A DNA stretch of 64,000 bases, taken from positions 62,001 through 126,000 of the forward strand of contig JAKALM010000006.1 in NCBI GenBank assembly GCA_021824145.1, in the 5' to 3' direction. This DNA is from Bacteroidota bacterium. GTDB taxonomy: Bacteria; Bacteroidota; Ignavibacteria; Ignavibacteriales; Ignavibacteriaceae. The notes below the pieces were generated by a model. The model saw nothing but the letters and a program-made list of their open reading frames with translations, made no database searches and was not told the DNA's origin. The position numbers and the translations under genes were made by a program. Each line of letters starts with the position of its first letter. The stretch's first letter is position 1. Below are positions 1 to 64,000 of the stretch, in pieces.

Positions 1-87
1 CTTTTGGAACAAGGATTTGTTGATATTATTTCTCCTCGGAAAGATCTTAAAAATAATTTATATAATGTCCTTTCCTTAATGAGTTGA
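1..87 (+). CDS. accD: Acetyl-CoA carboxylase carboxyltransferase subunit beta, C-terminal end (partial)
   Basis: Only the last 28 codons are present, ending in a TGA at 85-87. The tail reads LLEQGFVDIISPRKDL followed by a short leucine-rich end. This matches the conserved C-terminus of AccD, where an (E/K)xGxxDxIxxR segment is followed by a final helix. AccD is the carboxyltransferase beta subunit that moves the carboxyl group from biotin to acetyl-CoA, the first step of fatty acid synthesis. The biotin ligase gene that would activate its partner BCCP lies about 1.6 kb downstream on the other strand. The call rests on a short segment and on context, so it is likely but not certain. Confidence 0.7.
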   Translation, partial: LLEQGFVDIISPRKDLKNNLYNVLSLMS

Positions 88-94
88 GGATCCA

Positions 95-946
95 ATCAAA
101 ACTATATACAGTATTAAAGAGGTTCATAAACTTTCTTCCAAGCTAAAGTCGAAAGGGATATCTATAGGACTTGTGCCCACAATGGGTTTTCTGCACGAAG
201 GCCATCTCTCTCTAATAAAAAAATCAAAGAGACAAAATGATGTAACAATTATTTCCATTTTTGTAAATCCGACACAATTTGGTCCAAATGAAGATTTTGC
301 AAAGTATCCAAGGGATATTGAAAAAGATGTAAAGCTCTTAAAAAAATATAAAGTTGATTATTTATTCATTCCAAGTGCAAACAAAATTTACTCAGAAAAT
401 TTTCAGACTTATGTAGAAGTAAATAAAATTACTAAAAAGCTTGAAGGCGAATTTAGGCCGACACATTTTAAAGGCGTAACAACAATCGTTTCGATATTAT
501 TTAATATTGTTAAACCAGATATTGCCTACTTTGGTCAGAAGGATGCTCAACAAGCTGCCGTAATTTTACAAATGGTTAAAGATTTAAAATTCGATATTAA
601 GATAAAAATTTGTCCAATTGTTAGAGAAAAAGATGGATTAGCTTTAAGTTCGCGTAATGTTTATCTTTCTGAAAAGGAAAGAAAAGACGCATTAGTTTTA
701 AATAAATCCTTAAAGCTTGCAGAAAAATTAATTAAAGATGGTGAAAAAAAATCTGCAATTATAATAAATAAAATGAAAGAAATAATTGCATCGGTTGGAA
801 GTTCGAAATTAGATTATATTGAAATTGTAAATGCAGAAACTTTTGAAACTTTAGGTGACGTTTCAGCGGCGGATAAAATTTATATTTTAGTTGCTTGCAA
901 AATTGGGGGTACAAGACTTATCGATAATTGTCTTATCAAAAATTAA
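95..946 (+). CDS. panC: Pantothenate synthetase with no canonical start codon in frame
   Basis: PanC condenses pantoate and beta-alanine with ATP to give pantothenate, the CoA precursor. The PTMGFLHEGHLSL segment contains the ATP-binding HxGH motif. FVNPTQFGPNEDF, YFGQKDAQQA and SSRNVYLS are the usual active-site blocks. The first in-frame ATG/GTG/TTG codon is a GTG at 173, which would remove the whole first beta strand. The in-frame codons from 95 read IKTIYSIKEVHKLSSKL, a normal PanC N-terminus, but no ATG, GTG or TTG lies between the in-frame stop at 80-82 and 173. A GAGG sits at 86-89, well placed for an ATC start at 95. A TTG at 84 followed by AGG ATC would give MRI, but needs a frame change. 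The start used here is therefore provisional. The gene follows accD closely and overlaps the end of the convergent coaX by 4 bp. Confidence 0.85.
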   Translation: MKTIYSIKEVHKLSSKLKSKGISIGLVPTMGFLHEGHLSLIKKSKRQNDVTIISIFVNPTQFGPNEDFAKYPRDIEKDVKLLKKYKVDYLFIPSANKIYSENFQTYVEVNKITKKLEGEFRPTHFKGVTTIVSILFNIVKPDIAYFGQKDAQQAAVILQMVKDLKFDIKIKICPIVREKDGLALSSRNVYLSEKERKDALVLNKSLKLAEKLIKDGEKKSAIIINKMKEIIASVGSSKLDYIEIVNAETFETLGDVSAADKIYILVACKIGGTRLIDNCLIKN

Positions 947-1707
947 TCTTTATTATTTTTATCATAAATAGATTTAATACCAATTAAAACTAGTTCTTTA
1001 ACTAAACTAACTTTAAAATTAAGATGTGGAGCAATCTTTTCTGCGTTTCCTCCTGTTATAAAAATCTTAAACTCACTGCCATTCATTTCATTCTTCAAAT
1101 AATTGATTGTTCTCTCGATAAATCCTATTGTAGAGTTTATAACTCCGCTTACAATTGATGATGAAGTATCTTTCCCAATTATACTTTTATAATTTGATTC
1201 AAGAACATTTGGGAGTTGAGCTGTTTTAGTATTTAAGGAATCAAACATCAATTGAATTCCAGGTGCAATTGATCCGCCGATAAAAACGCCAGGAAAACTA
1301 ATTATATTTATCGTGGTTGCAGTTCCCAAATCAATTGAAAGAATAAAAGTCCTATGATTATAATTCCCCGATTCATTAGATTTTTTATAAAGATAAAATG
1401 CACCTTCAGCAGAACAAATTCTGTCAATGCCTAAAGTCTCTATCGTGTCATATTCAATTTTAAGATTTAGTTTTACATTTCTATCGATAACAAATGGAGT
1501 TGCTTCAGAATAATCTTTCAATTTTAGAATTAATTTTTTTGTTAGATTCGGAACGACAGAGGAAATAGCTATTTGATCAAAATTTTTATTTAAAAAAAAT
1601 TTGTCAAATAATTCAATATTTTCAAATGAATAAAATTCAACTAAATTATCATCAGAAAAAACACCTACTTTGATTCTACTGTTTCCAATGTCGCAAGCTA
1701 AAAGCAT
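943..1707 (-). CDS. coaX: Type III pantothenate kinase
   Basis: This 254-residue protein phosphorylates pantothenate, the first committed step of CoA synthesis. It belongs to the ASKHA-fold type III class, which is insensitive to CoA feedback and potassium dependent in characterised members. Visible motifs are the N-terminal phosphate loop CDIGNSRIKVG (residues 5-15), the ETLGIDR segment near 90, SIDLGTATTINI near 125, and FITGGNAEKI toward the C-terminus. The start codon overlaps the stop of birA in a TAATG junction, so the two are translationally coupled. Its 3' end overlaps panC by 4 bp from the opposite strand, so two consecutive CoA-pathway genes meet tail to tail. Confidence 0.93.
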   Translation of the reverse strand: MLLACDIGNSRIKVGVFSDDNLVEFYSFENIELFDKFFLNKNFDQIAISSVVPNLTKKLILKLKDYSEATPFVIDRNVKLNLKIEYDTIETLGIDRICSAEGAFYLYKKSNESGNYNHRTFILSIDLGTATTINIISFPGVFIGGSIAPGIQLMFDSLNTKTAQLPNVLESNYKSIIGKDTSSSIVSGVINSTIGFIERTINYLKNEMNGSEFKIFITGGNAEKIAPHLNFKVSLVKELVLIGIKSIYDKNNKD

Positions 1708-2480
1708 TATGCTAAACTCACATCTCCAAAATGAATTTTTTCTATTTTGCCTTTATTTTTCAGCAACAGATAACCGTCATCATCCAAATCGTCAAAAATT
1801 CCATATTTTGTTTTATCGTCTTCAACAACTGAAATTTTTTCACCGATTAGTCTACAACGGGATTTCCAATCTTTCATTAAATCACTAGGATATTTCTCAA
1901 CTTTTTCAAGAAGTTCCTCAAACGTATTTAACAGTTCTGCTAATAATCTTTCTCGATCAACATTTTCGTTCAGCTCAGTTTTAATTGAAGTTGGTGGTAT
2001 ATTAAAATTTCCTTGAAACATTACTTGATTTACATTCAATCCAATTCCAATTACAAGCTTTTCAATTTTACTTCCTTGTGAAATTGACTCAAGCAAAATT
2101 CCTGCAATTTTTTTCCCGTTTACTAAAACATCGTTTGGCCATTTCAATTCTGTCCTCAATTGATATAGATTTTCAATTGCAATGGCTACTGATAGCGAAG
2201 CTGCGAAATTCAAAAGATTAAATTTGTCTTTTATAAGCTTTTTGTTTGTAATTAAAATTGAAAAGGTAAGATTTTGTTCTTTTGCGCTGTACCAAATTCT
2301 ATCTTTTCTTCCATGACCTTTAATTTGCTTTTCTGTAAGCAGAACCGTACCATCGACATTAATTTTGTTTGTCTTGTTTAGTAAATAAGTATTGGTTGAA
2401 TCAATTTCTTCGGTGTAGATAAAATTTCTTCCGATAAAATCAGTATTTAATTTTATATCAAAACTTTCCAGATTAAACAA
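1707..2480 (-). CDS. birA: Biotin--[acetyl-CoA-carboxylase] ligase
   Basis: This enzyme attaches biotin to the biotin carboxyl carrier protein through biotinyl-AMP. The conserved biotin/ATP segment GHGRKDRIWYS lies near residue 55 (the classical form is GRGRxGRxW), and the ligase motif LKWPNDVLVNGKKIAGILLE lies around 110-130. The C-terminal SH3-like cap is present (GIFDDLDDDGYLLLK). At 257 residues it lacks the N-terminal helix-turn-helix of E. coli BirA, so it should be a ligase only (group I) and not a repressor. It is the first gene of a birA-coaX pair and its start lies about 190 bp from the heat-shock promoter region on the other strand. Confidence 0.92.
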   Translation of the reverse strand: MFNLESFDIKLNTDFIGRNFIYTEEIDSTNTYLLNKTNKINVDGTVLLTEKQIKGHGRKDRIWYSAKEQNLTFSILITNKKLIKDKFNLLNFAASLSVAIAIENLYQLRTELKWPNDVLVNGKKIAGILLESISQGSKIEKLVIGIGLNVNQVMFQGNFNIPPTSIKTELNENVDRERLLAELLNTFEELLEKVEKYPSDLMKDWKSRCRLIGEKISVVEDDKTKYGIFDDLDDDGYLLLKNKGKIEKIHFGDVSLA

Positions 2481-2529
2481 TTTTTACCTCAAAATTACTA
2501 TCTCAAAAATAATTAAATTTTAGCAAAAG

Positions 2530-2587
2530 TGTCAGAATTATTGTCAATATATTTAATATGTATGACAAGAAGTCTGCCAGTCTGCCA
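2530..2587 (+). promoter_or_regulatory. Repeated CTGCCA / TGTCA elements upstream of hsp20-dnaK
   Basis: A direct repeat TCTGCCAGTCTGCCA covers 2573-2587. It is preceded by two TGTCA copies (2530-2534, 2542-2546) and an inverted TGACA (2563-2567). The cluster sits 130-185 bp before the hsp20 start, where a heat-shock promoter would be expected. I see no CIRCE element, so HrcA control is not indicated. Function is inferred from position and repetition only. Confidence 0.3.
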
Positions 2588-2714
2588 AAATGGAGAAATA
2601 AGTAAGAATAAGGTATTTCTACTATATCATATTGAATATTAAAGAGTTATAGATATTTCTAAAAATGGCATGTCGATTGAATATAAATTACAAATAAAAT
2701 TTTGGAGATTTGAA

Positions 2715-3152
2715 ATGACGTATATAAAATTTGGATCTAACGCTGATTTTGAAACTATCAATAGTAAAATTCATAATTTATTTGGTGAACTTCCTAACAT
2801 AGACTTTAATGTAAATTTTCAGTTTAAACCAAAAGCTGATTACTATATAGATAATGAAAATATTTTTATCGAATTGGAAATACCTGGTGTTAAAAAAGAC
2901 GAACTTAAAATTACATTTAAAGAAAATGTTCTGAATATTTCAGGACAAAAGAAAAATCGAAATAAAAATTTGCAAAATATCGAAACTCTAAAATCTGAAA
3001 GAAACTACGGCGATTTTTCAAGATCATTTCAGATTGATGATGAAATAAATCCAGATAGCTTCAATGCTGAATTTGAAGATGGCGTATTAAAAATTTCTGT
3101 AAAAAAAGCTATTAAGCAAAATAACTCAGAAAAAGAAATTAAAATAAAATAA
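2715..3152 (+). CDS. Small heat-shock protein, Hsp20/alpha-crystallin family
   Basis: The alpha-crystallin domain spans about residues 40-145. It begins FKPKADYYIDNENIFIELE, contains the PGVKKDELKI loop, and ends with the diagnostic GVLKISVKK strand, although the C-terminal I/VxI/V anchor is replaced by KEIKIK. It would act as an ATP-independent holdase passing unfolded clients to DnaK, whose gene follows 51 bp later. A longer frame begins at 2670, but a GGAG at 2704-2707 lies 7 bp before the ATG at 2715, so I take 2715 as the start (145 residues). The region upstream carries repeated motifs that may be its promoter. Confidence 0.88.
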   Translation: MTYIKFGSNADFETINSKIHNLFGELPNIDFNVNFQFKPKADYYIDNENIFIELEIPGVKKDELKITFKENVLNISGQKKNRNKNLQNIETLKSERNYGDFSRSFQIDDEINPDSFNAEFEDGVLKISVKKAIKQNNSEKEIKIK

Positions 3153-3203
3153 CAAACGGCGAAGAAACTGCCGAAAACAAAAATATATAAGGAGTCATAA
3201 ATA

Positions 3204-5126
3204 ATGGGAAAAATAATTGGAATAGATTTGGGAACAACAAACTCATGCGTTGCAGTAATGGAAGGAAATGATCCTGTTGTTATACCTAATTCTGAAGGTG
3301 GTAGAACTACGCCGTCAGTAGTTGCATTTACAAAAACTGGTGAAAGATTAGTAGGGCAGCCTGCTAAAAGACAAGCTATAACTAATCCTAAGAATACGAT
3401 TTTTTCTATAAAAAGATTTATGGGAAGATTGATTAATGAAGTCCAAGATGAAAAAACTAAAGTTCCGTACGAAGTAATAGCAGGCGATAACAGCTCTGCT
3501 CGCGTAAAAATTAGTGACAGAGTTTATTCACCACCTGAAATCAGTGCAATGATTCTTCAGAAAATGAAAAAAACTGCTGAAGATTATTTAGGCCAGGAAG
3601 TAACTGAAGCTGTAATTACAGTTCCAGCTTACTTTAATGATTCTCAAAGACAAGCCACTAAAGATGCTGGTGAAATTGCAGGATTAAAAGTTAGAAGAAT
3701 TATCAACGAGCCGACTGCTGCTGCTTTAGCCTATGGATTAGATAAAAAAACTAAAGATCATATTGTTGCTGTTTACGATTTAGGCGGCGGTACTTTTGAT
3801 ATTTCAGTACTTCAGCTTGGTGATGGAGTTTTTGAAGTAAAATCCACAAACGGCGATACACACCTTGGCGGCGATGATTTTGATCAGAGAGTAATTGATT
3901 TTCTTGCTGATGAATTCAAAAAACAAGAAGGAATTGATTTGCGTAAAGATCCTATGGCTTTGCAAAGATTAAAAGAAGCTGCAGAAAAAGCTAAGATAGA
4001 ACTTTCTTCTTCTTCTACAACTGATGTTAATTTGCCATTTGTTACCGCTACGCAAGAAGGCCCAAAACATCTTAACATAACATTAAGCAGAGCAAAGTTT
4101 GAGCAACTTATTGATGATCTTGTTCAAAGAACAAAAATTCCTTGCGAACAAGCTTTAAAGGATGCGGGAGTTACAGCTTCCGAAATTGGAGAAGTTATTC
4201 TCGTCGGTGGTTCTACTAGAATTCCGATGGTTCAAGAATTAGTTAAAAAGATTTTTGGAAGAGAGCCGCACAAAGGTGTTAATCCGGATGAAGTTGTTGC
4301 TGTTGGTGCTGCAATTCAAGGCGGAGTTTTAACTGGAGACGTTAAAGACGTTCTGCTTTTGGATGTTACGCCATTATCTCTCGGTATCGAAACTCTTGGT
4401 GGAGTAATGACAAAATTAATTGAAGCTAATACAACAATTCCTACTAAAAAGAGTGAAATATTTTCTACTGCATCAGATAGTCAGCCGTCTGTAGAAATAC
4501 ATGTACTGCAAGGAGAACGCCCAATGGCAGCAGATAATAGATCTTTGGGAAGATTTCATCTTGACGGTATTCCGCCGGCACCAAGAGGAGTTCCTCAAAT
4601 TGAAGTAACTTTTGATATTGATGCTAATGGTATTCTTCATGTGGCAGCAAAAGATAAGGCAACAAATAAAGAGCAAAGTATTAGAATTACATCTTCAAGC
4701 GGACTTTCTAAAGATGAAGTTGAAAAGATGAAGCACGATGCAAAAGATCATGCTGCTGAAGATAAAAAGAAAAAAGAAGCAGTAGATATAAAGAATCAAG
4801 CCGATTCACTTGTTTTTCAAACAAAAAAACAGATCGAAGAATTAAAAGATAAAATTTCTGCTGATGTAAAATCTAAACTAGAAGCAGAAATCAAAAAAGT
4901 TGAGGATGCATTAGCAACCAATAATTCTGATCAAATAAAATCGGCAACCGATTCCTTAAATAAAGTATGGAACGATATCGCTTCGCAGCTATATTCTCAA
5001 CAAGGCGCTCCAGGCCAGCAAGCACCAGGTGCACAACCAGAACCTGAAACAAGCGCTAAGGAAAAAGGCGATGATAAAAATGTTCAAGATGCTTCATACG
5101 AAGTTGTTGACGACGATAAAAAATAA
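3204..5126 (+). CDS. dnaK: Molecular chaperone DnaK (Hsp70)
   Basis: A full-length 640-residue Hsp70. The nucleotide-binding domain opens with [17 protein letters not shown], and [13 protein letters not shown] appears near residue 190. The linker [20 protein letters not shown] leads into the substrate-binding domain at about 390. A charged lid helix follows, and the tail ends in EVVDDDKK, the usual co-chaperone-interacting tail. It refolds and disaggregates proteins with GrpE and DnaJ, whose genes are not in this window. An AAGGAG ribosome-binding site lies at 3189-3194. It sits between two hsp20 genes, which suggests heat-shock co-regulation. A strong hairpin follows the stop codon. Confidence 0.98.
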
Positions 5127-5139
5127 TTAAAGTTCATTT

Positions 5140-5170
5140 GGGCTTTACACTTTTGTAAAGCCCTTCATTT
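5140..5170 (+). terminator. Rho-independent terminator-like hairpin after dnaK
   Basis: A perfect 10-bp stem pairs GGGCTTTACA (5140-5149) with TGTAAAGCCC (5154-5163) around a CTTT loop, followed by a modest T-rich stretch. It separates dnaK from the second hsp20 and may be only partly terminating. Confidence 0.75.
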
Positions 5171-5224
5171 AATCCATTCTTTTTTTAAAGTTTAATTATT
5201 AAATAATTTTAAGGAGCTATAACT

Positions 5225-5626
5225 ATGTCCGAATATAAAGATCAAGTATTGACTGAAGTTCAAGAAGAACTTAAACCTTGGGAAAGAGCATTAGAATATG
5301 AGAGAAGCATTGCTCCTCTTGTAGATATATATGAAACTGAAAATGAATTTGTTCTAATAGCAAACATGCCAGGAGTAACAAAAGAAAATGTCCATCTTCA
5401 ATTAGAAGAAGGAACTTTAACAATTTTTGGCCAAATTAATTATAACGAAGATTTGAAAAGAAAATATATTTTACACGAATCAATTTTCGCAAATTATTCA
5501 AGAAGCTTTAAGCTTTCTGAAAGCATAGATGGATCGAAGATTGATGCAAAATATAATAATGGTCAACTTACAATAAATCTTCCAAAACATGATAAAGTAA
5601 AACCTAGAATCATAAACATTAATTAA
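5225..5626 (+). CDS. Second small heat-shock protein, Hsp20 family
   Basis: This 133-residue protein carries an alpha-crystallin domain over roughly residues 30-125. It opens PLVDIYETENEFVLIANMPG, includes the VTKENVHLQL strand, and ends in NGQLTINLPK. An AAGGAG lies about 8 bp before the ATG. It is clearly divergent from the first Hsp20 and has a longer acidic N-terminal arm (EVQEELKPWERALEYERS), so the two may form different oligomers or bind different clients. The terminator-like hairpin after dnaK and the terminator after this gene suggest it can be a separate unit or a read-through part of the heat-shock operon. Confidence 0.9.
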   Translation: MSEYKDQVLTEVQEELKPWERALEYERSIAPLVDIYETENEFVLIANMPGVTKENVHLQLEEGTLTIFGQINYNEDLKRKYILHESIFANYSRSFKLSESIDGSKIDAKYNNGQLTINLPKHDKVKPRIININ

Positions 5627-5644
5627 ATTGGTATTCTACAGTTT

Positions 5645-5677
5645 GCCTGCCTTGCAAAAAGGCAGGCTTTTTTATTT
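5645..5677 (+). terminator. Rho-independent terminator after second hsp20
   Basis: GCCTGCC (5645-5651) pairs with GGCAGGC (5661-5667) around a 9-nt loop and is followed at once by TTTTTTATTTT. A classic intrinsic terminator closing the heat-shock group. Confidence 0.9.
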
Positions 5678-5784
5678 TAAAGTAATTTGTTTGTGGATTT
5701 ATTTTTATCCAATCTTACATTTTAATTATTATCTTGCTTTATTTATTTTGCGTGGCAAAATTTTTTCTTTTATAAACATTATAA

Positions 5785-6879
5785 ATGACTCAAACTTCTA
5801 AAAAACACAGAATTATTTTTATAGATTTGATGAGAGCTTTTGCTGTTCTTCAAATGGTTCAAGGACACACTGTGGATGTCTTACTTTCAAATAATTATCG
5901 AGATATGAATTCCACCATTTTTACTTTTTGGTTTTTTATGAGAGGAATGACAGCACCAATCTTTTTGTTTACTGCCGGAACTGTCTTTACATATTTATTC
6001 AGACTTGTAGACGAACCATTTTTAACTAATCCGAGAACAAAAAAAGGAGTTAAAAGGTTTTTACTGCTTATTTTTTTAGGCTACTTGCTGCGTTATCCTA
6101 CCCCAACTTTGGTAAATTTTTCTAATATAACGCCAGAAGAATGGAAAACTTTTTTTGCAGTTGATGTTTTGCATTTAATTGGTTTTGGAATTTTTTTCCT
6201 AATGGGATGCATTTACATTGCCGAAAAATTTAAGCTTAATGATTACGTAGTTTTTTCAGTTGGAGCGCTTTTATTTTTTGGTTTATATCAACCATTTGCT
6301 GCTATTAATTGGCTGAAGTATTTACCAGAAGCTTTTGCTGGCTATTTTTATACTGGCAGTGGATCAAACTTTCCATTATTCCCTTGGGCTGGTTATGTAA
6401 TTGCAGGCGGCGTTCTTGGAAGTTATTTAGCTAAGCATCCTATGGTTTTTAAATCGATTAAATTCAGTTATAGATTAGCAATAGTAGGATTATTATTTGT
6501 TTTAGCTGCACTCGTTGGAAATGAATTGGAAATAGCAATATATGGACATACAAATTTTTGGACAACCAGCCCAAATCTAATTTTTTATAGATTGGGGATA
6601 GTTCTTTTTCTAAATTCGATTGTTTCTATAATAGCATTAAAAGTTGAAAACATTCCAAGAATTTTTATTCTTGTTGGCCGAAATACTTTATTAATTTATG
6701 TTGTTCATATTACAATTTTGTATGGCAGTGCTTGGAATCCTGGACTTATAACCATTTTAGATAAAAGCTTAAATGTTTGGTCAACTATTGGAACGGCTTT
6801 GCTAATGCTTACTGCCATGACTTTAATGGTTGTAATAATTCATAAATTTAAAATTCAAAACAAACAGATTGAAACTTAA
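5785..6879 (+). CDS. Multi-pass membrane protein, HGSNAT/DUF1624-type acyltransferase family
   Basis: A 364-residue hydrophobic protein with about ten predicted membrane helices. The N-terminus KHRIIFIDLMRAFAVLQMVQ followed by GH is typical of the heparan-alpha-glucosaminide N-acetyltransferase catalytic family and DUF1624. These families share a conserved R(A/G)F-x(8)-GH segment in the first helix. Members move acyl groups across the membrane onto sugars or other acceptors, but no substrate is indicated here. The gene stands alone between the heat-shock terminator and ruvB. No ribosome-binding site is obvious. The family call is fairly safe and the reaction is not. Confidence 0.65.
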   Translation: MTQTSKKHRIIFIDLMRAFAVLQMVQGHTVDVLLSNNYRDMNSTIFTFWFFMRGMTAPIFLFTAGTVFTYLFRLVDEPFLTNPRTKKGVKRFLLLIFLGYLLRYPTPTLVNFSNITPEEWKTFFAVDVLHLIGFGIFFLMGCIYIAEKFKLNDYVVFSVGALLFFGLYQPFAAINWLKYLPEAFAGYFYTGSGSNFPLFPWAGYVIAGGVLGSYLAKHPMVFKSIKFSYRLAIVGLLFVLAALVGNELEIAIYGHTNFWTTSPNLIFYRLGIVLFLNSIVSIIALKVENIPRIFILVGRNTLLIYVVHITILYGSAWNPGLITILDKSLNVWSTIGTALLMLTAMTLMVVIIHKFKIQNKQIET

Positions 6880-6983
6880 AGAATTTTTTAAGTTAAATTT
6901 CTAGATAATAATATTAATGTTTCTTATTTCCATTTATTTTAATTTAAGTTAAACAATTTTTAATTGATAAATTTTAGAATCAT

Positions 6984-8015
6984 TTGAGAAAATCTATTTC
7001 AACATCGCCAGAAATTACGGAAGAAGAAAAAAAAATCGAACAATCACTTCGTCCATTAAAGATTTCTGATTTTCTTGGCCAATCTAAGATAATTGAAAAT
7101 CTTAATGTTTTTATTTCAGCAGCATTAAAACGTGGTGATGCGTTAGATCATGTTCTTCTTACTGGACCACCTGGATTAGGTAAAACAACATTAGCATATA
7201 TTATAGCCCATGAATTAGGTGTGAAATTAAAAATTACTTCTGGTCCAGTATTGGAAAAACCGGGAGATCTTGCAGGTCTTCTTACTACACTAGAAGAAAA
7301 TTCTGTTTTATTCATTGATGAAATTCATCGTCTCAGTCCAGTTGTTGAAGAATATTTATATTCAGCGATGGAAGATTACAAACTTGATATTATGATTGAC
7401 AGCGGTCCAAATGCAAGATCAGTGCAAATTAGCCTTCCTAAATATACTTTAATCGGTGCTACAACTAGAGCAGGTATGTTAACTTCGCCTTTGAGAGATA
7501 GATTTGGAATTAAGTTCAGGCTAGATTATTATAATTCCGAAGTTCTGCATAAAATAGTAGACCGTTCAGCTAAAATTTTAAATCAAAAAATTGATTCGGA
7601 TGCTTCATATGAAATTGCAAAACGTTCACGAGGTACACCAAGAATTGCAAATAGACTTTTGCGCCGCACCCGGGATTTTGCTGATTATGCTGATAAAAAA
7701 AATATTGATTTGGAAATTTCTAAAAAAGCATTAAATGCTTTAGAAGTTGATGAATTTGGACTAGATGAAATGGATAAGGAAATAATTCTTGCAATTATTG
7801 ATAAATATAAAGGCGGTCCAGTTGGTCTTAGTACGCTTGCAGTTGCAGTTAATGAAGATCCAGGAACAATTGAAGAAGTTTATGAACCTTTTTTAATCCA
7901 ACAAGGATTTATTCAACGAACTCCTCGCGGTAGGGAAGCAACTGAATTATCTTATAAAAGATTTGGCAAAAAAAAGACTGATCTAAAAAACGATTCATTT
8001 TTTAATGATCTTTAA
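6984..8015 (+). CDS. ruvB: Holliday junction branch migration ATPase RuvB
   Basis: A 343-residue AAA+ motor that drives branch migration of Holliday junctions with RuvA. Visible parts are the N-terminal [16 protein letters not shown], Walker [10 protein letters not shown] (about residues 61-69), Walker [10 protein letters not shown] (about 109), sensor-1 GATTRAG (about 158), and the winged-helix C-terminus with [12 protein letters not shown] and [13 protein letters not shown]. Length matches the family. The gene starts with TTG, and no ATG lies upstream in frame before the conserved region. RuvA and RuvC are not nearby. Confidence 0.97.
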
Positions 8016-8048
8016 TTACTAATAATATTTTACTTTTTAAAATAAAAA

Positions 8049-8519
8049 TTAAAATGAATTACCAAGCACAAGATTTTTTTGCTGTCTATTTAAATAGGTG
8101 AGCATTATTCTATCATGCAAATTTTTTGAGTCAAAATATTGTTTAGCAATTAACGGAACAACTTCCCACATTATATCTTCATTCATTGCTGTTGAATATC
8201 TGCTTAAAATTGAATTATCTTTTTCCAAACAATAATGAACAATTGAATCTTGTTCTGCATTTATTATTTTATTTGACGGTTTGAAGTGCTCTCCTGATTT
8301 AGTTTCTTCAAGGGTTTCTAGTGAACCTCCAAGTCTTTTAATTTCTGATTCTATTTTGCATATAAATTCTGCTTTTTCATTAGCACAATTAATAAAATTA
8401 TCTTTAATTTTTCTGTCTTCAATTTTTTCTATTGCAGAATTAAATAATGATTTCTCTTCTTTGCAAAGGCTTAACAAGTCTTTAAGTACGGATATTGTAT
8501 ATTCTCTTGAGCGTTCCAT
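8049..8519 (-). CDS. DUF2383 / PA2169-type four-helix ferritin-like protein
   Basis: A 156-residue all-helical protein resembling DUF2383. The first helix reads TISVLKDLLSLCKEEKSLF, followed by KIEDRKIKDNFINCANEK and a third helix IESEIKRLGGSLE. These are four-helix bundle proteins of the ferritin-like group, often linked to stress but with no established reaction. The frame opens at 8528, but an AAAGGA ribosome-binding site abuts that ATG and is correctly spaced for the ATG at 8519, so MERSREYT is the likely start. The gene is convergent with ruvB. Its 5' leader carries an inverted repeat. Confidence 0.7.
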   Translation of the reverse strand: MERSREYTISVLKDLLSLCKEEKSLFNSAIEKIEDRKIKDNFINCANEKAEFICKIESEIKRLGGSLETLEETKSGEHFKPSNKIINAEQDSIVHYCLEKDNSILSRYSTAMNEDIMWEVVPLIAKQYFDSKNLHDRIMLTYLNRQQKNLVLGNSF

Positions 8520-8528
8520 TGGAAACAT

Positions 8529-8903
8529 CCTTTCTTGCTTAAAGTTGATTTACTAATTTCAAATCAACAACTATTTTGAAAAAAAATTATTTTAATAAAA
8601 TAGTAGCAAGCTAAAATTCTTTTATATGCCTCCTTCATTACAATATTAACACGCCGAAAATTTAATTTTTTGATTTTATTTAAGGATTGACTTTTGGCAC
8701 AATTCTAACGGAACTTTTAAGAGAGTGAATTTTTTGCCTAATTTGATAAATTGGAAGAAATAGTCATGAATAATTTTATATTTAAATAGTTACCAATTTG
8801 TTTTTTCATCTAAATTTTAACAAAAATATAATAATATTTATGACTTTAATTATTTGAAGATTGATGTATAATTTGCATATTTGACGAACCAAATTTATGT
8901 TTT
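8529..8903. promoter_or_regulatory. Divergent intergenic region with inverted repeat at 8544-8568
   Basis: This 375-bp AT-rich stretch separates the DUF2383 gene from phnD and must hold both promoters. The clearest feature is a perfect inverted repeat, GTTGATTT (8544-8551) and AAATCAAC (8561-8568), with a 9-nt spacer, lying 25-50 bp upstream of the DUF2383 start. It could be an operator or an mRNA hairpin. I see no gene, no tRNA and no repeat elsewhere in the stretch. Confidence 0.3.
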
Positions 8904-9833
8904 ATGAAATTAGCAAAATATTTACTTTTTCTATCGCCAATAATAATTTTTATCATTGCAATTTCGTTTAGGCAATTAAATGAAGGCTCCTTAGGTTCAT
9001 ATACTCATCCGATTCGAATTTATTTTACTCCATCAGTTGACGCAAACAGAATATCTTTCAATGCTAAGGCTTTAACAGATTTTTTACATAAAGAAACTGG
9101 TTATTATTACACTACTGCTGTGCCGGCAAGTTACATTGCTTTAGTTGAAGCTTTTGGAACCGGCAAAGTTGAAGTAGCTGCCATCAACACATTTTCATAT
9201 TTAATGGCAAACGCAAAATACGGAGCCGAAGCTCGCCTCAGAATTGTACGCGAAGGAAATGAAACTTCTTATAAAGGTCAGTTTATTACAAGATACGATT
9301 CTGGAATTAACAGCATTAAAGATATAAATGGAAGAAGCATGGCTTATGTTGATCCTTCATCAACTTCAGGTTATATTCTTCCAAAAGCAATGTTAGATAG
9401 TATGGGAGTTAAACCTAGTGAAACTGTATTTGCAATGCGCCACGACAATGTAGTAATTATGGTTTATCAAGGACAAGTAGACGCCGGCGCAACATATTAC
9501 GCACCGCCCGATTCTGCAACTGGAGAAATTATGGATGCCAGAATGAGAGTGCTAAAACAATTTCCTGATGTTGCAAAAAAAGTTAAGATTATAGGCTTCA
9601 CTCAAGACATTCCAAACGATCCATGGGTTTTTAGAAAAGATATGAAAGAAAGTATGAAAGAAGAAATTATTAAAGCACTTTTAGATTTTGTAAAAACACC
9701 TGAAGGTAAAAAATCTTTATTCGATATTTATGATATAACAGGTTTGATCCAAACCAAAGACAGTGATTATGACGGGCTTCGAAAATTATTAGAACAACAA
9801 CACATCAACTTTGAAGATTTAATGAAAAAATAA
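8904..9833 (+). CDS. phnD: Phosphonate/phosphite-type ABC transporter substrate-binding protein (PhnD family)
   Basis: A 309-residue PhnD-family periplasmic-binding protein held by one N-terminal membrane helix (LLFLSPIIIFIIAISF) with no lipobox. Family features are IRIYFTPSVDANRI near residue 35, EVAAINTFSYLMA, and YVDPSSTSGYILPKAMLDS, the phosphonate-pocket segment. It should deliver phosphonate, phosphite or a related oxyanion to PhnCE. The gene starts the phnD-phnC-phnE operon; its stop codon is followed directly by the phnC ATG. No phosphonate-degrading or phosphite-oxidising gene is nearby, so the ligand is open. Confidence 0.85.
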   Translation: MKLAKYLLFLSPIIIFIIAISFRQLNEGSLGSYTHPIRIYFTPSVDANRISFNAKALTDFLHKETGYYYTTAVPASYIALVEAFGTGKVEVAAINTFSYLMANAKYGAEARLRIVREGNETSYKGQFITRYDSGINSIKDINGRSMAYVDPSSTSGYILPKAMLDSMGVKPSETVFAMRHDNVVIMVYQGQVDAGATYYAPPDSATGEIMDARMRVLKQFPDVAKKVKIIGFTQDIPNDPWVFRKDMKESMKEEIIKALLDFVKTPEGKKSLFDIYDITGLIQTKDSDYDGLRKLLEQQHINFEDLMKK

Positions 9834-10595
9834 ATGTTACTAAAAGTTAAAAATTTACATAAGATTTATAAAAGCGGAACACATGCACTTAAAGGTGTAA
9901 GTTTCGAAGTAGAAGAAGGCGAATTCCTAGTTGTTATTGGACTAAGCGGCTCCGGAAAATCAACTCTGCTTAGATGCATTAATAGATTGATTGAGCCAAC
10001 ATCAGGAATTGTAGAATTCCAAGGTAAAGATATTACGCACATTAAAGGTGAAGAACTTCGCTTGGCAAAAATGAAAATTGGAATGGTCTTTCAGCAGTTT
10101 AATTTGATTAAAAGAAAATCAGTTTTATCAAATGTAATTAATGGCAAGCTTGGTTCACTTGGAACTTTCGAATCTATATTGGAAAAATATTCTGATGACG
10201 TTTACCAAGAAGCATACAGATGTCTTGATACTGTTGGAATTACTGACAAAGCAAAAATACGAGCCGATGCACTTAGCGGCGGGCAACAGCAGAGAGTGGC
10301 AATTGCCCGGAGCTTAATGCAAAATCCCAAATTGCTTTTAGCAGATGAGCCGGTCGCTTCACTTGATCCGGCTACTTCAAATTCTGTAATGCAGTATTTT
10401 GAAAAAATTAATAAAGATTTAGGTACAACTGTAATTTGCAACCTTCACTTTTTGAGTCTTGTAAGAAGATATGCTACTCGAGTAATAGCTTTAAGAGCCG
10501 GAGAAATTATTTATGAAGGTGCACCTCGGGATATAGATGAAAATTGGTTTAAAACTATTTACGGCGAAGAAGCTGAAGAAGTGGAAATAAGATGA
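9834..10595 (+). CDS. phnC: Phosphonate-type ABC transporter ATP-binding protein
   Basis: A 253-residue ABC ATPase that powers uptake through PhnE. It has Walker A GLSGSGKST (about residues 36-44), the Q-loop FQQFNLIKRKSVLSNVINGK (strongly PhnC-like), the signature LSGGQQQRVAIARSL (about 147), and Walker B LLLADEP (about 168), followed by the switch histidine in NLHFLSLVRRY. The ATG begins on the base after the phnD stop, and the gene's own stop overlaps the phnE start by 4 bp, so all three are translationally coupled. Confidence 0.93.
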   Translation: MLLKVKNLHKIYKSGTHALKGVSFEVEEGEFLVVIGLSGSGKSTLLRCINRLIEPTSGIVEFQGKDITHIKGEELRLAKMKIGMVFQQFNLIKRKSVLSNVINGKLGSLGTFESILEKYSDDVYQEAYRCLDTVGITDKAKIRADALSGGQQQRVAIARSLMQNPKLLLADEPVASLDPATSNSVMQYFEKINKDLGTTVICNLHFLSLVRRYATRVIALRAGEIIYEGAPRDIDENWFKTIYGEEAEEVEIR

Positions 10596-11668
10596 TAAAA
10601 GAACCAGAATTAGAAATTCATCCTCAGAATTTTATTGAAGAAAATAAAAAGCGTGAACACAAATACAATTTGTACAAAGCAATTTTGCTTGATATCTTTT
10701 TTGTCTTCTATAGTATTCTTGTAGTTCAAAGGGCGATTTATTATAAGTTTTTTTTAGACTTAAGAGAACTCCCATTTTCCTGGAATGAAATAATTCTTTT
10801 ATTCATAATCAGTGTTATCATTGGTGCGTCTTGGGCGATTTCCAGAACTTCTCTTTCTTGTAAGCTATTTGGAATTGCAAAAGAAAACAAAACAACAAAA
10901 TGGTCAGTTGAAATTTTTGCTTGGTTCCTTTTTGATATTACATTTATTGCAGGCTGGGTTGTTACAAAAATTTCTATTGTCGGTTTGTTCAGCAGCGAAG
11001 GATTACAAGGCGCAGAAAGATTATTCAGTGCCTTGTTTCATCCTCAGTTTGGAATTTTTGATGACGCGCTTTTTGCAATGATTGAAACAATTTATATTGC
11101 TTTGATTGCAACCTTAATTTCAATTCCACCTACGCTTCTTATCAGCTTTTTTACTGCAAGAAATTTGATGAAAGAAAATAAAATAACTTTTGCTGTTTAT
11201 TACGTTCTTAGAATAATCTTGAATTTTGTAAGATCAATTGAGCCGCTTATTTGGGCGATCATCTTTTCTGTTTGGGTAGGCATTGGACCGTTTGCCGGAA
11301 TGATTGCTTTGCTTGTTCACACAATTGCATCAAATGCAAAGCTGTATTCTGAAGCGATTGAAAGTATTGAAGAAGGCCCGGTTGAAGCTATCTCGGCGAC
11401 AGGTGCAAATAAAGTACAAGTTGTTTGGCACGCAGTTGTACCGCAAATCGTTCTTCCATTCCTTTCATTTACAATTTATCGTTGGGATATAAATGTTAGA
11501 ATGGCAACTATCATCGGTCTTGTTGGCGGCGGCGGAATAGGCACTATGCTAATGCAGTATCAAGGACTTGCGCGTTGGCGTGAAGTTGGTTTAATCATTT
11601 TGATGATTGCTTTTGTTGTTTGGGTTATGGATTATATTAGTGCGAAAATTAGAGAAGCGATTTACTAA
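10592..11668 (+). CDS. phnE: Phosphonate-type ABC transporter permease
   Basis: The permease of the PhnCDE transporter. The C-terminal 200 residues carry the BPD_transp_1 core with the EAISATGANKVQVVWHAVVP segment, the EAA loop that contacts the ATPase, followed by RWDINVRMATIIGLVGGGGI typical of PhnE. At 358 residues it is about 80-100 longer than usual PhnE. The extra N-terminal part has a charged head and two additional membrane helices before the core. It overlaps phnC by 4 bp (ATGA). A TetR gene follows tail to tail. Confidence 0.9.
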   Translation: MIKEPELEIHPQNFIEENKKREHKYNLYKAILLDIFFVFYSILVVQRAIYYKFFLDLRELPFSWNEIILLFIISVIIGASWAISRTSLSCKLFGIAKENKTTKWSVEIFAWFLFDITFIAGWVVTKISIVGLFSSEGLQGAERLFSALFHPQFGIFDDALFAMIETIYIALIATLISIPPTLLISFFTARNLMKENKITFAVYYVLRIILNFVRSIEPLIWAIIFSVWVGIGPFAGMIALLVHTIASNAKLYSEAIESIEEGPVEAISATGANKVQVVWHAVVPQIVLPFLSFTIYRWDINVRMATIIGLVGGGGIGTMLMQYQGLARWREVGLIILMIAFVVWVMDYISAKIREAIY

Positions 11669-11677
11669 ATCAATATT

Positions 11678-12244
11678 TTAAGCTAATAAATTTTCTATTG
11701 ATTTCAGCAAGATATCTTTCAGCTCAATATTCTTTTGCGGATTGCATAACGTTTGTAACTTTAAGCTCAAACTTAATCCCCAACTTTTTAAAACTATAAA
11801 ATTAGGCAGCAGCGAATCAACATTTTTATTGCCTAATTTTGTTAAGACAGATTTTATAATTTCTTCTTCATCATTAAACAATTTTTTAATAAAGCTGAAC
11901 TCATTTTCCAAACCTTTATCATCAAGCGTCTGAACAAACGAATCAGCAACAAGCTTATATTTTTGAGATATGTTTTCTTTTGATTTGAAATATTCAAGGA
12001 AGCGTTCCTGCAATGGAATTTCCTCTTTGGCAAAAATAATTTTAACTTCTTCTAAGAATTGTGAGCCCTCATAATCAAGAACTGAAAAGAAAAGGTCTTC
12101 TTTAGATTTGAAGTAACCATAGATTGTAGCTTTGCCGATTCTTAAGTCGCGGGCAATTTCATTTAAAGTAGTTTTATTAACTCCATGCTTATCAAAACGC
12201 TTAACTGCGGCTTTAATTATCTGAAGCTTTCTCTCTTTTTCCAA
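11678..12244 (-). CDS. TetR/AcrR family transcriptional regulator
   Basis: A 188-residue regulator. The N-terminal helix-turn-helix reads IIKAAVKRFDKHGVNKTTLN, continuing into IARDLRIGKATIYGYFKSKEDL, which matches the TetR_N signature closely. The C-terminal ligand-binding half is not informative. It starts with TTG at 12244. Its promoter lies in the short gap before the PIG-L gene, where two inverted copies of TTTTGAGAAA could be its own operator. It is convergent with phnE, so control of the phn operon is possible but not indicated by position. Confidence 0.88.
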   Translation of the reverse strand: MEKERKLQIIKAAVKRFDKHGVNKTTLNEIARDLRIGKATIYGYFKSKEDLFFSVLDYEGSQFLEEVKIIFAKEEIPLQERFLEYFKSKENISQKYKLVADSFVQTLDDKGLENEFSFIKKLFNDEEEIIKSVLTKLGNKNVDSLLPNFIVLKSWGLSLSLKLQTLCNPQKNIELKDILLKSIENLLA

Positions 12245-12249
12245 ATCAA

Positions 12250-12301
12250 TTTCTCAAAATTTCATTATTGAAAAATAGTAATTAAAAATGGTTTTGAGAA
12301 A
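12250..12301. promoter_or_regulatory. Inverted TTTCTCAAAA / TTTTGAGAAA pair, candidate TetR operator
   Basis: TTTCTCAAAA (12250-12259) and TTTTGAGAAA (12292-12301) form a perfect 10-bp inverted repeat with a 32-bp spacer just upstream of the tetR start. The right arm also lies in a small palindrome, TGGTTTTGAGAAACCA. TetR proteins often bind such palindromes in their own promoters. The link is inferred from position. Confidence 0.35.
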
Positions 12302-12339
12302 CCAATTGGAATAATAATTCATTAAATGATTTTGTAATT

Positions 12340-14862
12340 TCAATTAACCGTTGCCGATGCTTTTCCTGCAGAAATCAAATTAACAAAAAGCCTGTATGCG
12401 CCCGGAACTCCTGCCGGAAGTTCTCTAAACCAAACATAACCAGTATAAATAAAAACTCCTTTTCCATACTTTGTATATATCAAACCGCCTGGCAGTGGTT
12501 CTTCTCCGGTATCGTGGCAAGCAATAACAGTTTTGTAATTTTGATCCCAGGTATCCGCAAAATAAATTCCGCGCTCTTGAATCCATCCGTCAAAATCTTT
12601 TTCGGTTATTTTATTCGGGAAGTTTAGCAGCGGACTTTCCGGATCAAGAATCGAAACTTTTGAAGTTTCATCAGTTACTCTTTTGTTTGCAATGTGAAAA
12701 GGATATGGACCAATTTTATCAGTTACTAAATCAAAATTTTTATTGTATTGAACAACCAGCGTTCCACCATTTTTCACATATTCAAGAAGTTTCGGCTGTT
12801 CATAAACCATTTCTGGTTTTGTGTTATAAACTCTGACTCCGGTAATAATAGCATCAAACTTTGATAAATTTCCATTTGTAATATCCTTATCAGTTAACAT
12901 TGTCACTTTGTAACCCAATTCCTCAAGATCCTTTGGAACATCGTCACCAGGTCCCATAATGTAACCAATATTATTAATAACTTTTTTGATGTTTAGTCTT
13001 ATCAGCTTAGCTTCAGCTTTTGGAAATAATGTTTGAATCGGAATATGAGAATAATCTAAAGTGATCATTCCATTTTCAATTATTTTATTTCCAACCTCAA
13101 CTTGTGCAGTTAATTCTTCATCAGAACTATTTACCGGCGGCTGAACTAAAAATGAAACAGGCAATTCATCATGTTTGTGAATTAATTTGAAATCCTTTTG
13201 AGGAGTTTCTACTTTCCAATTAGAAGGAACATTAAGTTTTACAATGCCAGAAACATTATCTTCATTTGCAATTAATGTTAAGTTTACTTGTCTTGTGCTG
13301 TCATTTGGGAAAAGATAATCTTCATTTTCAATATTAACAGCAACCGGAGGCACTATAACAAACGGCCTAAACTCTTCGCCAGCAACAGGATCAGTCCATT
13401 TATAATTTACCGGAATTGTGAATTCGAGATTTTGACCATTTATTGAAACATCAAAAGTAGTTGTTAGCGGAGGATCATTTTCTGCTTTGCCGATAAACTG
13501 CTGATCGTTTATTGTGTAATCACCGATTGTTGGTTTATTAACTAACCAGTAGGGCTGCGAATAAGATTCATCTTCAGGAATTTTAAGATCGGACGTAATA
13601 CTTACAAGCTTTTCATTTTCTAATTTGGTGTTATCATTATTTTGATTCGTTTGAAAAGTAGTTTCAACATTTTGCAAAACGAACGGAAGATTTGAACGAT
13701 TAATTATTTCCGAAGTAACTTTTATTTTTTGTCCCGGAACTGCCGAATAATCAGATGCATTTGATTCAATGAACATTCCAGCACAAGATCTGATAACATT
13801 TGCTAATTCTTTTTTCTTAAGAGGAATCCAATAATCATCATTAAGATTATCCATTTCTTTATAAGCTTTTAAAAGAATTGGAATAATATCAGCCGGATGT
13901 TCCGGATTAAATTTTTTATCAGCTTCAGAAAGAAGTTTGCCTACTTTTTCACCGCCGTCAATTCTATTCCAAGTTAAATTAATATTATCAAACAATTTAT
14001 TTTTTACAGGCGATCCGTCAAGAAGCTGAAAATAATTTGTTGACTCGCCATATTGCGGACTTGAGCCGAACCCTTGAGTCTTATGCATGCTTCTGCTTTG
14101 AGCGGCAATTTCAGTATATGATTCGCCGAGCAGCGGATTATAAACTCCAACATCAAGTTTTATAAATTTTGAAAGATCGGCGTGTTCACGTTCCAGCAAA
14201 GGAAGCCAAGCATTCCAAAAAATTCTTTTGGGCTGCCATGGTTTTACATATTGAAGCTGCTCTGGAAAAGCTGTTGGATCGCCGGCTAATTTAAAAGCTT
14301 CAGCTGCTAAAATTTCAGAGGCAGTATGATTTCCGTGGCCATCTTCTTTTGTTCCATGAAATCGAGTGATAATAATATCAGGCCTAAATTTTCTTATTAC
14401 CCAAACAACATCGGAAAGAATTTTTTCTTTTCCCCAGAAGTCTAAAGTTTCTTTGGCAGATTTTGAAAAACCAAAATCTATTGCGCGCGAGAAAAACTGT
14501 TCAGCTCCGTCGATTCTTCTTGCTGCCAATAATTCTTGAGTTCTAATTACACCAAGCAATGCACCTTGTTCTGGACCAATTAAGTTTTGACCGCCGTCTC
14601 CGCGGGTTAAAGACAAATAACCTGTTCTTAATAATTTGCCTTTTGCAAAGTAAGCAAGCAGCGCATTGTTTTCATCATCAGGATGAGCCGCAACATAAAG
14701 AACGCTTCCTAAAACATTTAGTTTATCAAGCGCCAGCTTTAGTTCGGAAGAATTCAATACTCTGCCAGATTGAGCATTTATAAATTCTAAATTTGTAAAA
14801 ATCAAAAGTAAGGTTAATAACGAAACTAAAAGAATTTTTGCTTTATTCACTTTAAAGTCCAC
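12340..14862 (-). CDS. Large secreted PIG-L (LmbE-like) deacetylase with C-terminal glutamine-amidotransferase-like domain
   Basis: An 840-residue exported protein with a signal peptide (ILLVSLLTLLLIFTNLEFINA). The PIG-L/LmbE domain follows, with its zinc motif AAHPDDE at residues 58-64 and GHGNHTASE near 175. The family removes N-acetyl groups from sugars such as GlcNAc conjugates. The middle is made of beta-sandwich-like repeats. The C-terminal 200 residues (DVPKDLEELGYKVTMLTDKD, ... LLEYVKNGGTLVVQYNKN) resemble a class I glutamine-amidotransferase-like fold and may bind ligand without catalysis. The start is GTG. It lies upstream of tetR on the same strand. The substrate is unknown; an extracellular amino-sugar polymer or glycolipid is plausible. 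Confidence 0.82.
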   Translation of the reverse strand: MDFKVNKAKILLVSLLTLLLIFTNLEFINAQSGRVLNSSELKLALDKLNVLGSVLYVAAHPDDENNALLAYFAKGKLLRTGYLSLTRGDGGQNLIGPEQGALLGVIRTQELLAARRIDGAEQFFSRAIDFGFSKSAKETLDFWGKEKILSDVVWVIRKFRPDIIITRFHGTKEDGHGNHTASEILAAEAFKLAGDPTAFPEQLQYVKPWQPKRIFWNAWLPLLEREHADLSKFIKLDVGVYNPLLGESYTEIAAQSRSMHKTQGFGSSPQYGESTNYFQLLDGSPVKNKLFDNINLTWNRIDGGEKVGKLLSEADKKFNPEHPADIIPILLKAYKEMDNLNDDYWIPLKKKELANVIRSCAGMFIESNASDYSAVPGQKIKVTSEIINRSNLPFVLQNVETTFQTNQNNDNTKLENEKLVSITSDLKIPEDESYSQPYWLVNKPTIGDYTINDQQFIGKAENDPPLTTTFDVSINGQNLEFTIPVNYKWTDPVAGEEFRPFVIVPPVAVNIENEDYLFPNDSTRQVNLTLIANEDNVSGIVKLNVPSNWKVETPQKDFKLIHKHDELPVSFLVQPPVNSSDEELTAQVEVGNKIIENGMITLDYSHIPIQTLFPKAEAKLIRLNIKKVINNIGYIMGPGDDVPKDLEELGYKVTMLTDKDITNGNLSKFDAIITGVRVYNTKPEMVYEQPKLLEYVKNGGTLVVQYNKNFDLVTDKIGPYPFHIANKRVTDETSKVSILDPESPLLNFPNKITEKDFDGWIQERGIYFADTWDQNYKTVIACHDTGEEPLPGGLIYTKYGKGVFIYTGYVWFRELPAGVPGAYRLFVNLISAGKASATVN

Positions 14863-15095
14863 AATTGTTACTGAATAAATTTCGAAGTTATATTAATATT
14901 CAAATATTCCGCGATGAAAATTAATATAAGAATTTTATTGATTTAAAATATATAAACTCATAAAACACAAACTTTTTCTAAATCACATATACATATATAG
15001 AGAAGAAAATTTCGAATTTGGAAAATAGTTAAATAAAGATTTTGATTTTGTTATATTTGAGTAAAGAATTTCCCATAAAAATTAGAAGAATTGAT

Positions 15096-15908
15096 TTGGT
15101 AGAATTAAATAACATAAAAATTGGAAACGGAAAACCGTTTGTCTTAATTGCCGGTCCATGCGTAGTTGAAAGTGAAAAGCTGATAATATCAACTGCGGAA
15201 AAAATTAAAGAAATAACTTTAGAGTTGGATATTCCATTTATCTTTAAATCTAGTTATAAGAAAGCAAATAGAACCAGTGCCAAATCTTTTTCTGGTATTG
15301 GAGATAAAGAAGCATTAAAAATATTGGGAAAAGTGAAGAAAAAATTTAAGATTCCAATTCTTACAGATGTTCATACAAAAGAAGAAGTAAAAACTGCATC
15401 AGATATTGCAGACATTTTACAAATTCCAGCTTTTCTATCCAGGCAAACCGAATTGCTAATTGCTGCGGGCAGAAGCGGAAAAATTGTAAATATTAAAAAA
15501 GGACAATTTTTAGCTCCGGATGATATGAAACATGCAGCTGAAAAAGTTGCTTTAACTGGAAATAGAAAAATTCTTTTAACTGAACGTGGAACAACTTTCG
15601 GCTATCATAATTTGGTTGTTGATATGCGCTCGCTTATTATCATGAAAAAATTTGGTTATCCAATTGTAATGGATGCAACACATTCAGTGCAATTGCCAAG
15701 CCAAGGAAATACAAGCGGCGGTGAACCAGAATTTATTAAACCATTAGCACGTGCTGCAGCAGCGGTTGGAATTGATGCATTATTTTTAGAAGTTCATCCT
15801 AATCCTCAAAAAGCTTTAAGCGATGCATCAAGCCAGCTTCCTTTGAGTGAATTAAAAGATTTATTGGTTGAAATTAAAGCAATAGATAAAATTGTAAAAC
15901 ATTACTAA
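15096..15908 (+). CDS. kdsA: 3-deoxy-8-phosphooctulonate (KDO-8-P) synthase
   Basis: KdsA condenses arabinose-5-phosphate and phosphoenolpyruvate to KDO-8-phosphate, the precursor of the lipid A core sugar. Motifs are FVLIAGPCVVES, the KSSYKKANRTSAKSFSGIG substrate segment, the Q-IPAFLSRQTELL block and MDATHSVQLPSQGNTSGG. An open frame extends to 15042, but the extra residues are not KdsA-like. The TTG at 15096 gives MVELNNIKIGNGKPF, a normal N-terminus, and a 270-residue protein. It is the first gene of kdsA-kdsD-lptC-lptA-lptB, which makes and exports lipopolysaccharide. Confidence 0.95.
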   Translation: MVELNNIKIGNGKPFVLIAGPCVVESEKLIISTAEKIKEITLELDIPFIFKSSYKKANRTSAKSFSGIGDKEALKILGKVKKKFKIPILTDVHTKEEVKTASDIADILQIPAFLSRQTELLIAAGRSGKIVNIKKGQFLAPDDMKHAAEKVALTGNRKILLTERGTTFGYHNLVVDMRSLIIMKKFGYPIVMDATHSVQLPSQGNTSGGEPEFIKPLARAAAAVGIDALFLEVHPNPQKALSDASSQLPLSELKDLLVEIKAIDKIVKHY

Positions 15909-15925
15909 AAAAATTGAGGTTAGCA

Positions 15926-16903
15926 TTGACTGCCGATGAAATTATTCAAAAGGGGAAAGAAGTAATTAGAATTGAATCAGAAGCTGTTTCAAATCTTACA
16001 AGCAGCATTGATAGCGAATTTGTAAAAGCTGTTGAAGTAATTTATAATTCAAAAGGCCGTGTTGTACTTTCAGGAATGGGAAAGTCTGGTTTAATTGCAA
16101 GGAAAATTGTAGCGACATTAAATTCGACCGGAACTGCAGCAATTTATTTGCATCCCACAGATGCATTGCATGGCGATCTTGGAATGGTTCGCCAAGAAGA
16201 TGTTGTAATTTTAATTTCTAAAAGTGGAAATACTGAAGAAATTTCTAACTTAATTCCAATGCTCAAGAGATTAAAAGTTACTTTGATTGCTATGAGCGGA
16301 AATAAGAATTCTAAACTAGGTAATGAGTGTGATATCTTTTTAAATATTAGTGTAAAGGAAGAAGCTTGTCCATACGATTTAGCGCCAACTGCATCAACAA
16401 CTGCAACCCTAGCGATGGGTGATGCTTTATCGATTGCCTTGCTTCAAATGAGAGGTTTTACTGCTGAAGATTTTGCCTACCTTCACCCAGGCGGAAGTTT
16501 AGGAAAAAGATTATCACTTGAGATTAAAGAGATAATGATAAGGGAAGATAAAATTCCTAAAGTTCTTGAAAGCACATCTATTAAAGATGTTATTCTTGAA
16601 ATTACTTCTAAACGACTTGGGACTACAACTGTTGTGAATGAATCTGGTAAATTAACTGGAGTTATTACTGATGGAGATTTAAGAAGGCTGCTTGAAAGAA
16701 CTCTTGACATAAAAGATTTAACTGCAAAAGATATAATGACACGCAATCCAAAAGTAATGAAAGAAAATTATCTTGCTTCATTCGCATTGCAGCAAATGGA
16801 AAATTTTAAAATTACCGCAATGATCATTATTGATGACAAAAGCAGACCAATAGGAATTATTCATCTTCATGATTTAATCAACCTTGGCCTTCGCCAGAGA
16901 TGA
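15926..16903 (+). CDS. kdsD: Arabinose-5-phosphate isomerase (KpsF/GutQ family)
   Basis: This enzyme converts ribulose-5-phosphate to arabinose-5-phosphate, the substrate for KdsA encoded just upstream. The SIS domain (about residues 30-180) shows VVLSGMGKSGLIARKI, HPTDALHGDLGMV and ISKSGNTEEI. Two CBS domains follow (about 200-325), with GVITDGDLRR as a marker. The frame opens at 15914, but GAGG at 15916-15919 is correctly placed for the TTG at 15926, which I take as the start (325 residues). The stop overlaps the lptC start by 4 bp. No KDO-8-P phosphatase gene (kdsC) follows, unlike many similar clusters. Confidence 0.94.
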   Translation: MTADEIIQKGKEVIRIESEAVSNLTSSIDSEFVKAVEVIYNSKGRVVLSGMGKSGLIARKIVATLNSTGTAAIYLHPTDALHGDLGMVRQEDVVILISKSGNTEEISNLIPMLKRLKVTLIAMSGNKNSKLGNECDIFLNISVKEEACPYDLAPTASTTATLAMGDALSIALLQMRGFTAEDFAYLHPGGSLGKRLSLEIKEIMIREDKIPKVLESTSIKDVILEITSKRLGTTTVVNESGKLTGVITDGDLRRLLERTLDIKDLTAKDIMTRNPKVMKENYLASFALQQMENFKITAMIIIDDKSRPIGIIHLHDLINLGLRQR

Positions 16904-17460
16904 AATTAATATTATTATTAATATCATTATTTTTATTTGCTGGCTGCAGTGAAGTAAAAGTTAAGCCAACAGTAAATTCATCGCTTCAAGTTTCTAAACT
17001 GCCGGCGCAAGAAAGCTGGGACGATACAGTTTTTTTTAGCGATTCCGGAAAAACAAAAGCAGTGTTATTCACAAATCATTTAATGATGTATGATCAACCG
17101 CAAGAAACTTTACTTGATACAATAAAGGTAAATTTTTATAATCAATATGGAAAAGTTGCTACTATTCTTACCGCAGATAAAGGTAAAGTAGATGATATAA
17201 CAAAAGATCTTTATGCAATTAATAGTGTTGTTGCTGTGAATGACAGCGGAGTAACATTAAGAACTCAAGAACTTATTTGGAGAAATAAAGATAAAAAAAT
17301 TGTTTCGGATAAATTTGTAACAATTGTTTCTCCTAAAGAAAAAATACAAGGTTATGGATTTGAATCTGATCAGAATTTAAGTAATTACACAATTTATAAC
17401 ATTACTTATGTTACTCGGATAGATTCTAGCAGCAATTCAAAATCTAAAGCCAAAAAATAA
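16900..17460 (+). CDS. lptC: LPS export protein LptC, lipoprotein form
   Basis: A 186-residue protein with a lipoprotein signal (LLLISLFLFAGCSE), so it is probably anchored by lipid where E. coli LptC has a membrane helix. The remainder matches the LptC/YrbK beta-jellyroll in pattern: VLFTNHLMMYDQPQETL, VKVNFYNQYGKVATILTADK in outline, and IVSPKEKIQGYGFESD. LptC hands LPS from the LptBFG transporter to the periplasmic LptA bridge. It overlaps kdsD by 4 bp and precedes the lptA-like gene by 24 bp, which supports the assignment. Confidence 0.85.
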   Translation: MKLILLLISLFLFAGCSEVKVKPTVNSSLQVSKLPAQESWDDTVFFSDSGKTKAVLFTNHLMMYDQPQETLLDTIKVNFYNQYGKVATILTADKGKVDDITKDLYAINSVVAVNDSGVTLRTQELIWRNKDKKIVSDKFVTIVSPKEKIQGYGFESDQNLSNYTIYNITYVTRIDSSSNSKSKAKK

Positions 17461-17484
17461 ATTTAGTTTCAAAATAAAATCTAA

Positions 17485-18993
17485 ATGTCGTTGAAAAATA
17501 ATTTACTTCTTATCGTAAGTTTATTTTATCTCCTTTTGTCTAGTACATTTGCACAGCAGCAGGAATATATTATTGTTAATGGCGATAGTCTTTCTGGTAG
17601 GATGGTTAACGGTGAATCTATTCGCGATGTTTATGGACACGTTGTTTTAACTCAAGGCAACGTAAGAATTACATGCGATCATGCAATACAATATATTTCA
17701 CAAAACAATGCCGAGTTAATTGGCAATGTTGTTGCAACTCAAGATACATTGACAATTACAACCTCGCATGGATTTTATTACGGCAATGAAAGAAAGGCAC
17801 AATCAAATTCCGGCGTAACTTTGAATGATAAAAAAGTTATTTTAACTGCGGATACAGGAATTTATTTTTTCGATCAAAACCGAGCTGAATTTAACAGCAA
17901 TGTTAAACTTGTTGATACTTCTTCAACTTTAACTTCTAATTTATTGATATACTATAAAGATTTAGGCAAAGCTGTTGCCGTTGGAAATGTTAAAATTGTT
18001 GAATCCAAAAATACAATTCAGGCCGACAGCTTAGTTCATTTTCGTGATTCAAGAATTACATTTGCAGAAAATCATGTTAAAATTACCAGCACTTCAAATA
18101 ACTCGATAATTTATGGAAATCATTTAGAAGATTATCCTCAAAAGTTTTATACTCTTGTTACCAGAGAACCTTTATTTTTACAAATTGATTCGTCGTTTTA
18201 TAAAAGCAGAGATAGTTTAAGCGGAACTGAAAAAATTGATTCAATTAAGATTGATACTTTGATTATTAAATCTCAAAAAATGGAAGCATACCGAGATACA
18301 ATAAATATTTTTAAAGCTGAAGATTCCGTGCAAATTGTCCGCGGTGAATTTGCATCAAAAAATGATTTCACTGAATATTATAGATCGTTAGGTAAAATTG
18401 TTACAAAAAAAATCAGTGAGAATTCTAATCAACCAATTATTTGGTACGATAATTCGCAATTAACCGGAGACTCAGTAACAATATTTCTGAAAGAAAATAA
18501 AATATATTTACTTGATGTTGATAAGAATGCTTTTATCTTGTCACAAAATCAAAAGTTTGAAAAAAGGTATGACCAGATGTCCGGCAGCGATATTAAAATT
18601 CATTTTGACGATAATGGAATTAGAGAGACGGATGTGTATGGCGGAATTCACAGCATTTATTATCTTTATGAAGAGAAAGATCCTAATGGTTTAACAAAAT
18701 CTTCTTCAGACTCAGCAAAAATTATTTTTGCAGATAAAAAGGTAAACGAAGTAAAATTGTATGGTTCGCCGACAAGCGAATATCATCCGGAAAATAAAGT
18801 TGAAGGAAATGAGCTTGCATTTACTTTACCTGGATTTATCGTTTACAAAAATCGTCCTAAAAAAGAAGAGCTTCTTTCTCAACTAAATATTTTAAACAGT
18901 GTTTTGATCCCAGAAAAAATTTCGAAAAAAATAACGCCAAATGATATTTTACCAAGTGGAAATAAATCAAGCAATAATCAAAAACAAAAATGA
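17485..18993 (+). CDS. lptA: OstA/LptA-like periplasmic LPS transport protein
   Basis: A 502-residue exported protein with a signal peptide ending near STFAQQ. The first 200 residues are repeated beta-jellyroll units of the OstA_N type, for example YGHVVLTQGNVRITCDHAIQ and AELIGNVVATQDTLTITTSH. The rest has further related but weaker repeats. It would form the bridge carrying LPS across the periplasm. It is much longer than the E. coli protein (about 185 residues), as is common in Bacteroidota-type bacteria, and could span a longer distance or combine roles. The stop overlaps the lptB start by 4 bp. Confidence 0.82.
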   Translation: MSLKNNLLLIVSLFYLLLSSTFAQQQEYIIVNGDSLSGRMVNGESIRDVYGHVVLTQGNVRITCDHAIQYISQNNAELIGNVVATQDTLTITTSHGFYYGNERKAQSNSGVTLNDKKVILTADTGIYFFDQNRAEFNSNVKLVDTSSTLTSNLLIYYKDLGKAVAVGNVKIVESKNTIQADSLVHFRDSRITFAENHVKITSTSNNSIIYGNHLEDYPQKFYTLVTREPLFLQIDSSFYKSRDSLSGTEKIDSIKIDTLIIKSQKMEAYRDTINIFKAEDSVQIVRGEFASKNDFTEYYRSLGKIVTKKISENSNQPIIWYDNSQLTGDSVTIFLKENKIYLLDVDKNAFILSQNQKFEKRYDQMSGSDIKIHFDDNGIRETDVYGGIHSIYYLYEEKDPNGLTKSSSDSAKIIFADKKVNEVKLYGSPTSEYHPENKVEGNELAFTLPGFIVYKNRPKKEELLSQLNILNSVLIPEKISKKITPNDILPSGNKSSNNQKQK

Positions 18994-19727
18994 ATACAAC
19001 AACATTAAGAAGCGAAAATTTAATTAAGATTTATAAAAAGAGAACCGTAGTTAATAAAGCTTCGGTACAAGTTTCGAAAGGTGAAATTGTTGGACTGCTT
19101 GGTCCAAACGGCGCTGGCAAAACTACAACTTTCTATATGATGGTTGGAATGATTCGCCCCGACGGTGGAAAAGTTTTTTTAGATGAAAATGAAATTACGC
19201 ATGAGCCAATGTTCAAGCGTGCAAGGATGGGCATAGGTTATCTTCCGCAAGAAGCTTCGGTTTTTAGAAGGCTTTCTGTTGAAGATAATTTAATGGCAGT
19301 ACTTGAATTGACAAGCCTTGATTCAAAATCAAGAAAAGAGAAATGTGAGAATTTACTTGAAGATTTAAGCATTGCTCATATTCGAAAAAGCAAAGGATTT
19401 CAACTTAGCGGCGGTGAAAGAAGGCGAACAGAAATTGCTCGCGCACTTGCTACTGATCCAAGTTTTATTTTGCTTGATGAACCATTTGCCGGTGTTGATC
19501 CAATTGCAGTTGAGGATATTATGCAAATTGTTGCCAATTTAAAAAACCGCGGCATCGGAGTTTTAATTACAGATCATAATGTTCATGAAACTTTGAGTAT
19601 TGTGGATAATGCATACATCCTTATCAACGGAATAATCTTCAAACAAGGTAAAGCTAATGAACTTGCTGAAGATGCTGAAGTAAGAAAATTATATTTGGGC
19701 GAAAAGTTTAAGTTAGATAGATATTGA
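18990..19727 (+). CDS. lptB: LPS export ABC transporter ATP-binding protein
   Basis: LptB is the cytoplasmic ATPase that powers LPS extraction by LptFG. It shows Walker A GPNGAGKTT (about residues 38-46), the LptB-typical Q-loop context GIGYLPQEASVFRRLSVEDN, signature LSGGERRRTEIARAL (about 139), and Walker B FILLDEPFAGVDPIAVEDI. The length of 245 residues is normal. It is the last gene of the KDO/LPS operon and stops 2 bp from the convergent lipoprotein gene. LptF, LptG and LptD are not in this window. Confidence 0.96.
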   Translation: MNTTTLRSENLIKIYKKRTVVNKASVQVSKGEIVGLLGPNGAGKTTTFYMMVGMIRPDGGKVFLDENEITHEPMFKRARMGIGYLPQEASVFRRLSVEDNLMAVLELTSLDSKSRKEKCENLLEDLSIAHIRKSKGFQLSGGERRRTEIARALATDPSFILLDEPFAGVDPIAVEDIMQIVANLKNRGIGVLITDHNVHETLSIVDNAYILINGIIFKQGKANELAEDAEVRKLYLGEKFKLDRY

Positions 19728-19729
19728 AA

Positions 19730-20184
19730 TTATTTTGCGAACATGTCTGCGATGCTTAAAATAGGAATTACAAAAGCTAATCCAATTGGCCTATCTTGAA
19801 TTTCCAAATTAAATTGTTTTGGTGTGTAATATGAATGCGGCGGATTATTTGGGTAATAAAAATATTCTAAAACAGCCCATCGATTTCCATTCATTTGCAA
19901 TTCAGTTGAAAATGTTGTACTGCCTAAAATTGTTCTGGCATATAAATAATGTTTTCCTTCTTGTAGTTTTATTTGAAAACCTATCCATGTTTGTTGATTT
20001 CCAACATCAAACATCTGGTTAACATATTTGACTCCATCAATATAGACTTCAATGTCAATGGGATTAATTACATAACATTGGTTGCTGATGGCTAAGTTTA
20101 GCGTTACTTCTTTAGGCTCAGTAGTATTGCATCCAAAGAAAAAAAAATAAAACTAATTGACAGCAAATAAAAAATTGTTTTCAA
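19730..20184 (-). CDS. Putative lipoprotein of unknown function, frame broken in a 9-T tract
   Basis: Read on the minus strand, a continuous frame runs back from the stop at 19730 to a lipobox-like FFFFGCNTTEPKEV near 20130, but an in-frame TAG just upstream removes any start. A TTG at 20184 opens another frame that encodes LKTIFYLLSISFIFFF. One extra T in the 9-T run (20139-20147) would join the two into a complete lipoprotein of about 152 residues. The mature part (TLNLAISNQCYVINPIDIEV, VLEYFYYPNNPPHSYY) matches no family I know. The interruption may be a sequencing error, a recent mutation or a slippage site. It is convergent with lptB and 41 bp downstream of the esterase gene. Confidence 0.55.
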
Positions 20185-20225
20185 CTTTTAATTAGTAATC
20201 CTAAAATAATTTAAGAATTCTTTTA

Positions 20226-21380
20226 TCACTTCCCAAACATAAATTCCAAATACCGCCAATTTCTTTTTGCCCAAGCTGCTTCATTGTGAGTTGCGCCGTT
20301 TGCAATGAAATATTCTAAATCATCATTTAATTTATAGCCTTTATGTTCAAGCACTTTTACCATTTCATCTGAGCCGGGTTTTAGTCGAGCGTCAAGATCA
20401 ACAGTGCCTACATCTATATAAATTCTAATTGGTTTTTTCTTGCCAGTATAATCTTCTACCTTTTTTACATAATTTATGTCGCTGATATGAAAAGCTGGAG
20501 ACAGACAAGCCGCTTGAGAAAAAACTTCTGGATGTTCCCAAACCATCATCATAGAAATTAAACCTCCCATTGAAGAACCTCCAGTAGCAGTATTTCCGCG
20601 GTCCGGCAAAGTTCTAAAATTTTTATCGATGAATGGTTTGAGAGAATCAATAATAAAATTCATATAAGCTTGGCCGAGTTTGGTGTCATTATATTCATTC
20701 GATCTATCGGAAGTATTATAAATCCCGACAATAATTATTTCTTTTATTGAGCCGGCTTTTATTAAGCTGTCGGCAGATTCATCAAGCTGCCAATCAATTC
20801 CAAATGCAGAAGTTTTTGGATCAAAAAGATTTTGTCCATCGTGCATATAAAGTACTGGATATCTTTTTGTTTTATCCTTTTCATAGGAAGGCGGCAACCA
20901 GACAATTATATCTCTCGGCTTTATTCCTTTGCCCATCAAATTATGAAAATATTTTACTGTGCCTGTAATTTGGCCTTTATATTGTGTCTGATTCGCCTGA
21001 CTTATTTCGTCTTTCCATTTTTTAATTTCAAAGTAAATAGTAGTATCTTTTTTAATAGTTAATCTGTAATTAGGCGGAACAGTTCCATTGTTAGTTAAAG
21101 CTTCGGTATTCCAGCTTCCTTTGGTGAATTTAAATTCCAGTTCAGTGCCAGCCGGAAAGAAAAAGGATTTTTCCCATGTTGATGAATTAGTTTTAGTTAA
21201 ATTTATTTCTGCGGGATTCCAATCGCCTAAACTTGAATTATTGCCGGCAATATAAACAACTGAAGACGTGTCTAATCCGTGTGTTAAAACTATAATTGTA
21301 ATTTTATTTTGTTTATTTTGCGAGTAGCAAAAAATGGAAGTTAAAATTATAAATGCTGTTGCTAATAAGAATTTTTTCAT
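20226..21380 (-). CDS. Secreted esterase (IroE/Fes-type) with N-terminal carbohydrate-binding-like domain
   Basis: A 384-residue protein with a signal peptide (FLLATAFIILTSIFCYSQ). Residues about 25-125 form a starch-binding-like (CBM20/48 type) sandwich, shown by VYIAGNNSSLGDWNPAEI and NGTVPPNYR. The rest is an alpha/beta-hydrolase of the putative esterase family: PVLYMHDGQNLFDP, the nucleophile elbow GGSSMGG with Ser270, IDVGTVDLDARLKPG and the catalytic histidine in GATHNEAAW. It probably removes acyl groups from carbohydrate or related esters outside the cytoplasm. The exact substrate cannot be read from the sequence. Confidence 0.85.
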   Translation of the reverse strand: MKKFLLATAFIILTSIFCYSQNKQNKITIIVLTHGLDTSSVVYIAGNNSSLGDWNPAEINLTKTNSSTWEKSFFFPAGTELEFKFTKGSWNTEALTNNGTVPPNYRLTIKKDTTIYFEIKKWKDEISQANQTQYKGQITGTVKYFHNLMGKGIKPRDIIVWLPPSYEKDKTKRYPVLYMHDGQNLFDPKTSAFGIDWQLDESADSLIKAGSIKEIIIVGIYNTSDRSNEYNDTKLGQAYMNFIIDSLKPFIDKNFRTLPDRGNTATGGSSMGGLISMMMVWEHPEVFSQAACLSPAFHISDINYVKKVEDYTGKKKPIRIYIDVGTVDLDARLKPGSDEMVKVLEHKGYKLNDDLEYFIANGATHNEAAWAKRNWRYLEFMFGK

Positions 21381-21495
21381 AATAAACCCCTCAATAGTCT
21401 GAAATTTTATTATTTAAAGATATATTAAATTGCTTTTATATGAAATTATAAATTGAATATAGGAAGAAATCATTTTTTAACTCATTACTTGTTAG

Positions 21496-22281
21496 ATGTT
21501 TAACTTTAAAGAAGAAACAAAAACTCTTTTTAATATTGTTAAAGCTTTAGATAAGAAAGTAGTTGTTGTATTACTTTCAACGGCTTTCCTGCAAGTTATT
21601 TCTTGGTACTATGCGTCGCGGATATTTTTTCACCTTCATTTTTATAGTGCTTTAAGTTCAAATCCTAATGTTTACTTTTATGAAATTGCATATTGGTATG
21701 CCGCAAATTTCTTAACAATGTTTGTTATTCCATTTCTGATAATAAAATTTTATTTGAAAGAAAAGATGATCAATTATGGGATAACAATTGGCGATGCAGA
21801 AGCCGGATTAAAATTAACTTTACTTTTTTTGTTAATCATGCTTCCGATAATTTGGATTGTAACTGCTCAGCCGGTATTTGCACTTACTTATCCGCTTCTT
21901 TATCAAGCAAGAGATTCATGGAATTTGTTTTTTATTTATGAACTTGGATTATTAGTCTATCTTTTTGCCTGGGAATTTATATGGCGCGGATTTATGCTTT
22001 TCGGATTAAAAGAAAAGTTCGGTTATTACGCTGTTATTATTCAAATGATTCCTTTTCTGATTTTACATTTCGGTAAACCTGATTTAGAAACATTTGGTGC
22101 AATGTTCGGCGGAATTGCGTTGGGAATATTAGCTTATAGAACTCGATCAATTTACTATTGCGTTATTACTCATGCCGGTATTATGTTTAGTATAGATTTA
22201 ATTTCAACTCTTCGATACAGAGCTAATGATTTCGGAATCGGAATAAATTCATTACTGAAAATTATTAACCATATTATATAA
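21496..22281 (+). CDS. CPBP family intramembrane metalloprotease
   Basis: A 261-residue membrane protein with about seven helices. The CPBP (CAAX protease/bacteriocin-processing, formerly Abi) motifs are visible: WEFIWRGFMLFGL holds the catalytic glutamate and arginine in a slightly divergent ExxWR form, LILHFGKPDLETFGAMFGGI supplies the second motif, and YCVITHAGIMFSIDL the third. Family members cleave prenylated or bacteriocin-related proteins in the membrane, but most bacterial ones have no known substrate. It lies 10 bp before pdxJ and probably shares its transcript. Confidence 0.8.
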   Translation: MFNFKEETKTLFNIVKALDKKVVVVLLSTAFLQVISWYYASRIFFHLHFYSALSSNPNVYFYEIAYWYAANFLTMFVIPFLIIKFYLKEKMINYGITIGDAEAGLKLTLLFLLIMLPIIWIVTAQPVFALTYPLLYQARDSWNLFFIYELGLLVYLFAWEFIWRGFMLFGLKEKFGYYAVIIQMIPFLILHFGKPDLETFGAMFGGIALGILAYRTRSIYYCVITHAGIMFSIDLISTLRYRANDFGIGINSLLKIINHII

Positions 22282-22291
22282 GGAAATAAAA

Positions 22292-23002
22292 ATGAAGTTT
22301 TCATTAAATGTTGATCATATTGCAACGTTAAGAAATGCAAGAGGAGAAGATCAGCCGGATCCTGTTACTGCCGCACTACTTGCCGAGCAAGCGGGCGCCG
22401 ACGGCATTGTAGTTCATTTAAGGGAAGACAGAAGACATATAAACGAAAGAGATGTTCGGCTTCTTCGGGAGCTAATTACGACTAAGCTTGATCTTGAAAT
22501 GGCGGCAACAGATGAGATTATTAAAATTGCTTGCGATGTTGGTCCGGAGCTTTCTACAATTGTTCCCGAAAAGCGGCAAGAGCTAACCACTGAAGGCGGA
22601 ATAAATGTAATAGATAATATAAATCGTTTAAGAGATGCGATTACAGATTTACATCGCTCGGAGATTCTAGTTTCATTATTTATTGAACCAAGCATAGATC
22701 AAATTGATGCAGCAGCAGAAATCAATTCAGACTTTATTGAAATTCACACGGGCATTTTTGCAAATGCAATTACCGAAGAAGAGCAGTTTGATGAACTTGA
22801 TAAAATACGCCTTGCTGTTAAGCATGCAAAAAAACTTGGGCTTGGTGTAAATGCCGGCCATGGGCTTGATTATTCAAACATAAAAATATTTAGAGAAATA
22901 CCTGATATTGATGAAGTTAGTATCGGACATGCAGTAATCGCACGTGCAGTATTTGTCGGGCTTAAAGAAGCAGTTCAGGAAATGATAAGACTAATTAGAT
23001 AG
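22292..23002 (+). CDS. pdxJ: Pyridoxine 5'-phosphate synthase
   Basis: PdxJ closes the ring of pyridoxine phosphate from 1-deoxyxylulose-5-phosphate and 3-amino-2-oxopropyl phosphate, so this organism uses the DXP-dependent vitamin B6 route. The protein is 236 residues, as usual, and opens with FSLNVDHIATLRNARG. It contains VHLREDRRHI, EMAATDEI, TTEGGINV, the phosphate-binding GLGVNAGHGLDY and EVSIGHAVIARAV. An AAGGAA precedes the ATG at normal distance. The other B6 genes are not nearby. Confidence 0.97.
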   Translation: MKFSLNVDHIATLRNARGEDQPDPVTAALLAEQAGADGIVVHLREDRRHINERDVRLLRELITTKLDLEMAATDEIIKIACDVGPELSTIVPEKRQELTTEGGINVIDNINRLRDAITDLHRSEILVSLFIEPSIDQIDAAAEINSDFIEIHTGIFANAITEEEQFDELDKIRLAVKHAKKLGLGVNAGHGLDYSNIKIFREIPDIDEVSIGHAVIARAVFVGLKEAVQEMIRLIR

Positions 23003-23037
23003 AAATATTAATTATCTTTTTCTGAATAGATTCATGT

Positions 23038-23817
23038 ATGACTCTAAAACAAAGACTTGATTATCATTATAAAGCTTTTGATAAATCCCAAATATCTCCG
23101 GATCCACTTCAATTTTTACATTTATTTGATAATGAAAAAGATATTGAAGCAATAGGATTCATCGCTTCGATATTTGCTTATGGGAATGTAAAGCAAATTA
23201 TCAATACGCTGGATAAAATTCTTCTTATCACCAACAATAAACCTTATAATTTTATCATCAACTTTGGAAAGAAAAATTATTCTACTAAGCTAAACGGTTT
23301 GAAGCATAGATTTTATTCTGATGAAGATATTAAAATTTTATTCCACACACTGAATAAGATTTATAAGAAAAATGAAATGTTAAAAAATCTTTATTTAACA
23401 TTTTATAATGAAAGTCAAATCAATTTAAAAAGTTCGATGTCAGAATTCTCTAATCATTTAATAACCTCTACAAAAGAATTCGGCGGGAAAGAATTAAGCT
23501 TAGGAATAAAATTTATGTTTCCGCTGCCAGAGCTTGGAAGCGCATGCAAAAGAATGAATTTATTTATTCGATGGATGGTTAGAAAAGATGAACTTGATTT
23601 TGGACTTTGGAGTGAAATCCCAACAAACAAATTGCTTATTCCAGTAGATACTCACGTGGCACGGGTTTGCCGTTCATTAAAGTTAACAAATAGAAAAAAT
23701 GCAGATTGGCTGATGGCAGAAGAGATAACAGATAATTTAAGAAAGTTTGATTCAAATGATCCGGTGAAATATGATTTTGCGATTTGCCATATTGGGATGA
23801 GAAAATTAATCTTTTAG
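23038..23817 (+). CDS. TIGR02757/DUF2400 family protein
   Basis: A 259-residue protein matching the TIGR02757 pattern: DPLQFLHLF near residue 22, EAIGFIASIFAYGNVKQII, ALK/RHRFYSDEDI-like segment GLKHRFYSDEDIKIL, and the C-terminal LLIPVDTHVARVCRSLKLTN followed by DPVKYDFAICHIGM. The last part resembles the helix-hairpin-helix and aspartate region of DNA glycosylases, so a DNA-related role is possible, but no activity is established. It starts 36 bp after pdxJ and ends the run. Confidence 0.85.
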   Translation: MTLKQRLDYHYKAFDKSQISPDPLQFLHLFDNEKDIEAIGFIASIFAYGNVKQIINTLDKILLITNNKPYNFIINFGKKNYSTKLNGLKHRFYSDEDIKILFHTLNKIYKKNEMLKNLYLTFYNESQINLKSSMSEFSNHLITSTKEFGGKELSLGIKFMFPLPELGSACKRMNLFIRWMVRKDELDFGLWSEIPTNKLLIPVDTHVARVCRSLKLTNRKNADWLMAEEITDNLRKFDSNDPVKYDFAICHIGMRKLIF

Positions 23818-24003
23818 AAATATTTTTCTCATAATAGAGAGATGGAGGAAGATTGGAGATACATAGGATGAAGGAGTGATTCAGATTGAAATGAAAAAGT
23901 TTCAATTCTTAACAATTTTTGGGGAGCAATAAAAAGATAATATTTTAAAAATAATGGTTGTACACAAAAAAGAACCTCTTTATATTTAGCGCAATATTTT
24001 TGA

Positions 24004-24033
24004 GACAATTTTCTTGTTAAGTAAAAAATTGTC
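24004..24033 (+). promoter_or_regulatory. Inverted repeat in the leader of the OPT transporter gene
   Basis: GACAATTTT (24004-24012) and AAAATTGTC (24025-24033) form a perfect 9-bp inverted repeat, extendable by an A-T pair, with a 12-nt spacer, 46 bp upstream of the OPT start. It could be an operator or an mRNA stem. The rest of the 23818-24078 gap is AT-rich with no gene; a weaker ATTGAAA/TTTCAAT pair lies near 23890. Confidence 0.35.
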
Positions 24034-24078
24034 TTCAGCTTAAGAAACTAAAATTCTAACGATTTAAAGGAGTAGAAA

Positions 24079-26028
24079 ATGTCGGAACATAAACCGTTTG
24101 TACCCTTTGTCTCACCCGAAACCAACATGGCAGAATTTACAATCAGAGCTTTAATAATAGGCTTAATAATGGCTGTTGTTTTGGGTGCTGCAAATGCCTA
24201 TTTAGGATTGAAAGCGGGTATGACTATAGCAGCAACTTATCCTGCTGCAGTTATAGGAATGGCAATTATAAAATTAATGAAAGGAACCATTCTTGAAGAA
24301 AACTTTGCTAGAACCGTAGGTTCAATTGGCGAATCGATAGCCGCAGGTGCAATTTTTACCTTACCAGCTTTTTATATTGCGGGGATTTGGAATCCGTTTT
24401 ATTCTACTTCTCATTATTTAATTTCAACTGCAATTATGATTGCAGGCGGTATTCTTGGAATTATGTTTGTTGCTCTTTTAAGAAGAGTAATGGTTGAAGA
24501 TGCTGAACTTCCTTTTCCGGAATCAATTGCTGCAGCAGAAATTCACAAAGCCGGCAGCCACGGTTCAACAGGATCAGGATTTTTATTTAGTGCGATGGGA
24601 ATTGGAGCTGCGATTCAAGCATTAGGTCAATTTAATTTATTTGCAACTTCATATCAAAAATTAATTAGTTTGTCTAAGGGAGGAATACTATTCCAATCAC
24701 CAGATGTTAGTCCTGCTTATATGGGTGTTGGTTTTATTATTGGGCCAAGATTAGCAGCACTTAACTTTAGCGGCGGTGTTTTAGCGTGGGGTTTATTAGC
24801 ACCTATCATTACATATTTCAAATATGGAAATGGGCTTCCGGCAAATATGGATTATACTGCAGCCATAATTAAATCTTGGCAAGATTATGTAAGGCCAATT
24901 GCAATTGGAGGAATGCTTGTTGGTGCAGCATACACACTTTGGAAAATGAGAAAAAGTTTGATTGCGGGAATTGCCCGTTCCATAGGTGATGTAAGAAAAG
25001 CAGCATCAGGTGAACATCATACTGCTAGAACTGATAAAGACATCAGCTTTAATTGGATTATTATTGGCATTATAGCTGTTGGCATTGCAACATTTTTCAT
25101 TTACAATTATTTTGCTCAAAATGTAACAGCTGCATTAGTTGCAACTGTAGTTATGATAATTGCTGGATTTTTCTTTGCGGCAGTTTCCGGTTATCTAGTT
25201 GGAATAATTGGTTCAAGTAACAATCCTATCAGCGGATTAACTTTATCAACATTAGTAGTTGCAGCATTATTGATGGTGCTTTTAGGAATGTCTGGAACGC
25301 AAGGAGTTGCTGCAGTATTGGGTGTAGCTGCTGTGGTTTGCGTGGCTGCGGCTGTTGCCGGTGAAATGCTTCAAGATTTAAAAGCTGGACATATACTTGG
25401 CGGTACTCCTTGGAAAATGCAGGTTGGTGACATAATTGGATTAATAGTAGCATCTGCAGTAATGTTTATTCCAATCTTTATTCTTCATGAAGGAGATATA
25501 AGAAGCGGCGGAACAGGATTTGGAGGCGCAGCACTTCCAGCTCCACAAGCAAGTTTGATGGCAATTCTCTCTAAAGGAATTGTATCTGGACAGATGGAAT
25601 GGATATTAATTTTCACTGGAATGTTAATGGGCGTTGGATTCATTATGATGAATGTTAAAAGCCCGATGCTAGTAAGTGTTGGAATGTATCTTCCTCTCGG
25701 AACAACCTTTGCAATTTTTATTGGTGGTTTAGTTAAAGGAATTGTTGATATGACCGGAGAGAAGAGAAAGTATAATGCGGCTCAGAAAACTAGAGTTGAA
25801 AATAGAGGCATCTTAATAGCAGCAGGTTTAATTGCCGGAGAAGCATTAATAGGTTTGTTGTTTGCCGGATTAAAGTTTGGCGAAGTTAAGCTATTTGAAT
25901 TTTTCGCCGAACCAACATTCTGGATAAGCTTAATAATATTTGTATTTATTGGTTGGTTGTTAGTTCGTTATTCATTAAAGAATGCTGGAAGTCCAGATGA
26001 ACCAGCACCACCATCAGTTTCAATGTAA
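24079..26028 (+). CDS. OPT family oligopeptide transporter
   Basis: A 649-residue polytopic protein of the OPT family, probably using the proton gradient to import small peptides or peptide conjugates. The N-terminal NMAEFTIRALIIGLIMAVVL and AANAYLGLKAGMTIAATYPA followed by an EENFARTVGSIGESIAAGAI segment are hallmarks of the prokaryotic OPT group. ELPFPESIAAAEIHKAG is another family block. I count about 15 hydrophobic segments. An AAAGGAG ribosome-binding site precedes the ATG. A strong terminator follows, then a PqqD-like gene and a dipeptidase, which points to peptide nutrition. Confidence 0.92.
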   Translation: MSEHKPFVPFVSPETNMAEFTIRALIIGLIMAVVLGAANAYLGLKAGMTIAATYPAAVIGMAIIKLMKGTILEENFARTVGSIGESIAAGAIFTLPAFYIAGIWNPFYSTSHYLISTAIMIAGGILGIMFVALLRRVMVEDAELPFPESIAAAEIHKAGSHGSTGSGFLFSAMGIGAAIQALGQFNLFATSYQKLISLSKGGILFQSPDVSPAYMGVGFIIGPRLAALNFSGGVLAWGLLAPIITYFKYGNGLPANMDYTAAIIKSWQDYVRPIAIGGMLVGAAYTLWKMRKSLIAGIARSIGDVRKAASGEHHTARTDKDISFNWIIIGIIAVGIATFFIYNYFAQNVTAALVATVVMIIAGFFFAAVSGYLVGIIGSSNNPISGLTLSTLVVAALLMVLLGMSGTQGVAAVLGVAAVVCVAAAVAGEMLQDLKAGHILGGTPWKMQVGDIIGLIVASAVMFIPIFILHEGDIRSGGTGFGGAALPAPQASLMAILSKGIVSGQMEWILIFTGMLMGVGFIMMNVKSPMLVSVGMYLPLGTTFAIFIGGLVKGIVDMTGEKRKYNAAQKTRVENRGILIAAGLIAGEALIGLLFAGLKFGEVKLFEFFAEPTFWISLIIFVFIGWLLVRYSLKNAGSPDEPAPPSVSM

Positions 26029-26040
26029 CAAAAATTTTGT

Positions 26041-26070
26041 AATGTCTCGGTTTTAATAACCGAGACATTT
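26041..26070 (+). terminator. Terminator after the OPT transporter gene
   Basis: AATGTCTCGGTT (26041-26052) pairs perfectly with AACCGAGACATT (26058-26069) around a TTAAT loop. The T-tract is short, so some transcripts may read on into the PqqD-like gene 19 bp later. Confidence 0.8.
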
Positions 26071-26088
26071 CATATTATTAGAATTATT

Positions 26089-26472
26089 ATGGCATTAAGT
26101 TTTTATCAGCGCAGAAAAATATTAAAGAACGTAAACTATCTTGATATTATTCCTTATAGAGTTTATAAAGAAGAAATTGATGAAAAGGGTTTTGTAACAA
26201 TCTTAATCCCAAAATTCAAAAGAGAGTTTGCGAATAACTATCTAAGAAGAATAGGCAAGCCTCTGGATATTCGGATTAAACTAGATGAATTCGGATCTGA
26301 AACCTGGACTCTAATCAATGGGAATCGAACCGTTACTGATATCGGCAAAAAATTAGTTTCAAAATTTGGGGAGAAAATCCAACCGGTTGAAGAACGATTA
26401 ACTAAATTTTTGACTAACCTTTATCTTCAAGGATACATATCATTTAACGAATTAAAAGAGAAAGGAAATTGA
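26089..26472 (+). CDS. PqqD-like protein
   Basis: A 127-residue protein with a PqqD-type winged-helix pattern over residues 60-125: IKLDEFGSETWTLINGNRTV, then a helix LVSKFGEKIQPVEERLTKFL and LYLQGYISF. PqqD proteins bind precursor peptides and present them to radical SAM enzymes. Here neither a radical SAM gene nor a precursor peptide is visible. The gene is one base ahead of the PepD gene and downstream of an OPT transporter, so it may bind peptides in a catabolic or transport setting. The N-terminal 50 residues (basic, then a beta-rich IPYRVYKEEIDEKGFVTILI) are not part of classical PqqD. Confidence 0.75.
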   Translation: MALSFYQRRKILKNVNYLDIIPYRVYKEEIDEKGFVTILIPKFKREFANNYLRRIGKPLDIRIKLDEFGSETWTLINGNRTVTDIGKKLVSKFGEKIQPVEERLTKFLTNLYLQGYISFNELKEKGN

Positions 26473-26473
26473 C

Positions 26474-27934
26474 ATGGGAAATATTTTAGGAAATCTAAAA
26501 CCTGAATTGGTTTGGAACCACTTCGAGGAAATTTGTAAATATCCTCGTCCATCTAGAAAAGAAGAAAAGATTGCACAATATGTAGTGTCGGTAGGAAAAA
26601 GAAATAATCTTGAAACTTTACGAGATGAATTTGGAAATGTTTTGATTAGAAAACCTGCAACACCTGGAAAAGAAAATTTGACTCCAGTTGTTTTGCAAGG
26701 GCATCTTGATATGGTTGCTGAAAATAATAATGATGTTAAGCATGATTGGGATAAAGATCCTATTTCTCCCTTTGTTGACGGTGACTGGGTAAAAGCTAAA
26801 GGAACAACATTAGGCTCAGATAATGGAATAGGGATTGCGACTGCACTGGCTGTTTTGGAGGCTAAAGAAGTAGAGCATGGCCCTCTTGAACTTCTTTTTA
26901 CACTTGATGAGGAAACAGGATTATTTGGAGCGCAAGCATTAAAACCAGGATTTTTAAAATCTTCTATTCTTATAAACTTAGATTCCGAAGAAGATGGAGC
27001 TCTTTATATTGGATGTGCAGGCGGGCAGAATACTTTTGTTAAATTTAAATTTAATCAAAATGATGCACCTGCAAATACAACTGCTATTGAGTTAAAAGTT
27101 CTTGGTTTAAAGGGCGGACATTCGGGATTAGATATAATTACAGGCCGAGGTAATGCAATCAAATTAATGGTTCGTTTACTGCATGAATTGAATTATAAGT
27201 TCGGTATTCGTTTGGTGAGCTTAAATGGCGGAAGCAAACACAATGCAATTCCAAGAGAATGCAACTCAGTTATCAGAGTTCCAAATAAGGTTTCTGCAGA
27301 AGTTCTTATGTATATTGAAAATTACAATAAGATTGTTCAAGCTGAATTAGCAACTGTTGAACCAAATTTAAAAGTTACCGGGGCAGAAACAAAATCACGT
27401 TCGAAGGTAATTGATAAGGCTACTGCATCAAATTTGATAAATTCATTGTATGCTGTTCCAAACGGTGTTATTAAAATGAGCGCCGACATTGAAGAATTGG
27501 TTGAAACTTCAACTAATCTTGCAGTAGTTGTTACTAAAGGCAAAACAATAGAAGTAACACTTAGTCAGCGAAGCTCAGTTGAATCTGAAAAGCATGACAT
27601 CTCAAATACAATTGCTGCATTATTTAAACTTGCTAAAGCAGAAGTTAAGCAAGGTGATGGATATCCGGGGTGGAAGCCAAATATAAATTCACCGGTGCTT
27701 GGAGTAGTTAAAAATATTTATAATAATTTATACAACTCATTTCCAGAAGTTAAAGCTATTCACGCCGGTTTGGAATGCGGTATAATAAATGAAAGATATC
27801 CTGACATGGATATGATTTCATTTGGACCAACAATAATTGGAGCTCACTCGCCGGATGAAAAAGTGCAAATAAGTACAGTACAAAAGTTTTGGGATTTATT
27901 AATAAACGTACTAAAGAATCTACCTCAGAATTAA
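26474..27934 (+). CDS. pepD: Aminoacyl-histidine dipeptidase (beta-Ala-His dipeptidase, M20 family)
   Basis: A 486-residue cytosolic metallopeptidase that splits Xaa-His and other dipeptides. The di-zinc site is visible in QGHLDMVAE (about residue 76), GSDNGIGIA (about 115), and DEETGLFGA with the catalytic glutamate (about 148). LDSEEDGALYIGCAGG and LKGGHSGLDI mark the dimerisation domain, and IIGAHSPDEKV near the C-terminus supplies the last metal ligand. It is paired with the PqqD-like gene (one base between them), and a hairpin follows its stop. Confidence 0.95.
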   Translation: MGNILGNLKPELVWNHFEEICKYPRPSRKEEKIAQYVVSVGKRNNLETLRDEFGNVLIRKPATPGKENLTPVVLQGHLDMVAENNNDVKHDWDKDPISPFVDGDWVKAKGTTLGSDNGIGIATALAVLEAKEVEHGPLELLFTLDEETGLFGAQALKPGFLKSSILINLDSEEDGALYIGCAGGQNTFVKFKFNQNDAPANTTAIELKVLGLKGGHSGLDIITGRGNAIKLMVRLLHELNYKFGIRLVSLNGGSKHNAIPRECNSVIRVPNKVSAEVLMYIENYNKIVQAELATVEPNLKVTGAETKSRSKVIDKATASNLINSLYAVPNGVIKMSADIEELVETSTNLAVVVTKGKTIEVTLSQRSSVESEKHDISNTIAALFKLAKAEVKQGDGYPGWKPNINSPVLGVVKNIYNNLYNSFPEVKAIHAGLECGIINERYPDMDMISFGPTIIGAHSPDEKVQISTVQKFWDLLINVLKNLPQN

Positions 27935-27940
27935 TTTATT

Positions 27941-27976
27941 GCGGAGATATTTTATTATAGAATATCTCCGCTTAAT
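27941..27976 (+). terminator. Strong hairpin after pepD
   Basis: GCGGAGATATT (27941-27951) pairs perfectly with AATATCTCCGC (27961-27971) around a 9-nt loop, followed by TTAATTTCCTT. It starts 6 bases after the pepD stop. This hairpin covers the beginning of the longest open frame for the MFS gene, which argues that the MFS protein starts later. Confidence 0.8.
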
Positions 27977-28001
27977 TTCCTTCATTAATAAAGGGCAGCA
28001 C

Positions 28002-29282
28002 GTGGGAACACAAAATATTTTAATCAAACCAGAACCTTCAAAATTATTTAGATGGATTATTTTGTTATTTATCAGCTTGGCGATGTTTGGTAATTATTAT
28101 GTATATGACAGCATTAGCCCATTGGCAGATTTATTATCTAAACAACTTCACTTTTCGGATTCAGATATTGGACTTTTAAATGCAATTTACAGCATTCCAA
28201 ATGTGTTCATGGTTTTGATAGGCGGAATTATAATAGATAAAATAGGGACACGAATATCAACATTTATATTTGCACTTTTATGTTTAGCTGGAGCTGCATT
28301 AACTGCCTCAAGTGGAACATTAACAATTATGGCTGCAGGCAGACTAATATTTGGGCTTGGCGCAGAATCATTAATTGTTGCAGTAACAACTATTATTGGG
28401 AGGTGGTTTAAAGGAAAAGAACTTTCGTTTGCATTTGGATTGAACTTGACACTTGCCAGGCTTGGGTCATTTGCTGCGCTAAATTCACCAACTTGGGGGC
28501 AATCATTTTATTCGAATTGGCAAATGCCATTAATGGTTTCGGTGGCAACCGCCACAATCTCAATAGTTTCAGTAGTTGTTTACTGGGGACTGGATTCTTA
28601 TGCTGAAAAGAAATTTACTTTACGCGCAGTTCAGAAACAGGATGAAATTCACTTTAAAGAAATATTTTCTTTTACCAAATCTTATTGGTTTGTAGTAATG
28701 CTATGTGTTACTTTCTATTCAGGAATTTTCCCATTTCAAACTTTTGCGGTTAAATTTTTTATGGAAGTTCATGGAACAACAAGAGAATTCGGCGGATTTC
28801 TATCAAGCATGCTAACATTATCAGCGATGATTCTTACTCCTTTGTTTGGATTGTTTGCTGATTACTATGGAAAACGATCGATGCTTATGATGATTGGATC
28901 GTTATTATTAATCCCAGTTTATTTATTGATGGCTTATACTCATATCAGTTTATACATACCAATGGCAGTTATGGGATTGTCTTTTTCATTAATTCCTGCA
29001 GTGATGTGGCCATCGGTGGCAATTATAGTTGAAGAATCAAAACTTGGGACAGCATATGGATTAATGACAATGATTCAGAATATTGGATTAGCAGGATTCA
29101 ACTTACTAATCGGTTGGGCAAATGATTTAAGCGGAGGATATACAATGGGAATGTGGATATTTTCCATACTCGGCTTTTTAGGAATGTTGTTTTCATTTCT
29201 TTTAAGAAAAGCTGAAACAGGCTCTCATGGACATGGGTTAGAGAAGGGAATGTCAAAGAAGATACAAGTAAGTGAATCATAA
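28002..29282 (+). CDS. Major facilitator superfamily transporter
   Basis: A 426-residue carrier with about 12 membrane helices. The N-terminal half shows the MFS loop motif in the form GGIIIDKIGTRIST, and the second half repeats it weakly as LFADYYGKRSM. The family covers many substrates, and none is specified here; the position after an OPT transporter and dipeptidase fits movement of peptides, amino acids or a related anion. The frame is open from 27939, but that start lies inside the pepD terminator. The GTG at 28002 has AAGGG 7 bases upstream and gives a compact N-terminus before helix 1. Confidence 0.85.
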   Translation: MGTQNILIKPEPSKLFRWIILLFISLAMFGNYYVYDSISPLADLLSKQLHFSDSDIGLLNAIYSIPNVFMVLIGGIIIDKIGTRISTFIFALLCLAGAALTASSGTLTIMAAGRLIFGLGAESLIVAVTTIIGRWFKGKELSFAFGLNLTLARLGSFAALNSPTWGQSFYSNWQMPLMVSVATATISIVSVVVYWGLDSYAEKKFTLRAVQKQDEIHFKEIFSFTKSYWFVVMLCVTFYSGIFPFQTFAVKFFMEVHGTTREFGGFLSSMLTLSAMILTPLFGLFADYYGKRSMLMMIGSLLLIPVYLLMAYTHISLYIPMAVMGLSFSLIPAVMWPSVAIIVEESKLGTAYGLMTMIQNIGLAGFNLLIGWANDLSGGYTMGMWIFSILGFLGMLFSFLLRKAETGSHGHGLEKGMSKKIQVSES

Positions 29283-30120
29283 TAGTAAGAAGAAAAAACT
29301 TCACTACATATTTAAAACCCGAGAGTTTTTAATTAAAATAGAATTAATAACACCTTATAAGATATTTATGCCATCATTGGTATAAAATAGGATAGATTAG
29401 ACAAGGAAGTAAATAAGATCTTAGTTAAAGATTGTTTTAAAAAGAGTATCCTAAAAAAATAAGTGAACTAGAAAAAAGATGAAGAAATTATTTTCTATAA
29501 AAAAAGATAATGAAATAATGAAAAAAAGTTTTAGTGGTACAAAAATTAAATTGTATAAATATTGTTGAAATTGTTTAACATTACATAAATTTGGCAAAGT
29601 AACGACCAATCAATCTTATAAGATGAAATAAGACATGTAATTGGATGGAAAATACTTATAAATAGCCAGAAGAAGGAAATAATATTAAGAAATTTAATAT
29701 GTAATATTTACAAAACCCTTAAATGTTAGTTAAGGTATACACAGCACATAGCCTAGATTGTTAAATTTTGTTATTGTAAAGAGTTAAAAAATAATCTTTA
29801 CTTTATGGGGAGATAAGAAAAAATAAGAGGATATTCAAATAAAAGGCTCCAGAAAATAAACTCTTGCTATATTTTATAAATTTAATGTTTACTTATAAGC
29901 AGCGAAAATTAAAATATCTTTTAATTTTTAAGTTGAATTCTTTTATATAGTATTGAACAAGCGCAAGTATTTCAAAGATGCTGTTATGTACTAATTTCAG
30001 CCTAATGCGAAATTCTTGGAATAATTTTTGAATTCTAAAATCAAAAAATAAACTGGAATTATTTAGTTTATAAATAATCAGGTTCTATCTAATAAATTTC
30101 AAATAATTAAAAGAATTTAT
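29283..30120. other. 838-bp AT-rich region without a recognisable gene
   Basis: I see no coding frame, tRNA or long repeat here. A small hairpin, TTTATGCCA (29365-29373) with TGGTATAAA (29378-29386), may end the MFS transcript. A weak sigma-54-like TTGGAATAATTTTTGAA lies at 30016-30032, about 90 bp before the chaperone gene that starts the next region. The base composition is even more AT-rich than nearby genes, which is consistent with decayed coding sequence or a long regulatory spacer. Confidence 0.5.
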
Positions 30121-31971
30121 ATGAGAATATCAATCTTATTTGCTTTTTTGATTTTAGTTTTGTTTTCAAACTCCACCATGCATGCGCAGGAAATTAAAGA
30201 AAAAACTGTTGCCAAAGTTGGAAATTTAGATATAAGCACAAAGGAATTTCTGAAGAGGTATGAAATGACACCTCTGTTTAGAAAACAAATTAAGCGGATT
30301 ACCCCATCATTGAAACTTGAGTTTTTATACTCGCTAATTTCTGAAAAGCTTTGGGCACTTGAGGCGGAACAGATGGGTCTTGATACATTAAAAGCAATGA
30401 AGTTCGCTGATGAAGAATTTGAAAAGATGTTTGCGCGCGACGCATTATACCATAGGGAAATTCTTGATAAAATTAAAATTACAGATGAAGATTTGATTCG
30501 TGCTTATGCAAGAAATAGTGAAAAACTTTATGTAAACTTTTTATTTTCATCTGATGAAAAGACCATCTGGAACCTTTACCATATGCTTAATGCAGGTGTA
30601 CCATTCGATTCTGTACTTTCAATTAGACCGGAGGCAAAAGAGCAATCTAAGCCTGAAGAAATAGTTTTTGGACAGATGGAAGAAGCTGTTCAGGATTCTT
30701 TGTATTCATTAAAAATAGGGCAGTTCACAAGTCCTATATTTACCCCGGATGGATGGTATATATTCAAGTTGACTGATAGAGTTAAACAGGTTTTCAATAC
30801 TGAATCGGACAAGGAAAATGCAGCGCAAATTGTAAAAAAAACTCTTGAGGCTTACCAGTCTAAAAAATTATATCGTGATTTTTATTTAAATTTTTTTAAA
30901 GATAAGAGAGTTGATATAAATGCACCTTTGTTCCAAAGTCTAGCTAGAAAAATATCGAGTACATTCGAAAAAAAGAAATTTGATTATAGAATAAAAGATG
31001 GTGACCCAATTTACTTTGAACCTGATGAATTAGTTAAATTGGAAAATGAATTTGGTTTAGATAGCCTAGGGATGAGTTATATAGAATTTAAAGAAAAACC
31101 TATAACTCTTAGAAAATTTATGAACATTTTGACTTTCGAGGAATTTAATTCCAAGACTTATGATTTGAATTCGATAGCAAAATTATTGGATTCATTTACA
31201 AGAAAGACAATTGAAAATGAATTTCTTGCAAGGCAAGCATTAAAAGAAGGACTTGAGAACCTTCCTTCAGTAACGAACGATTTGAAGATGTGGCATGAAA
31301 GTTACCTTGCTCAAATGCTGCAAAAAAAATTTATAGACTCAGCTAAGATCAGCAACAGTGAAGTATACAATTATTATCTTAAAAACAATAAAGATGAAAA
31401 ATTTCCTGAAGAAGTAAATATTATAGAAGTATTAACAACCAGTCCCGATACAGTTTCCATAATAATGAATGAGCTAAACAAAGGAACTGATATTAGAACA
31501 CTAGCCAAAGAATATACGATACGCAGCTGGACAAAAAAACAGTCAGGTGAGTTCGGTTATTTTCCAGTAACAATGTATGGGGAAATAGGTAAAATAGCCT
31601 CTGATATGAAAGTTGGAGAAATTTTTGGACCATTAAAAGTACCGGAAGGTTATTCTATTTTCAAATTGATCGGTAAGCATCCTGCAAAAGTAAATACAGC
31701 CGAGCCATTTGATAAATTGAAAGACGATATTCGTGGTTACCTTGCATTTAAAAAGGAACGAAATGCAATGACAAGATATACTTTATTACTTGCTCAAAAA
31801 TTCGGAATAGATATAGATACTCAAGTCCTTGAAAAAATAGAAGTTACCAATATAAACATGTTTGCATATCGCATGCTTGGTTTCGGAGGAAGAATTACTG
31901 CCGTACCATTATTAACTCCAAATGTAGATTGGGTAGAACCTTATTTGAAAAGCATGAACATTAATCCTTAA
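30121..31971 (+). CDS. Periplasmic PpiC/SurA-type peptidyl-prolyl isomerase chaperone
   Basis: A 616-residue exported protein with a signal peptide (SILFAFLILVLFSNSTMHAQ). A SurA-like N-terminal helical domain begins VAKVGNLDISTKEFLKRYE. Two parvulin-like segments are visible: about 130-235 (VDLKIGQFTSPIFTPDGWYIF-like stretch SLKIGQFTSPIFTPDGWYIF) and about 435-525 (GEFGYFPVTMYGEIGKIASD, followed by VGEIFGPLKVPEGYSIFKLI). It should help fold outer membrane proteins in the periplasm. It lies directly ahead of a region rich in beta-barrel and secreted proteins, so a dedicated role in their assembly is plausible. Confidence 0.83.
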   Translation: MRISILFAFLILVLFSNSTMHAQEIKEKTVAKVGNLDISTKEFLKRYEMTPLFRKQIKRITPSLKLEFLYSLISEKLWALEAEQMGLDTLKAMKFADEEFEKMFARDALYHREILDKIKITDEDLIRAYARNSEKLYVNFLFSSDEKTIWNLYHMLNAGVPFDSVLSIRPEAKEQSKPEEIVFGQMEEAVQDSLYSLKIGQFTSPIFTPDGWYIFKLTDRVKQVFNTESDKENAAQIVKKTLEAYQSKKLYRDFYLNFFKDKRVDINAPLFQSLARKISSTFEKKKFDYRIKDGDPIYFEPDELVKLENEFGLDSLGMSYIEFKEKPITLRKFMNILTFEEFNSKTYDLNSIAKLLDSFTRKTIENEFLARQALKEGLENLPSVTNDLKMWHESYLAQMLQKKFIDSAKISNSEVYNYYLKNNKDEKFPEEVNIIEVLTTSPDTVSIIMNELNKGTDIRTLAKEYTIRSWTKKQSGEFGYFPVTMYGEIGKIASDMKVGEIFGPLKVPEGYSIFKLIGKHPAKVNTAEPFDKLKDDIRGYLAFKKERNAMTRYTLLLAQKFGIDIDTQVLEKIEVTNINMFAYRMLGFGGRITAVPLLTPNVDWVEPYLKSMNINP

Positions 31972-32056
31972 CCGATAAATCAACTCGAGTTTATTAAAAT
32001 TTTGCATATTAAATTGTTTTTATTAATTTATAAAATATTATGAAATTACCGCCGCC

Positions 32057-33388
32057 ATGTCAATTTTAATTAAAAAGCTTAGAAAACCCTCTTCAGTAAC
32101 AATAGGATCTTTAATCATAATAATTATAGGATTTTTATCTTTTTTTATTATTTCCATCTGGAATAATAATTATCCTACAAACATTGAGAAGAAGATTTAC
32201 TTTGTTGATAATATTTCAAAATCACATCAAGAAGTAATAAAGAGATTCAATGAACTTCATAAAGGTGAAATAAAAGTTGAAGCCATTAATCTTCCTTTCG
32301 AAAAATTTTCAACTAACGAAAGAAAAGAATTATTAGCAAGATATCTTCGAAGTAAGAACGATAAAATAGACGTTTTTACTGCAGATCAAATCTGGACGCA
32401 CAGATTTGCTCGTTGGGCAGAGCCGCTAAATAAATATTTTTCGGAAAAAGATCAAAATAATATTCTTAGTTATGCGCTTCAATCATGTGTTTATGATAGC
32501 CAGCTTGTTGCAGTTCCATTTTTTATGGACATTGGTGTAATGTATTACAGAAAAGATTTGATAGATAAATTGCCAAATCATTTAGAAATAGAGAAGAAGT
32601 TGAGTGAATCGATTACATGGGAAGATTTTATAAAACTGGGTGAAAAAATAAAAGGCCAAGGGAAGCCCTTCTATATATTCCAGGCTGATAATTATGAAGG
32701 TTTGATGTGCAGCTACATTGAATTGCTTGCCGAGCAAAACAAAACTTTGTATGAAAACGACAGCATACAATTAACTTCACCGGAATCAATAAAAGCTTTA
32801 AGCCTTCTTGTTGACCTCGTGAATAAATATCATCTTTCACCATCCATGGTTACTGAATTTAAAGAAAATAACAGTTACCATTATTTTATATTGAACAACG
32901 GCTTTTTCGTTCGTGCATGGCCAAACTTTCCACGTGACTATATTACAACTTATGGCAAGGAACCGAAAATAAATCAGCTTGTAAAAGTTCCGCTCCCACA
33001 TTTTGCTGGTTATAAACAAGTTGCAGTTACAGGTGGCTGGAATTTGATGATTTCTAAATATTCTAAACAAAAGCCAGAAGCATTAGAGTTTGTAAAATTT
33101 TTAATGAGTGAGGAATCTCAAAAAATTATGTTTGAAGAAGGCGGTTATCTTCCAACAAATAATTTAATATACGAAGACTCTTTATATTCTTCAAAATATT
33201 ACGATTTGAAATTTTTTAAAAACTATTTAAAGAGAGGGGTTCACCGTCCTTATTTAGTGGAGTATACAAGAATCTCCGATATAATTACACATTTCATTCA
33301 GTTAGCTATAAAAAATGAATTAAGTGTTTTTGATGCTCTTCAAAAAGCTAAAGAAATGATTAATGATCAAAGATTTTATATTAATTAA
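32057..33388 (+). CDS. Membrane-anchored extracellular solute-binding protein, sugar type, without ABC permease
   Basis: A 443-residue family 1 solute-binding protein. Residues 15-37 (TIGSLIIIIIGFLSFFIISI) form a single membrane anchor with no lipobox. The rest matches sugar-binding proteins of ABC transporters: IDVFTADQIWTHRFARWAEP, VAVPFFMDIGVMYYRKDLID, VTGGWNLMISKYSKQKPEAL and FVKFLMSEESQKIMFEEGGY. No permease or ATPase gene is nearby. It ends 3 bp before the histidine kinase gene, with the response regulator next, so I infer a sensory role: ligand binding outside the membrane reported to the kinase. Confidence 0.85.
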   Translation: MSILIKKLRKPSSVTIGSLIIIIIGFLSFFIISIWNNNYPTNIEKKIYFVDNISKSHQEVIKRFNELHKGEIKVEAINLPFEKFSTNERKELLARYLRSKNDKIDVFTADQIWTHRFARWAEPLNKYFSEKDQNNILSYALQSCVYDSQLVAVPFFMDIGVMYYRKDLIDKLPNHLEIEKKLSESITWEDFIKLGEKIKGQGKPFYIFQADNYEGLMCSYIELLAEQNKTLYENDSIQLTSPESIKALSLLVDLVNKYHLSPSMVTEFKENNSYHYFILNNGFFVRAWPNFPRDYITTYGKEPKINQLVKVPLPHFAGYKQVAVTGGWNLMISKYSKQKPEALEFVKFLMSEESQKIMFEEGGYLPTNNLIYEDSLYSSKYYDLKFFKNYLKRGVHRPYLVEYTRISDIITHFIQLAIKNELSVFDALQKAKEMINDQRFYIN

Positions 33389-33391
33389 AAA

Positions 33392-34879
33392 TTGAATTTT
33401 GTTATGAGATTACTAGAAAAAATTAAGATGCATAGGGTTGAAATACGACATCTTACAGTCTTATTTGCGATACTAATTGCATTTCAGGTTATTCTTTCTT
33501 TCATTCATAAAGCGTCTCTGAAAAAATTGCTAATTAGCACACAGGAATGGTATCAGAAAGATTCTGCAGAGAGATTGGCAAATGTTACTTCAACTTCCTT
33601 AGAGCTTCTATATGAAACAATTAGGACAAGGACAAAACTTACAGACGTTGAAGTAAGAAAAATCATTCAGTCCTTTGATATAATTTTAAGCCAACAACTT
33701 CTGGAAAAAAATGTTGAGGAAATTTGTATACTTGTTTCTAGGAATAATAAAGTGTATGCAATTGATGACGGCAAGGTACTGTATAATTTTCTCAGTAACG
33801 ATTTAAGTACAGTTCCTAATCCTGGTAAACCGCATTCTGAGGCGATTAGATTATATAAGCAGATTAAAAATACAATTCAGAATAAAGAGGAAGTTCAGAG
33901 CATACTAGAAAATAAACAGACATTCAACCTGTTTGTACCTTTTGTGCCCAGAGGCGAGTATGTTGGAGCTGTATATATGAAAAACAAACCAGATTTCAGC
34001 TTTATTACTCAAGAAATAATATCAAACTATGATGAAACTACACTCATTTATTCGTCACTTATTTTGCTAGGCTTATTGATGATGTATTACATTTCTTCAT
34101 ACACTTTGAAAGAGAGAGACGATGCTCAAAGGCTATTATTTGTTGAACACCAGGATCTTTTGAAACAACAAATTATCCATGAAAAAGAGTCACTATTTAC
34201 AAAAAGAATTTATCATACGCATCACAAAGCTGAAAAAGTGATGGGATTTATTAAAGAAGATTTGCGACTTTTGTGTGAAAAGAATATTGAGGAGATAAAG
34301 TACCGTGTAACTAAATATTCAAACTTTATATCTCGAGTTATTTATGATATGAAATGGTTCGATCCTCCGATTCATTCAGTACGTTCACAGATATTTATAA
34401 CCAATTTAAATGAAGTAATCAGATTTATCGTTCAAAACATTTTCCAAAGAATCTCAAATATTCAGGATCTTTACAGGTTTAATTTATTGCTTGATGAAAA
34501 AGTACCGGATGTTAATATAAACGAATTCGTTGTCTGGGAAATTATTGAACCACTCATTCAGAACAGTATTGAACATGGTGGTTTTGATAACCTTGAAATA
34601 ACAATAAAGTCATCTTATTATGCAGATAGAAACCAATCTGAAATAATAATTTCAGATAATGGAAAAGGAATAAGAAAAGATTTGTTAGAGGAAAACTCTG
34701 AAGGTGTAAAAAGAATATTTCTTGAAAATATTTCAACAAAAAATATTGAAGAGCATAACAGCGGTTATGGATGCTATCTTGCTTATCAGGTTGCAAAGTA
34801 TAGATGCGGCTGGAACATCAATGCAGAAAATCTTTTAGAAGGTGGCTGTAGATTTATAATTACAATTAATTATGTATAA
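33392..34879 (+). CDS. Sensor histidine kinase with atypical phosphoacceptor region
   Basis: A 495-residue kinase with membrane helix 1 near residues 22-40, an extracytoplasmic domain of about 165 residues, and helix 2 near 217-235. The ATPase domain is clear: N-box EIIEPLIQNSIEHGG (Asn391), G1 ISDNGKGI (Asp422), and G2 SGYGCYLAYQVA. No standard HisKA block is present. The candidate phosphoacceptors are in RIYHTHHKAEKVMGF (His275, His277 or His278) within a coiled coil. The start is TTG at 33392, or equally possibly ATG at 33404. It lies between a binding-protein gene and a sigma-54 regulator gene 10 bp downstream, so the three form one signalling operon. Confidence 0.85.
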   Translation: MNFVMRLLEKIKMHRVEIRHLTVLFAILIAFQVILSFIHKASLKKLLISTQEWYQKDSAERLANVTSTSLELLYETIRTRTKLTDVEVRKIIQSFDIILSQQLLEKNVEEICILVSRNNKVYAIDDGKVLYNFLSNDLSTVPNPGKPHSEAIRLYKQIKNTIQNKEEVQSILENKQTFNLFVPFVPRGEYVGAVYMKNKPDFSFITQEIISNYDETTLIYSSLILLGLLMMYYISSYTLKERDDAQRLLFVEHQDLLKQQIIHEKESLFTKRIYHTHHKAEKVMGFIKEDLRLLCEKNIEEIKYRVTKYSNFISRVIYDMKWFDPPIHSVRSQIFITNLNEVIRFIVQNIFQRISNIQDLYRFNLLLDEKVPDVNINEFVVWEIIEPLIQNSIEHGGFDNLEITIKSSYYADRNQSEIIISDNGKGIRKDLLEENSEGVKRIFLENISTKNIEEHNSGYGCYLAYQVAKYRCGWNINAENLLEGGCRFIITINYV

Positions 34880-34889
34880 GGTAAAATAA

Positions 34890-36347
34890 ATGATATATAA
34901 TAAAGTAATAAAAATACTTTTAGTTGAAGACGAAGAATTTGATGTAAGAAGAGTAAAAAATACGCTAAAGCCTTTCGAAGATTCAATCGAAATTTTAGAC
35001 GTTGTTTCAACAGGATTTCACGCATTAGATCTGATAAAAAAAAATGAAAACTCTTATGATGTAGTAATTATGGATTACCAAATTGCCGGCGGCTTGATGG
35101 GTGAGAGTCTTATAAAAAAAATCAAAGAACTTTCTCCAGTTATACAAATAATTGTAATTACGAAGATGACAGTTAATATTTCTGATTTTAATTTTGCAAA
35201 TAAACTGATAAAAGCAGGGGCATCGTGGTACTGTACAAAGTATCCTGCAGACATTGAAAGTTTTATTTATCAACCTACTGATTTTATTTTAGGTATTTTT
35301 AATGCTTATGAAAAGAAACTTTTAGAAGCTGAGCGGTTCAAATCAAATAAGAAATTGAGTAAAAATATCGAAAACATTCTTGAGCAAAAAATTCTTATTG
35401 GAAAATCAGAAAAGATTGAAGATCTTAGGAACCAAATTGAAAAGTACGCACAGAATAATGCGAATGTTCTTATAACAGGTAGTTCGGGAACCGGCAAAGA
35501 GTTAGTAGCAGTAAACATTCATTATAAAAGTCAGCGCCGTTTTGAAAATTTTATAGCAATTAATTGTGGCAGTCTTCCGCATGAACTAATTGAAAGTGAG
35601 TTATTCGGATATGAAAAAGGAGCTTTTACAGGAGCTACATCAAAAAAACTAGGTTTGTTTGAGATAGCAAATCACGGTACAATTTTCCTTGATGAAATTG
35701 CTGAGCTTCCAATGATGGCCCAGGTAAAACTTCTTCGTGTTATACAGGAAGGGGAAATAGAAAAAATTGGCAGAACTGAAAAGATAAAAGTAGATGTGAG
35801 GATTATTGCTGCGACAAATAAAAATCTTGCACAGGAAGTTGTAGATAAAAAATTTCGTGAAGACTTATATTACAGGTTGAATGTTGTTCCGATAAACGTA
35901 CCGCCACTTGTAAACCGCAAGGAAGATATTCCGCTACTAGTTGATCATTTTTTAAATATGTTTTGCATTGATGCTGGGAAGCCTAAATTGGCAATTGAAG
36001 ATAAAGCAATGGAAATGTTGATGAATTACGATTGGCCAGGAAATGTAAGAGAGCTAGTTAACGTTATCCAGCGATTGTCTTTTATTTCAGAAAATATAAT
36101 TACTTCATCAAACGTAAACAATGCATTGATCTCACTTCCTGGCGTTAATAAAAAATTCGGAGCCAAAATAATTGAGTTTTTCAACTCAACAGAAATGTTA
36201 CCTTGGAGGGAGATGGAAAAACTTTTGAGAGAAAGCTATTTTACTTTTGTAAGAGATCAATCATTATCTGATGCAGATGCAGCAAAGCGACTTGGATTAG
36301 CACCACCCAACTACCACCGAATGTGCAAGGAACTGGGATTAAAATAA
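34890..36347 (+). CDS. NtrC-type sigma-54-dependent response regulator
   Basis: A 485-residue activator of sigma-54 RNA polymerase. The receiver domain (about 1-130) has the acidic pocket LVEDEE, phosphoacceptor Asp62 in VVIMDYQ, and the conserved Lys in CTKYPAD. The AAA+ domain has Walker A GSSGTGKE (197-204), the sigma-54 contact loop GAFTGA (244-249, intact), Walker B TIFLDEIAELP, and the arginine-finger region FREDLYYRLNVVPI. A Fis-type helix-turn-helix (DADAAKRLGLAPPNYHRM) ends the protein. It should be phosphorylated by the upstream kinase and switch on nearby sigma-54 promoters, perhaps those of the symporter and receptor genes that follow. Confidence 0.95.
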   Translation: MIYNKVIKILLVEDEEFDVRRVKNTLKPFEDSIEILDVVSTGFHALDLIKKNENSYDVVIMDYQIAGGLMGESLIKKIKELSPVIQIIVITKMTVNISDFNFANKLIKAGASWYCTKYPADIESFIYQPTDFILGIFNAYEKKLLEAERFKSNKKLSKNIENILEQKILIGKSEKIEDLRNQIEKYAQNNANVLITGSSGTGKELVAVNIHYKSQRRFENFIAINCGSLPHELIESELFGYEKGAFTGATSKKLGLFEIANHGTIFLDEIAELPMMAQVKLLRVIQEGEIEKIGRTEKIKVDVRIIAATNKNLAQEVVDKKFREDLYYRLNVVPINVPPLVNRKEDIPLLVDHFLNMFCIDAGKPKLAIEDKAMEMLMNYDWPGNVRELVNVIQRLSFISENIITSSNVNNALISLPGVNKKFGAKIIEFFNSTEMLPWREMEKLLRESYFTFVRDQSLSDADAAKRLGLAPPNYHRMCKELGLK

Positions 36348-36522
36348 ATCCATCTATTAAAAAACATATAATAACCAATATCTGTTACTAAATTATTACA
36401 ATAATAATTTTTATTATTATTTCAATAATTTCCACCATTCAATATTCTATTTGGCAATTTCTACACACAGTCTTTAGTCATTTATAAATTCATAAAGCAA
36501 TACCTATATAAATTTCATATGA

Positions 36523-36538
36523 TGGCACTATTTGTGAA
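36523..36538 (+). promoter_or_regulatory. Possible sigma-54 promoter upstream of the symporter gene
   Basis: TGGCACTATTTGTGAA has a perfect -24 half (TGGCAC) and the correct 5-base spacing, but its -12 half, GTGAA, matches the consensus TTGCA only partly. It is about 45 bp before the symporter start and follows directly on the sigma-54 regulator gene. I place it as a candidate because of position; the sequence alone is weak. Confidence 0.3.
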
Positions 36539-36580
36539 ATACTACATAAAAAATTTTAATTCTAAAAACTTTAATTCAAA

Positions 36581-38068
36581 TTGAGCTTACTAGACAACGC
36601 TGTAATATTATTTTATTTCCTTCTTGTAGTATTTATAGGACTTTATTATTCAAGGAAGAGAGAGCAAAATAGCACAGATTATTTTTTATCAGGAAGAGAT
36701 GCTGGATGGTTTACAATAGGAGTTTCTTTGTTCGCAACAAATATTTCCAGCGAACATTTTATTGGTTTGGCTGGATCTGGTGCTTCAAGAGGTATAGCAG
36801 TTGCACCTTTTGAATGGATAGCGGTTTTTATTCTTTTATTAACAGGCTATTTCTTAGCGCCACTTTATGTTAAAGCAGGAGTATTTACCTTCCCCGAATT
36901 TATAGGTAAGCGTTTTGATAAAAAAACAAGACTTTATTTGACATCAATTTCTATACTTGTATATATCTTTCTTAAAATTTCAATTACTCTTTTTGCAGGA
37001 GGATTGCTGCTTCATGAAGTACTTAATTGGAATATTTATACATCTACGATTGCAATGGTTATGTTGACCGGGATTTATACTGTAATAGGTGGAATGAAAG
37101 CAGTAGTTCACACACAAATATTTCAAATGGTATTTTTTTTAGGCGGCGCTGTACTAATGACAATGTTTGGTCTTCATGAAGTTGGTGGATTGAGCGAATT
37201 GTACAGCAAACTTCCTCATGATTATTATTCAATAATTAAGCCTTCTACCGATCCAGATTTCCCATGGACTGGGATCTTATTCGGTGCCCCAATTATAGGT
37301 TTTTGGTACTGGTGTACCGATCAGTATATGGTACAAAGATTACTTTCTGCAAAAAGTTCTAATGATGCTCAGAAAGGTTCCTACTTGACTGCAGCATTAA
37401 AAATATTGCCAGTATTTTTTCTAGTAATTCCCGGGATGATAGCTGCAGCTTTATCTCCAGATGCTAAAGGTGATCAGGCTTATCCGTTTCTTTTAACAAG
37501 CAGGATTTTGCCTGTAGGGATTAAAGGCTTTGTAGTTGCCGGATTGTTTGCTGCAATTATGTCATCCCTTTCAGCAATTTTTAACAGTGCCTCAGCATTA
37601 TTTACAATGGATATTTATAGGATATTATATCCTGAGGCTTCCGAAAGAAAATTAGTTTTGGTTGGCAGGCTTGCAACAGCAATTATGGTAATAAGCGCAA
37701 TACTTTGGGTGCCGATGATAAAATTAATAAGTTCAGAAATTTACATTTACCTTCAAAGTATACAGGCATATATTGGACCCCCAATAGTCTCAGTGTTCGT
37801 TTTGGGGCTGACATATAAAAAAGTTAACTCAAGAGGAGTTATTTGGGGATTGGTAATTGGAGGGATATTAGGATTTGCTCGGTTTATTCTAGAGATGCTT
37901 GCCCGCGATTATGATATTGCAAGTAATTCATTATCATGGTTTGTCGATATAAACTATCTCCACTTTGCAATTATTCTGTTTATTATTTCATCAGCTACAA
38001 TGATTTTAATAAGCAAAATATATCCTCTTCCAGTACTAGCTAAAGTTAAGTATAAGGAAGCAAGTTAA
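36581..38068 (+). CDS. Sodium:solute symporter, SglT-like sugar group
   Basis: A 495-residue carrier of the SSS family with about 13-14 membrane helices. The N-terminal STDYFLSGRDAGWFTIGVSL and ATNISSEHFIGLAGSGASRG blocks are typical of sodium/glucose-galactose transporters. The Na2-site helix is present as IMSSLSAIFNSASALFTMDI. It would import a mono- or disaccharide with sodium across the inner membrane. The start is TTG. Its position after the binding protein/kinase/regulator operon and before a TonB-dependent receptor suggests that it takes up the product of the surface machinery. Confidence 0.9.
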   Translation: MSLLDNAVILFYFLLVVFIGLYYSRKREQNSTDYFLSGRDAGWFTIGVSLFATNISSEHFIGLAGSGASRGIAVAPFEWIAVFILLLTGYFLAPLYVKAGVFTFPEFIGKRFDKKTRLYLTSISILVYIFLKISITLFAGGLLLHEVLNWNIYTSTIAMVMLTGIYTVIGGMKAVVHTQIFQMVFFLGGAVLMTMFGLHEVGGLSELYSKLPHDYYSIIKPSTDPDFPWTGILFGAPIIGFWYWCTDQYMVQRLLSAKSSNDAQKGSYLTAALKILPVFFLVIPGMIAAALSPDAKGDQAYPFLLTSRILPVGIKGFVVAGLFAAIMSSLSAIFNSASALFTMDIYRILYPEASERKLVLVGRLATAIMVISAILWVPMIKLISSEIYIYLQSIQAYIGPPIVSVFVLGLTYKKVNSRGVIWGLVIGGILGFARFILEMLARDYDIASNSLSWFVDINYLHFAIILFIISSATMILISKIYPLPVLAKVKYKEAS

Positions 38069-38173
38069 TGTTATCTACTTTAATAAAAATAAAGACATTC
38101 CTCTGCAAAGATAAAATGGTAAGTGGAGCTAAATCATTAGATAAAAATTATATAAAATTTAATAAGTAATTAT

Positions 38174-40990
38174 ATGCATGTTTCTAAGAAAATTCGAATA
38201 CATCATAACAAAAAATTAAATCTGATTTCTAAATCAGTCGGTAGTATACTAGTATATAAATTATTGCTATTATTATTTTTGAGCTCAGTAACTTTTGCCG
38301 GTAATACAGGCAAGGTTGCTGGTAAAATTGTTGACGCTAAATCTGGAGAACCACTTCCATTTGTTAATGTAATAATAGAAGGGACTTCACTTGGTACAGC
38401 ATCGACAATAGATGGAAATTTTTCAATTATTGGTGTCCCACCTGGTATATATTCAATAAAAGCTTCAGCAGTTGGATATAATACAGAGGTTATAAAAAAT
38501 GTAAGTGTTTCAATTGATCTTACAACAAAACTAGATTTTAAGCTCTCCGAAACAAGTGTCGAATTAAAAAAAGAAATTGTTGTTACTGCTTCGAGGCCGC
38601 TTGTAACAAAAGATCTAACAGCATCAACTGCGATAATAAATTCAAAAGAAATTAATTCTTTGCCTGTTACAGAATTTCAAGAAGTCCTTCAACTTAAAGC
38701 CGGAATTGTTGGTGGTGATGTTAGAGGAGGAAGACAAGGAGAAGTAGTATATGCAATTGACGGCGTACCAGTTACAGATGTTTATGACGGATCAACTGTT
38801 GTTGATGTTAATACAAATGCAATTTCCGAACTTCAATTTGTTAGTGGTGCATTCAATGCAGAATACGGTAAAGCTTTATCTGGATATGTTAACATAGCAA
38901 CCAAAGAAGGAGAAGATGTTTATCAAGGTTCAGTTACTACATATTTTGGAGGGAATCTTAGTAATCATACAGATATTTTTAAATATATAAATCGTTTTAA
39001 TGCTTTCGCAACAAGGGACCTTGAAGGTAATTTTAGTGGACCAATTATAAAGGATTTTGCATCATTTTATCTTAATGGACGTTACAATTATAATGATGGA
39101 TGGTTAAAGGGGCAGCGTGTATATAATCCATGGGATATTACAATTAATCAAGGATCAAGCGTACCAATAGAACAAAGATATATTATCCAAAAAACTGGTG
39201 ACGGTGCAATAGTTCCTATGAATTATCATGAAAAAATTTATTTTCAAGGAAAGCTTACTTTAAAACCTTTTTCATCAGTAAAAGTAAATTACGATTATCT
39301 TCTTGATAAAGATAGATACAGAGATTACGATCAATCCTTTTCTCTAAATCCAGATGGCGACTTTAAAAAATTTCAGTACGGAAATGCGAACATACTTTCT
39401 GTAACTCATATTTTAAGCGGAAGTACTTTTTATCAAACAAGTGCTTCCTATTTCTTTAAACAGTTTAGACAATTTGTTTACGAAGACCCAAATGATCCTA
39501 GATGGACTAATTATAAATTACTAACTCAACAGCCTGCAGATGTTCCAAGTTTTAGAACAGGCGGAACTCAGAATCAACTTTTTAGAAGGACAACAGGAAC
39601 GGCAGGATTTAAATTTGATTTCACTTCCCAAGTTAGTGAGACTCATTTGATTAAAACAGGCGTGGATTTAAGCATGCATCGTTTAACTTATGACAATGTC
39701 AATCTTCTACAACCTAATAATCTTTCTGATCCTCAAATTACGCTACAGCCATTTGTTCAAATGAGAATTCCAAACATAAATGATCCTAATGAAAATATTG
39801 CAATAGATAGTTACTACAGAATGCCGGTTGAATTTTCTGCATATCTTCAAGACAAAATTGAATTAAAAGATTTAATAATAAACATCGGTTTAAGATACGA
39901 CTTCTTTCATCCGGATGGCCAATTACTATCTGACCCATCTGATCCTGATATTTATAGGCCACGTAAGTTAGAAAACCTTCAAAAAACTTTAGCCGAACGA
40001 AGAACTTATTGGTATAAAAAGCCATCGAACAAGTCACAATTTAGCCCTAGATTGGGTGTGGCTTTCCCAATTACAGATCGCGGGGTGATTCATTTTTCTT
40101 ACGGATATTTTTTCCAAATACCCAACTTTGAATATTTGTATCAGAATCAGGAATACAAGTTTGGAGCTGGTACAGGCAATCTAGGGATAGTAGGAAATCC
40201 AGATCTTAAGCCTGAACAAACTGTAAATGGTGAGGTAGGAATTCAGCAGGCAATAACAAATGATATATCTATTGATCTTACTGGCTATTTCAGAGACATT
40301 AGAAATTTAACTGGAACGCGTGCAGATGAGATTTTAATGTTTGACGGTACAGAAAGTTACAGTCAATATCAAAATACGGATTTCGGTTTTGTAAAAGGAA
40401 TAGTATTTACTTTAACTAAAAGATTATCGGATAATTGGACTGCTACTATTGACTACACGTTACAATCAGCAAAAGGTGATGCTTCCGATCCTGCTCAATT
40501 AAGAAATCAACTGGTAAGTGGAGAAATTCCTGAGCTTCAATTAGTGAGACTAAATTCAGATCAAACAAATACTATTAATATAACATTTTCTTATTCATCG
40601 CCTGAACACTGGGGTTTCAGTTTGATTGGACAATATGGAAGCGGCTTCCCATACACTCCACTTGAATCTTTAAACATTTCAACATTGTTGACAAACAGTG
40701 AAGTTAAGCCTGCAACTTATAACGTTGATCTTCGGGCATACAAAGAGATGTATCTTGATAAATTTAGATTAATGCTTTTTGCAAGAATTTACAATCTGTT
40801 TGATATAAAGAATCAGATTAACGTTTATAACGACAGCGGCCGTGCTGATTTTACAATGGAAGAATTTATTGATAGACAACGCAATCTTCCTTCTCTAGTT
40901 AATACGGTTCAAGATTATTATACCAATCCAACTTATTATTCACAGCCAAGAAGAGTGGAGATGGGTATATCAATTTATTTTAATCAATAA
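38174..40990 (+). CDS. TonB-dependent receptor with N-terminal CarboxypepD_reg-like domain (module 1)
   Basis: A 938-residue outer membrane receptor. After a long basic N-terminus and signal peptide (LLLLLFLSSVTFAG), residues about 47-130 form a CarboxypepD_reg-like domain (VAGKIVDAKSGEPLPFVNVI, ... GIYSIKASAVGYNTE). The plug follows (VVTASRPLVTKDL to EYGKALSGYVNIATKEG), then a barrel of about 650 residues ending RVEMGISIYFNQ with an aromatic-rich last strand. It resembles SusC-type importers in layout but no SusD gene follows. Instead, a large sorted protein and a PorV-like barrel follow. It should import a ligand captured at the surface, powered by TonB. Confidence 0.92.
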   Translation: MHVSKKIRIHHNKKLNLISKSVGSILVYKLLLLLFLSSVTFAGNTGKVAGKIVDAKSGEPLPFVNVIIEGTSLGTASTIDGNFSIIGVPPGIYSIKASAVGYNTEVIKNVSVSIDLTTKLDFKLSETSVELKKEIVVTASRPLVTKDLTASTAIINSKEINSLPVTEFQEVLQLKAGIVGGDVRGGRQGEVVYAIDGVPVTDVYDGSTVVDVNTNAISELQFVSGAFNAEYGKALSGYVNIATKEGEDVYQGSVTTYFGGNLSNHTDIFKYINRFNAFATRDLEGNFSGPIIKDFASFYLNGRYNYNDGWLKGQRVYNPWDITINQGSSVPIEQRYIIQKTGDGAIVPMNYHEKIYFQGKLTLKPFSSVKVNYDYLLDKDRYRDYDQSFSLNPDGDFKKFQYGNANILSVTHILSGSTFYQTSASYFFKQFRQFVYEDPNDPRWTNYKLLTQQPADVPSFRTGGTQNQLFRRTTGTAGFKFDFTSQVSETHLIKTGVDLSMHRLTYDNVNLLQPNNLSDPQITLQPFVQMRIPNINDPNENIAIDSYYRMPVEFSAYLQDKIELKDLIINIGLRYDFFHPDGQLLSDPSDPDIYRPRKLENLQKTLAERRTYWYKKPSNKSQFSPRLGVAFPITDRGVIHFSYGYFFQIPNFEYLYQNQEYKFGAGTGNLGIVGNPDLKPEQTVNGEVGIQQAITNDISIDLTGYFRDIRNLTGTRADEILMFDGTESYSQYQNTDFGFVKGIVFTLTKRLSDNWTATIDYTLQSAKGDASDPAQLRNQLVSGEIPELQLVRLNSDQTNTINITFSYSSPEHWGFSLIGQYGSGFPYTPLESLNISTLLTNSEVKPATYNVDLRAYKEMYLDKFRLMLFARIYNLFDIKNQINVYNDSGRADFTMEEFIDRQRNLPSLVNTVQDYYTNPTYYSQPRRVEMGISIYFNQ

Positions 40991-41023
40991 ATCAAACGAA
41001 AAAATATTCGGACTAATTTTAAT

Positions 41024-44000
41024 ATGAAAGTTTCTAAAATATTTATTTCAGCTTTACTTTTTGTTATGATTTTCTCATTACAAATTTTCTCGCAGATACA
41101 AAGAGGAACGCATACTGCAAGGCGTGTTGGTGTAATGAGAGGAAACCAAGTAAGAACTGTATTTACAAATTATGGTGCAATAGGTCAACCTGGAAATCAA
41201 GGTCCGATGGTTGCATGGAAATACGACAACAATGGTTATGTAGGAGATATTTCTCCTCTTGTAGGAGTTCGACTTCCTATAAAAGATTATTTTATTAATG
41301 GAATCAAGGATGGAAAGCCAGACACTTTAGTTCAAGTTGTTGTTTGCCCAATTGATAGACCTGGAGGAGGAAATAAATCTCCGGATGGAAGTACAGATTG
41401 GACATTCGAACCGATACCAGGATTTTTTAATCCAGATTTAAGAGAACTTGGAAAAGGAGTTGCAATTAGTAATCAGCCAGAAACCTGGCCTAGCTATTGG
41501 CCTGACCATCCTGATTGGATTGATGATAAAGGCAAGGTTCAATGGAACGGGTATTTTGGAAGAGGAGAAATGAATGCAGATCAAGAAACTTATTTTATGA
41601 TGGATGATCAAGCTGATGAAAAAATGTATATGCTTCATGGATTTCTTCCAGATTCGACCGATCAAACACGGAAAGGCCAGGCGCTTCAAGTTTCAGTAAG
41701 AGCTTTGCAATGGGCAAATTTTCTTGCACAAGATGTCATTTTCTGGCTCTATGATATTAAGAATGTAGGCACTTCAGTTTACGACCAAACAGCTTTTGGA
41801 TTATTGGTTGGTACTTACGTTGGTGGTGCCGGCGATGAATGGAATGATGACGCTTCTTATTTTAATATTCGCCAATCGATGACTTACTCCTGGGATTTCG
41901 ATCATTATATAAGGCCCACTGCCAATCCTAAATGGCTGCCAAACCCTAGTGCAGTTGGTTATTTAGGTTATGCATTTCTTGAATCTCCTGGCAATCCATA
42001 CGATGGAATTGATAACGATGGAGACAACAGCAGTTATACAGTTGATGCCCCATATTTTAGCGCGGCAGATTTTGACCCTCACACCGTTAAAGCAGGTGAT
42101 AAACTTGTCGTAATTGATAAAAATACTTTTAAAAGAACATCATTTATAATGCCTAATCATGATACATCAGTAGTATCGATGGGCGTAACATTTAACCTAG
42201 TTCCAGACTCTACAGTTTTATCCGAAGGTAACTTAGCGCCTGGAAATAGTACAGTCAATCCCAATGCTTATGATGGTATTGATAATAATTTGAATGGAAT
42301 TATTGATGAGAATTATCAGCTCGACTATAGACTTTTCAAACAAACTCCAAAAGGACTTGTGCTAATAGATTCGTTAAATCCCATTCAGCATAAAGATTTC
42401 ATACATGGGAAAGGATTAACTGACCCCATGATTGATGAAGCGCGGGATGACGGAATAGATAATGATAGGACTTGGGATATAGGTTCTGATGATGTAGGAA
42501 TTGATGGTATTATGGATACGCAAGATTTTGGTGAAGGCGATGGCAAACCGACTTCTGGATATCAGAAACCTGGTGTAATTCCAACAAGTCCATCAAATAA
42601 ACAAAACATTTTTGGTTTGTTGGATTCCGGCGAGCCAGGCGAGCCAAATATTGACAAGACGGATGTTCACGAATCAGATCAGATAGGAATGACGAGCTTT
42701 TATTATTTTGTTCCTTCAAGTGATATTAATATGAGTGACCAAAATGATATGTGGAAGCGTTTGCAGCCTGGCAGATTTGATGTTCCCGAAGCTGTTGTGA
42801 ATAACACAACTATACGAGGTGAAGATGGGGATTTTATTTTTGGCACTGGGTACTTTCCTTTACTGCCTAATGAAACTGAAAGATTTTCTCTTGCACTTGT
42901 ATTTGGAGATGATTTTGCAGGTGTTTTCAGAAATAAAAAAATTGCGCAGATAATTTACGATGCCAATTATAACTTTCCTAAGCCACCAGATAAACCAACT
43001 TTAACCGCAGTACCAGGTGATCATAAAGTAACACTTTATTGGGATAAAATAGCAGAAAAAACTTATGATAAAGCACTAAAGAAAAAAGACTTCGAAGGTT
43101 ATAAGATTTATAAAAGCACTGACCCAGATTTTTCAGACATAAAGACTGTTTCTAATGGGTACGGTGAGCTTGTAGACTATAAACCTTTGGTACAATATGA
43201 TTTAGTAGATGGTATAACTGGTTTCTTTAATTCTGATCCATTATTATACCAACTAAGCAGTGGAAAACCTTTTTATTTGGGTAATGATACCGGCATAAAA
43301 AATACCTTTGTTGATTATGATGTAATTAATGGAAAGACTTATTATTATGCCGTTTGCGCTTATAATACTGGAGATCAAGTAAAGTCAATATATCCTTCAG
43401 AAAACACAAAGCTTATTTCGCTTGATGCATCGGGAAAAATAACACTAGATATTAATACAGCGATGGTAACTCCAAATGCACCTGTTGCTGGATACGTGCC
43501 ACCGGAAAGCGGAATCTTATTGACGAGATTAAGCGGAGCGTCAACATCAACACCAATTGTGCAAATAATTGATCCCACAAAAGTTAAGACCACAACTTAT
43601 ACTGTAACATTTACTGATTCTCTTATACAAGGAATTCCAGTTGGTTATGCATATAATGTAATTGATTCAACTACAGGGGATACTGTTATATCAAAAAATA
43701 CTAATATGCTTGCAACAAATGGAGATATATTTAATGGAATTAATCTTTCAATAAATACAGTTTACCAGGTTCTTGATAGCTTACGATTAGATACAACGCA
43801 AAGCGGTTGGAATAATCTTCTAAATAATTTAAGTTATACAATTTCTCAATTTCATTATGGAAGCATTAATGGAATAAGATATCCTAATGATTATTTGTTC
43901 GTTTTTCATAATAGTATAACTGATACTTCATCAACTTTGCAGAAAATTTTTGGAAATAATAGTCCGCTTAAAGCTATTCCGACAAACTTTTCAGTATATG

Positions 44001-44599
44001 ATGTAACTGATAAGAATAATCCAATAAAAATTCAGTATGCTTATATAGATAAACCTGGGAATTTACAAGATACATTATCCAACTTTGATGTTGTTTATTT
44101 ATCAAACGCTGATGGTTCCAAACTTTCTTGGGGGATAACATTCCAAGGAACAAATGTTCATTACCCAGTTGAAGGAGATTCCTTGCTCTTAACATTTCAG
44201 AAACCTTTTTCAAGCAAAGATAAATTTATATACAGATCAACAAGCACACAATACAATAAAGATATTGCAAGCACAGAAATGAATTTAATAAGAGCTGTAC
44301 CAAATCCTTATGTAGTATCTAACATGTTTGAGAAACCTTTACCAGCACAAGAAAGGGGAAGAGGAGAAAGAGTAATTGATTTTATCAATTTACCCCCGAA
44401 CAGTAAAATATCAATATACACTTCAGCTGGAGAGTTGGTGAGAACAATTTATCAAGATGGTAATTATCAAACCGGAAGTGCGACGTGGGATTTAAGATCC
44501 AAAGAGGGTTTAGATGTAGCCTTTGGTGTTTATTTCTATGTTGTTGAAGCACCAGGTATTAAAGAGAAAAAATTTGGCAAGCTGGCAATAATTAAGTAA
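41024..44599 (+). CDS. Large secreted protein with Ca-binding-like repeats, Fn3 domain and VPNPY-type C-terminal domain (module 1)
   Basis: A 1191-residue exported protein with a signal peptide (FISALLFVMIFSLQIFSQ). The N-terminal 300 residues are unfamiliar. Asp/Asn-rich repeats like those in calcium-binding thrombospondin type 3 units appear near residues 325 (YDGIDNDGDNS), 415 (YDGIDNNLNGIIDEN) and 475. A fibronectin type III-like segment begins near 655 (KPTLTAVPGDHKVTLYWDKI). The C-terminal 100 residues start at LIRAVPNPYVV and end FGKLAIIK, a domain shared with the protein at 57014. I infer export and surface attachment. It follows the TonB receptor by 33 bp. Confidence 0.8.
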   Translation: MKVSKIFISALLFVMIFSLQIFSQIQRGTHTARRVGVMRGNQVRTVFTNYGAIGQPGNQGPMVAWKYDNNGYVGDISPLVGVRLPIKDYFINGIKDGKPDTLVQVVVCPIDRPGGGNKSPDGSTDWTFEPIPGFFNPDLRELGKGVAISNQPETWPSYWPDHPDWIDDKGKVQWNGYFGRGEMNADQETYFMMDDQADEKMYMLHGFLPDSTDQTRKGQALQVSVRALQWANFLAQDVIFWLYDIKNVGTSVYDQTAFGLLVGTYVGGAGDEWNDDASYFNIRQSMTYSWDFDHYIRPTANPKWLPNPSAVGYLGYAFLESPGNPYDGIDNDGDNSSYTVDAPYFSAADFDPHTVKAGDKLVVIDKNTFKRTSFIMPNHDTSVVSMGVTFNLVPDSTVLSEGNLAPGNSTVNPNAYDGIDNNLNGIIDENYQLDYRLFKQTPKGLVLIDSLNPIQHKDFIHGKGLTDPMIDEARDDGIDNDRTWDIGSDDVGIDGIMDTQDFGEGDGKPTSGYQKPGVIPTSPSNKQNIFGLLDSGEPGEPNIDKTDVHESDQIGMTSFYYFVPSSDINMSDQNDMWKRLQPGRFDVPEAVVNNTTIRGEDGDFIFGTGYFPLLPNETERFSLALVFGDDFAGVFRNKKIAQIIYDANYNFPKPPDKPTLTAVPGDHKVTLYWDKIAEKTYDKALKKKDFEGYKIYKSTDPDFSDIKTVSNGYGELVDYKPLVQYDLVDGITGFFNSDPLLYQLSSGKPFYLGNDTGIKNTFVDYDVINGKTYYYAVCAYNTGDQVKSIYPSENTKLISLDASGKITLDINTAMVTPNAPVAGYVPPESGILLTRLSGASTSTPIVQIIDPTKVKTTTYTVTFTDSLIQGIPVGYAYNVIDSTTGDTVISKNTNMLATNGDIFNGINLSINTVYQVLDSLRLDTTQSGWNNLLNNLSYTISQFHYGSINGIRYPNDYLFVFHNSITDTSSTLQKIFGNNSPLKAIPTNFSVYDVTDKNNPIKIQYAYIDKPGNLQDTLSNFDVVYLSNADGSKLSWGITFQGTNVHYPVEGDSLLLTFQKPFSSKDKFIYRSTSTQYNKDIASTEMNLIRAVPNPYVVSNMFEKPLPAQERGRGERVIDFINLPPNSKISIYTSAGELVRTIYQDGNYQTGSATWDLRSKEGLDVAFGVYFYVVEAPGIKEKKFGKLAIIK

Positions 44600-44622
44600 G
44601 GAATTCTGCTGAGGAAAATTAT

Positions 44623-45630
44623 ATGAAAGTGATTTTAAAAATTTTTTTATTCTCGATTTTGTTAATTAATATTATTACGGCACAATCAAAAGTGGGCACA
44701 ACAGCAGCAAACTTTTTAACAATTCCGGAAGGATCAAGAGCTTCTGGCATGGGCGGAGCTTTTGTAGCAGTTTCTAATGATGTTACTGCAGCTTTCTGGA
44801 ATCCTGGAGGATTATCGCGCTTAACAAACAATGAATTCAGTGTTAGCCATGCTGGTTGGTTAGTTGGTACAAGTCTTAATTGGCTTGGGTTTGTATATAA
44901 GTTAGATGATGATAATGCAGTAGCAGTTAGTGTTAATCAATTATATTATGGAAGTGATGACATTACGACAGAAATGCAGCCAATGGGCACAGGTGAACAA
45001 TGGGATGCGCAGGACATTTCGGTTGGTCTTACCTATTCAAGAAACCTGACAGATAGATTTTCAATTGGAGGAACTTTCAAATTTATACAGCAAAAAATTT
45101 GGATGGAAAGCGCGTCAGGATTTGCTCTTGATTTGGGTTTATTATTCAGAACTCAGTATCAAGGTCTACAGATAGGGATGAATATTTCTAACTTTGGAAC
45201 AGAATTAAAACTAGATGGTGAAAATCTTTTAATACCCGCCGATGTAGATCCCGCCCATACCGGGAATAATAAAACTATAGCTGCAAGTCTTAATACTGAT
45301 TCTTGGCCATTGCCATTAATGTTTACAGTTGGAGTAGGGTTGAATCCGGTAGAAACAGATGATTGGAAATGGACTTTAGCAACCGACGCAATATATCCAA
45401 ATAATCAAACAGCATATTTAAATCTTGGAACAGAGCTAGTATGGAATAAAATATTTTCACTGAGAGTAGGTTATAATTCACTCTTTAAAGAAGACTCAGA
45501 ACAAAACCTGACAGCGGGGGTTGGAGTTCAATATAATGTAGGCCCATTTACAGCTAGAGCAGATTATAGTTATATGAGATTCGGGATCTTTAGTCAGATA
45601 TCAAGATATTCATTATCGATTATTTTCTAA
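44623..45630 (+). CDS. PorV/PorQ family outer membrane beta-barrel (module 1)
   Basis: A 335-residue barrel with a signal peptide ending near IITAQS. The N-terminal block TIPEGSRASGMGGAFVAVSN, followed by DVTAAFWNPGGLSRL, is characteristic of the PorV/PorQ (UPF0164) group, which resembles FadL-like barrels. In Bacteroidota, PorV is the shuttle that binds C-terminal sorting domains as cargo leaves the type IX translocon. Here it sits directly after a protein with a sorting-like domain, so a dedicated pairing is plausible. A GAGGA ribosome-binding site precedes it. It is one of two such genes in the window. Confidence 0.85.
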   Translation: MKVILKIFLFSILLINIITAQSKVGTTAANFLTIPEGSRASGMGGAFVAVSNDVTAAFWNPGGLSRLTNNEFSVSHAGWLVGTSLNWLGFVYKLDDDNAVAVSVNQLYYGSDDITTEMQPMGTGEQWDAQDISVGLTYSRNLTDRFSIGGTFKFIQQKIWMESASGFALDLGLLFRTQYQGLQIGMNISNFGTELKLDGENLLIPADVDPAHTGNNKTIAASLNTDSWPLPLMFTVGVGLNPVETDDWKWTLATDAIYPNNQTAYLNLGTELVWNKIFSLRVGYNSLFKEDSEQNLTAGVGVQYNVGPFTARADYSYMRFGIFSQISRYSLSIIF

Positions 45631-45677
45631 ATGATCAATTTAAAATCATAATTCAACCAAACAAATAAGAGGTAAAT

Positions 45678-47210
45678 ATGAAAAAACTCTTTCTACTTGT
45701 TGTTCTTTGTATATTTGGAAGCATGTCCTATGCGCAAATTCCAATAAAATTTTCTGTTAATATGACAGTTCAAACTAAAGAAGGGAACTTTAATCCAGCA
45801 ACAGATCATATCTACATTCGTGGAAATTTTCAGAAGGCTGTTGGAGATACGATCGACTGGGGCGGTTCAACTTTTACCGCATCAGATATAAATAACGATA
45901 CCATTTATACATTAACAATAAATTTTCCTGATAGTTTATCAGGTAAATCATTTGATTACAAATTCGTAATTAACGATGGCGGGTGGGAAAATCTTCCTAC
46001 AAATTCAACATATCCTACAGGTAACAGACGTCTTGTTGTTTCATCCCCTTCCATGGTATTGCCTGTTGTTTATTATAGTGATGAAAGTGTGGTAATTGTA
46101 CCAGTGACAAACACATATAATTTCTCTGCTGATTTATCTTCTATATATGGAAGTGGAAGTGGTTTCTTTGATCCAGATCGAGATTCTGTATTACTAATGG
46201 GGCTAGATTGGGTTGGTGCTAAAGTTGTAAGTGGAAACAGAAAAATGACTGCTGATCCTTTTAGTCCATGGATGTACTCAACATCAATGGTAATTAAAGG
46301 TAATCAAGGAGATTCAACAAAATGGAAACTAAAAGCATATCCTGATAACGACTTCTTCAATTGGGGCTGGGAAGTTTCAAATGACAAATGGAATAAAATT
46401 GGTCCGGATAGTTCTGTTATTACGATTCCAACTTTTATTCCAGATATATATCCAATAAAGCCTAGGTTAACTTCAAAGGTTCAGGTACTTTTTCAAGTTA
46501 ATATGAATAATGCAATAAACCGTTACACCGGTCAAAAAATTAATGTGAAAAGTATTTTGTTTGTCGGAGTGAAAGGACAAGATTCTGTTCTTGGTTCATG
46601 GGCTGGTGATTGGCTACCATCAGATACTGCTGCAGGCAACTTAATTGTTCTAAACGATAGTGGAATTAAAGGTGATAAAGTAGCAGGCGATGGAATTTGG
46701 TCTGCAATTGTAAATTTTCCTGTTGGTGATGTCGGTGGGCCAAGTCTTTATAAGTATGGAATGTACTATGCAAATGAAGATACTGTAAATGGAGGTTATC
46801 ATCCAATGGATAATGAATTTACAGATGGCTCAGTAAATCATTATCTAAACATTAAAGTTGGTCCAATGCTTGAGATAAATGATACTTTTGGAAATGCAGC
46901 TCATGTATTTGCAACAGAAGTGAAGAAAACAGATAATCAAATTCCGATGAGATTTTCGCTTGAACAAAATTATCCTAATCCATTTAATCCAAGTACGATA
47001 ATTAAATATAGTATTCCCAAAAATCAGTTAGTTGTTTTGAAGGTTTATAATATACTTGGACAGGAAGTAGCATCATTAGTTAATAGAGAACAGAAAGCTG
47101 GAAATTATGAAGTTACATTTGATGCATCTAAACTAGCAAGCGGTGTTTACATCTACAATCTAACCTCTAGAAATATTACACTTACAAAGAAAATGATGTT
47201 ACTTAAGTGA
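45678..47210 (+). CDS. Secreted starch-binding-like protein with type A T9SS C-terminal domain (module 1)
   Basis: A 510-residue exported protein with a signal peptide (LFLLVVLCIFGSMSYAQ). Residues about 20-130 read as a carbohydrate-binding beta-sandwich (HIYIRGNFQKAVGDTIDWGG, ... YKFVINDGGWENLPTN). A second similar domain lies at about 145-250, and a third at about 260-395, so it may bind glucan at several points. The C-terminal 85 residues carry the type A sorting signal (SLEQNYPNPFNPSTIIKYSI, ... LASGVYIYNL, ending KKMMLLK). I infer a surface glycan-binding protein with a role like SusE/SusF. A terminator-like hairpin follows. Confidence 0.8.
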   Translation: MKKLFLLVVLCIFGSMSYAQIPIKFSVNMTVQTKEGNFNPATDHIYIRGNFQKAVGDTIDWGGSTFTASDINNDTIYTLTINFPDSLSGKSFDYKFVINDGGWENLPTNSTYPTGNRRLVVSSPSMVLPVVYYSDESVVIVPVTNTYNFSADLSSIYGSGSGFFDPDRDSVLLMGLDWVGAKVVSGNRKMTADPFSPWMYSTSMVIKGNQGDSTKWKLKAYPDNDFFNWGWEVSNDKWNKIGPDSSVITIPTFIPDIYPIKPRLTSKVQVLFQVNMNNAINRYTGQKINVKSILFVGVKGQDSVLGSWAGDWLPSDTAAGNLIVLNDSGIKGDKVAGDGIWSAIVNFPVGDVGGPSLYKYGMYYANEDTVNGGYHPMDNEFTDGSVNHYLNIKVGPMLEINDTFGNAAHVFATEVKKTDNQIPMRFSLEQNYPNPFNPSTIIKYSIPKNQLVVLKVYNILGQEVASLVNREQKAGNYEVTFDASKLASGVYIYNLTSRNITLTKKMMLLK

Positions 47211-47231
47211 TAGGCTTATAATGGATTTCAA

Positions 47232-47268
47232 AAAGTGAGGCTCAGTTAAAAATGAGCCCCACTTTGTT
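47232..47268 (+). terminator. Terminator-like hairpin between the binding protein and glycosidase genes
   Basis: AAAGTGAGGCTCA (47232-47244) pairs with TGAGCCCCACTTT (47253-47265), with one A:C mismatch and an 8-base loop, then GTTTATAA. An in-frame ATG at 47252 lies inside the right arm, so it is unlikely to be the true start of the next gene. Confidence 0.75.
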
Positions 47269-47296
47269 TATAAAAAATTATATAGATTGGATAAAA

Positions 47297-49981
47297 ATGA
47301 AATTATTTGTAGTGCTATTTCTTATTATAGTTTCTAACTTGTCTTTGAATGCGCAGAAAGTTCTATTCAATTCTAAAGATTTCACTGTTAAATCAGATAA
47401 AGTAATTCAAAACGGATTTGAAGCGATTGCTAAATCTAGGTATGAAATATCATCTTCTTATAAAAGCAATTATAAGATAAGTACATCTAATGAAATTACA
47501 TTTAAGTTTAGCATAAATGGATTTGACAACGAACGTGATCACGGACTTGATCATCATTTAATACTTAAGCCTCATAATGGTAAGTTCATCTCTCCAATTT
47601 ATGTTTTTGGTCAGGATGATCCTAAAGAAGCAAAAGGTATAACCGGAATACTTTCTGAAAATACAGATTTGACTCTTCGTGTGGACATGAGGAAAGTTCT
47701 CGATGATTTTAAGACTAAAGGTTATTATAAAACATTCGACGGACAGAAGATTTATGCTAAAGATTTTAAAGGTGTTTTCGTAGCAGGAGGAACTCCGCCG
47801 CTAACTTGGGATTTTGATTCTCTACGAAACCAGACGCAATATAAATTGTCAGATCCAGATAGCGATGGTATTTATCAAATAAATATTACTTTCAACAAAG
47901 AACAATTTCCTAATAACAGTAAAGGGAAGTGGATTAATTGGAAGTTGAGCAAAAATATTTCAAATTATCCTACATATACTTCACCGGATGTTTTAGTTGA
48001 TGCGTTATATAACAAATCACTCGAAGAAATGCTTTTAAACATTCGTCCTGATAGTGCTTTTATGGCCGGTGCAAAATGGACAGGTATTTGGACAAGAGAT
48101 ATTAGCTATAGTATTTATCTTTCACTTGCTATGGTGGACCCAGATGCTTGCAAAACTAGTCTTATGGCAAAGGTAAAAAATGATAGAATTATTCAAGACA
48201 CCGGAACTGGTGGTGCATGGCCGGTCTCATCAGACAGACTAGTTTGGGCAGTTGCTGCATGGGAAGTTTATCTTTCAACAGGAGAGAATAAATGGTTACA
48301 ATCAAGCTATAAGATTATTAAAAATTCTGTTGAAGATGATTTGAATACAGTTTATGATAAATCGAATGGTTTGTTCAGAGGAGAATCTTCATTTCTTGAT
48401 TGGAGGGAACAAACCTATCCTAGATGGATGGATCCGAAAGATATATATTCATCTGAGAACTTAGGGACGAACGCTATTCATTATCAAACACTTATTATAC
48501 TTGCAGAGATGGCAAAAATCCTTAAAGACTCTCCCAAGAAGTATTTAGCGATAGCTTCTAAAATAAAAGAAAGAATGAACAAATATTTTTGGCAAAATGA
48601 TAAAAAATATTACGGCCAATATTTATATGGAAGAAATTATTTATTATTATCCCCAAGGTCTGAAGCATTAGGCGAGGCATTAAGTGTGTTATTTGGAATT
48701 GCAGGAAATAAAAGAGAAAAATTAGTTATTCAAAATACTCCAATAACAAAATTTGGGATATCGTGCATTTATCCTCAAATACCTAATATCCCACCTTATC
48801 ATAACAATGCGGTTTGGCCATTTGTTGAATCGTATTGGGCGTGGGCATCCGCAAGAGCCGATAATGCTTTGTCAGTTTCACAAGCTTTAGCATCAGTATA
48901 TAGAGCAGCATCACTATTTCTAACTAATAAAGAAAATATGGTTGCAAGCACAGGAGATTATCTTGGAACTGAGATAAACTCTGATAGGCAGCTTTGGAGT
49001 GTTGCAGGAAATCTTGCATTAATCTATAGGGTAATATTTGGAATATCACTTTCGCCAAATTCGATCTCATTTCATCCATTCATTCCAAAGGAGTATAATG
49101 GTGAGAGAAAGTTGAGCAAATTGAAAATTCGAAATGCGATATTGAATGTTACAATTAAAGGCTATGGGGATAAAGTTAATGAATTATTATTAGACGGAAA
49201 TAAAATTAAAGATGGGAAAATCAGTTTAACTCTTATAGGCAATCATCAAATCACTATTAAAATGAATAATCATATGAATTCAAATTCATCAATTAATTTA
49301 GTAGATGATATTTCTTCACCTGAGACTCCAAGTGTAAAAATTGAAGGAGAAAAATTAATCTGGTCGAAAGTTAAAGATGCTTTACATTATGTAGTTTATA
49401 AAAATGGAAAGCTATTAGTTGATACAAAATTTAATCAATTTAGGATTACAGAAGAAAATAATTTTGCAATTTATCAAGTAATGGCAGTTGGGAAAAAAGG
49501 TAATCAATCATTTTTAAGTGAGCCTACGCTGGTAGTCTCTGAAAAAAACAAAACAATTATTGAGGCCGAAAATGAAATCCAAGGTTCAGCAAATTATATA
49601 AAAGGCTATAGTGGAAAAGGTTATATATTATTAGATAAAAATAAATACCCCAACCAGGCAGTCAAATTTGAAACAAATATTCTTGAAGATGGCGAATATA
49701 GCATTGATTTTAGATATGCTAATGGAAATGGACCAATCAACACTGATAATAAATGTGCTATAAGATCGCTTGAGATTGACGATAAAATTTCTGGTGCAGT
49801 AATTCTTCCGCAAAGAGGAATTGACGCTTGGACAGACTGGGGATTTAGCAATTCAATAAAAGTAAGATTATCAAAAGGCAAGCATATATTTGTCTTAAAA
49901 TTTTTGCCCTCAGATAATAATATGAATATAAATGTAAACAGCGCATTATTAGATTATATGCGTTTAATAAAGATAAATTAA
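47297..49981 (+). CDS. Secreted six-hairpin glycosidase-like enzyme with C-terminal CBM35/CBM6-like domain
   Basis: An 894-residue exported protein. The ATG at 47297 gives a clear signal peptide (FVVLFLIIVSNLSLNAQ); the longer frame from 47252 begins inside a hairpin. A beta-rich N-terminal region (to about 215) precedes an alpha/alpha-barrel core at about 230-610 with GAKWTGIWTRDISYSIYLSL, TGGAWPVSSDRLVWAVAAWE and FLDWREQTYPRWMDP, which resembles six-hairpin glycosidases such as glucoamylase- and rhamnosidase-like families. The Asp and Glu residues in these blocks are candidate catalysts. A CBM35/6-like domain starts at about 753 (IIEAENEIQGSANYI). There is no C-terminal sorting signal. It probably acts on oligosaccharides in the periplasm. 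Confidence 0.75.
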   Translation: MKLFVVLFLIIVSNLSLNAQKVLFNSKDFTVKSDKVIQNGFEAIAKSRYEISSSYKSNYKISTSNEITFKFSINGFDNERDHGLDHHLILKPHNGKFISPIYVFGQDDPKEAKGITGILSENTDLTLRVDMRKVLDDFKTKGYYKTFDGQKIYAKDFKGVFVAGGTPPLTWDFDSLRNQTQYKLSDPDSDGIYQINITFNKEQFPNNSKGKWINWKLSKNISNYPTYTSPDVLVDALYNKSLEEMLLNIRPDSAFMAGAKWTGIWTRDISYSIYLSLAMVDPDACKTSLMAKVKNDRIIQDTGTGGAWPVSSDRLVWAVAAWEVYLSTGENKWLQSSYKIIKNSVEDDLNTVYDKSNGLFRGESSFLDWREQTYPRWMDPKDIYSSENLGTNAIHYQTLIILAEMAKILKDSPKKYLAIASKIKERMNKYFWQNDKKYYGQYLYGRNYLLLSPRSEALGEALSVLFGIAGNKREKLVIQNTPITKFGISCIYPQIPNIPPYHNNAVWPFVESYWAWASARADNALSVSQALASVYRAASLFLTNKENMVASTGDYLGTEINSDRQLWSVAGNLALIYRVIFGISLSPNSISFHPFIPKEYNGERKLSKLKIRNAILNVTIKGYGDKVNELLLDGNKIKDGKISLTLIGNHQITIKMNNHMNSNSSINLVDDISSPETPSVKIEGEKLIWSKVKDALHYVVYKNGKLLVDTKFNQFRITEENNFAIYQVMAVGKKGNQSFLSEPTLVVSEKNKTIIEAENEIQGSANYIKGYSGKGYILLDKNKYPNQAVKFETNILEDGEYSIDFRYANGNGPINTDNKCAIRSLEIDDKISGAVILPQRGIDAWTDWGFSNSIKVRLSKGKHIFVLKFLPSDNNMNINVNSALLDYMRLIKIN

Positions 49982-50025
49982 TTATTTAATTTTAAATAAT
50001 GATTCTTAATTTTTAATTTGTTGAG

Positions 50026-52113
50026 ATGCTAAAATTATTTGCATGCCTTTTTGTAATAAATTTTTATATTAGTTGCATATATGCATCATCTGACAAAAAT
50101 AAAGATGCAACAAACTTGCAATCCAGTTCTTTATTTAGTGTTAAGACAAATCTCTCGCATTATTCACCTTTTGATACTGTTTTATTTACAGTGACACTAA
50201 ATAATATTATTACAAATGGAACTTTGCAAATAAAATATTTTCATCTTTCAGAAAAAATTTTTGAACAATCAATCACATTAACCCAATCAACTATAGTAAA
50301 ATGGGATTGGATTCCACCTAAGCAAAATCATTCTGGCTATCTAGCAGAAATTATTTTAATGCAAGCGAACCAAGAATTAGATAAGGAAACAATAGCAATC
50401 GACGTCTCATCTGACTGGAATTATTTTCCAAGATATGGATTCTTATCAAATTATCCTCAATTAAGCAATGATAGTATAAAATCTGTAATTGAAACTTTGA
50501 ATAGATATCATATAAACGGAATTCAATTTTATGATTGGCAGTATAAACACAACATGCCACTGAAAGGGACACCAGATAATCCAGCACAATATTGGAATGA
50601 CATTGCTAATCGGACAATATATTTTTCAACTGTTAAAAAATATATTGACGAATCCCATAATCATAATATGAAAGCTATGGCGTACAATTTAATATATGGC
50701 GCTTACAGCGATGCTTATCAAGATGGAGTTAATATTGATGAGTGGGGGCTATATAAAGATAATCAACACCAAAATAGATTTATGTACACGCTGCCAGCAG
50801 GATGGGCGAGTAATTTGTATTTTATGGACCCGTCGAATAAATATTGGCAAGAATACTTAATTAATCAAGAAAAGAGAATGTTTCAGGCACTTCCATTTGA
50901 TGGCTGGCATGTTGATCAGGTTGGTGACAATGGAAGTATGTATAATTATCAAGGCCAACCAATAAGTGTTAGCAATACTTTTAATGGATTTCTTCAGATT
51001 GCAAAAGATTCCTTAAAAGTAAATCTTGTTATGAATGCAGTTAATCAATATGGCCAAGCTGGAATAGCAGCTTCGCCGGTAGATTTTTTATATTCAGAAG
51101 TATGGGACCCAAATAATTCATATACTGACCTAGCAAGAATTATTTCAACAAATTCCTTATATAGTAAAGGGAGATTAAATACAGTTCTAGCAGCTTATGT
51201 GAATTACAATATTGCAAATAGTCCTGGATATTTTAACACACCAGGAGTAATTCTATTAGACGCTGTAATATTTGCAGCTGGCGGTTCACACATCGAACTT
51301 GGTGAACATATGCTTGGGAAAGAATATTTCCCAAATAATAATTTGAAAATGAGAGATGATTTAAAAAATGCAATGATAAGTTACTATGATTTTCTAACAG
51401 CGTATGAAAATGTTTTAAGAGACAGTATAAATTCAGTAAATATCAATATTACTACTAGCTCAAATATTAGCCTGTCAAATTCAATCCCAAAGCAAGGCAC
51501 GGTTTGGTGCTTTTCAAAGAAGAAAGAAAATCTTCAGACAATTCATTTAATCAATTTTGTAAAAGCAAACTCTTTACAGTGGCGAGATGCAAATGGAACG
51601 CAGCCTGAACCGGATTCGATTCCAAATATAGTTTTGACAATAGCTGTTTCATCAAAAGTAAACAAAATCTGGATCGCTTCTCCGGACTATAATAACTGCT
51701 TATCGGCAGATTTGCCATTTACAGAGAATGATGGCTATGTATCTTTTACAGTTCCGTTATTAAACTATTGGGATATGATTGTCATTGAATATTCCAATTC
51801 AACTACTTCGATAAAAAAAGAAAATAATACTGAAAGTGGATATTCATTGGAACAAAATTATCCCAATCCTTTTAATCCAGAAACAATCATCCCTTTTAGA
51901 ATGAAGGATTCTGGAAATGTTCAATTTACAGTTTACAATGTTCTAGGAAGAAAAGTATTCAGTAAAATTGTACATGCACATGAAGGGGATAACGCTTACA
52001 ATTTCAATGGAAGCGGATTGGAAAGCGGAGTTTATTTTTGTAAAATGCAGGTATACTTTACTAGGCATTTGGGGAGCACAGTAGGCGTAAAAAAAATTAT
52101 TTTGCTTAAATAA
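50026..52113 (+). CDS. GH66 family dextranase-like enzyme with type A T9SS C-terminal domain
   Basis: A 695-residue exported protein resembling GH66 dextranases and cycloisomaltooligosaccharide glucanotransferases, which act on alpha-1,6-glucan. The barrel begins near residue 140 (FPRYGFLSNYP, NRYHINGIQFYDWQYKHNMP). LPFDGWHVDQVGDNG holds Asp297, and LYSEVWDPNNSY holds Glu358. By analogy with the family these would be nucleophile and acid/base, about 60 residues apart. The C-terminal 90 residues carry the sorting signal SLEQNYPNPFNPETIIPFRM ending KKIILLK, so it should be displayed at the cell surface. It is 44 bp after the six-hairpin enzyme gene. Confidence 0.85.
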   Translation: MLKLFACLFVINFYISCIYASSDKNKDATNLQSSSLFSVKTNLSHYSPFDTVLFTVTLNNIITNGTLQIKYFHLSEKIFEQSITLTQSTIVKWDWIPPKQNHSGYLAEIILMQANQELDKETIAIDVSSDWNYFPRYGFLSNYPQLSNDSIKSVIETLNRYHINGIQFYDWQYKHNMPLKGTPDNPAQYWNDIANRTIYFSTVKKYIDESHNHNMKAMAYNLIYGAYSDAYQDGVNIDEWGLYKDNQHQNRFMYTLPAGWASNLYFMDPSNKYWQEYLINQEKRMFQALPFDGWHVDQVGDNGSMYNYQGQPISVSNTFNGFLQIAKDSLKVNLVMNAVNQYGQAGIAASPVDFLYSEVWDPNNSYTDLARIISTNSLYSKGRLNTVLAAYVNYNIANSPGYFNTPGVILLDAVIFAAGGSHIELGEHMLGKEYFPNNNLKMRDDLKNAMISYYDFLTAYENVLRDSINSVNINITTSSNISLSNSIPKQGTVWCFSKKKENLQTIHLINFVKANSLQWRDANGTQPEPDSIPNIVLTIAVSSKVNKIWIASPDYNNCLSADLPFTENDGYVSFTVPLLNYWDMIVIEYSNSTTSIKKENNTESGYSLEQNYPNPFNPETIIPFRMKDSGNVQFTVYNVLGRKVFSKIVHAHEGDNAYNFNGSGLESGVYFCKMQVYFTRHLGSTVGVKKIILLK

Positions 52114-52255
52114 TAATAATTCGGTTGAGCAAACGCTTCTCTTTTACTTACATCAAATAACTAAACTATAATTTTGTATTTATTTCCAAATCTTTTAATT
52201 GAAATTAAACTAGCACATCTTTAATATGATTTAATGTCCAATTATTAATAACTTA

Positions 52256-52524
52256 CCAGTTGTGTGAATTAGATTGTAAGCCGTTGAAACGGTTCTAATA
52301 AAGCACATTTTTCATATTAAAGGGCTGTCCAAAAAGTAATTTTGTCATCACGAGTGAAGCGAAGTGATCTGATTTTTGAATTAAAAACAAAAGATCGCTT
52401 CGTCGTTTCACTCCTCGCAATGACTTCTACTCTACTTTTTGGACAGCCCCTTAATAAAATCACTCTTTTATTTAGTAACTGTTTCAACAGTTTTCTATGA
52501 TTAATTTTTAATTCACACAGCAGG
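52256..52524. mobile_element. Outer MITE with imperfect terminal repeats and 11-bp target duplication
   Basis: A 269-bp non-coding element. Its ends CCAGTTGTGTGAATTA (52256-52271) and TAATTCACACAGCAGG (52509-52524) are inverted repeats matching at 14 of 16 positions. It is flanked by perfect direct repeats TTAATAACTTA (52245-52255 and 52525-52535), a clear 11-bp target duplication. Inner arms also pair (CCGTTGAAACGGTT near 52281 and AACTGTTTCAACAGTT at 52478-52493). It encodes nothing and would need a transposase from elsewhere; the long duplication is in the range of IS4-family elements. Confidence 0.8.
52322..52450. mobile_element. Inner MITE/palindromic repeat nested in the outer element
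   Basis: A roughly 129-bp element with perfect 17-bp inverted ends, GGGCTGTCCAAAAAGTA (52322-52338) and TACTTTTTGGACAGCCC (52433-52449), and TTAA at both flanks, which could be its target duplication. The interior contains partly complementary arms (CACGAGTGAAGCGAAGTGAT and GATCGCTTCGTCGTTTCACT), a motif type seen as dispersed palindromes in many bacterial genomes. Its insertion separates the two halves of the outer element, so it arrived later. Confidence 0.75.
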
Positions 52525-52706
52525 TTAATAACTTATTTTTGTATTGCAAAATTATGAATGCAGAAATTATTTTAGTTCTAAACTATCAAAAAATTTTGCA
52601 AAACTTCTCTAAATCATAAAACGATCGCAAAGCTAAAGAAATAAAGTCTCAATTCTTTTTTAAAGAATTTATTGTTAAGTTAAAACAACTATGCAATATT
52701 AATTTT

Positions 52707-53471
52707 ATGATTTATTCAAAGTCAATAATATTACTGATAATTTATTATCTAACATTAAATGGCATTACTAAAGCTCAATCATTTGGATTTGGGTGTTTGG
52801 GATTTGTGGGCGGATACGGAGGATACAGTTATCAAGCATATGATGCAAATGGTTTAAATTCTTATGTAAATGACTTTAATAAAAACAACAAGGATTCGAT
52901 GACTGCGTTAATGGGGAAGTTTGGGCAAGCAAAAGGCTATAGAGTTGGTATAAATTTTTTTAGAGCAAATATTAAAGGTTTTATTTTAACAACTAAAGGA
53001 TTCTATCAATACTTAATTGAAAAAAATTCAGCAACTATAAATTCTGATGCAGGAAATACTACGGCTATTTACGAACTTGATATAAAAAATTGGGGTATTG
53101 GAATAGATTTAGGAACAACAATAAGCAGTGCAATAAGCTGGAAAGTTATAGATGCTTCGTTGCTTTTTAATACAGTTACTTTCACAGACACTCGCAACAT
53201 GCCTGGCCCTGCAACATCTGTCAATAGCTATGAGAATGAAAAGCCATCTTTAAGCTATACATTTGGTACAGGTTTTATTTTGACAATTATTGATCAATAT
53301 ATTAGTATAGAAGGAACAGCAGGCTACACAGTATTATCTATTGATAGAATGAAGTCTGGTGGTGGGAATGAAATGCCATTAACGGAAAATTCTTCACAGC
53401 CAATGAGAAATTTTATTACCAGTGGAGGATTTAATGCAGTAATTCAACTTAATGTTGGCTTCCCTTTATAA
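52707..53471 (+). CDS. Outer membrane beta-barrel-like protein of unknown function
   Basis: A 254-residue exported protein with a signal peptide (IILLIIYYLTLNGITKAQ). It has a repeated pattern of alternating residues with glycines ([53 protein letters not shown]) and a hydrophobic C-terminal strand (FNAVIQLNVGFPL), consistent with a small eight- to ten-strand barrel. I do not recognise a family. It lies between the MITE region and the second TonB receptor, 441 bp before that gene. Confidence 0.6.
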   Translation: MIYSKSIILLIIYYLTLNGITKAQSFGFGCLGFVGGYGGYSYQAYDANGLNSYVNDFNKNNKDSMTALMGKFGQAKGYRVGINFFRANIKGFILTTKGFYQYLIEKNSATINSDAGNTTAIYELDIKNWGIGIDLGTTISSAISWKVIDASLLFNTVTFTDTRNMPGPATSVNSYENEKPSLSYTFGTGFILTIIDQYISIEGTAGYTVLSIDRMKSGGGNEMPLTENSSQPMRNFITSGGFNAVIQLNVGFPL

Positions 53472-53912
53472 ATATAAAAATAATTTTTTTTAATGGGATT
53501 TAAATTTTGGCAAGAATATTGATTCAATTAATACAAATTAAATTAAAAGAGCGGCAAGTTAAAATTCAAATAAATTAGATGCAATAAAAAAAATAATTGT
53601 TTTTTTCATCATTTTTCTCTTGCATTTTAGATTTAAAATTGAAACATTTGTTATGGGGTTCAAATAAATAAAAACAATTAATTTTTTATTTAGTGAATAT
53701 TTAATGGAAAGAAAAATTAATTCAATATCCGTTATTATAAAATAATATTAACAACACGTAACATTAACATTGACAATAGAAGAAAAAAAAGTTAGATTTT
53801 TTTAGATGAAATTTTTGATTAATCATTATTTGCGAGATTAGATATTATAATTTGTTATAAACTGACCAGAATATTCTTCATGTCTTTCTGTTTAACAAAG
53901 GAGTATTAATAT
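53472..53912 (+). promoter_or_regulatory. 441-bp AT-rich leader of the second receptor module
   Basis: No gene is visible. A possible vegetative promoter is TTGACA at 53770-53775 with TAGATT at 53793-53798 (17-bp spacing), about 115 bp before the receptor start. AAAGGAG at 53898-53904 is the ribosome-binding site. I see no convincing sigma-54 element. Confidence 0.3.
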
Positions 53913-56900
53913 ATGAGGTCATTGTTACTTTTAGGCCTTTTAACACTTTTCACATTATCAAACCTTACTTTAGCTGCTTCGGGAAAAATATCCGGGACAA
54001 TTAGAGATTCAAAAACAAAGGAACCGCTAATCGGCGCTAACATTTTGATTGAAGGAACGCAGATGGGTGCAGCTTCTGATATCAGCGGTTATTATGTTAT
54101 TTTGAATGTACCGCCAGGGACTTATAAATTGAAAGTATCCATGGTTGGCTATGCTCCAGCTTTAATTGAAAATGTGAGAGTAAATATTGACCAAACAACA
54201 AACATTGATGTTTTGTTAGAAGAAAAATCAATTCAGGCACAAGAAGTAGTAGTTGTTGCAAAAACACCAATTGTACAAAAAGACGTTGCAGCAAGCCGCG
54301 TGAACCTTGATGCCAAAGAAATTGCAAATTTACCAGTTACAAGTGTTTCGTCTGTTGTTGGACTACAAGCTGGTATTGAATCCGGATTAGTAATTAGAAG
54401 TGGAGATGCAAGCCAAACAGGATTTATGTTAAACGGTTTGACCCTGCGTGATGAACGTGATAATACTCCATTTACTGGAATAAGCTATACGTCAATATCT
54501 GAAGTACAAGTTCAAACCGGCGGTTTCAGCGCTGAATATGGAGATATCCGTTCGGGATTAGTTAATGTAGTAACCCAAGATCCGGGAAGAAATAAATATA
54601 CATTTAGTATGATTGCTCAGTACAGCGGAGCTAACCCAAAACATTTTGGCAGTTCACCAAATTCTTTAGACTCTTATTGGATACGGCCATATGTTGATGG
54701 GCCTGTTGCTATGTATGGAACTCAAGCAATAAATCCTGCTACGGGTAAACCATATTGGGATGCAAATACTCAATTACAATATCCGCAATGGGAAGGCTGG
54801 ATTTCATATACAAATAAGCTATTAAAAGATGGCAATCCGAACAATGATTTAACGCCTCAAGCTGCAGAAAAATTATTTTTATGGCAGCACAGAAAAGATG
54901 TAAACATAACACAACCTGATTATACATTTGACGCATCATTTGGCGGGCCAGTACCAGTTGTGAGCGATGCATTAGGAGGACTAAGATTTTTAGCATCATA
55001 TAGAACCACTCAAACCGAATATATGATTCCATTAGCAACAACTGGAGTTAATGAATTTACAGGACAATTAAAAATAACTTCAGATATAGGTGAAGGTAAA
55101 AAATTATTAATCCAAGGATTATTGGCAAGAGTTAATGGAACGAATAACAATAATTCTGGATTGCCAGGATATTTTACCGATGCAAATTCAGAAGCTTCTG
55201 CATTAAGTCAAGTAAGTTTTATCGATTCAAGAATTTTTACAAATGACTATTGGGCACCTACATCTAAAGATATTAATTCTTTAAGTGCAAAGTATACTCA
55301 ATTTATAAATCCAACTTCATTTTATGAAGTCCAATTGAGTACATTCGGTTCGAAGTACAACACGAATCCAGGCTTACCAAGAGATACAAGTTCTATCTAC
55401 TTGTTTGGGAATAATTATTATGTAGATGAAGCTCCATTTGGATTTATAACTAATCCATCTACAGCAATTGGCGGAATGAGAATGAGTGTAGGCTTTAGCA
55501 ATTCTAGAGATACCAGCACTGTTCAGGAATATAATTTAAGATTTGATTACCAAAGCCAATTAGATAAATATAACGAAGTAAAAACCGGAGCTGAGTTTAA
55601 TTATACAGATAACAATGTAAACTCTGGTTCTGTTGATGTTTATTTACCTAACGGAAGGTTCACATCAAAATGGCACACGTTCCCAATACGAGGTGCTTTA
55701 TATGCTCAAGATAAATTAGAGTTTGAAGGAATGATTGCAACTCTTGGTTTACGTTTAGATTATTCTGATCCTAACGGCTACTGGTATCAATTTCCTGCAT
55801 ATCCTTCAGCTTTTGCAGCAGCATCATCTCCAGTAAATTTTGATACCATTCTTGCCAGAGTGAAAGCTATTAAACAGCTAGACCTTTCGCCAAGATTAGC
55901 AATCTCTTTTCCAATAACTGATAACAGCAAATTATATTTCAACTACGGACACTTTAGACAAATGCCTACACCTGATAACTTATATTTAATAAGAAGATTT
56001 TCTGACAATAATGCTGTTACTCGTGTTGCTAATCCGGATGCACCATTGCCTAAAACTATTGCATATGAACTTGGTTACGAACAAAATGTTTTTGACCAGT
56101 TTTTAGTAAGGCTTGCTGGTTATTATAAAGATAACTCACTGCAATCCATGACAGTTAATTATGTTAGTTCCGATAACAAAGTAAATTATAATATAGTTGA
56201 ACCAAATAATTATAATGATACAAGAGGATTTGAATTAACAATTTCAAAGAATAGAGGGAATTGGATTCAAGGATTTGTTAATTATACATACGATGTTAAT
56301 ACTTCGGGTAATTTTGGATTTGGTACATATTATCAAAATCCATCTGACCAAAGAAGCTATGAAGCAACAACGCAATCTTACTATCAATCAAAGCCAATTC
56401 CAACTCCATATGCTAGAGCTAATATAGATTTCTTCACACCTTCGGATTTTGGCCCTAAAGTTGGCGGAAATAATATTTTTGGTGATTGGAGAATCAGTTT
56501 TGTAGGATCTTGGAGTTCTGGATACTGGTTTACATGGGCAGGCGGCGGAAGCATTCCGGGAATTCAAAATAACGTTCAATGGAGGGACTACTGGAATGCG
56601 AATTTACAAATTACAAAGTCGATTAATGTATTTGGAATTGATCTGCAATTTTACTGCTTGATTAATAATTTATTCAATTATAAGTATATGTCACAATACG
56701 GATTCTACGATGCAAACGATTACATACTTTATATGAAGTCCTTGCATTTGCCAGCAGCAATTGGAAATCAATTAGGGTATGGGAATATTCCAGGTAATGA
56801 CCGACCAGGTGATTATAGAATTGGCCCTTATATTCCTTGGGATCCAAATGCATCACAAGCACAGAAAAATGTTTGGCTAAGGAATAAATCATATATAGAT

Positions 56901-56984
56901 ATGCCGAACTTGACTTATTCAACGTTCCTTAATCCTAGACAAATATTCTGGGGATTAAAATTAAATTTTGCGATAAAAGATTAA
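53913..56984 (+). CDS. TonB-dependent receptor with CarboxypepD_reg-like domain (module 2)
   Basis: A 1023-residue outer membrane receptor with a signal peptide (LLLLGLLTLFTLSNLTLAA). Residues about 24-110 are CarboxypepD_reg-like (ISGTIRDSKTKEPLIGANIL, ... GTYKLKVSMVGYAPALIENV). The plug runs from VVVVAKTPIVQKDVAASRV to EYGDIRSGLVNVVTQDPG, and a barrel follows, ending FWGLKLNFAIKD. It has the same layout as the module 1 receptor but differs in length and detail, so it may carry another ligand. As in module 1, no SusD gene follows; the next genes are a secreted protein and a PorV-like barrel. Confidence 0.92.
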   Translation: MRSLLLLGLLTLFTLSNLTLAASGKISGTIRDSKTKEPLIGANILIEGTQMGAASDISGYYVILNVPPGTYKLKVSMVGYAPALIENVRVNIDQTTNIDVLLEEKSIQAQEVVVVAKTPIVQKDVAASRVNLDAKEIANLPVTSVSSVVGLQAGIESGLVIRSGDASQTGFMLNGLTLRDERDNTPFTGISYTSISEVQVQTGGFSAEYGDIRSGLVNVVTQDPGRNKYTFSMIAQYSGANPKHFGSSPNSLDSYWIRPYVDGPVAMYGTQAINPATGKPYWDANTQLQYPQWEGWISYTNKLLKDGNPNNDLTPQAAEKLFLWQHRKDVNITQPDYTFDASFGGPVPVVSDALGGLRFLASYRTTQTEYMIPLATTGVNEFTGQLKITSDIGEGKKLLIQGLLARVNGTNNNNSGLPGYFTDANSEASALSQVSFIDSRIFTNDYWAPTSKDINSLSAKYTQFINPTSFYEVQLSTFGSKYNTNPGLPRDTSSIYLFGNNYYVDEAPFGFITNPSTAIGGMRMSVGFSNSRDTSTVQEYNLRFDYQSQLDKYNEVKTGAEFNYTDNNVNSGSVDVYLPNGRFTSKWHTFPIRGALYAQDKLEFEGMIATLGLRLDYSDPNGYWYQFPAYPSAFAAASSPVNFDTILARVKAIKQLDLSPRLAISFPITDNSKLYFNYGHFRQMPTPDNLYLIRRFSDNNAVTRVANPDAPLPKTIAYELGYEQNVFDQFLVRLAGYYKDNSLQSMTVNYVSSDNKVNYNIVEPNNYNDTRGFELTISKNRGNWIQGFVNYTYDVNTSGNFGFGTYYQNPSDQRSYEATTQSYYQSKPIPTPYARANIDFFTPSDFGPKVGGNNIFGDWRISFVGSWSSGYWFTWAGGGSIPGIQNNVQWRDYWNANLQITKSINVFGIDLQFYCLINNLFNYKYMSQYGFYDANDYILYMKSLHLPAAIGNQLGYGNIPGNDRPGDYRIGPYIPWDPNASQAQKNVWLRNKSYIDMPNLTYSTFLNPRQIFWGLKLNFAIKD

Positions 56985-57013
56985 AAAGTGAAATCTCAAT
57001 ACTAGAGGAATCA

Positions 57014-59041
57014 ATGAAATTAGAAAGTAAAATAAAATATTTAGCTATCATTCTTTTCGGCTGCCTGATCTTAATGCCAGGCAAAGCTAAGGCGCAATAT
57101 AATAATAAATGGATGACTGCCGGATCATTCCAGGATTGGTATTCTGAAATTGGCTGTGAAGTGGAAGAAGGATTTGTTAAACAGCAGCAATATGGAGGGC
57201 AGTGGCCTGCAATCCACCCGAATCAGGACAGCAAAGCAGCACGAGGTTTATGGATTGGCGCAACAAACTTTACTGATGAAAAAAATGCCACTTGGCAATA
57301 TAAAGTTGTTCATGTTGGCCCACGTGTAACAGGCGGTGGTGAATTTTTCCCTAAAAGTTTTCAGTTAATTACAAGATTTGATATGCCGCAGGTTTATGTA
57401 GATGGATCTCCATCAGTAAACCATCCTACAGAAGTTGATGCTGTCGATCCTTCGATAAAAGCAGATATGGAAATTGTTAATGTGGTTAATACTCAGCTTG
57501 GACTAACAATGACAAGAAAAATTTATCAATTCAGCCAGCCTGAAAATGATAATTATATGATATATGACTATACTTTTACAAATACAGGAATTACTGATGG
57601 GTCTAGTAAAGTACTTAATAACACTTTAACAGGCGTATATTTCTTCTGGCAATATAGAAATGCTTCTAATGAAGAAACAAGATATGAAATTGGTAATGCA
57701 ACGGGCTGGGGAATTAACACAATGAATGATGCTCGCGGTGATGGCGCTAATAATATTGCACTATATAAAGATCCTCCTGACCAGCAATTTAGAGCTCAGT
57801 GGTCATATCATGGACATTATCCTCCGTTTACAGCTTACGATAATATTGGCGGACCTTTATGGACAATAGCCACATATGTACCTAAGGGAGATACAGTTGG
57901 AAGATTGTCTGCAATTCAGTTTTACGGAGTTGTAACATTACATGCAGATAAGTCTGCTGAAGATACAACTGATGATGTAAGCCAGCCTTCAACAACAAAC
58001 TACTTTGGTTCTGATGATCCTTATGAATCGAATAATGATTCATTTAATCCAACTAAAATGCAGGGTGAATATACTATAATGTCTAGCGGGCATGAATCTC
58101 CAAGACATGTTTGGAAAGTTCAGCCTGATGGTAAATTTGATCAGCCAACTGGTGACCCATCATTAGGAACAACAGGAGGTTTTTCATTTGCAAATGGTTA
58201 TGGCCCATACACAATCAAACCAGGAGAATCAGTTCATATAGTAATGGCAGAAGGAGTAGGAGGACTGAGTAGAGATGCTGCAACAAGAGTTGGAATACAA
58301 TATAAATCTGGACAAATAACTGCAAAAGCAAAAAATGATTCAGTTTTAACAGGCCAAGATTCTCTTTTCCAAACCTTTAGAAGAGCATTGGCAAATTATA
58401 ACAGCGGTTATAATATTCCACAGCCTCCATTACCTCCAAAATCATTTAATGTAAATTCAGGCGGTGATAGGATTTCACTTACGTGGGATGTATATAATGC
58501 AAGTGATCCGAATTTAAAAGGATTTAATATATACAGAGCGACAGGCCAATATGACAGCACATATCATTTGATTGATCAAGCTGGACCGAGCGATAGAAGT
58601 TTTGATGATACCACACCAATAAGAGGTATTTCATATTATTATTATATAACAGCTGTGGGAAATAACGGGTTAGAGAGCAGTGAATATTTTACTCAAACAT
58701 ATGACCCGGCTACATTAAAACGTCAAGCTGGTACTTCAATGGATCAAATAAGAGTTGTTCCGAATCCATATAATATTTCTGCAGCTAAGTCATTAGGATT
58801 TGGAAATCAGCAAGCAAATAGGTTAGCATTCTTTAACATTCCTGGTCAATGTACAATCCGTATTTATACTGAAATTGGCGAGTTGATTTATACAATCAAT
58901 CATACTGATGGAAGCGGTGATGCATATTGGGATTCAGTAACTTCTTCACAACAATTAGTTGTAAGCGGAGTTTATATAGCAGTTATTGATAATACCAAGA
59001 CCGGTGAAAGAAAAATTTTAAAATTTGTAGTAATTAGATAA
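57014..59041 (+). CDS. Secreted protein with Fn3 domain and VPNPY-type C-terminal domain (module 2)
   Basis: A 675-residue exported protein with a signal peptide ending near AKAQYN. The middle is unfamiliar beta-rich sequence. A fibronectin type III-like domain at about 475-570 (PKSFNVNSGGDRISLTWDVY, ... YYYYITAVGNNGLESSEYF) precedes a C-terminal domain that begins QIRVVPNPYNIS at about 578 and ends ILKFVVIR. This C-terminal block is clearly related to that of the 1191-residue protein at 41024 and occupies the same place after a TonB receptor. I infer a surface partner of the receptor. AGAGGA precedes the ATG. Confidence 0.8.
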   Translation: MKLESKIKYLAIILFGCLILMPGKAKAQYNNKWMTAGSFQDWYSEIGCEVEEGFVKQQQYGGQWPAIHPNQDSKAARGLWIGATNFTDEKNATWQYKVVHVGPRVTGGGEFFPKSFQLITRFDMPQVYVDGSPSVNHPTEVDAVDPSIKADMEIVNVVNTQLGLTMTRKIYQFSQPENDNYMIYDYTFTNTGITDGSSKVLNNTLTGVYFFWQYRNASNEETRYEIGNATGWGINTMNDARGDGANNIALYKDPPDQQFRAQWSYHGHYPPFTAYDNIGGPLWTIATYVPKGDTVGRLSAIQFYGVVTLHADKSAEDTTDDVSQPSTTNYFGSDDPYESNNDSFNPTKMQGEYTIMSSGHESPRHVWKVQPDGKFDQPTGDPSLGTTGGFSFANGYGPYTIKPGESVHIVMAEGVGGLSRDAATRVGIQYKSGQITAKAKNDSVLTGQDSLFQTFRRALANYNSGYNIPQPPLPPKSFNVNSGGDRISLTWDVYNASDPNLKGFNIYRATGQYDSTYHLIDQAGPSDRSFDDTTPIRGISYYYYITAVGNNGLESSEYFTQTYDPATLKRQAGTSMDQIRVVPNPYNISAAKSLGFGNQQANRLAFFNIPGQCTIRIYTEIGELIYTINHTDGSGDAYWDSVTSSQQLVVSGVYIAVIDNTKTGERKILKFVVIR

Positions 59042-59059
59042 TCTGGAATAATACAAAAG

Positions 59060-60088
59060 ATGAGTATTATAATGAAAAAAAATATTATAACAGCAGTTTT
59101 AATCTGCTTAATTACATTAAACTTAACTTCATTAAATTTTGGCCAGCAACAGAAACTAGCACAAACTGGAATGAAGTTTTTAAGCTTGTCCTTGGATGCA
59201 AGAGCAACCGGTTTCGGAGGCGGAGTTACCGCAGATGAAGGCGGTGCAGCTTCGATATTTTATAATCCAGCGGGTATTGCACGCCTCGATAATTTAGCAA
59301 GTGTAACATTAGGCCGTGTAAGTTATATAGCAGATATAAATTATAATTATGCAGGTATTGCTTTAGCCCCATATAATGGAGATTACGGAGTAATAGGAAT
59401 TTCATTCATGAATGTTGATTATGGAAGCCTTCAAGGAACAGTAAGAGCCAATAATGATCAAGGATTTGTTGATGTTGGAACTTTCAGTCCTTCAGCATAT
59501 GCATTTGGATTAGGATATTCGAAAGCATTATCGGAGAAATTTGCCGTAGGCGGTGATGTTCGATATGTACATCAAGATTTAGGATCGAGCGTTGTTAATA
59601 CAGATGCAAGCGGAAATTATATTTCAGAAGTTAATAAGACAAATGTATTGTCCTTTGACTTTGGAATAATTTATAAAACAGGATTTAAAAGCTTAGATTT
59701 TGGAATGGACGTTCGAAACTTTTCAAGGGAAGTTACCTATAAACAGGAAAGTTTCCAACTGCCATTGATATTTAAGATCGGTTTATCAATGAATGTCCTT
59801 GATTTGTTAGATAATGTGGATAGAGATATGCACTCGTTATTAATTTGTATTGATGCTTCTCATCCTAGAGATTATCCAGAACAAATAAGTTTTGGCGGTG
59901 AATATACTTTTATGAAATTAGTTTCGTTGAGAGTTGGATATGTAGCTCCAACAGATGTAGAGGGAATTGATGCCGGTATTGGAATTAAACATTCCTTTGC
60001 GGGCTATAATTTCTCGTTTGATTATTCATTCACACAAAATAAAGTTTTTGCAAGCGAGCACCGATTTACTCTTGGCTTTGCCTTATAA
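59060..60088 (+). CDS. PorV/PorQ family outer membrane beta-barrel (module 2)
   Basis: A 342-residue barrel. SLSLDARATGFGGGVTADEG, followed by GAASIFYNPAGIARL, is the PorV/PorQ N-terminal block, and the barrel ends with an aromatic strand (HRFTLGFAL). The start could be the ATG at 59060 or the one at 59072, four residues later; both precede a signal peptide. It resembles the barrel at 44623 in length and position, following the VPNPY-type protein by 18 bp. The repeated pairing suggests a cargo/shuttle relationship. Confidence 0.85.
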   Translation: MSIIMKKNIITAVLICLITLNLTSLNFGQQQKLAQTGMKFLSLSLDARATGFGGGVTADEGGAASIFYNPAGIARLDNLASVTLGRVSYIADINYNYAGIALAPYNGDYGVIGISFMNVDYGSLQGTVRANNDQGFVDVGTFSPSAYAFGLGYSKALSEKFAVGGDVRYVHQDLGSSVVNTDASGNYISEVNKTNVLSFDFGIIYKTGFKSLDFGMDVRNFSREVTYKQESFQLPLIFKIGLSMNVLDLLDNVDRDMHSLLICIDASHPRDYPEQISFGGEYTFMKLVSLRVGYVAPTDVEGIDAGIGIKHSFAGYNFSFDYSFTQNKVFASEHRFTLGFAL

Positions 60089-60136
60089 TTTAAGCGAGAT
60101 TATTTTGTGAATTACAATTAAAATTTTGGAAAATGT

Positions 60137-61381
60137 ATGAAAAAATTTCTTTACAATTATTTATTTATCAGCGTAATAGCAACTGGAATATTTTTATTAG
60201 CCTTTACCGGATGTACTGATAAAGGAGCTCCGAGTTTATTTCAAGGTGTGCCAACCGGACCGATTGGCGCAACTCCATCTATAACGTCTATATCGCCTTC
60301 AGTAGCATTAGCTGGGGTTACACAAATTACAATTACTGGGCAAAATTTTTCGACTGATCCGACACAGGATTTAGTATATTTTAACGGAATTCCAGTAACT
60401 GTCAGCAGTGCAACTTCAACGCAGCTTGTACTAACTTCTCCTAATGTTATAGGAGATTCTGTAGGAATAAGAGTTGCGGTATTGAATGCTGAAATGTTTA
60501 GCAACACTGTTTCAATTACGCAAAAAGCCTCTTCAAAAGATTTTTATCCTGGAGCTAAAGACCAGTCGGATGTTCCAATGAGTATAGTCTCAGACAATTT
60601 AGGAAATATATACTCATCAAATAATGCACTTGGTGTTTATCAAATTACACCAGACAGCACAATTTCATTATACTCACCAAAAGGCGGAGAAACTTTTTGG
60701 TCGAGCATGAGATTTGGTCCTGGCGGAGTAATGTATTGCGCCAGAGGATTACAGGCAATATTTACAATACCAGCTGGCGGCGGGGTTAAAAATTCCACAT
60801 GGCTTGTACTTCCAAGTACAATTAAAATATCTCAATTAGAATTTGATCCACTTGGCAATTTATGGGCTGCTGGTAAAAATTCGGTAATATATAGAATTAA
60901 GCAAGATAAAAGCTTTGTTACATTCCCATTTGCTGCTAACGTAACGGCAATGAGAGTTTTTGTTTCAGGCGGTACAACTTATTTATATGTTGCAGCTCAA
61001 ACAGATTCGCTGACAACGATACAAAGAATGCCAATTGATGCAAATGGAAACCTTGGCACTGCTGAAACCTATTTTGATTTTTCTAAAAATTATGGTGCAA
61101 ACTGGGTTGTGAATGGATTGGATTTTTCAGCAGATGGTGAAATGTTTTTAGCAACTAATATGTCACAACCACTAATTTATGTAAACACTGATAAATCTAC
61201 CGGAGCTCTTTATCCTGGTGTTATTCAAAATTCTCCAGCATTAGGATTGATTTGGGGTTCGGGTAATTATCTTTATTATATAAGAAGACAAATTAATGAT
61301 GCAACAGGTGCATTTCTTGTTCCGCAAACAATTGTTAGATTAGATATTCTTAAACCAGGTGCTCCATATTATGGACAATAA
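60137..61381 (+). CDS. IPT/TIG-domain lipoprotein with beta-propeller-like domain (module 2)
   Basis: A 414-residue lipoprotein (signal LLAFTGCTDKG). An IPT/TIG immunoglobulin-like domain spans about 45-125: PSITSISPSVALAGVTQITI, then GQNFSTDPTQDLVYFNG. The remainder has NHL/propeller-like repeats (SIVSDNLGNIYSSNNALGVY, LEFDPLGNLWAAGKNSVIYR, GLDFSADGEMFLATNMS). Lipoproteins with IPT domains followed by a propeller serve as surface glycan-binding proteins in Bacteroidota saccharide loci, which is the likely role here. It stands 48 bp after the PorV-like gene. Confidence 0.8.
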   Translation: MKKFLYNYLFISVIATGIFLLAFTGCTDKGAPSLFQGVPTGPIGATPSITSISPSVALAGVTQITITGQNFSTDPTQDLVYFNGIPVTVSSATSTQLVLTSPNVIGDSVGIRVAVLNAEMFSNTVSITQKASSKDFYPGAKDQSDVPMSIVSDNLGNIYSSNNALGVYQITPDSTISLYSPKGGETFWSSMRFGPGGVMYCARGLQAIFTIPAGGGVKNSTWLVLPSTIKISQLEFDPLGNLWAAGKNSVIYRIKQDKSFVTFPFAANVTAMRVFVSGGTTYLYVAAQTDSLTTIQRMPIDANGNLGTAETYFDFSKNYGANWVVNGLDFSADGEMFLATNMSQPLIYVNTDKSTGALYPGVIQNSPALGLIWGSGNYLYYIRRQINDATGAFLVPQTIVRLDILKPGAPYYGQ

Positions 61382-61423
61382 ATTTCTTAATCGGTAAATT
61401 ATCACAAAAAAAAGGAGTAATAC

Positions 61424-62740
61424 ATGAAAAGATTCGTTTCCACATTGTTCGTGTTTGCGTTATTTTTTAGCGCTACAGCATTCTCACAGGGGTGGACATT
61501 TAATGGGTATTTCCCAGACACTACTTTTAAAGGTGGTACTGGAGGGCATGGTATAGCTGTTTCTCCTGATGGAAAAGTTTGGGCTCAGTTATATGGTGCA
61601 ACAGATAGTATAAAACAAGCTAATGGAACATATGGCTCTGTAAGAGACATTTATGTTTGGAACTCAAACGGAAGCAAAGCTTCTTTTGCCCCGATTCAAA
61701 CAGTTACTGTTGGCGGTGTTACAGATACACTATGGAACAGCAACAGAGGTATGAGAGAAGATAATAATGGCAACATTCTTTTCTCTTCATTTGATGCTTT
61801 ATATCGTGTAGACTATAAGACAGGCGCTGGTATGAATAAATTCTTATACCCCAGCGGTACTGGCGGTCAGACCTTAACAGCTCCTGCAGTTGATGCAGCC
61901 GGTGATATTTTTGTCGCACCAGTTATACCAGCTAATCCAATTCAAATTATAGGAACAGATTTTTCATTCACTGGAAATGCAGTTGATTCTACTGTTGGTT
62001 ATTCAAGAACTTTAGAAGTTTCACCTGACGGAAATACAATTTATTGGTGTGGATATACAAATAATGCTGTTTGGGTATTTACAAGATCAGATATCTTTTC
62101 ACCATATGTTATTACAGATACAGTGATGAAAGGATTTCAATGTGAGTCAATCGGTTGGAACCCAGTTAATGGTTACTTGTGGGCAAGTTCAGGTTCAAAT
62201 GCTGGCGGATTACCAAATCAATATCCTGGAGTAACAACAAGTTATACATATCCAACATGGTACGCATGGGATACAAAAACTTGGACAGTAAAAGACAGTA
62301 TTCACTGGAATTTATGGACTCCAACTGATGACGCAAGACCAAGAGGTATTGCATTCAGTCCTGATGGAAATACTGCTTACGTTACTTGCTTTGGTGCAAG
62401 CACCTATCCAGCAATTGAAAAATTCACTAATCCTCATCCATACACAGCAGTTAAGAATGAAAATCCTGGTGTTGTTACTAATTATACACTTTCACAGAAT
62501 TATCCAAATCCATTTAACCCATCAACAGAGATCAATTACTCAGTTGTAAAACCAGGATTTGTTACATTGAAAGTTTATGATTTACTTGGTAAAGAAGTTG
62601 CAACATTGGTTAACCAAAATCAGTCATCTGGTAACTTTACAGTTAACTTCAATGCAAACAAACTTGCATCAGGTACATACATTTATCAGTTGAATGTAAA
62701 CGGTGTTGTAATTTCTAAGAAGATGACTCTCCTGAAGTAA
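61424..62740 (+). CDS. Secreted propeller-like protein with type A T9SS C-terminal domain (module 2)
   Basis: A 438-residue exported protein with a signal peptide (FVFALFFSATAFSQ). Residues 20-345 have propeller-like repeats (HGIAVSPDGKVWAQLYG, LEVSPDGNTIYWCGYTNNAV, GIAFSPDGNTAYVTCFGAST). The C-terminal 85 residues are a type A sorting signal: TLSQNYPNPFNPSTEINYSV, VYDLLGKEVATLVNQNQ and LASGTYIYQLNVNGVV. It is probably a surface-bound ligand-binding protein paralogous in fold to the lipoprotein before it. An AAAGGAG ribosome-binding site lies before the ATG and a terminator follows. Confidence 0.82.
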   Translation: MKRFVSTLFVFALFFSATAFSQGWTFNGYFPDTTFKGGTGGHGIAVSPDGKVWAQLYGATDSIKQANGTYGSVRDIYVWNSNGSKASFAPIQTVTVGGVTDTLWNSNRGMREDNNGNILFSSFDALYRVDYKTGAGMNKFLYPSGTGGQTLTAPAVDAAGDIFVAPVIPANPIQIIGTDFSFTGNAVDSTVGYSRTLEVSPDGNTIYWCGYTNNAVWVFTRSDIFSPYVITDTVMKGFQCESIGWNPVNGYLWASSGSNAGGLPNQYPGVTTSYTYPTWYAWDTKTWTVKDSIHWNLWTPTDDARPRGIAFSPDGNTAYVTCFGASTYPAIEKFTNPHPYTAVKNENPGVVTNYTLSQNYPNPFNPSTEINYSVVKPGFVTLKVYDLLGKEVATLVNQNQSSGNFTVNFNANKLASGTYIYQLNVNGVVISKKMTLLK

Positions 62741-62763
62741 GGAAGACATTTTCATTTGTGTGT

Positions 62764-62790
62764 AAAGCCCCGGATTATCGGGGCTTTTTT
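62764..62790 (+). terminator. Rho-independent terminator ending module 2
   Basis: AAAGCCCCG (62764-62772) pairs with CGGGGCTTT (62779-62787) around a GATTAT loop, and a T-tract continues to 62790. A canonical terminator. Confidence 0.93.
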
Positions 62791-62797
62791 ATTAAAG

Positions 62798-62851
62798 AAG
62801 TTCAAGTGTAAGTTCAAGTTCAAGAGTAAGTTCAAGTGTAAGTTCAAGAGT
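62798..62851. repeat. Degenerate 12-bp tandem repeat
   Basis: Copies of AAGTTCAAGTGT or AAGTTCAAGAGT stand at 62798, 62828 and 62840, with two shortened 9-base copies at 62810 and 62819. The array sits between the module 2 terminator and the GHL10 gene, about 45 bp before the latter. It may be simple slippage, or repeated sites for a regulator. Confidence 0.7.
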
Positions 62852-62896
62852 TTATAGTTAGTTCGATTATAAATAAATAAAAGGCAAAGGGGCCTT

Positions 62897-64000
62897 ATGA
62901 TTAAAAGAGTTTTGCAAATCGTTTCTTTTATTGTTTTATTTTTTTCAATAATTTATTCTCAAACAACTCCTCCTAAAAGAGAATTTAGAGCCGCGTGGGT
63001 AGCAACAGTAACAAACTTAGACTGGCCGTCATCCAACCGATTAAGTGTTGATCAACAAAAGGCAGAATTGATTTCAATTCTGAATAGACTAAAAGCTTTA
63101 AATATTAATGTAGTAATCTTTCAGATAAGAACCGAGTGCGATGCTTTTTATATCTCACCTTACGAGCCATGGTCATATTGGTTAACGGGCTCGCAGGGAA
63201 CAGCACCTTCACCATTATATGACCCATTGCAATTTGCAATTCAAGAAGCACATAAAAGAGGCATGGAGCTGCATGCATGGTTCAATCCTTACAGAGCAGT
63301 AAAAACTGTAACAAATGGAAATCCAAGCTATACATTATCGCCAAATCATGTTGCAGTGCAACATCCAGACTGGTTGTTAAAATACAGCAATGAGTGGCTT
63401 TTAGATCCTGGCAATCCAAGCGTTAGACAATATGTTACGGACGTTATGATGGATGTTGTTAATAGATATGATGTAGACGGAGTTCATTGGGATGATTATT
63501 TCTATTCGTATAATGGAACGACAACGCAAGATACTGCAAGTTGGAGATTATATCACGGAAGTTTCACGAATATCGGCGATTGGAGAAGGAACAATGTTAA
63601 TTTGCTTGTTCAGGAAGTTCATGACAGTATACAAGCTGTTAAGCCATGGGTAAAATTTGGAATTAGTCCTTTTGGAATTTGGAAAAACGGTGTACCAACT
63701 GGAATAACTGGTATGGATGCTTACAGCCAAATATATGGTGATGCGGTTGCATGGATGCAGAACAAATGGCTGGATTATCTTACACCACAGCTTTACTGGA
63801 AAATTGGCGGAAATCAGGATTATACAAAACTGTTGCCGTGGTGGGCATCTCAAGTAAATGGAAGACACCTGTATCCAGGAGAAGCGGCATATCAAATAAA
63901 TACTTGGACATCATACAGTGAAATGCCAAATCATATAAGACTTGCTAGATCGACACAAAATACTTACGGCAATGTTTACTTCAGAACATTAGCTGGGTTG
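62897..64000 (+). CDS. GHL10/DUF187 family glycosyl hydrolase (N-terminal part, cut by window end)
   Basis: The first 368 codons are present and the gene runs off the window. A signal peptide (VLQIVSFIVLFFSIIYSQ) leads into the GHL10 (glycosyl hydrolase-like 10) barrel: PPKREFRAAWVATVTNLDWP, then INVVIFQIRTECDAFY, RGMELHAWFNPYR, LDPGNPSVRQYVTDV and VDGVHWDDYF. Family members are secreted or lipoprotein hydrolases acting on polysaccharide or peptidoglycan-related sugars, with substrates mostly unproven. AAAGGGG precedes the ATG. It lies after the surface modules and may extend the saccharide-degrading set; a C-terminal sorting signal might exist beyond the window. Confidence 0.88.
   Translation, partial: MIKRVLQIVSFIVLFFSIIYSQTTPPKREFRAAWVATVTNLDWPSSNRLSVDQQKAELISILNRLKALNINVVIFQIRTECDAFYISPYEPWSYWLTGSQGTAPSPLYDPLQFAIQEAHKRGMELHAWFNPYRAVKTVTNGNPSYTLSPNHVAVQHPDWLLKYSNEWLLDPGNPSVRQYVTDVMMDVVNRYDVDGVHWDDYFYSYNGTTTQDTASWRLYHGSFTNIGDWRRNNVNLLVQEVHDSIQAVKPWVKFGISPFGIWKNGVPTGITGMDAYSQIYGDAVAWMQNKWLDYLTPQLYWKIGGNQDYTKLLPWWASQVNGRHLYPGEAAYQINTWTSYSEMPNHIRLARSTQNTYGNVYFRTLAGL

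Follow-up and report, generated by a model that had tools for sequence, protein, structure and literature searches.

Which surface partner serves a TonB-dependent receptor that lies among sugar genes with no SusD gene beside it? The question is raised by a stretch of 64,000 nucleotides (hereafter the window) from a bacterium of the family Ignavibacteriaceae. Excerpts from PMC10576277 report that in Ignavibacteriales MAGs the clusters of sugar genes scarcely show SusCD genes, and that the clusters of Ca. Kapabacteria lack them. This scarcity leaves open the glycan uptake route in such bacteria, and the module described here, composed of a TonB receptor (TB), a VPNPY protein (VP) and a PorV/PorQ-family barrel (PV), is a concrete candidate answer.

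Two modules and the absence of SusD

The first-pass annotation had described two similarly ordered TB-VP-PV modules, and the gene boundaries that we obtained agree with it. In both, TB, VP and PV follow one another on the plus strand, with intergenic gaps of 18-33 bases. Module 1 consists of a TonB-dependent receptor (38174-40990) with CarbopepD_reg_2, plug and barrel domains, a 1191-aa T9SS-type cargo, VP1 (41024-44599), and a barrel (44623-45630) that we propose as a dedicated shuttle or anchor for VP1. A sodium:solute symporter gene (36581-38068, plus strand) lies immediately 5′ of it. Downstream, on the same strand, are genes for a 510-aa protein with an ordinary type A T9SS C-terminal domain (CTD), a SusE/F analogue by position (45678-47210), an (alpha/alpha)6 glycosidase-type protein (47252-49981; PF17389, 40.9 bits) and a GH66 protein of the dextranase/CITase family with a type A T9SS CTD (50026-52113; PF13199, 648 bits; PF18962, 35.7 bits). 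Module 2, also on the plus strand, consists of a TonB-dependent receptor (53913-56984), the 675-aa VP2 (57014-59041) and a barrel (59060-60088). It is followed on that strand by a TIG-domain, lipoprotein-like protein (60137-61381) and a beta-propeller-like protein with a type A T9SS CTD (61424-62740), which have homologues in 17/20 and 13/20 type-2 loci, respectively; a GHL10 gene at 62897 lies 3′ of the module.

Pfam analyses placed CarbopepD_reg_2 and Plug above cut-off in both receptors, and the barrel model PF00593 matched only TB1, not TB2. Both receptors failed the curated SusC/RagA model TIGR04056 (58.2 and 68.3 bits versus a cut-off of 368.25). A search for a simple TonB-box-like pattern found it in 70 of 108 TBs, which we count against reading the module as an uptake unit.

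The absence of SusD, also claimed at first pass, was confirmed: in this genome, which is 95% complete, PF07980, PF14322 and PF12771 gave 0 matches each, leading us to reject a SusD encoded elsewhere in it. We likewise rejected the VPs as hidden SusD proteins, as their models are beta-rich supersandwiches, unlike the helical (TPR) SusD fold; structure prediction revealed no SusD homologue among them. A 508-aa lipoprotein encoded beside a rearranged cluster (L022) matched nothing in Pfam at E 0.01 or in the PDB at E 1. The further claim that the three genes replace SusD does not hold as worded. A hand cross-tabulation over 148 genomes of Bacteroidota shows that the occurrence of SusD is independent of that of VP1: 35 genomes have SusD and VP, 28 VP only, 45 SusD only and 40 neither, so that SusD is present in 35 of the 63 VP-bearing genomes. 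Mutual exclusion across the phylum was not found among these genomes, and SusD and VP1 were never side by side in the 33 places compared.

Predicted folds of the VPs and affiliation of the barrels

In both VP models, an Fn3 domain accompanies a beta-supersandwich of the kind found in GH15/GH94 glucan enzymes. The VP1 model, built on 59 VP1 sequences from 80 related loci plus this genome's own copies, has a predicted N-terminal supersandwich at aa 31-646 (41114-42961, plus strand) that matched 9ju0 (Z 19.0, rmsd 3.0, 261 aligned), with the alignment extending to aa 811; aa 36-648 matched 9ayu (Z 14.9, rmsd 3.0, 210 aligned). The Fn3-like region at aa 654-819 (42983-43480, plus strand) resembled numerous Fn3 chains (rmsd 2-3 over about 90 aligned positions, Z about 9). 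The corresponding supersandwich of VP2 (aa 25-468; 57086-58417, plus strand) matched 8rf9 (Z 18.8, rmsd 3.2, 254 aligned), 9ju0 (Z 18.7, rmsd 3.6, 258 aligned) and GH94 phosphorylases (Z about 18), and its Fn3-like domain (aa 469-569; 58418-58720, plus strand) matched 2w1n (Z 11.8, rmsd 2.1, 89 aligned). The supersandwich stands out in the second, VIA comparison, unlike in Foldseek's own top matches, among which multi-domain Fn3-type chains of poor TM-score predominate for the two models, with PorZ ranked first for VP1. A profile-profile alignment of the VP1 and VP2 types covers the CTD only, and their common supersandwich is visible in the models; querying PDB sequences with the VP1 profile gave no match up to E 10. 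Structure matches place the same fold in epimerases and lyases as well, so that binding rather than catalysis by the VPs is a guess. Of 108 VPs, 100 have an N-terminal hydrophobic run, whereas 3 show a lipobox-like pattern.

The VPNPY-type CTD of VP1 (aa 1078-1191; 44255-44599, plus strand), recognized by a CTD profile, is modelled as an Ig-like CTD fold resembling that of PorZ 5m11 (Z 11.8, rmsd 2.1, 92 aligned). That of VP2 (58724-59041, plus strand) was assigned by the profile and by a Foldseek match of VP2 to the same structure (E 5.7e-7, over 218 columns). Both fall below all curated CTD cut-offs. Among type A models, TIGR04183 reached 16.3 bits for VP1 (cut-off 23) with no match listed for VP2, and PF18962 was listed for neither; among type B models, TIGR04131 had no match at E 0.01 in either VP, and PF13585 reached 22.5 and 17.8 bits (cut-off 27). 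The first-pass assignment of Fn3 and a VPNPY-type CTD is thus supported by both models for Fn3 and by the PorZ-like CTD of VP1, but not by Pfam, which detected no Fn3 in the VPs at E 0.01, nor by the curated CTD models. The CTD profile was built from eight of this genome's VPs and six others, and by construction these eight score 104.7-155.9 bits. The next score, 50.8 bits, is that of a VP left out of the profile, from the rearranged TB-PV cluster L022; all others were at most 45.3, and no VPNPY-type CTD of comparable score was found in the genome outside its nine TB-VP-PV sets. In the PDB, PorZ was the sole significant match of the profile (E 6.9e-6); PorU (E 0.11) did no better than the flagellar protein FlgD (E 0.13), and the PorZ likeness alone therefore counts. 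PorZ retains its CTD, bound to PorQ, as outlined in part of a review (PMC10202324).

As the first-pass annotation had proposed, both PVs belong to the PorV/PorQ family (NF033709, 216.5 and 188.7 bits, cut-off 90). They failed the equivalog models for PorV (NF033710, 102.3 and 91.4 bits, cut-off 250) and PorQ (NF033711, 128.2 and 81.1 bits, cut-off 220) and fell below the PorV2 equivalog cut-off. On a profile constructed from this genome's nine module PVs, these scored 368-508 bits, PorQ 145.6 and PorV 105.5. The PV tree separates module PVs from PorV/PorQ (support 93/91) and unites the PVs adjoining type-2 VPs (3 own, 7 sampled) in one clade (support 100/99). Two barrels, L029b and L030, fall among the module PVs on long branches, leaving a single origin of the module PVs unproven.

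Recurrence of the triplet and its sugar-gene context

The genome holds nine TB-VP-PV sets, two of them rearranged, and its module PVs are as numerous as its VPs. It also has a T9SS translocon, SprA (TIGR04189, 1067 bits in one frame), and, elsewhere, a true PorV (257.6 bits, cut-off 250) adjoined by PorU and a true PorQ (255.5 bits, cut-off 220), which makes the nine module PVs extra. Near PorV, PorQ, the L029 pair, L030 and L031, a receptor profile applied to the fetched stretches found no module-type receptor; the first look near these control barrels had been a loose blastp to window proteins only. A solitary large receptor lies on C19. Among the nine paralogues, distances were correlated between TB and PV (r 0.948), PV and CTD (0.856) and TB and CTD (0.869), with 0/5000 permutations in each case. 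As the TB-CTD correlation is as high as that of PV and CTD, VP-PV binding is not singled out. The co-inheritance of TB, VP and PV marks them as a unit but says nothing of physical contact.

The triplet recurs in many bacteria related to Bacteroidota, far beyond the window, and the conservation that the first-pass annotation had called for is borne out. VP1 has at least 508 relatives, several hundred triplets probably being available, and MAGs labelled Ignavibacterium and Melioribacteraceae are among the carriers of the module. The exact order was found in 67 of the 80 related loci, contig ends cutting 8 of the other 13, and TB adjoins VP in all 77 of the 80 that have upstream sequence. All three genes were present in 20/20 loci sampled outside the class and in 20/20 type-2 loci, the latter taken one per genome, mostly as the best match, with weaker matches left out. 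A search starting from PVs in 11 genomes revealed a VPNPY CTD (78-152 bits) directly upstream in 28 of 30 loci, drawn from the best matches with lower-scoring PVs left out except in this genome; of the exceptions, L197 stops at a contig edge and L209 is of another kind. Gene order varies in L116, L119, L166-L169, L178, L179, L022 and L027.

Both modules have the gene content of a polysaccharide utilization locus: module 1 through its symporter, GH66, (alpha/alpha)6 protein and CBM20-type homologues, the relatives' counterparts of the 510-aa protein matching CBM20, and module 2 through GHL10. The fourth gene carries a T9SS CTD in 41/43 cases, a figure biased upward because 13 of 54 same-strand candidates were dropped (L038 as transporter-like, L066 as a near-duplicate, the rest as short, truncated or without visible CTD), the remaining 41 being joined by two from this genome; CBM20 was found in 20/43 at E 0.01. 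Outside the class the sugar context is weaker, with 2 CBM20 proteins and 10 parvulin isomerases among 37 neighbours. The dextran locus of F. johnsoniae, given as SusC-SusD-SusE-GH66 in excerpts from PMC10316084, is similar to module 1, in which VP and PV take the place of SusD. GH66 homologues occur in only 3/80 VP1-type and 1/20 type-2 loci, so that the dextran link is local. For module 1 itself, GH66, the starch-binding-type protein and the glucan-enzyme-like VP domain point to an alpha-1,6- or mixed alpha-glucan as the likely substrate.

A proposed uptake unit and its alternatives

We lean, with moderate confidence, towards each module being an outer-membrane uptake unit in which the T9SS, instead of a SusD lipoprotein route, places the surface subunit VP. 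VP would be made with a Sec signal, pass the outer membrane via the SprA translocon and be collected by the PV encoded beside it, which would recognize the VPNPY-type CTD. PV may keep this CTD uncleaved, as PorQ does with PorZ, thereby anchoring VP on the cell surface, where its supersandwich would bind oligosaccharides for import by the neighbouring receptor; VP would then be the glycan-binding partner of the TonB receptor, as SusD is for SusC. The pairing of TB, VP and PV as a gene set is well supported. Recognition and retention of the CTD by PV is suggested by analogy, and we infer the physical contact of VP with the receptor and the uptake.

VP and PV could instead form a T9SS cargo-shuttle pair, VP being an independent surface enzyme or binder and TB co-transcribed merely because it imports the same substrate. 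Pairing of a T9SS cargo with a barrel is known from type B CTDs with PorP/SprF (parts of PMC9143113 and PMC12618676), and an independent VP fits both the commonness of its fold among sugar enzymes and epimerases and the further T9SS proteins encoded in the same loci. Against a merely co-transcribed TB, its linkage is as strict as the barrel's (77/77 loci with upstream sequence, 20/20 outside the class) and its distances follow those of VP and PV, leaving this a possible but doubtful account.

The Oar receptor reportedly takes part in PopC export in Myxococcus, and TB might similarly help to export or assemble VP, making the module a secretion rather than an uptake unit. TB1, not TB2, matches OMP_b-brl_4 above cut-off (39.8 bits), which we take to be Oar-type, and parvulin isomerases flank some triplets outside the class. 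Yet a second exporter seems unneeded given the T9SS translocon and the T9SS-type CTD fold of VP1, and module 1, set among symporter, GH66 and starch-binding-type genes, argues against a secretion unit; we regard an export role as improbable. It is very unlikely that PV is a FadL-type channel for hydrophobic substrates, with the general PorV serving VP: the PVs match FadL/TodX weakly (25.2 and 24.6 bits against a cut-off of 29.7), while the matching counts of VPs and module PVs in this genome, the agreement of PV clade with VP type and the adjacency in 28/30 PV-first loci all speak for a PV tied to its VP.

As an alternative to the SusC/SusD uptake pair, the triplet seems to have gone undescribed; it was not found in titles and abstract openings of the open-licence literature among the matches listed. 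If the uptake unit is real, PorV/PorQ barrels would constitute a diversified anchor toolkit, consistent with the suggestion, in part of PMC10202324, that a cognate barrel shields its CTD against cleavage, and many unannotated proteins of uncultured phyla would gain a likely role.

The modules share with SusC-SusD systems (e.g., FjDexUL, as excerpted from PMC10316084) a TonB receptor with an N-terminal CarboxypepD domain, an adjacent surface-partner gene, a SusE/F-like binding protein, GH66 in module 1 and, probably, glycan uptake. They differ in lacking SusD, in having as partner a beta-supersandwich T9SS-type cargo rather than a helical lipoprotein, in their extra PorV/PorQ-family barrel and in a receptor below the SusC cut-off. 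Like PorZ-PorQ of the T9SS attachment complex, they combine a T9SS-type surface protein bearing a PorZ-like CTD with a PorV/PorQ-family barrel proposed to hold it. Unlike that pair, they exist in this genome as nine paralogous sets that each include a TonB receptor, their VP has a supersandwich, their PV falls below the PorQ equivalog cut-off and CTD retention is putative. As with type B CTD cargos and PorP/SprF-like barrels, the cargo gene adjoins its own barrel gene and anchoring is proposed, but the module barrel is of the PorV/PorQ family, the CTD has a PorZ-like fold, and the link is to TonB receptors. The type B cargos that have been studied, by contrast, are adhesins, known or predicted. 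Finally, in BamG-BamH of the Bacteroidota BAM complex (PMC12611786, PMC12578637), a FadL-like barrel also anchors an extracellular subunit beside another barrel, although BamH, unlike VP, is a lipoprotein and the function of the pair is barrel assembly.

Receptor modules in the window and its genome

Two triplets of co-directional genes, each coding for a TonB-dependent receptor (TB), a secreted protein with a VPNPY-type C-terminal domain (VP, CTD) and a PorV/PorQ-family barrel (PV), lie where the first-pass annotation had placed them: TB1 (38174-40990), VP1 (41024-44599) and PV1 (44623-45630) in module 1, and TB2 (53913-56984), VP2 (57014-59041) and PV2 (59060-60088) in module 2. Both receptors begin with a CarbopepD_reg_2 domain followed by the plug and score far under the cut-off of the SusC/RagA model (58.2 bits for TB1 and 68.3 bits for TB2; cut-off 368.25). 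PV1 and PV2 exceed the cut-off of the PorV/PorQ family model and fall under those of the PorV, PorQ and PorV2 equivalogs, while family-profile searches gave no model over cut-off for VP1 or VP2. A symporter and a two-component pair precede module 1, whose triplet is followed by a 510-aa T9SS protein, an (alpha/alpha)6 glycosidase-type protein and a GH66 enzyme that itself carries a T9SS CTD. Downstream of the module 2 triplet are a TIG-domain lipoprotein-like protein (TIG414, 60137-61381), a propeller-like T9SS protein and, beyond it, a GHL10 gene. Between the modules, positions 52707-53471 code for a 254-aa protein with a signal-like N-terminus and zero matches in Pfam and NCBIfam at E 0.01.

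The SusD models PF07980, PF14322 and PF12771 had no match in the window's genome (3.48 Mb, 37 contigs, 95% complete), which carries the order TB-VP-PV in seven places (both window modules, L021, L023, L024, L026 and L028), PV-TB-VP at L027, and all three genes in a rearranged cluster at L022. In this ninth cluster (L022:3907-14679, contig C1), a 508-aa lipoprotein with no Pfam match at E 0.01 and no PDB match at E 1 separates a T9SS protein from the receptor. By a hand count, 20 CarbopepD_reg_2 frames reach 700 aa or more, and nine of them are the module receptors; a solitary 1056-aa receptor of the same broad type (L186:6173-9343, contig C19) was found with neither VP nor PV alongside. SprA is encoded as well, ending approximately 4.4 kb before the window. 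Four of the 13 PorV-family matches over cut-off fall outside the modules, namely the true PorV, which adjoins the C25 peptidase PorU, the true PorQ, L030 and one member of a pair at L029. There (L029:11914-13834, contig C35), two divergent PorV-family barrels stand in tandem downstream of a T9SS CTD protein, with no adjoining TonB receptor found. Adjacent barrel pairs also occur in relatives (G149:C180, G171:C15, G019:C13, G009:C8 and G151:C103), which makes the tandem a further way of arranging these barrels, possibly worth study.

Conservation of the triplet and its relation to SusD

Among 84,980 species genomes scanned, at least 508 VP1-type relatives were found. The best 80 of them come from Ignavibacteria and from genomes filed under Neomarinimicrobiota, Kryptonia, KSB1, WOR-3, Stahlbacteria, Cloacimonetes and Calditrichota, mostly MAGs whose taxon labels may err. 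The triplet is conserved in exact order at 67 of these 80 loci; of the other 13, five end before PV, three start after TB, three have one or two ORFs ahead of PV, and two have a split or doubled VP. The Calditrichota-labelled locus is cut before PV. Median gaps within the triplet were 8 and 10 bases by an earlier, cruder gene picking. All three genes were present in 20/20 loci picked from families outside the class Ignavibacteria (exact order in 18) and in 20/20 VP2-type loci (14 in exact order, four as PV-TB-VP, two with one ORF separating VP from PV), 17 of the latter having TIG414 homologues. What the first-pass annotation found is real and larger than claimed. Loci L092 and L099, labelled WOR-3, have a second VP-like gene close to the triplet.

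The fourth gene of VP1-type loci matched a T9SS CTD in 41 and CBM20 in 20 of 43 cases (E 0.01), the 43 being two genes of this genome and 41 of 54 same-strand candidates; the 13 left out (L038, transporter-like; L066, nearly a duplicate; the remainder short, truncated or without visible CTD) bias the T9SS share upward. GH66 homologues occur in only 3/80 VP1-type loci, so the predicted substrate must vary by locus. The context is more mixed outside the class: among the matches listed for 37 neighbours (25 of the 33 families in the larger set) were parvulin isomerase domains (10), type A T9SS CTDs (11), CBM20 (2) and LacI (2). The isomerases, from 7/10 neighbours in a first set and 3/27 in a second among the matches listed, are genes of ~480-580 aa flanking triplets at L116, L118, L120, L121, L122, L123, L127 and others. 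Since the T9SS translocon has a PPI subunit (PMC10994853), they may aid VP export.

Among 148 Bacteroidota genomes, SusD was found in 80 (E 0.001; over cut-off in 79) and VP1 in 63 (E 1e-20). Cross-tabulation by hand showed no mutual exclusion, 35 genomes having both, 28 VP only, 45 SusD only and 40 neither. In the window's family and order, VP1 is present in 16/16 genomes and SusD in 3/16; SusD in part of the order agrees with the SusC-SusD-SusE starch operon reported for the published Melioribacter genome (PMC3534657). In 15 of the genomes bearing both, not one of the 33 listed VP places has a SusD match within ~70 kb on the same contig. The triplet thus stands as an alternative module without substituting for SusD genome-wide. 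The annotation's claim that three genes replace SusD is not supported in that form. The triplet may act in outer membrane uptake, as proposed there.

Predicted structure of the secreted proteins

The VP1 model (59 sequences, pLDDT 85.7) runs from a beta-supersandwich through Fn3 to a PorZ-like CTD. By VIA-align, its supersandwich matches dextran dextrinase 9ju0 (Z 19.0, rmsd 3.0, 261 aligned) and glucodextranase 1ug9 (Z 18.7, rmsd 3.1, 239 aligned), and its CTD matches PorZ 5m11 (Z 11.8, rmsd 2.1, 92 aligned, 23% identity). The VP2 model (25 sequences, pLDDT 82.6) shows the supersandwich again at its N-terminus (8rf9, Z 18.8, rmsd 3.2, 254 aligned; 9ju0, Z 18.7, rmsd 3.6, 258 aligned), together with the Fn3 segment annotated in both proteins and a CTD region that falls within the stretch matched to PorZ by Foldseek (E 5.7e-7). 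Although VP1-type and VP2-type profiles align over the CTD only, the matching predicted folds indicate that both modules share one VP architecture. Supersandwich glucan enzymes such as dextran dextrinase and glucodextranase carry an (alpha/alpha)6 catalytic domain, for which the few helices of the VP models leave no room. Because epimerases and lyases have the same fold, the supersandwich would suggest, rather than fix, its role in the VPs.

Pairing of secreted protein and barrel, and known systems

A VPNPY-CTD profile built from eight VPs of this genome and six from relatives scored its eight source VPs at 104.7-155.9 bits, as expected by construction; the L022 VP, absent from the profile, came ninth (50.8 bits), and tenth place scored 45.3 bits. 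A profile of the nine module PVs scored this source set at 368-508 bits, PorQ at 145.6 and PorV at 105.5. In 28 of 30 PV loci, fetched among the best PV matches in 11 genomes (three loci from the window's own), the reading frame immediately upstream of PV carries a VPNPY CTD (78-152 bits); one exception ends at a contig edge and the other, of L029 type, has a 23-bit CTD match. Distance matrices of the nine paralogous sets agree (TB-PV 0.948, TB-VP body 0.945, PV-CTD 0.856; 0/5000 permutations for each of six pairs), an agreement for which the split between VP1 and VP2 types accounts in part. In a tree of 39 barrels, the type-2 PVs (three from this genome, plus a sample of seven that adjoin VP2 in relatives) form one clade (support 100/99).

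An N-terminal hydrophobic run was seen in 100/108 VPs and a lipobox-like pattern in 3/108. Searched against the PDB, the VPNPY-CTD profile matched only PorZ significantly (E 6.9e-6); PorU came next at E 0.11, on a par with flagellar FlgD (0.13), and no gingipain CTD matched up to E 10.

The novelty is the combination, a known TonB receptor, T9SS cargo and PorV/PorQ barrel as a fixed unit, of which we found no description among the open-licence papers listed. Module 1 resembles the dextran locus of F. johnsoniae, with the gene order SusC, SusD, SusE, GH66 (PMC10316084). The VPNPY CTD resembles that of PorZ, which a review (PMC10202324) describes as retained on PorQ, as that of PorU is on PorV; protection of the CTD by cognate PorV-like barrels is also suggested there. 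By analogy, the VPs would keep theirs. Dedicated barrels have been shown for type B cargo (PMC9143113 and PMC12618676). Together, the PorZ-like CTD, the known CTD-barrel pairs and these dedicated barrels suggest that PV is likely the shuttle and anchor of its VP.
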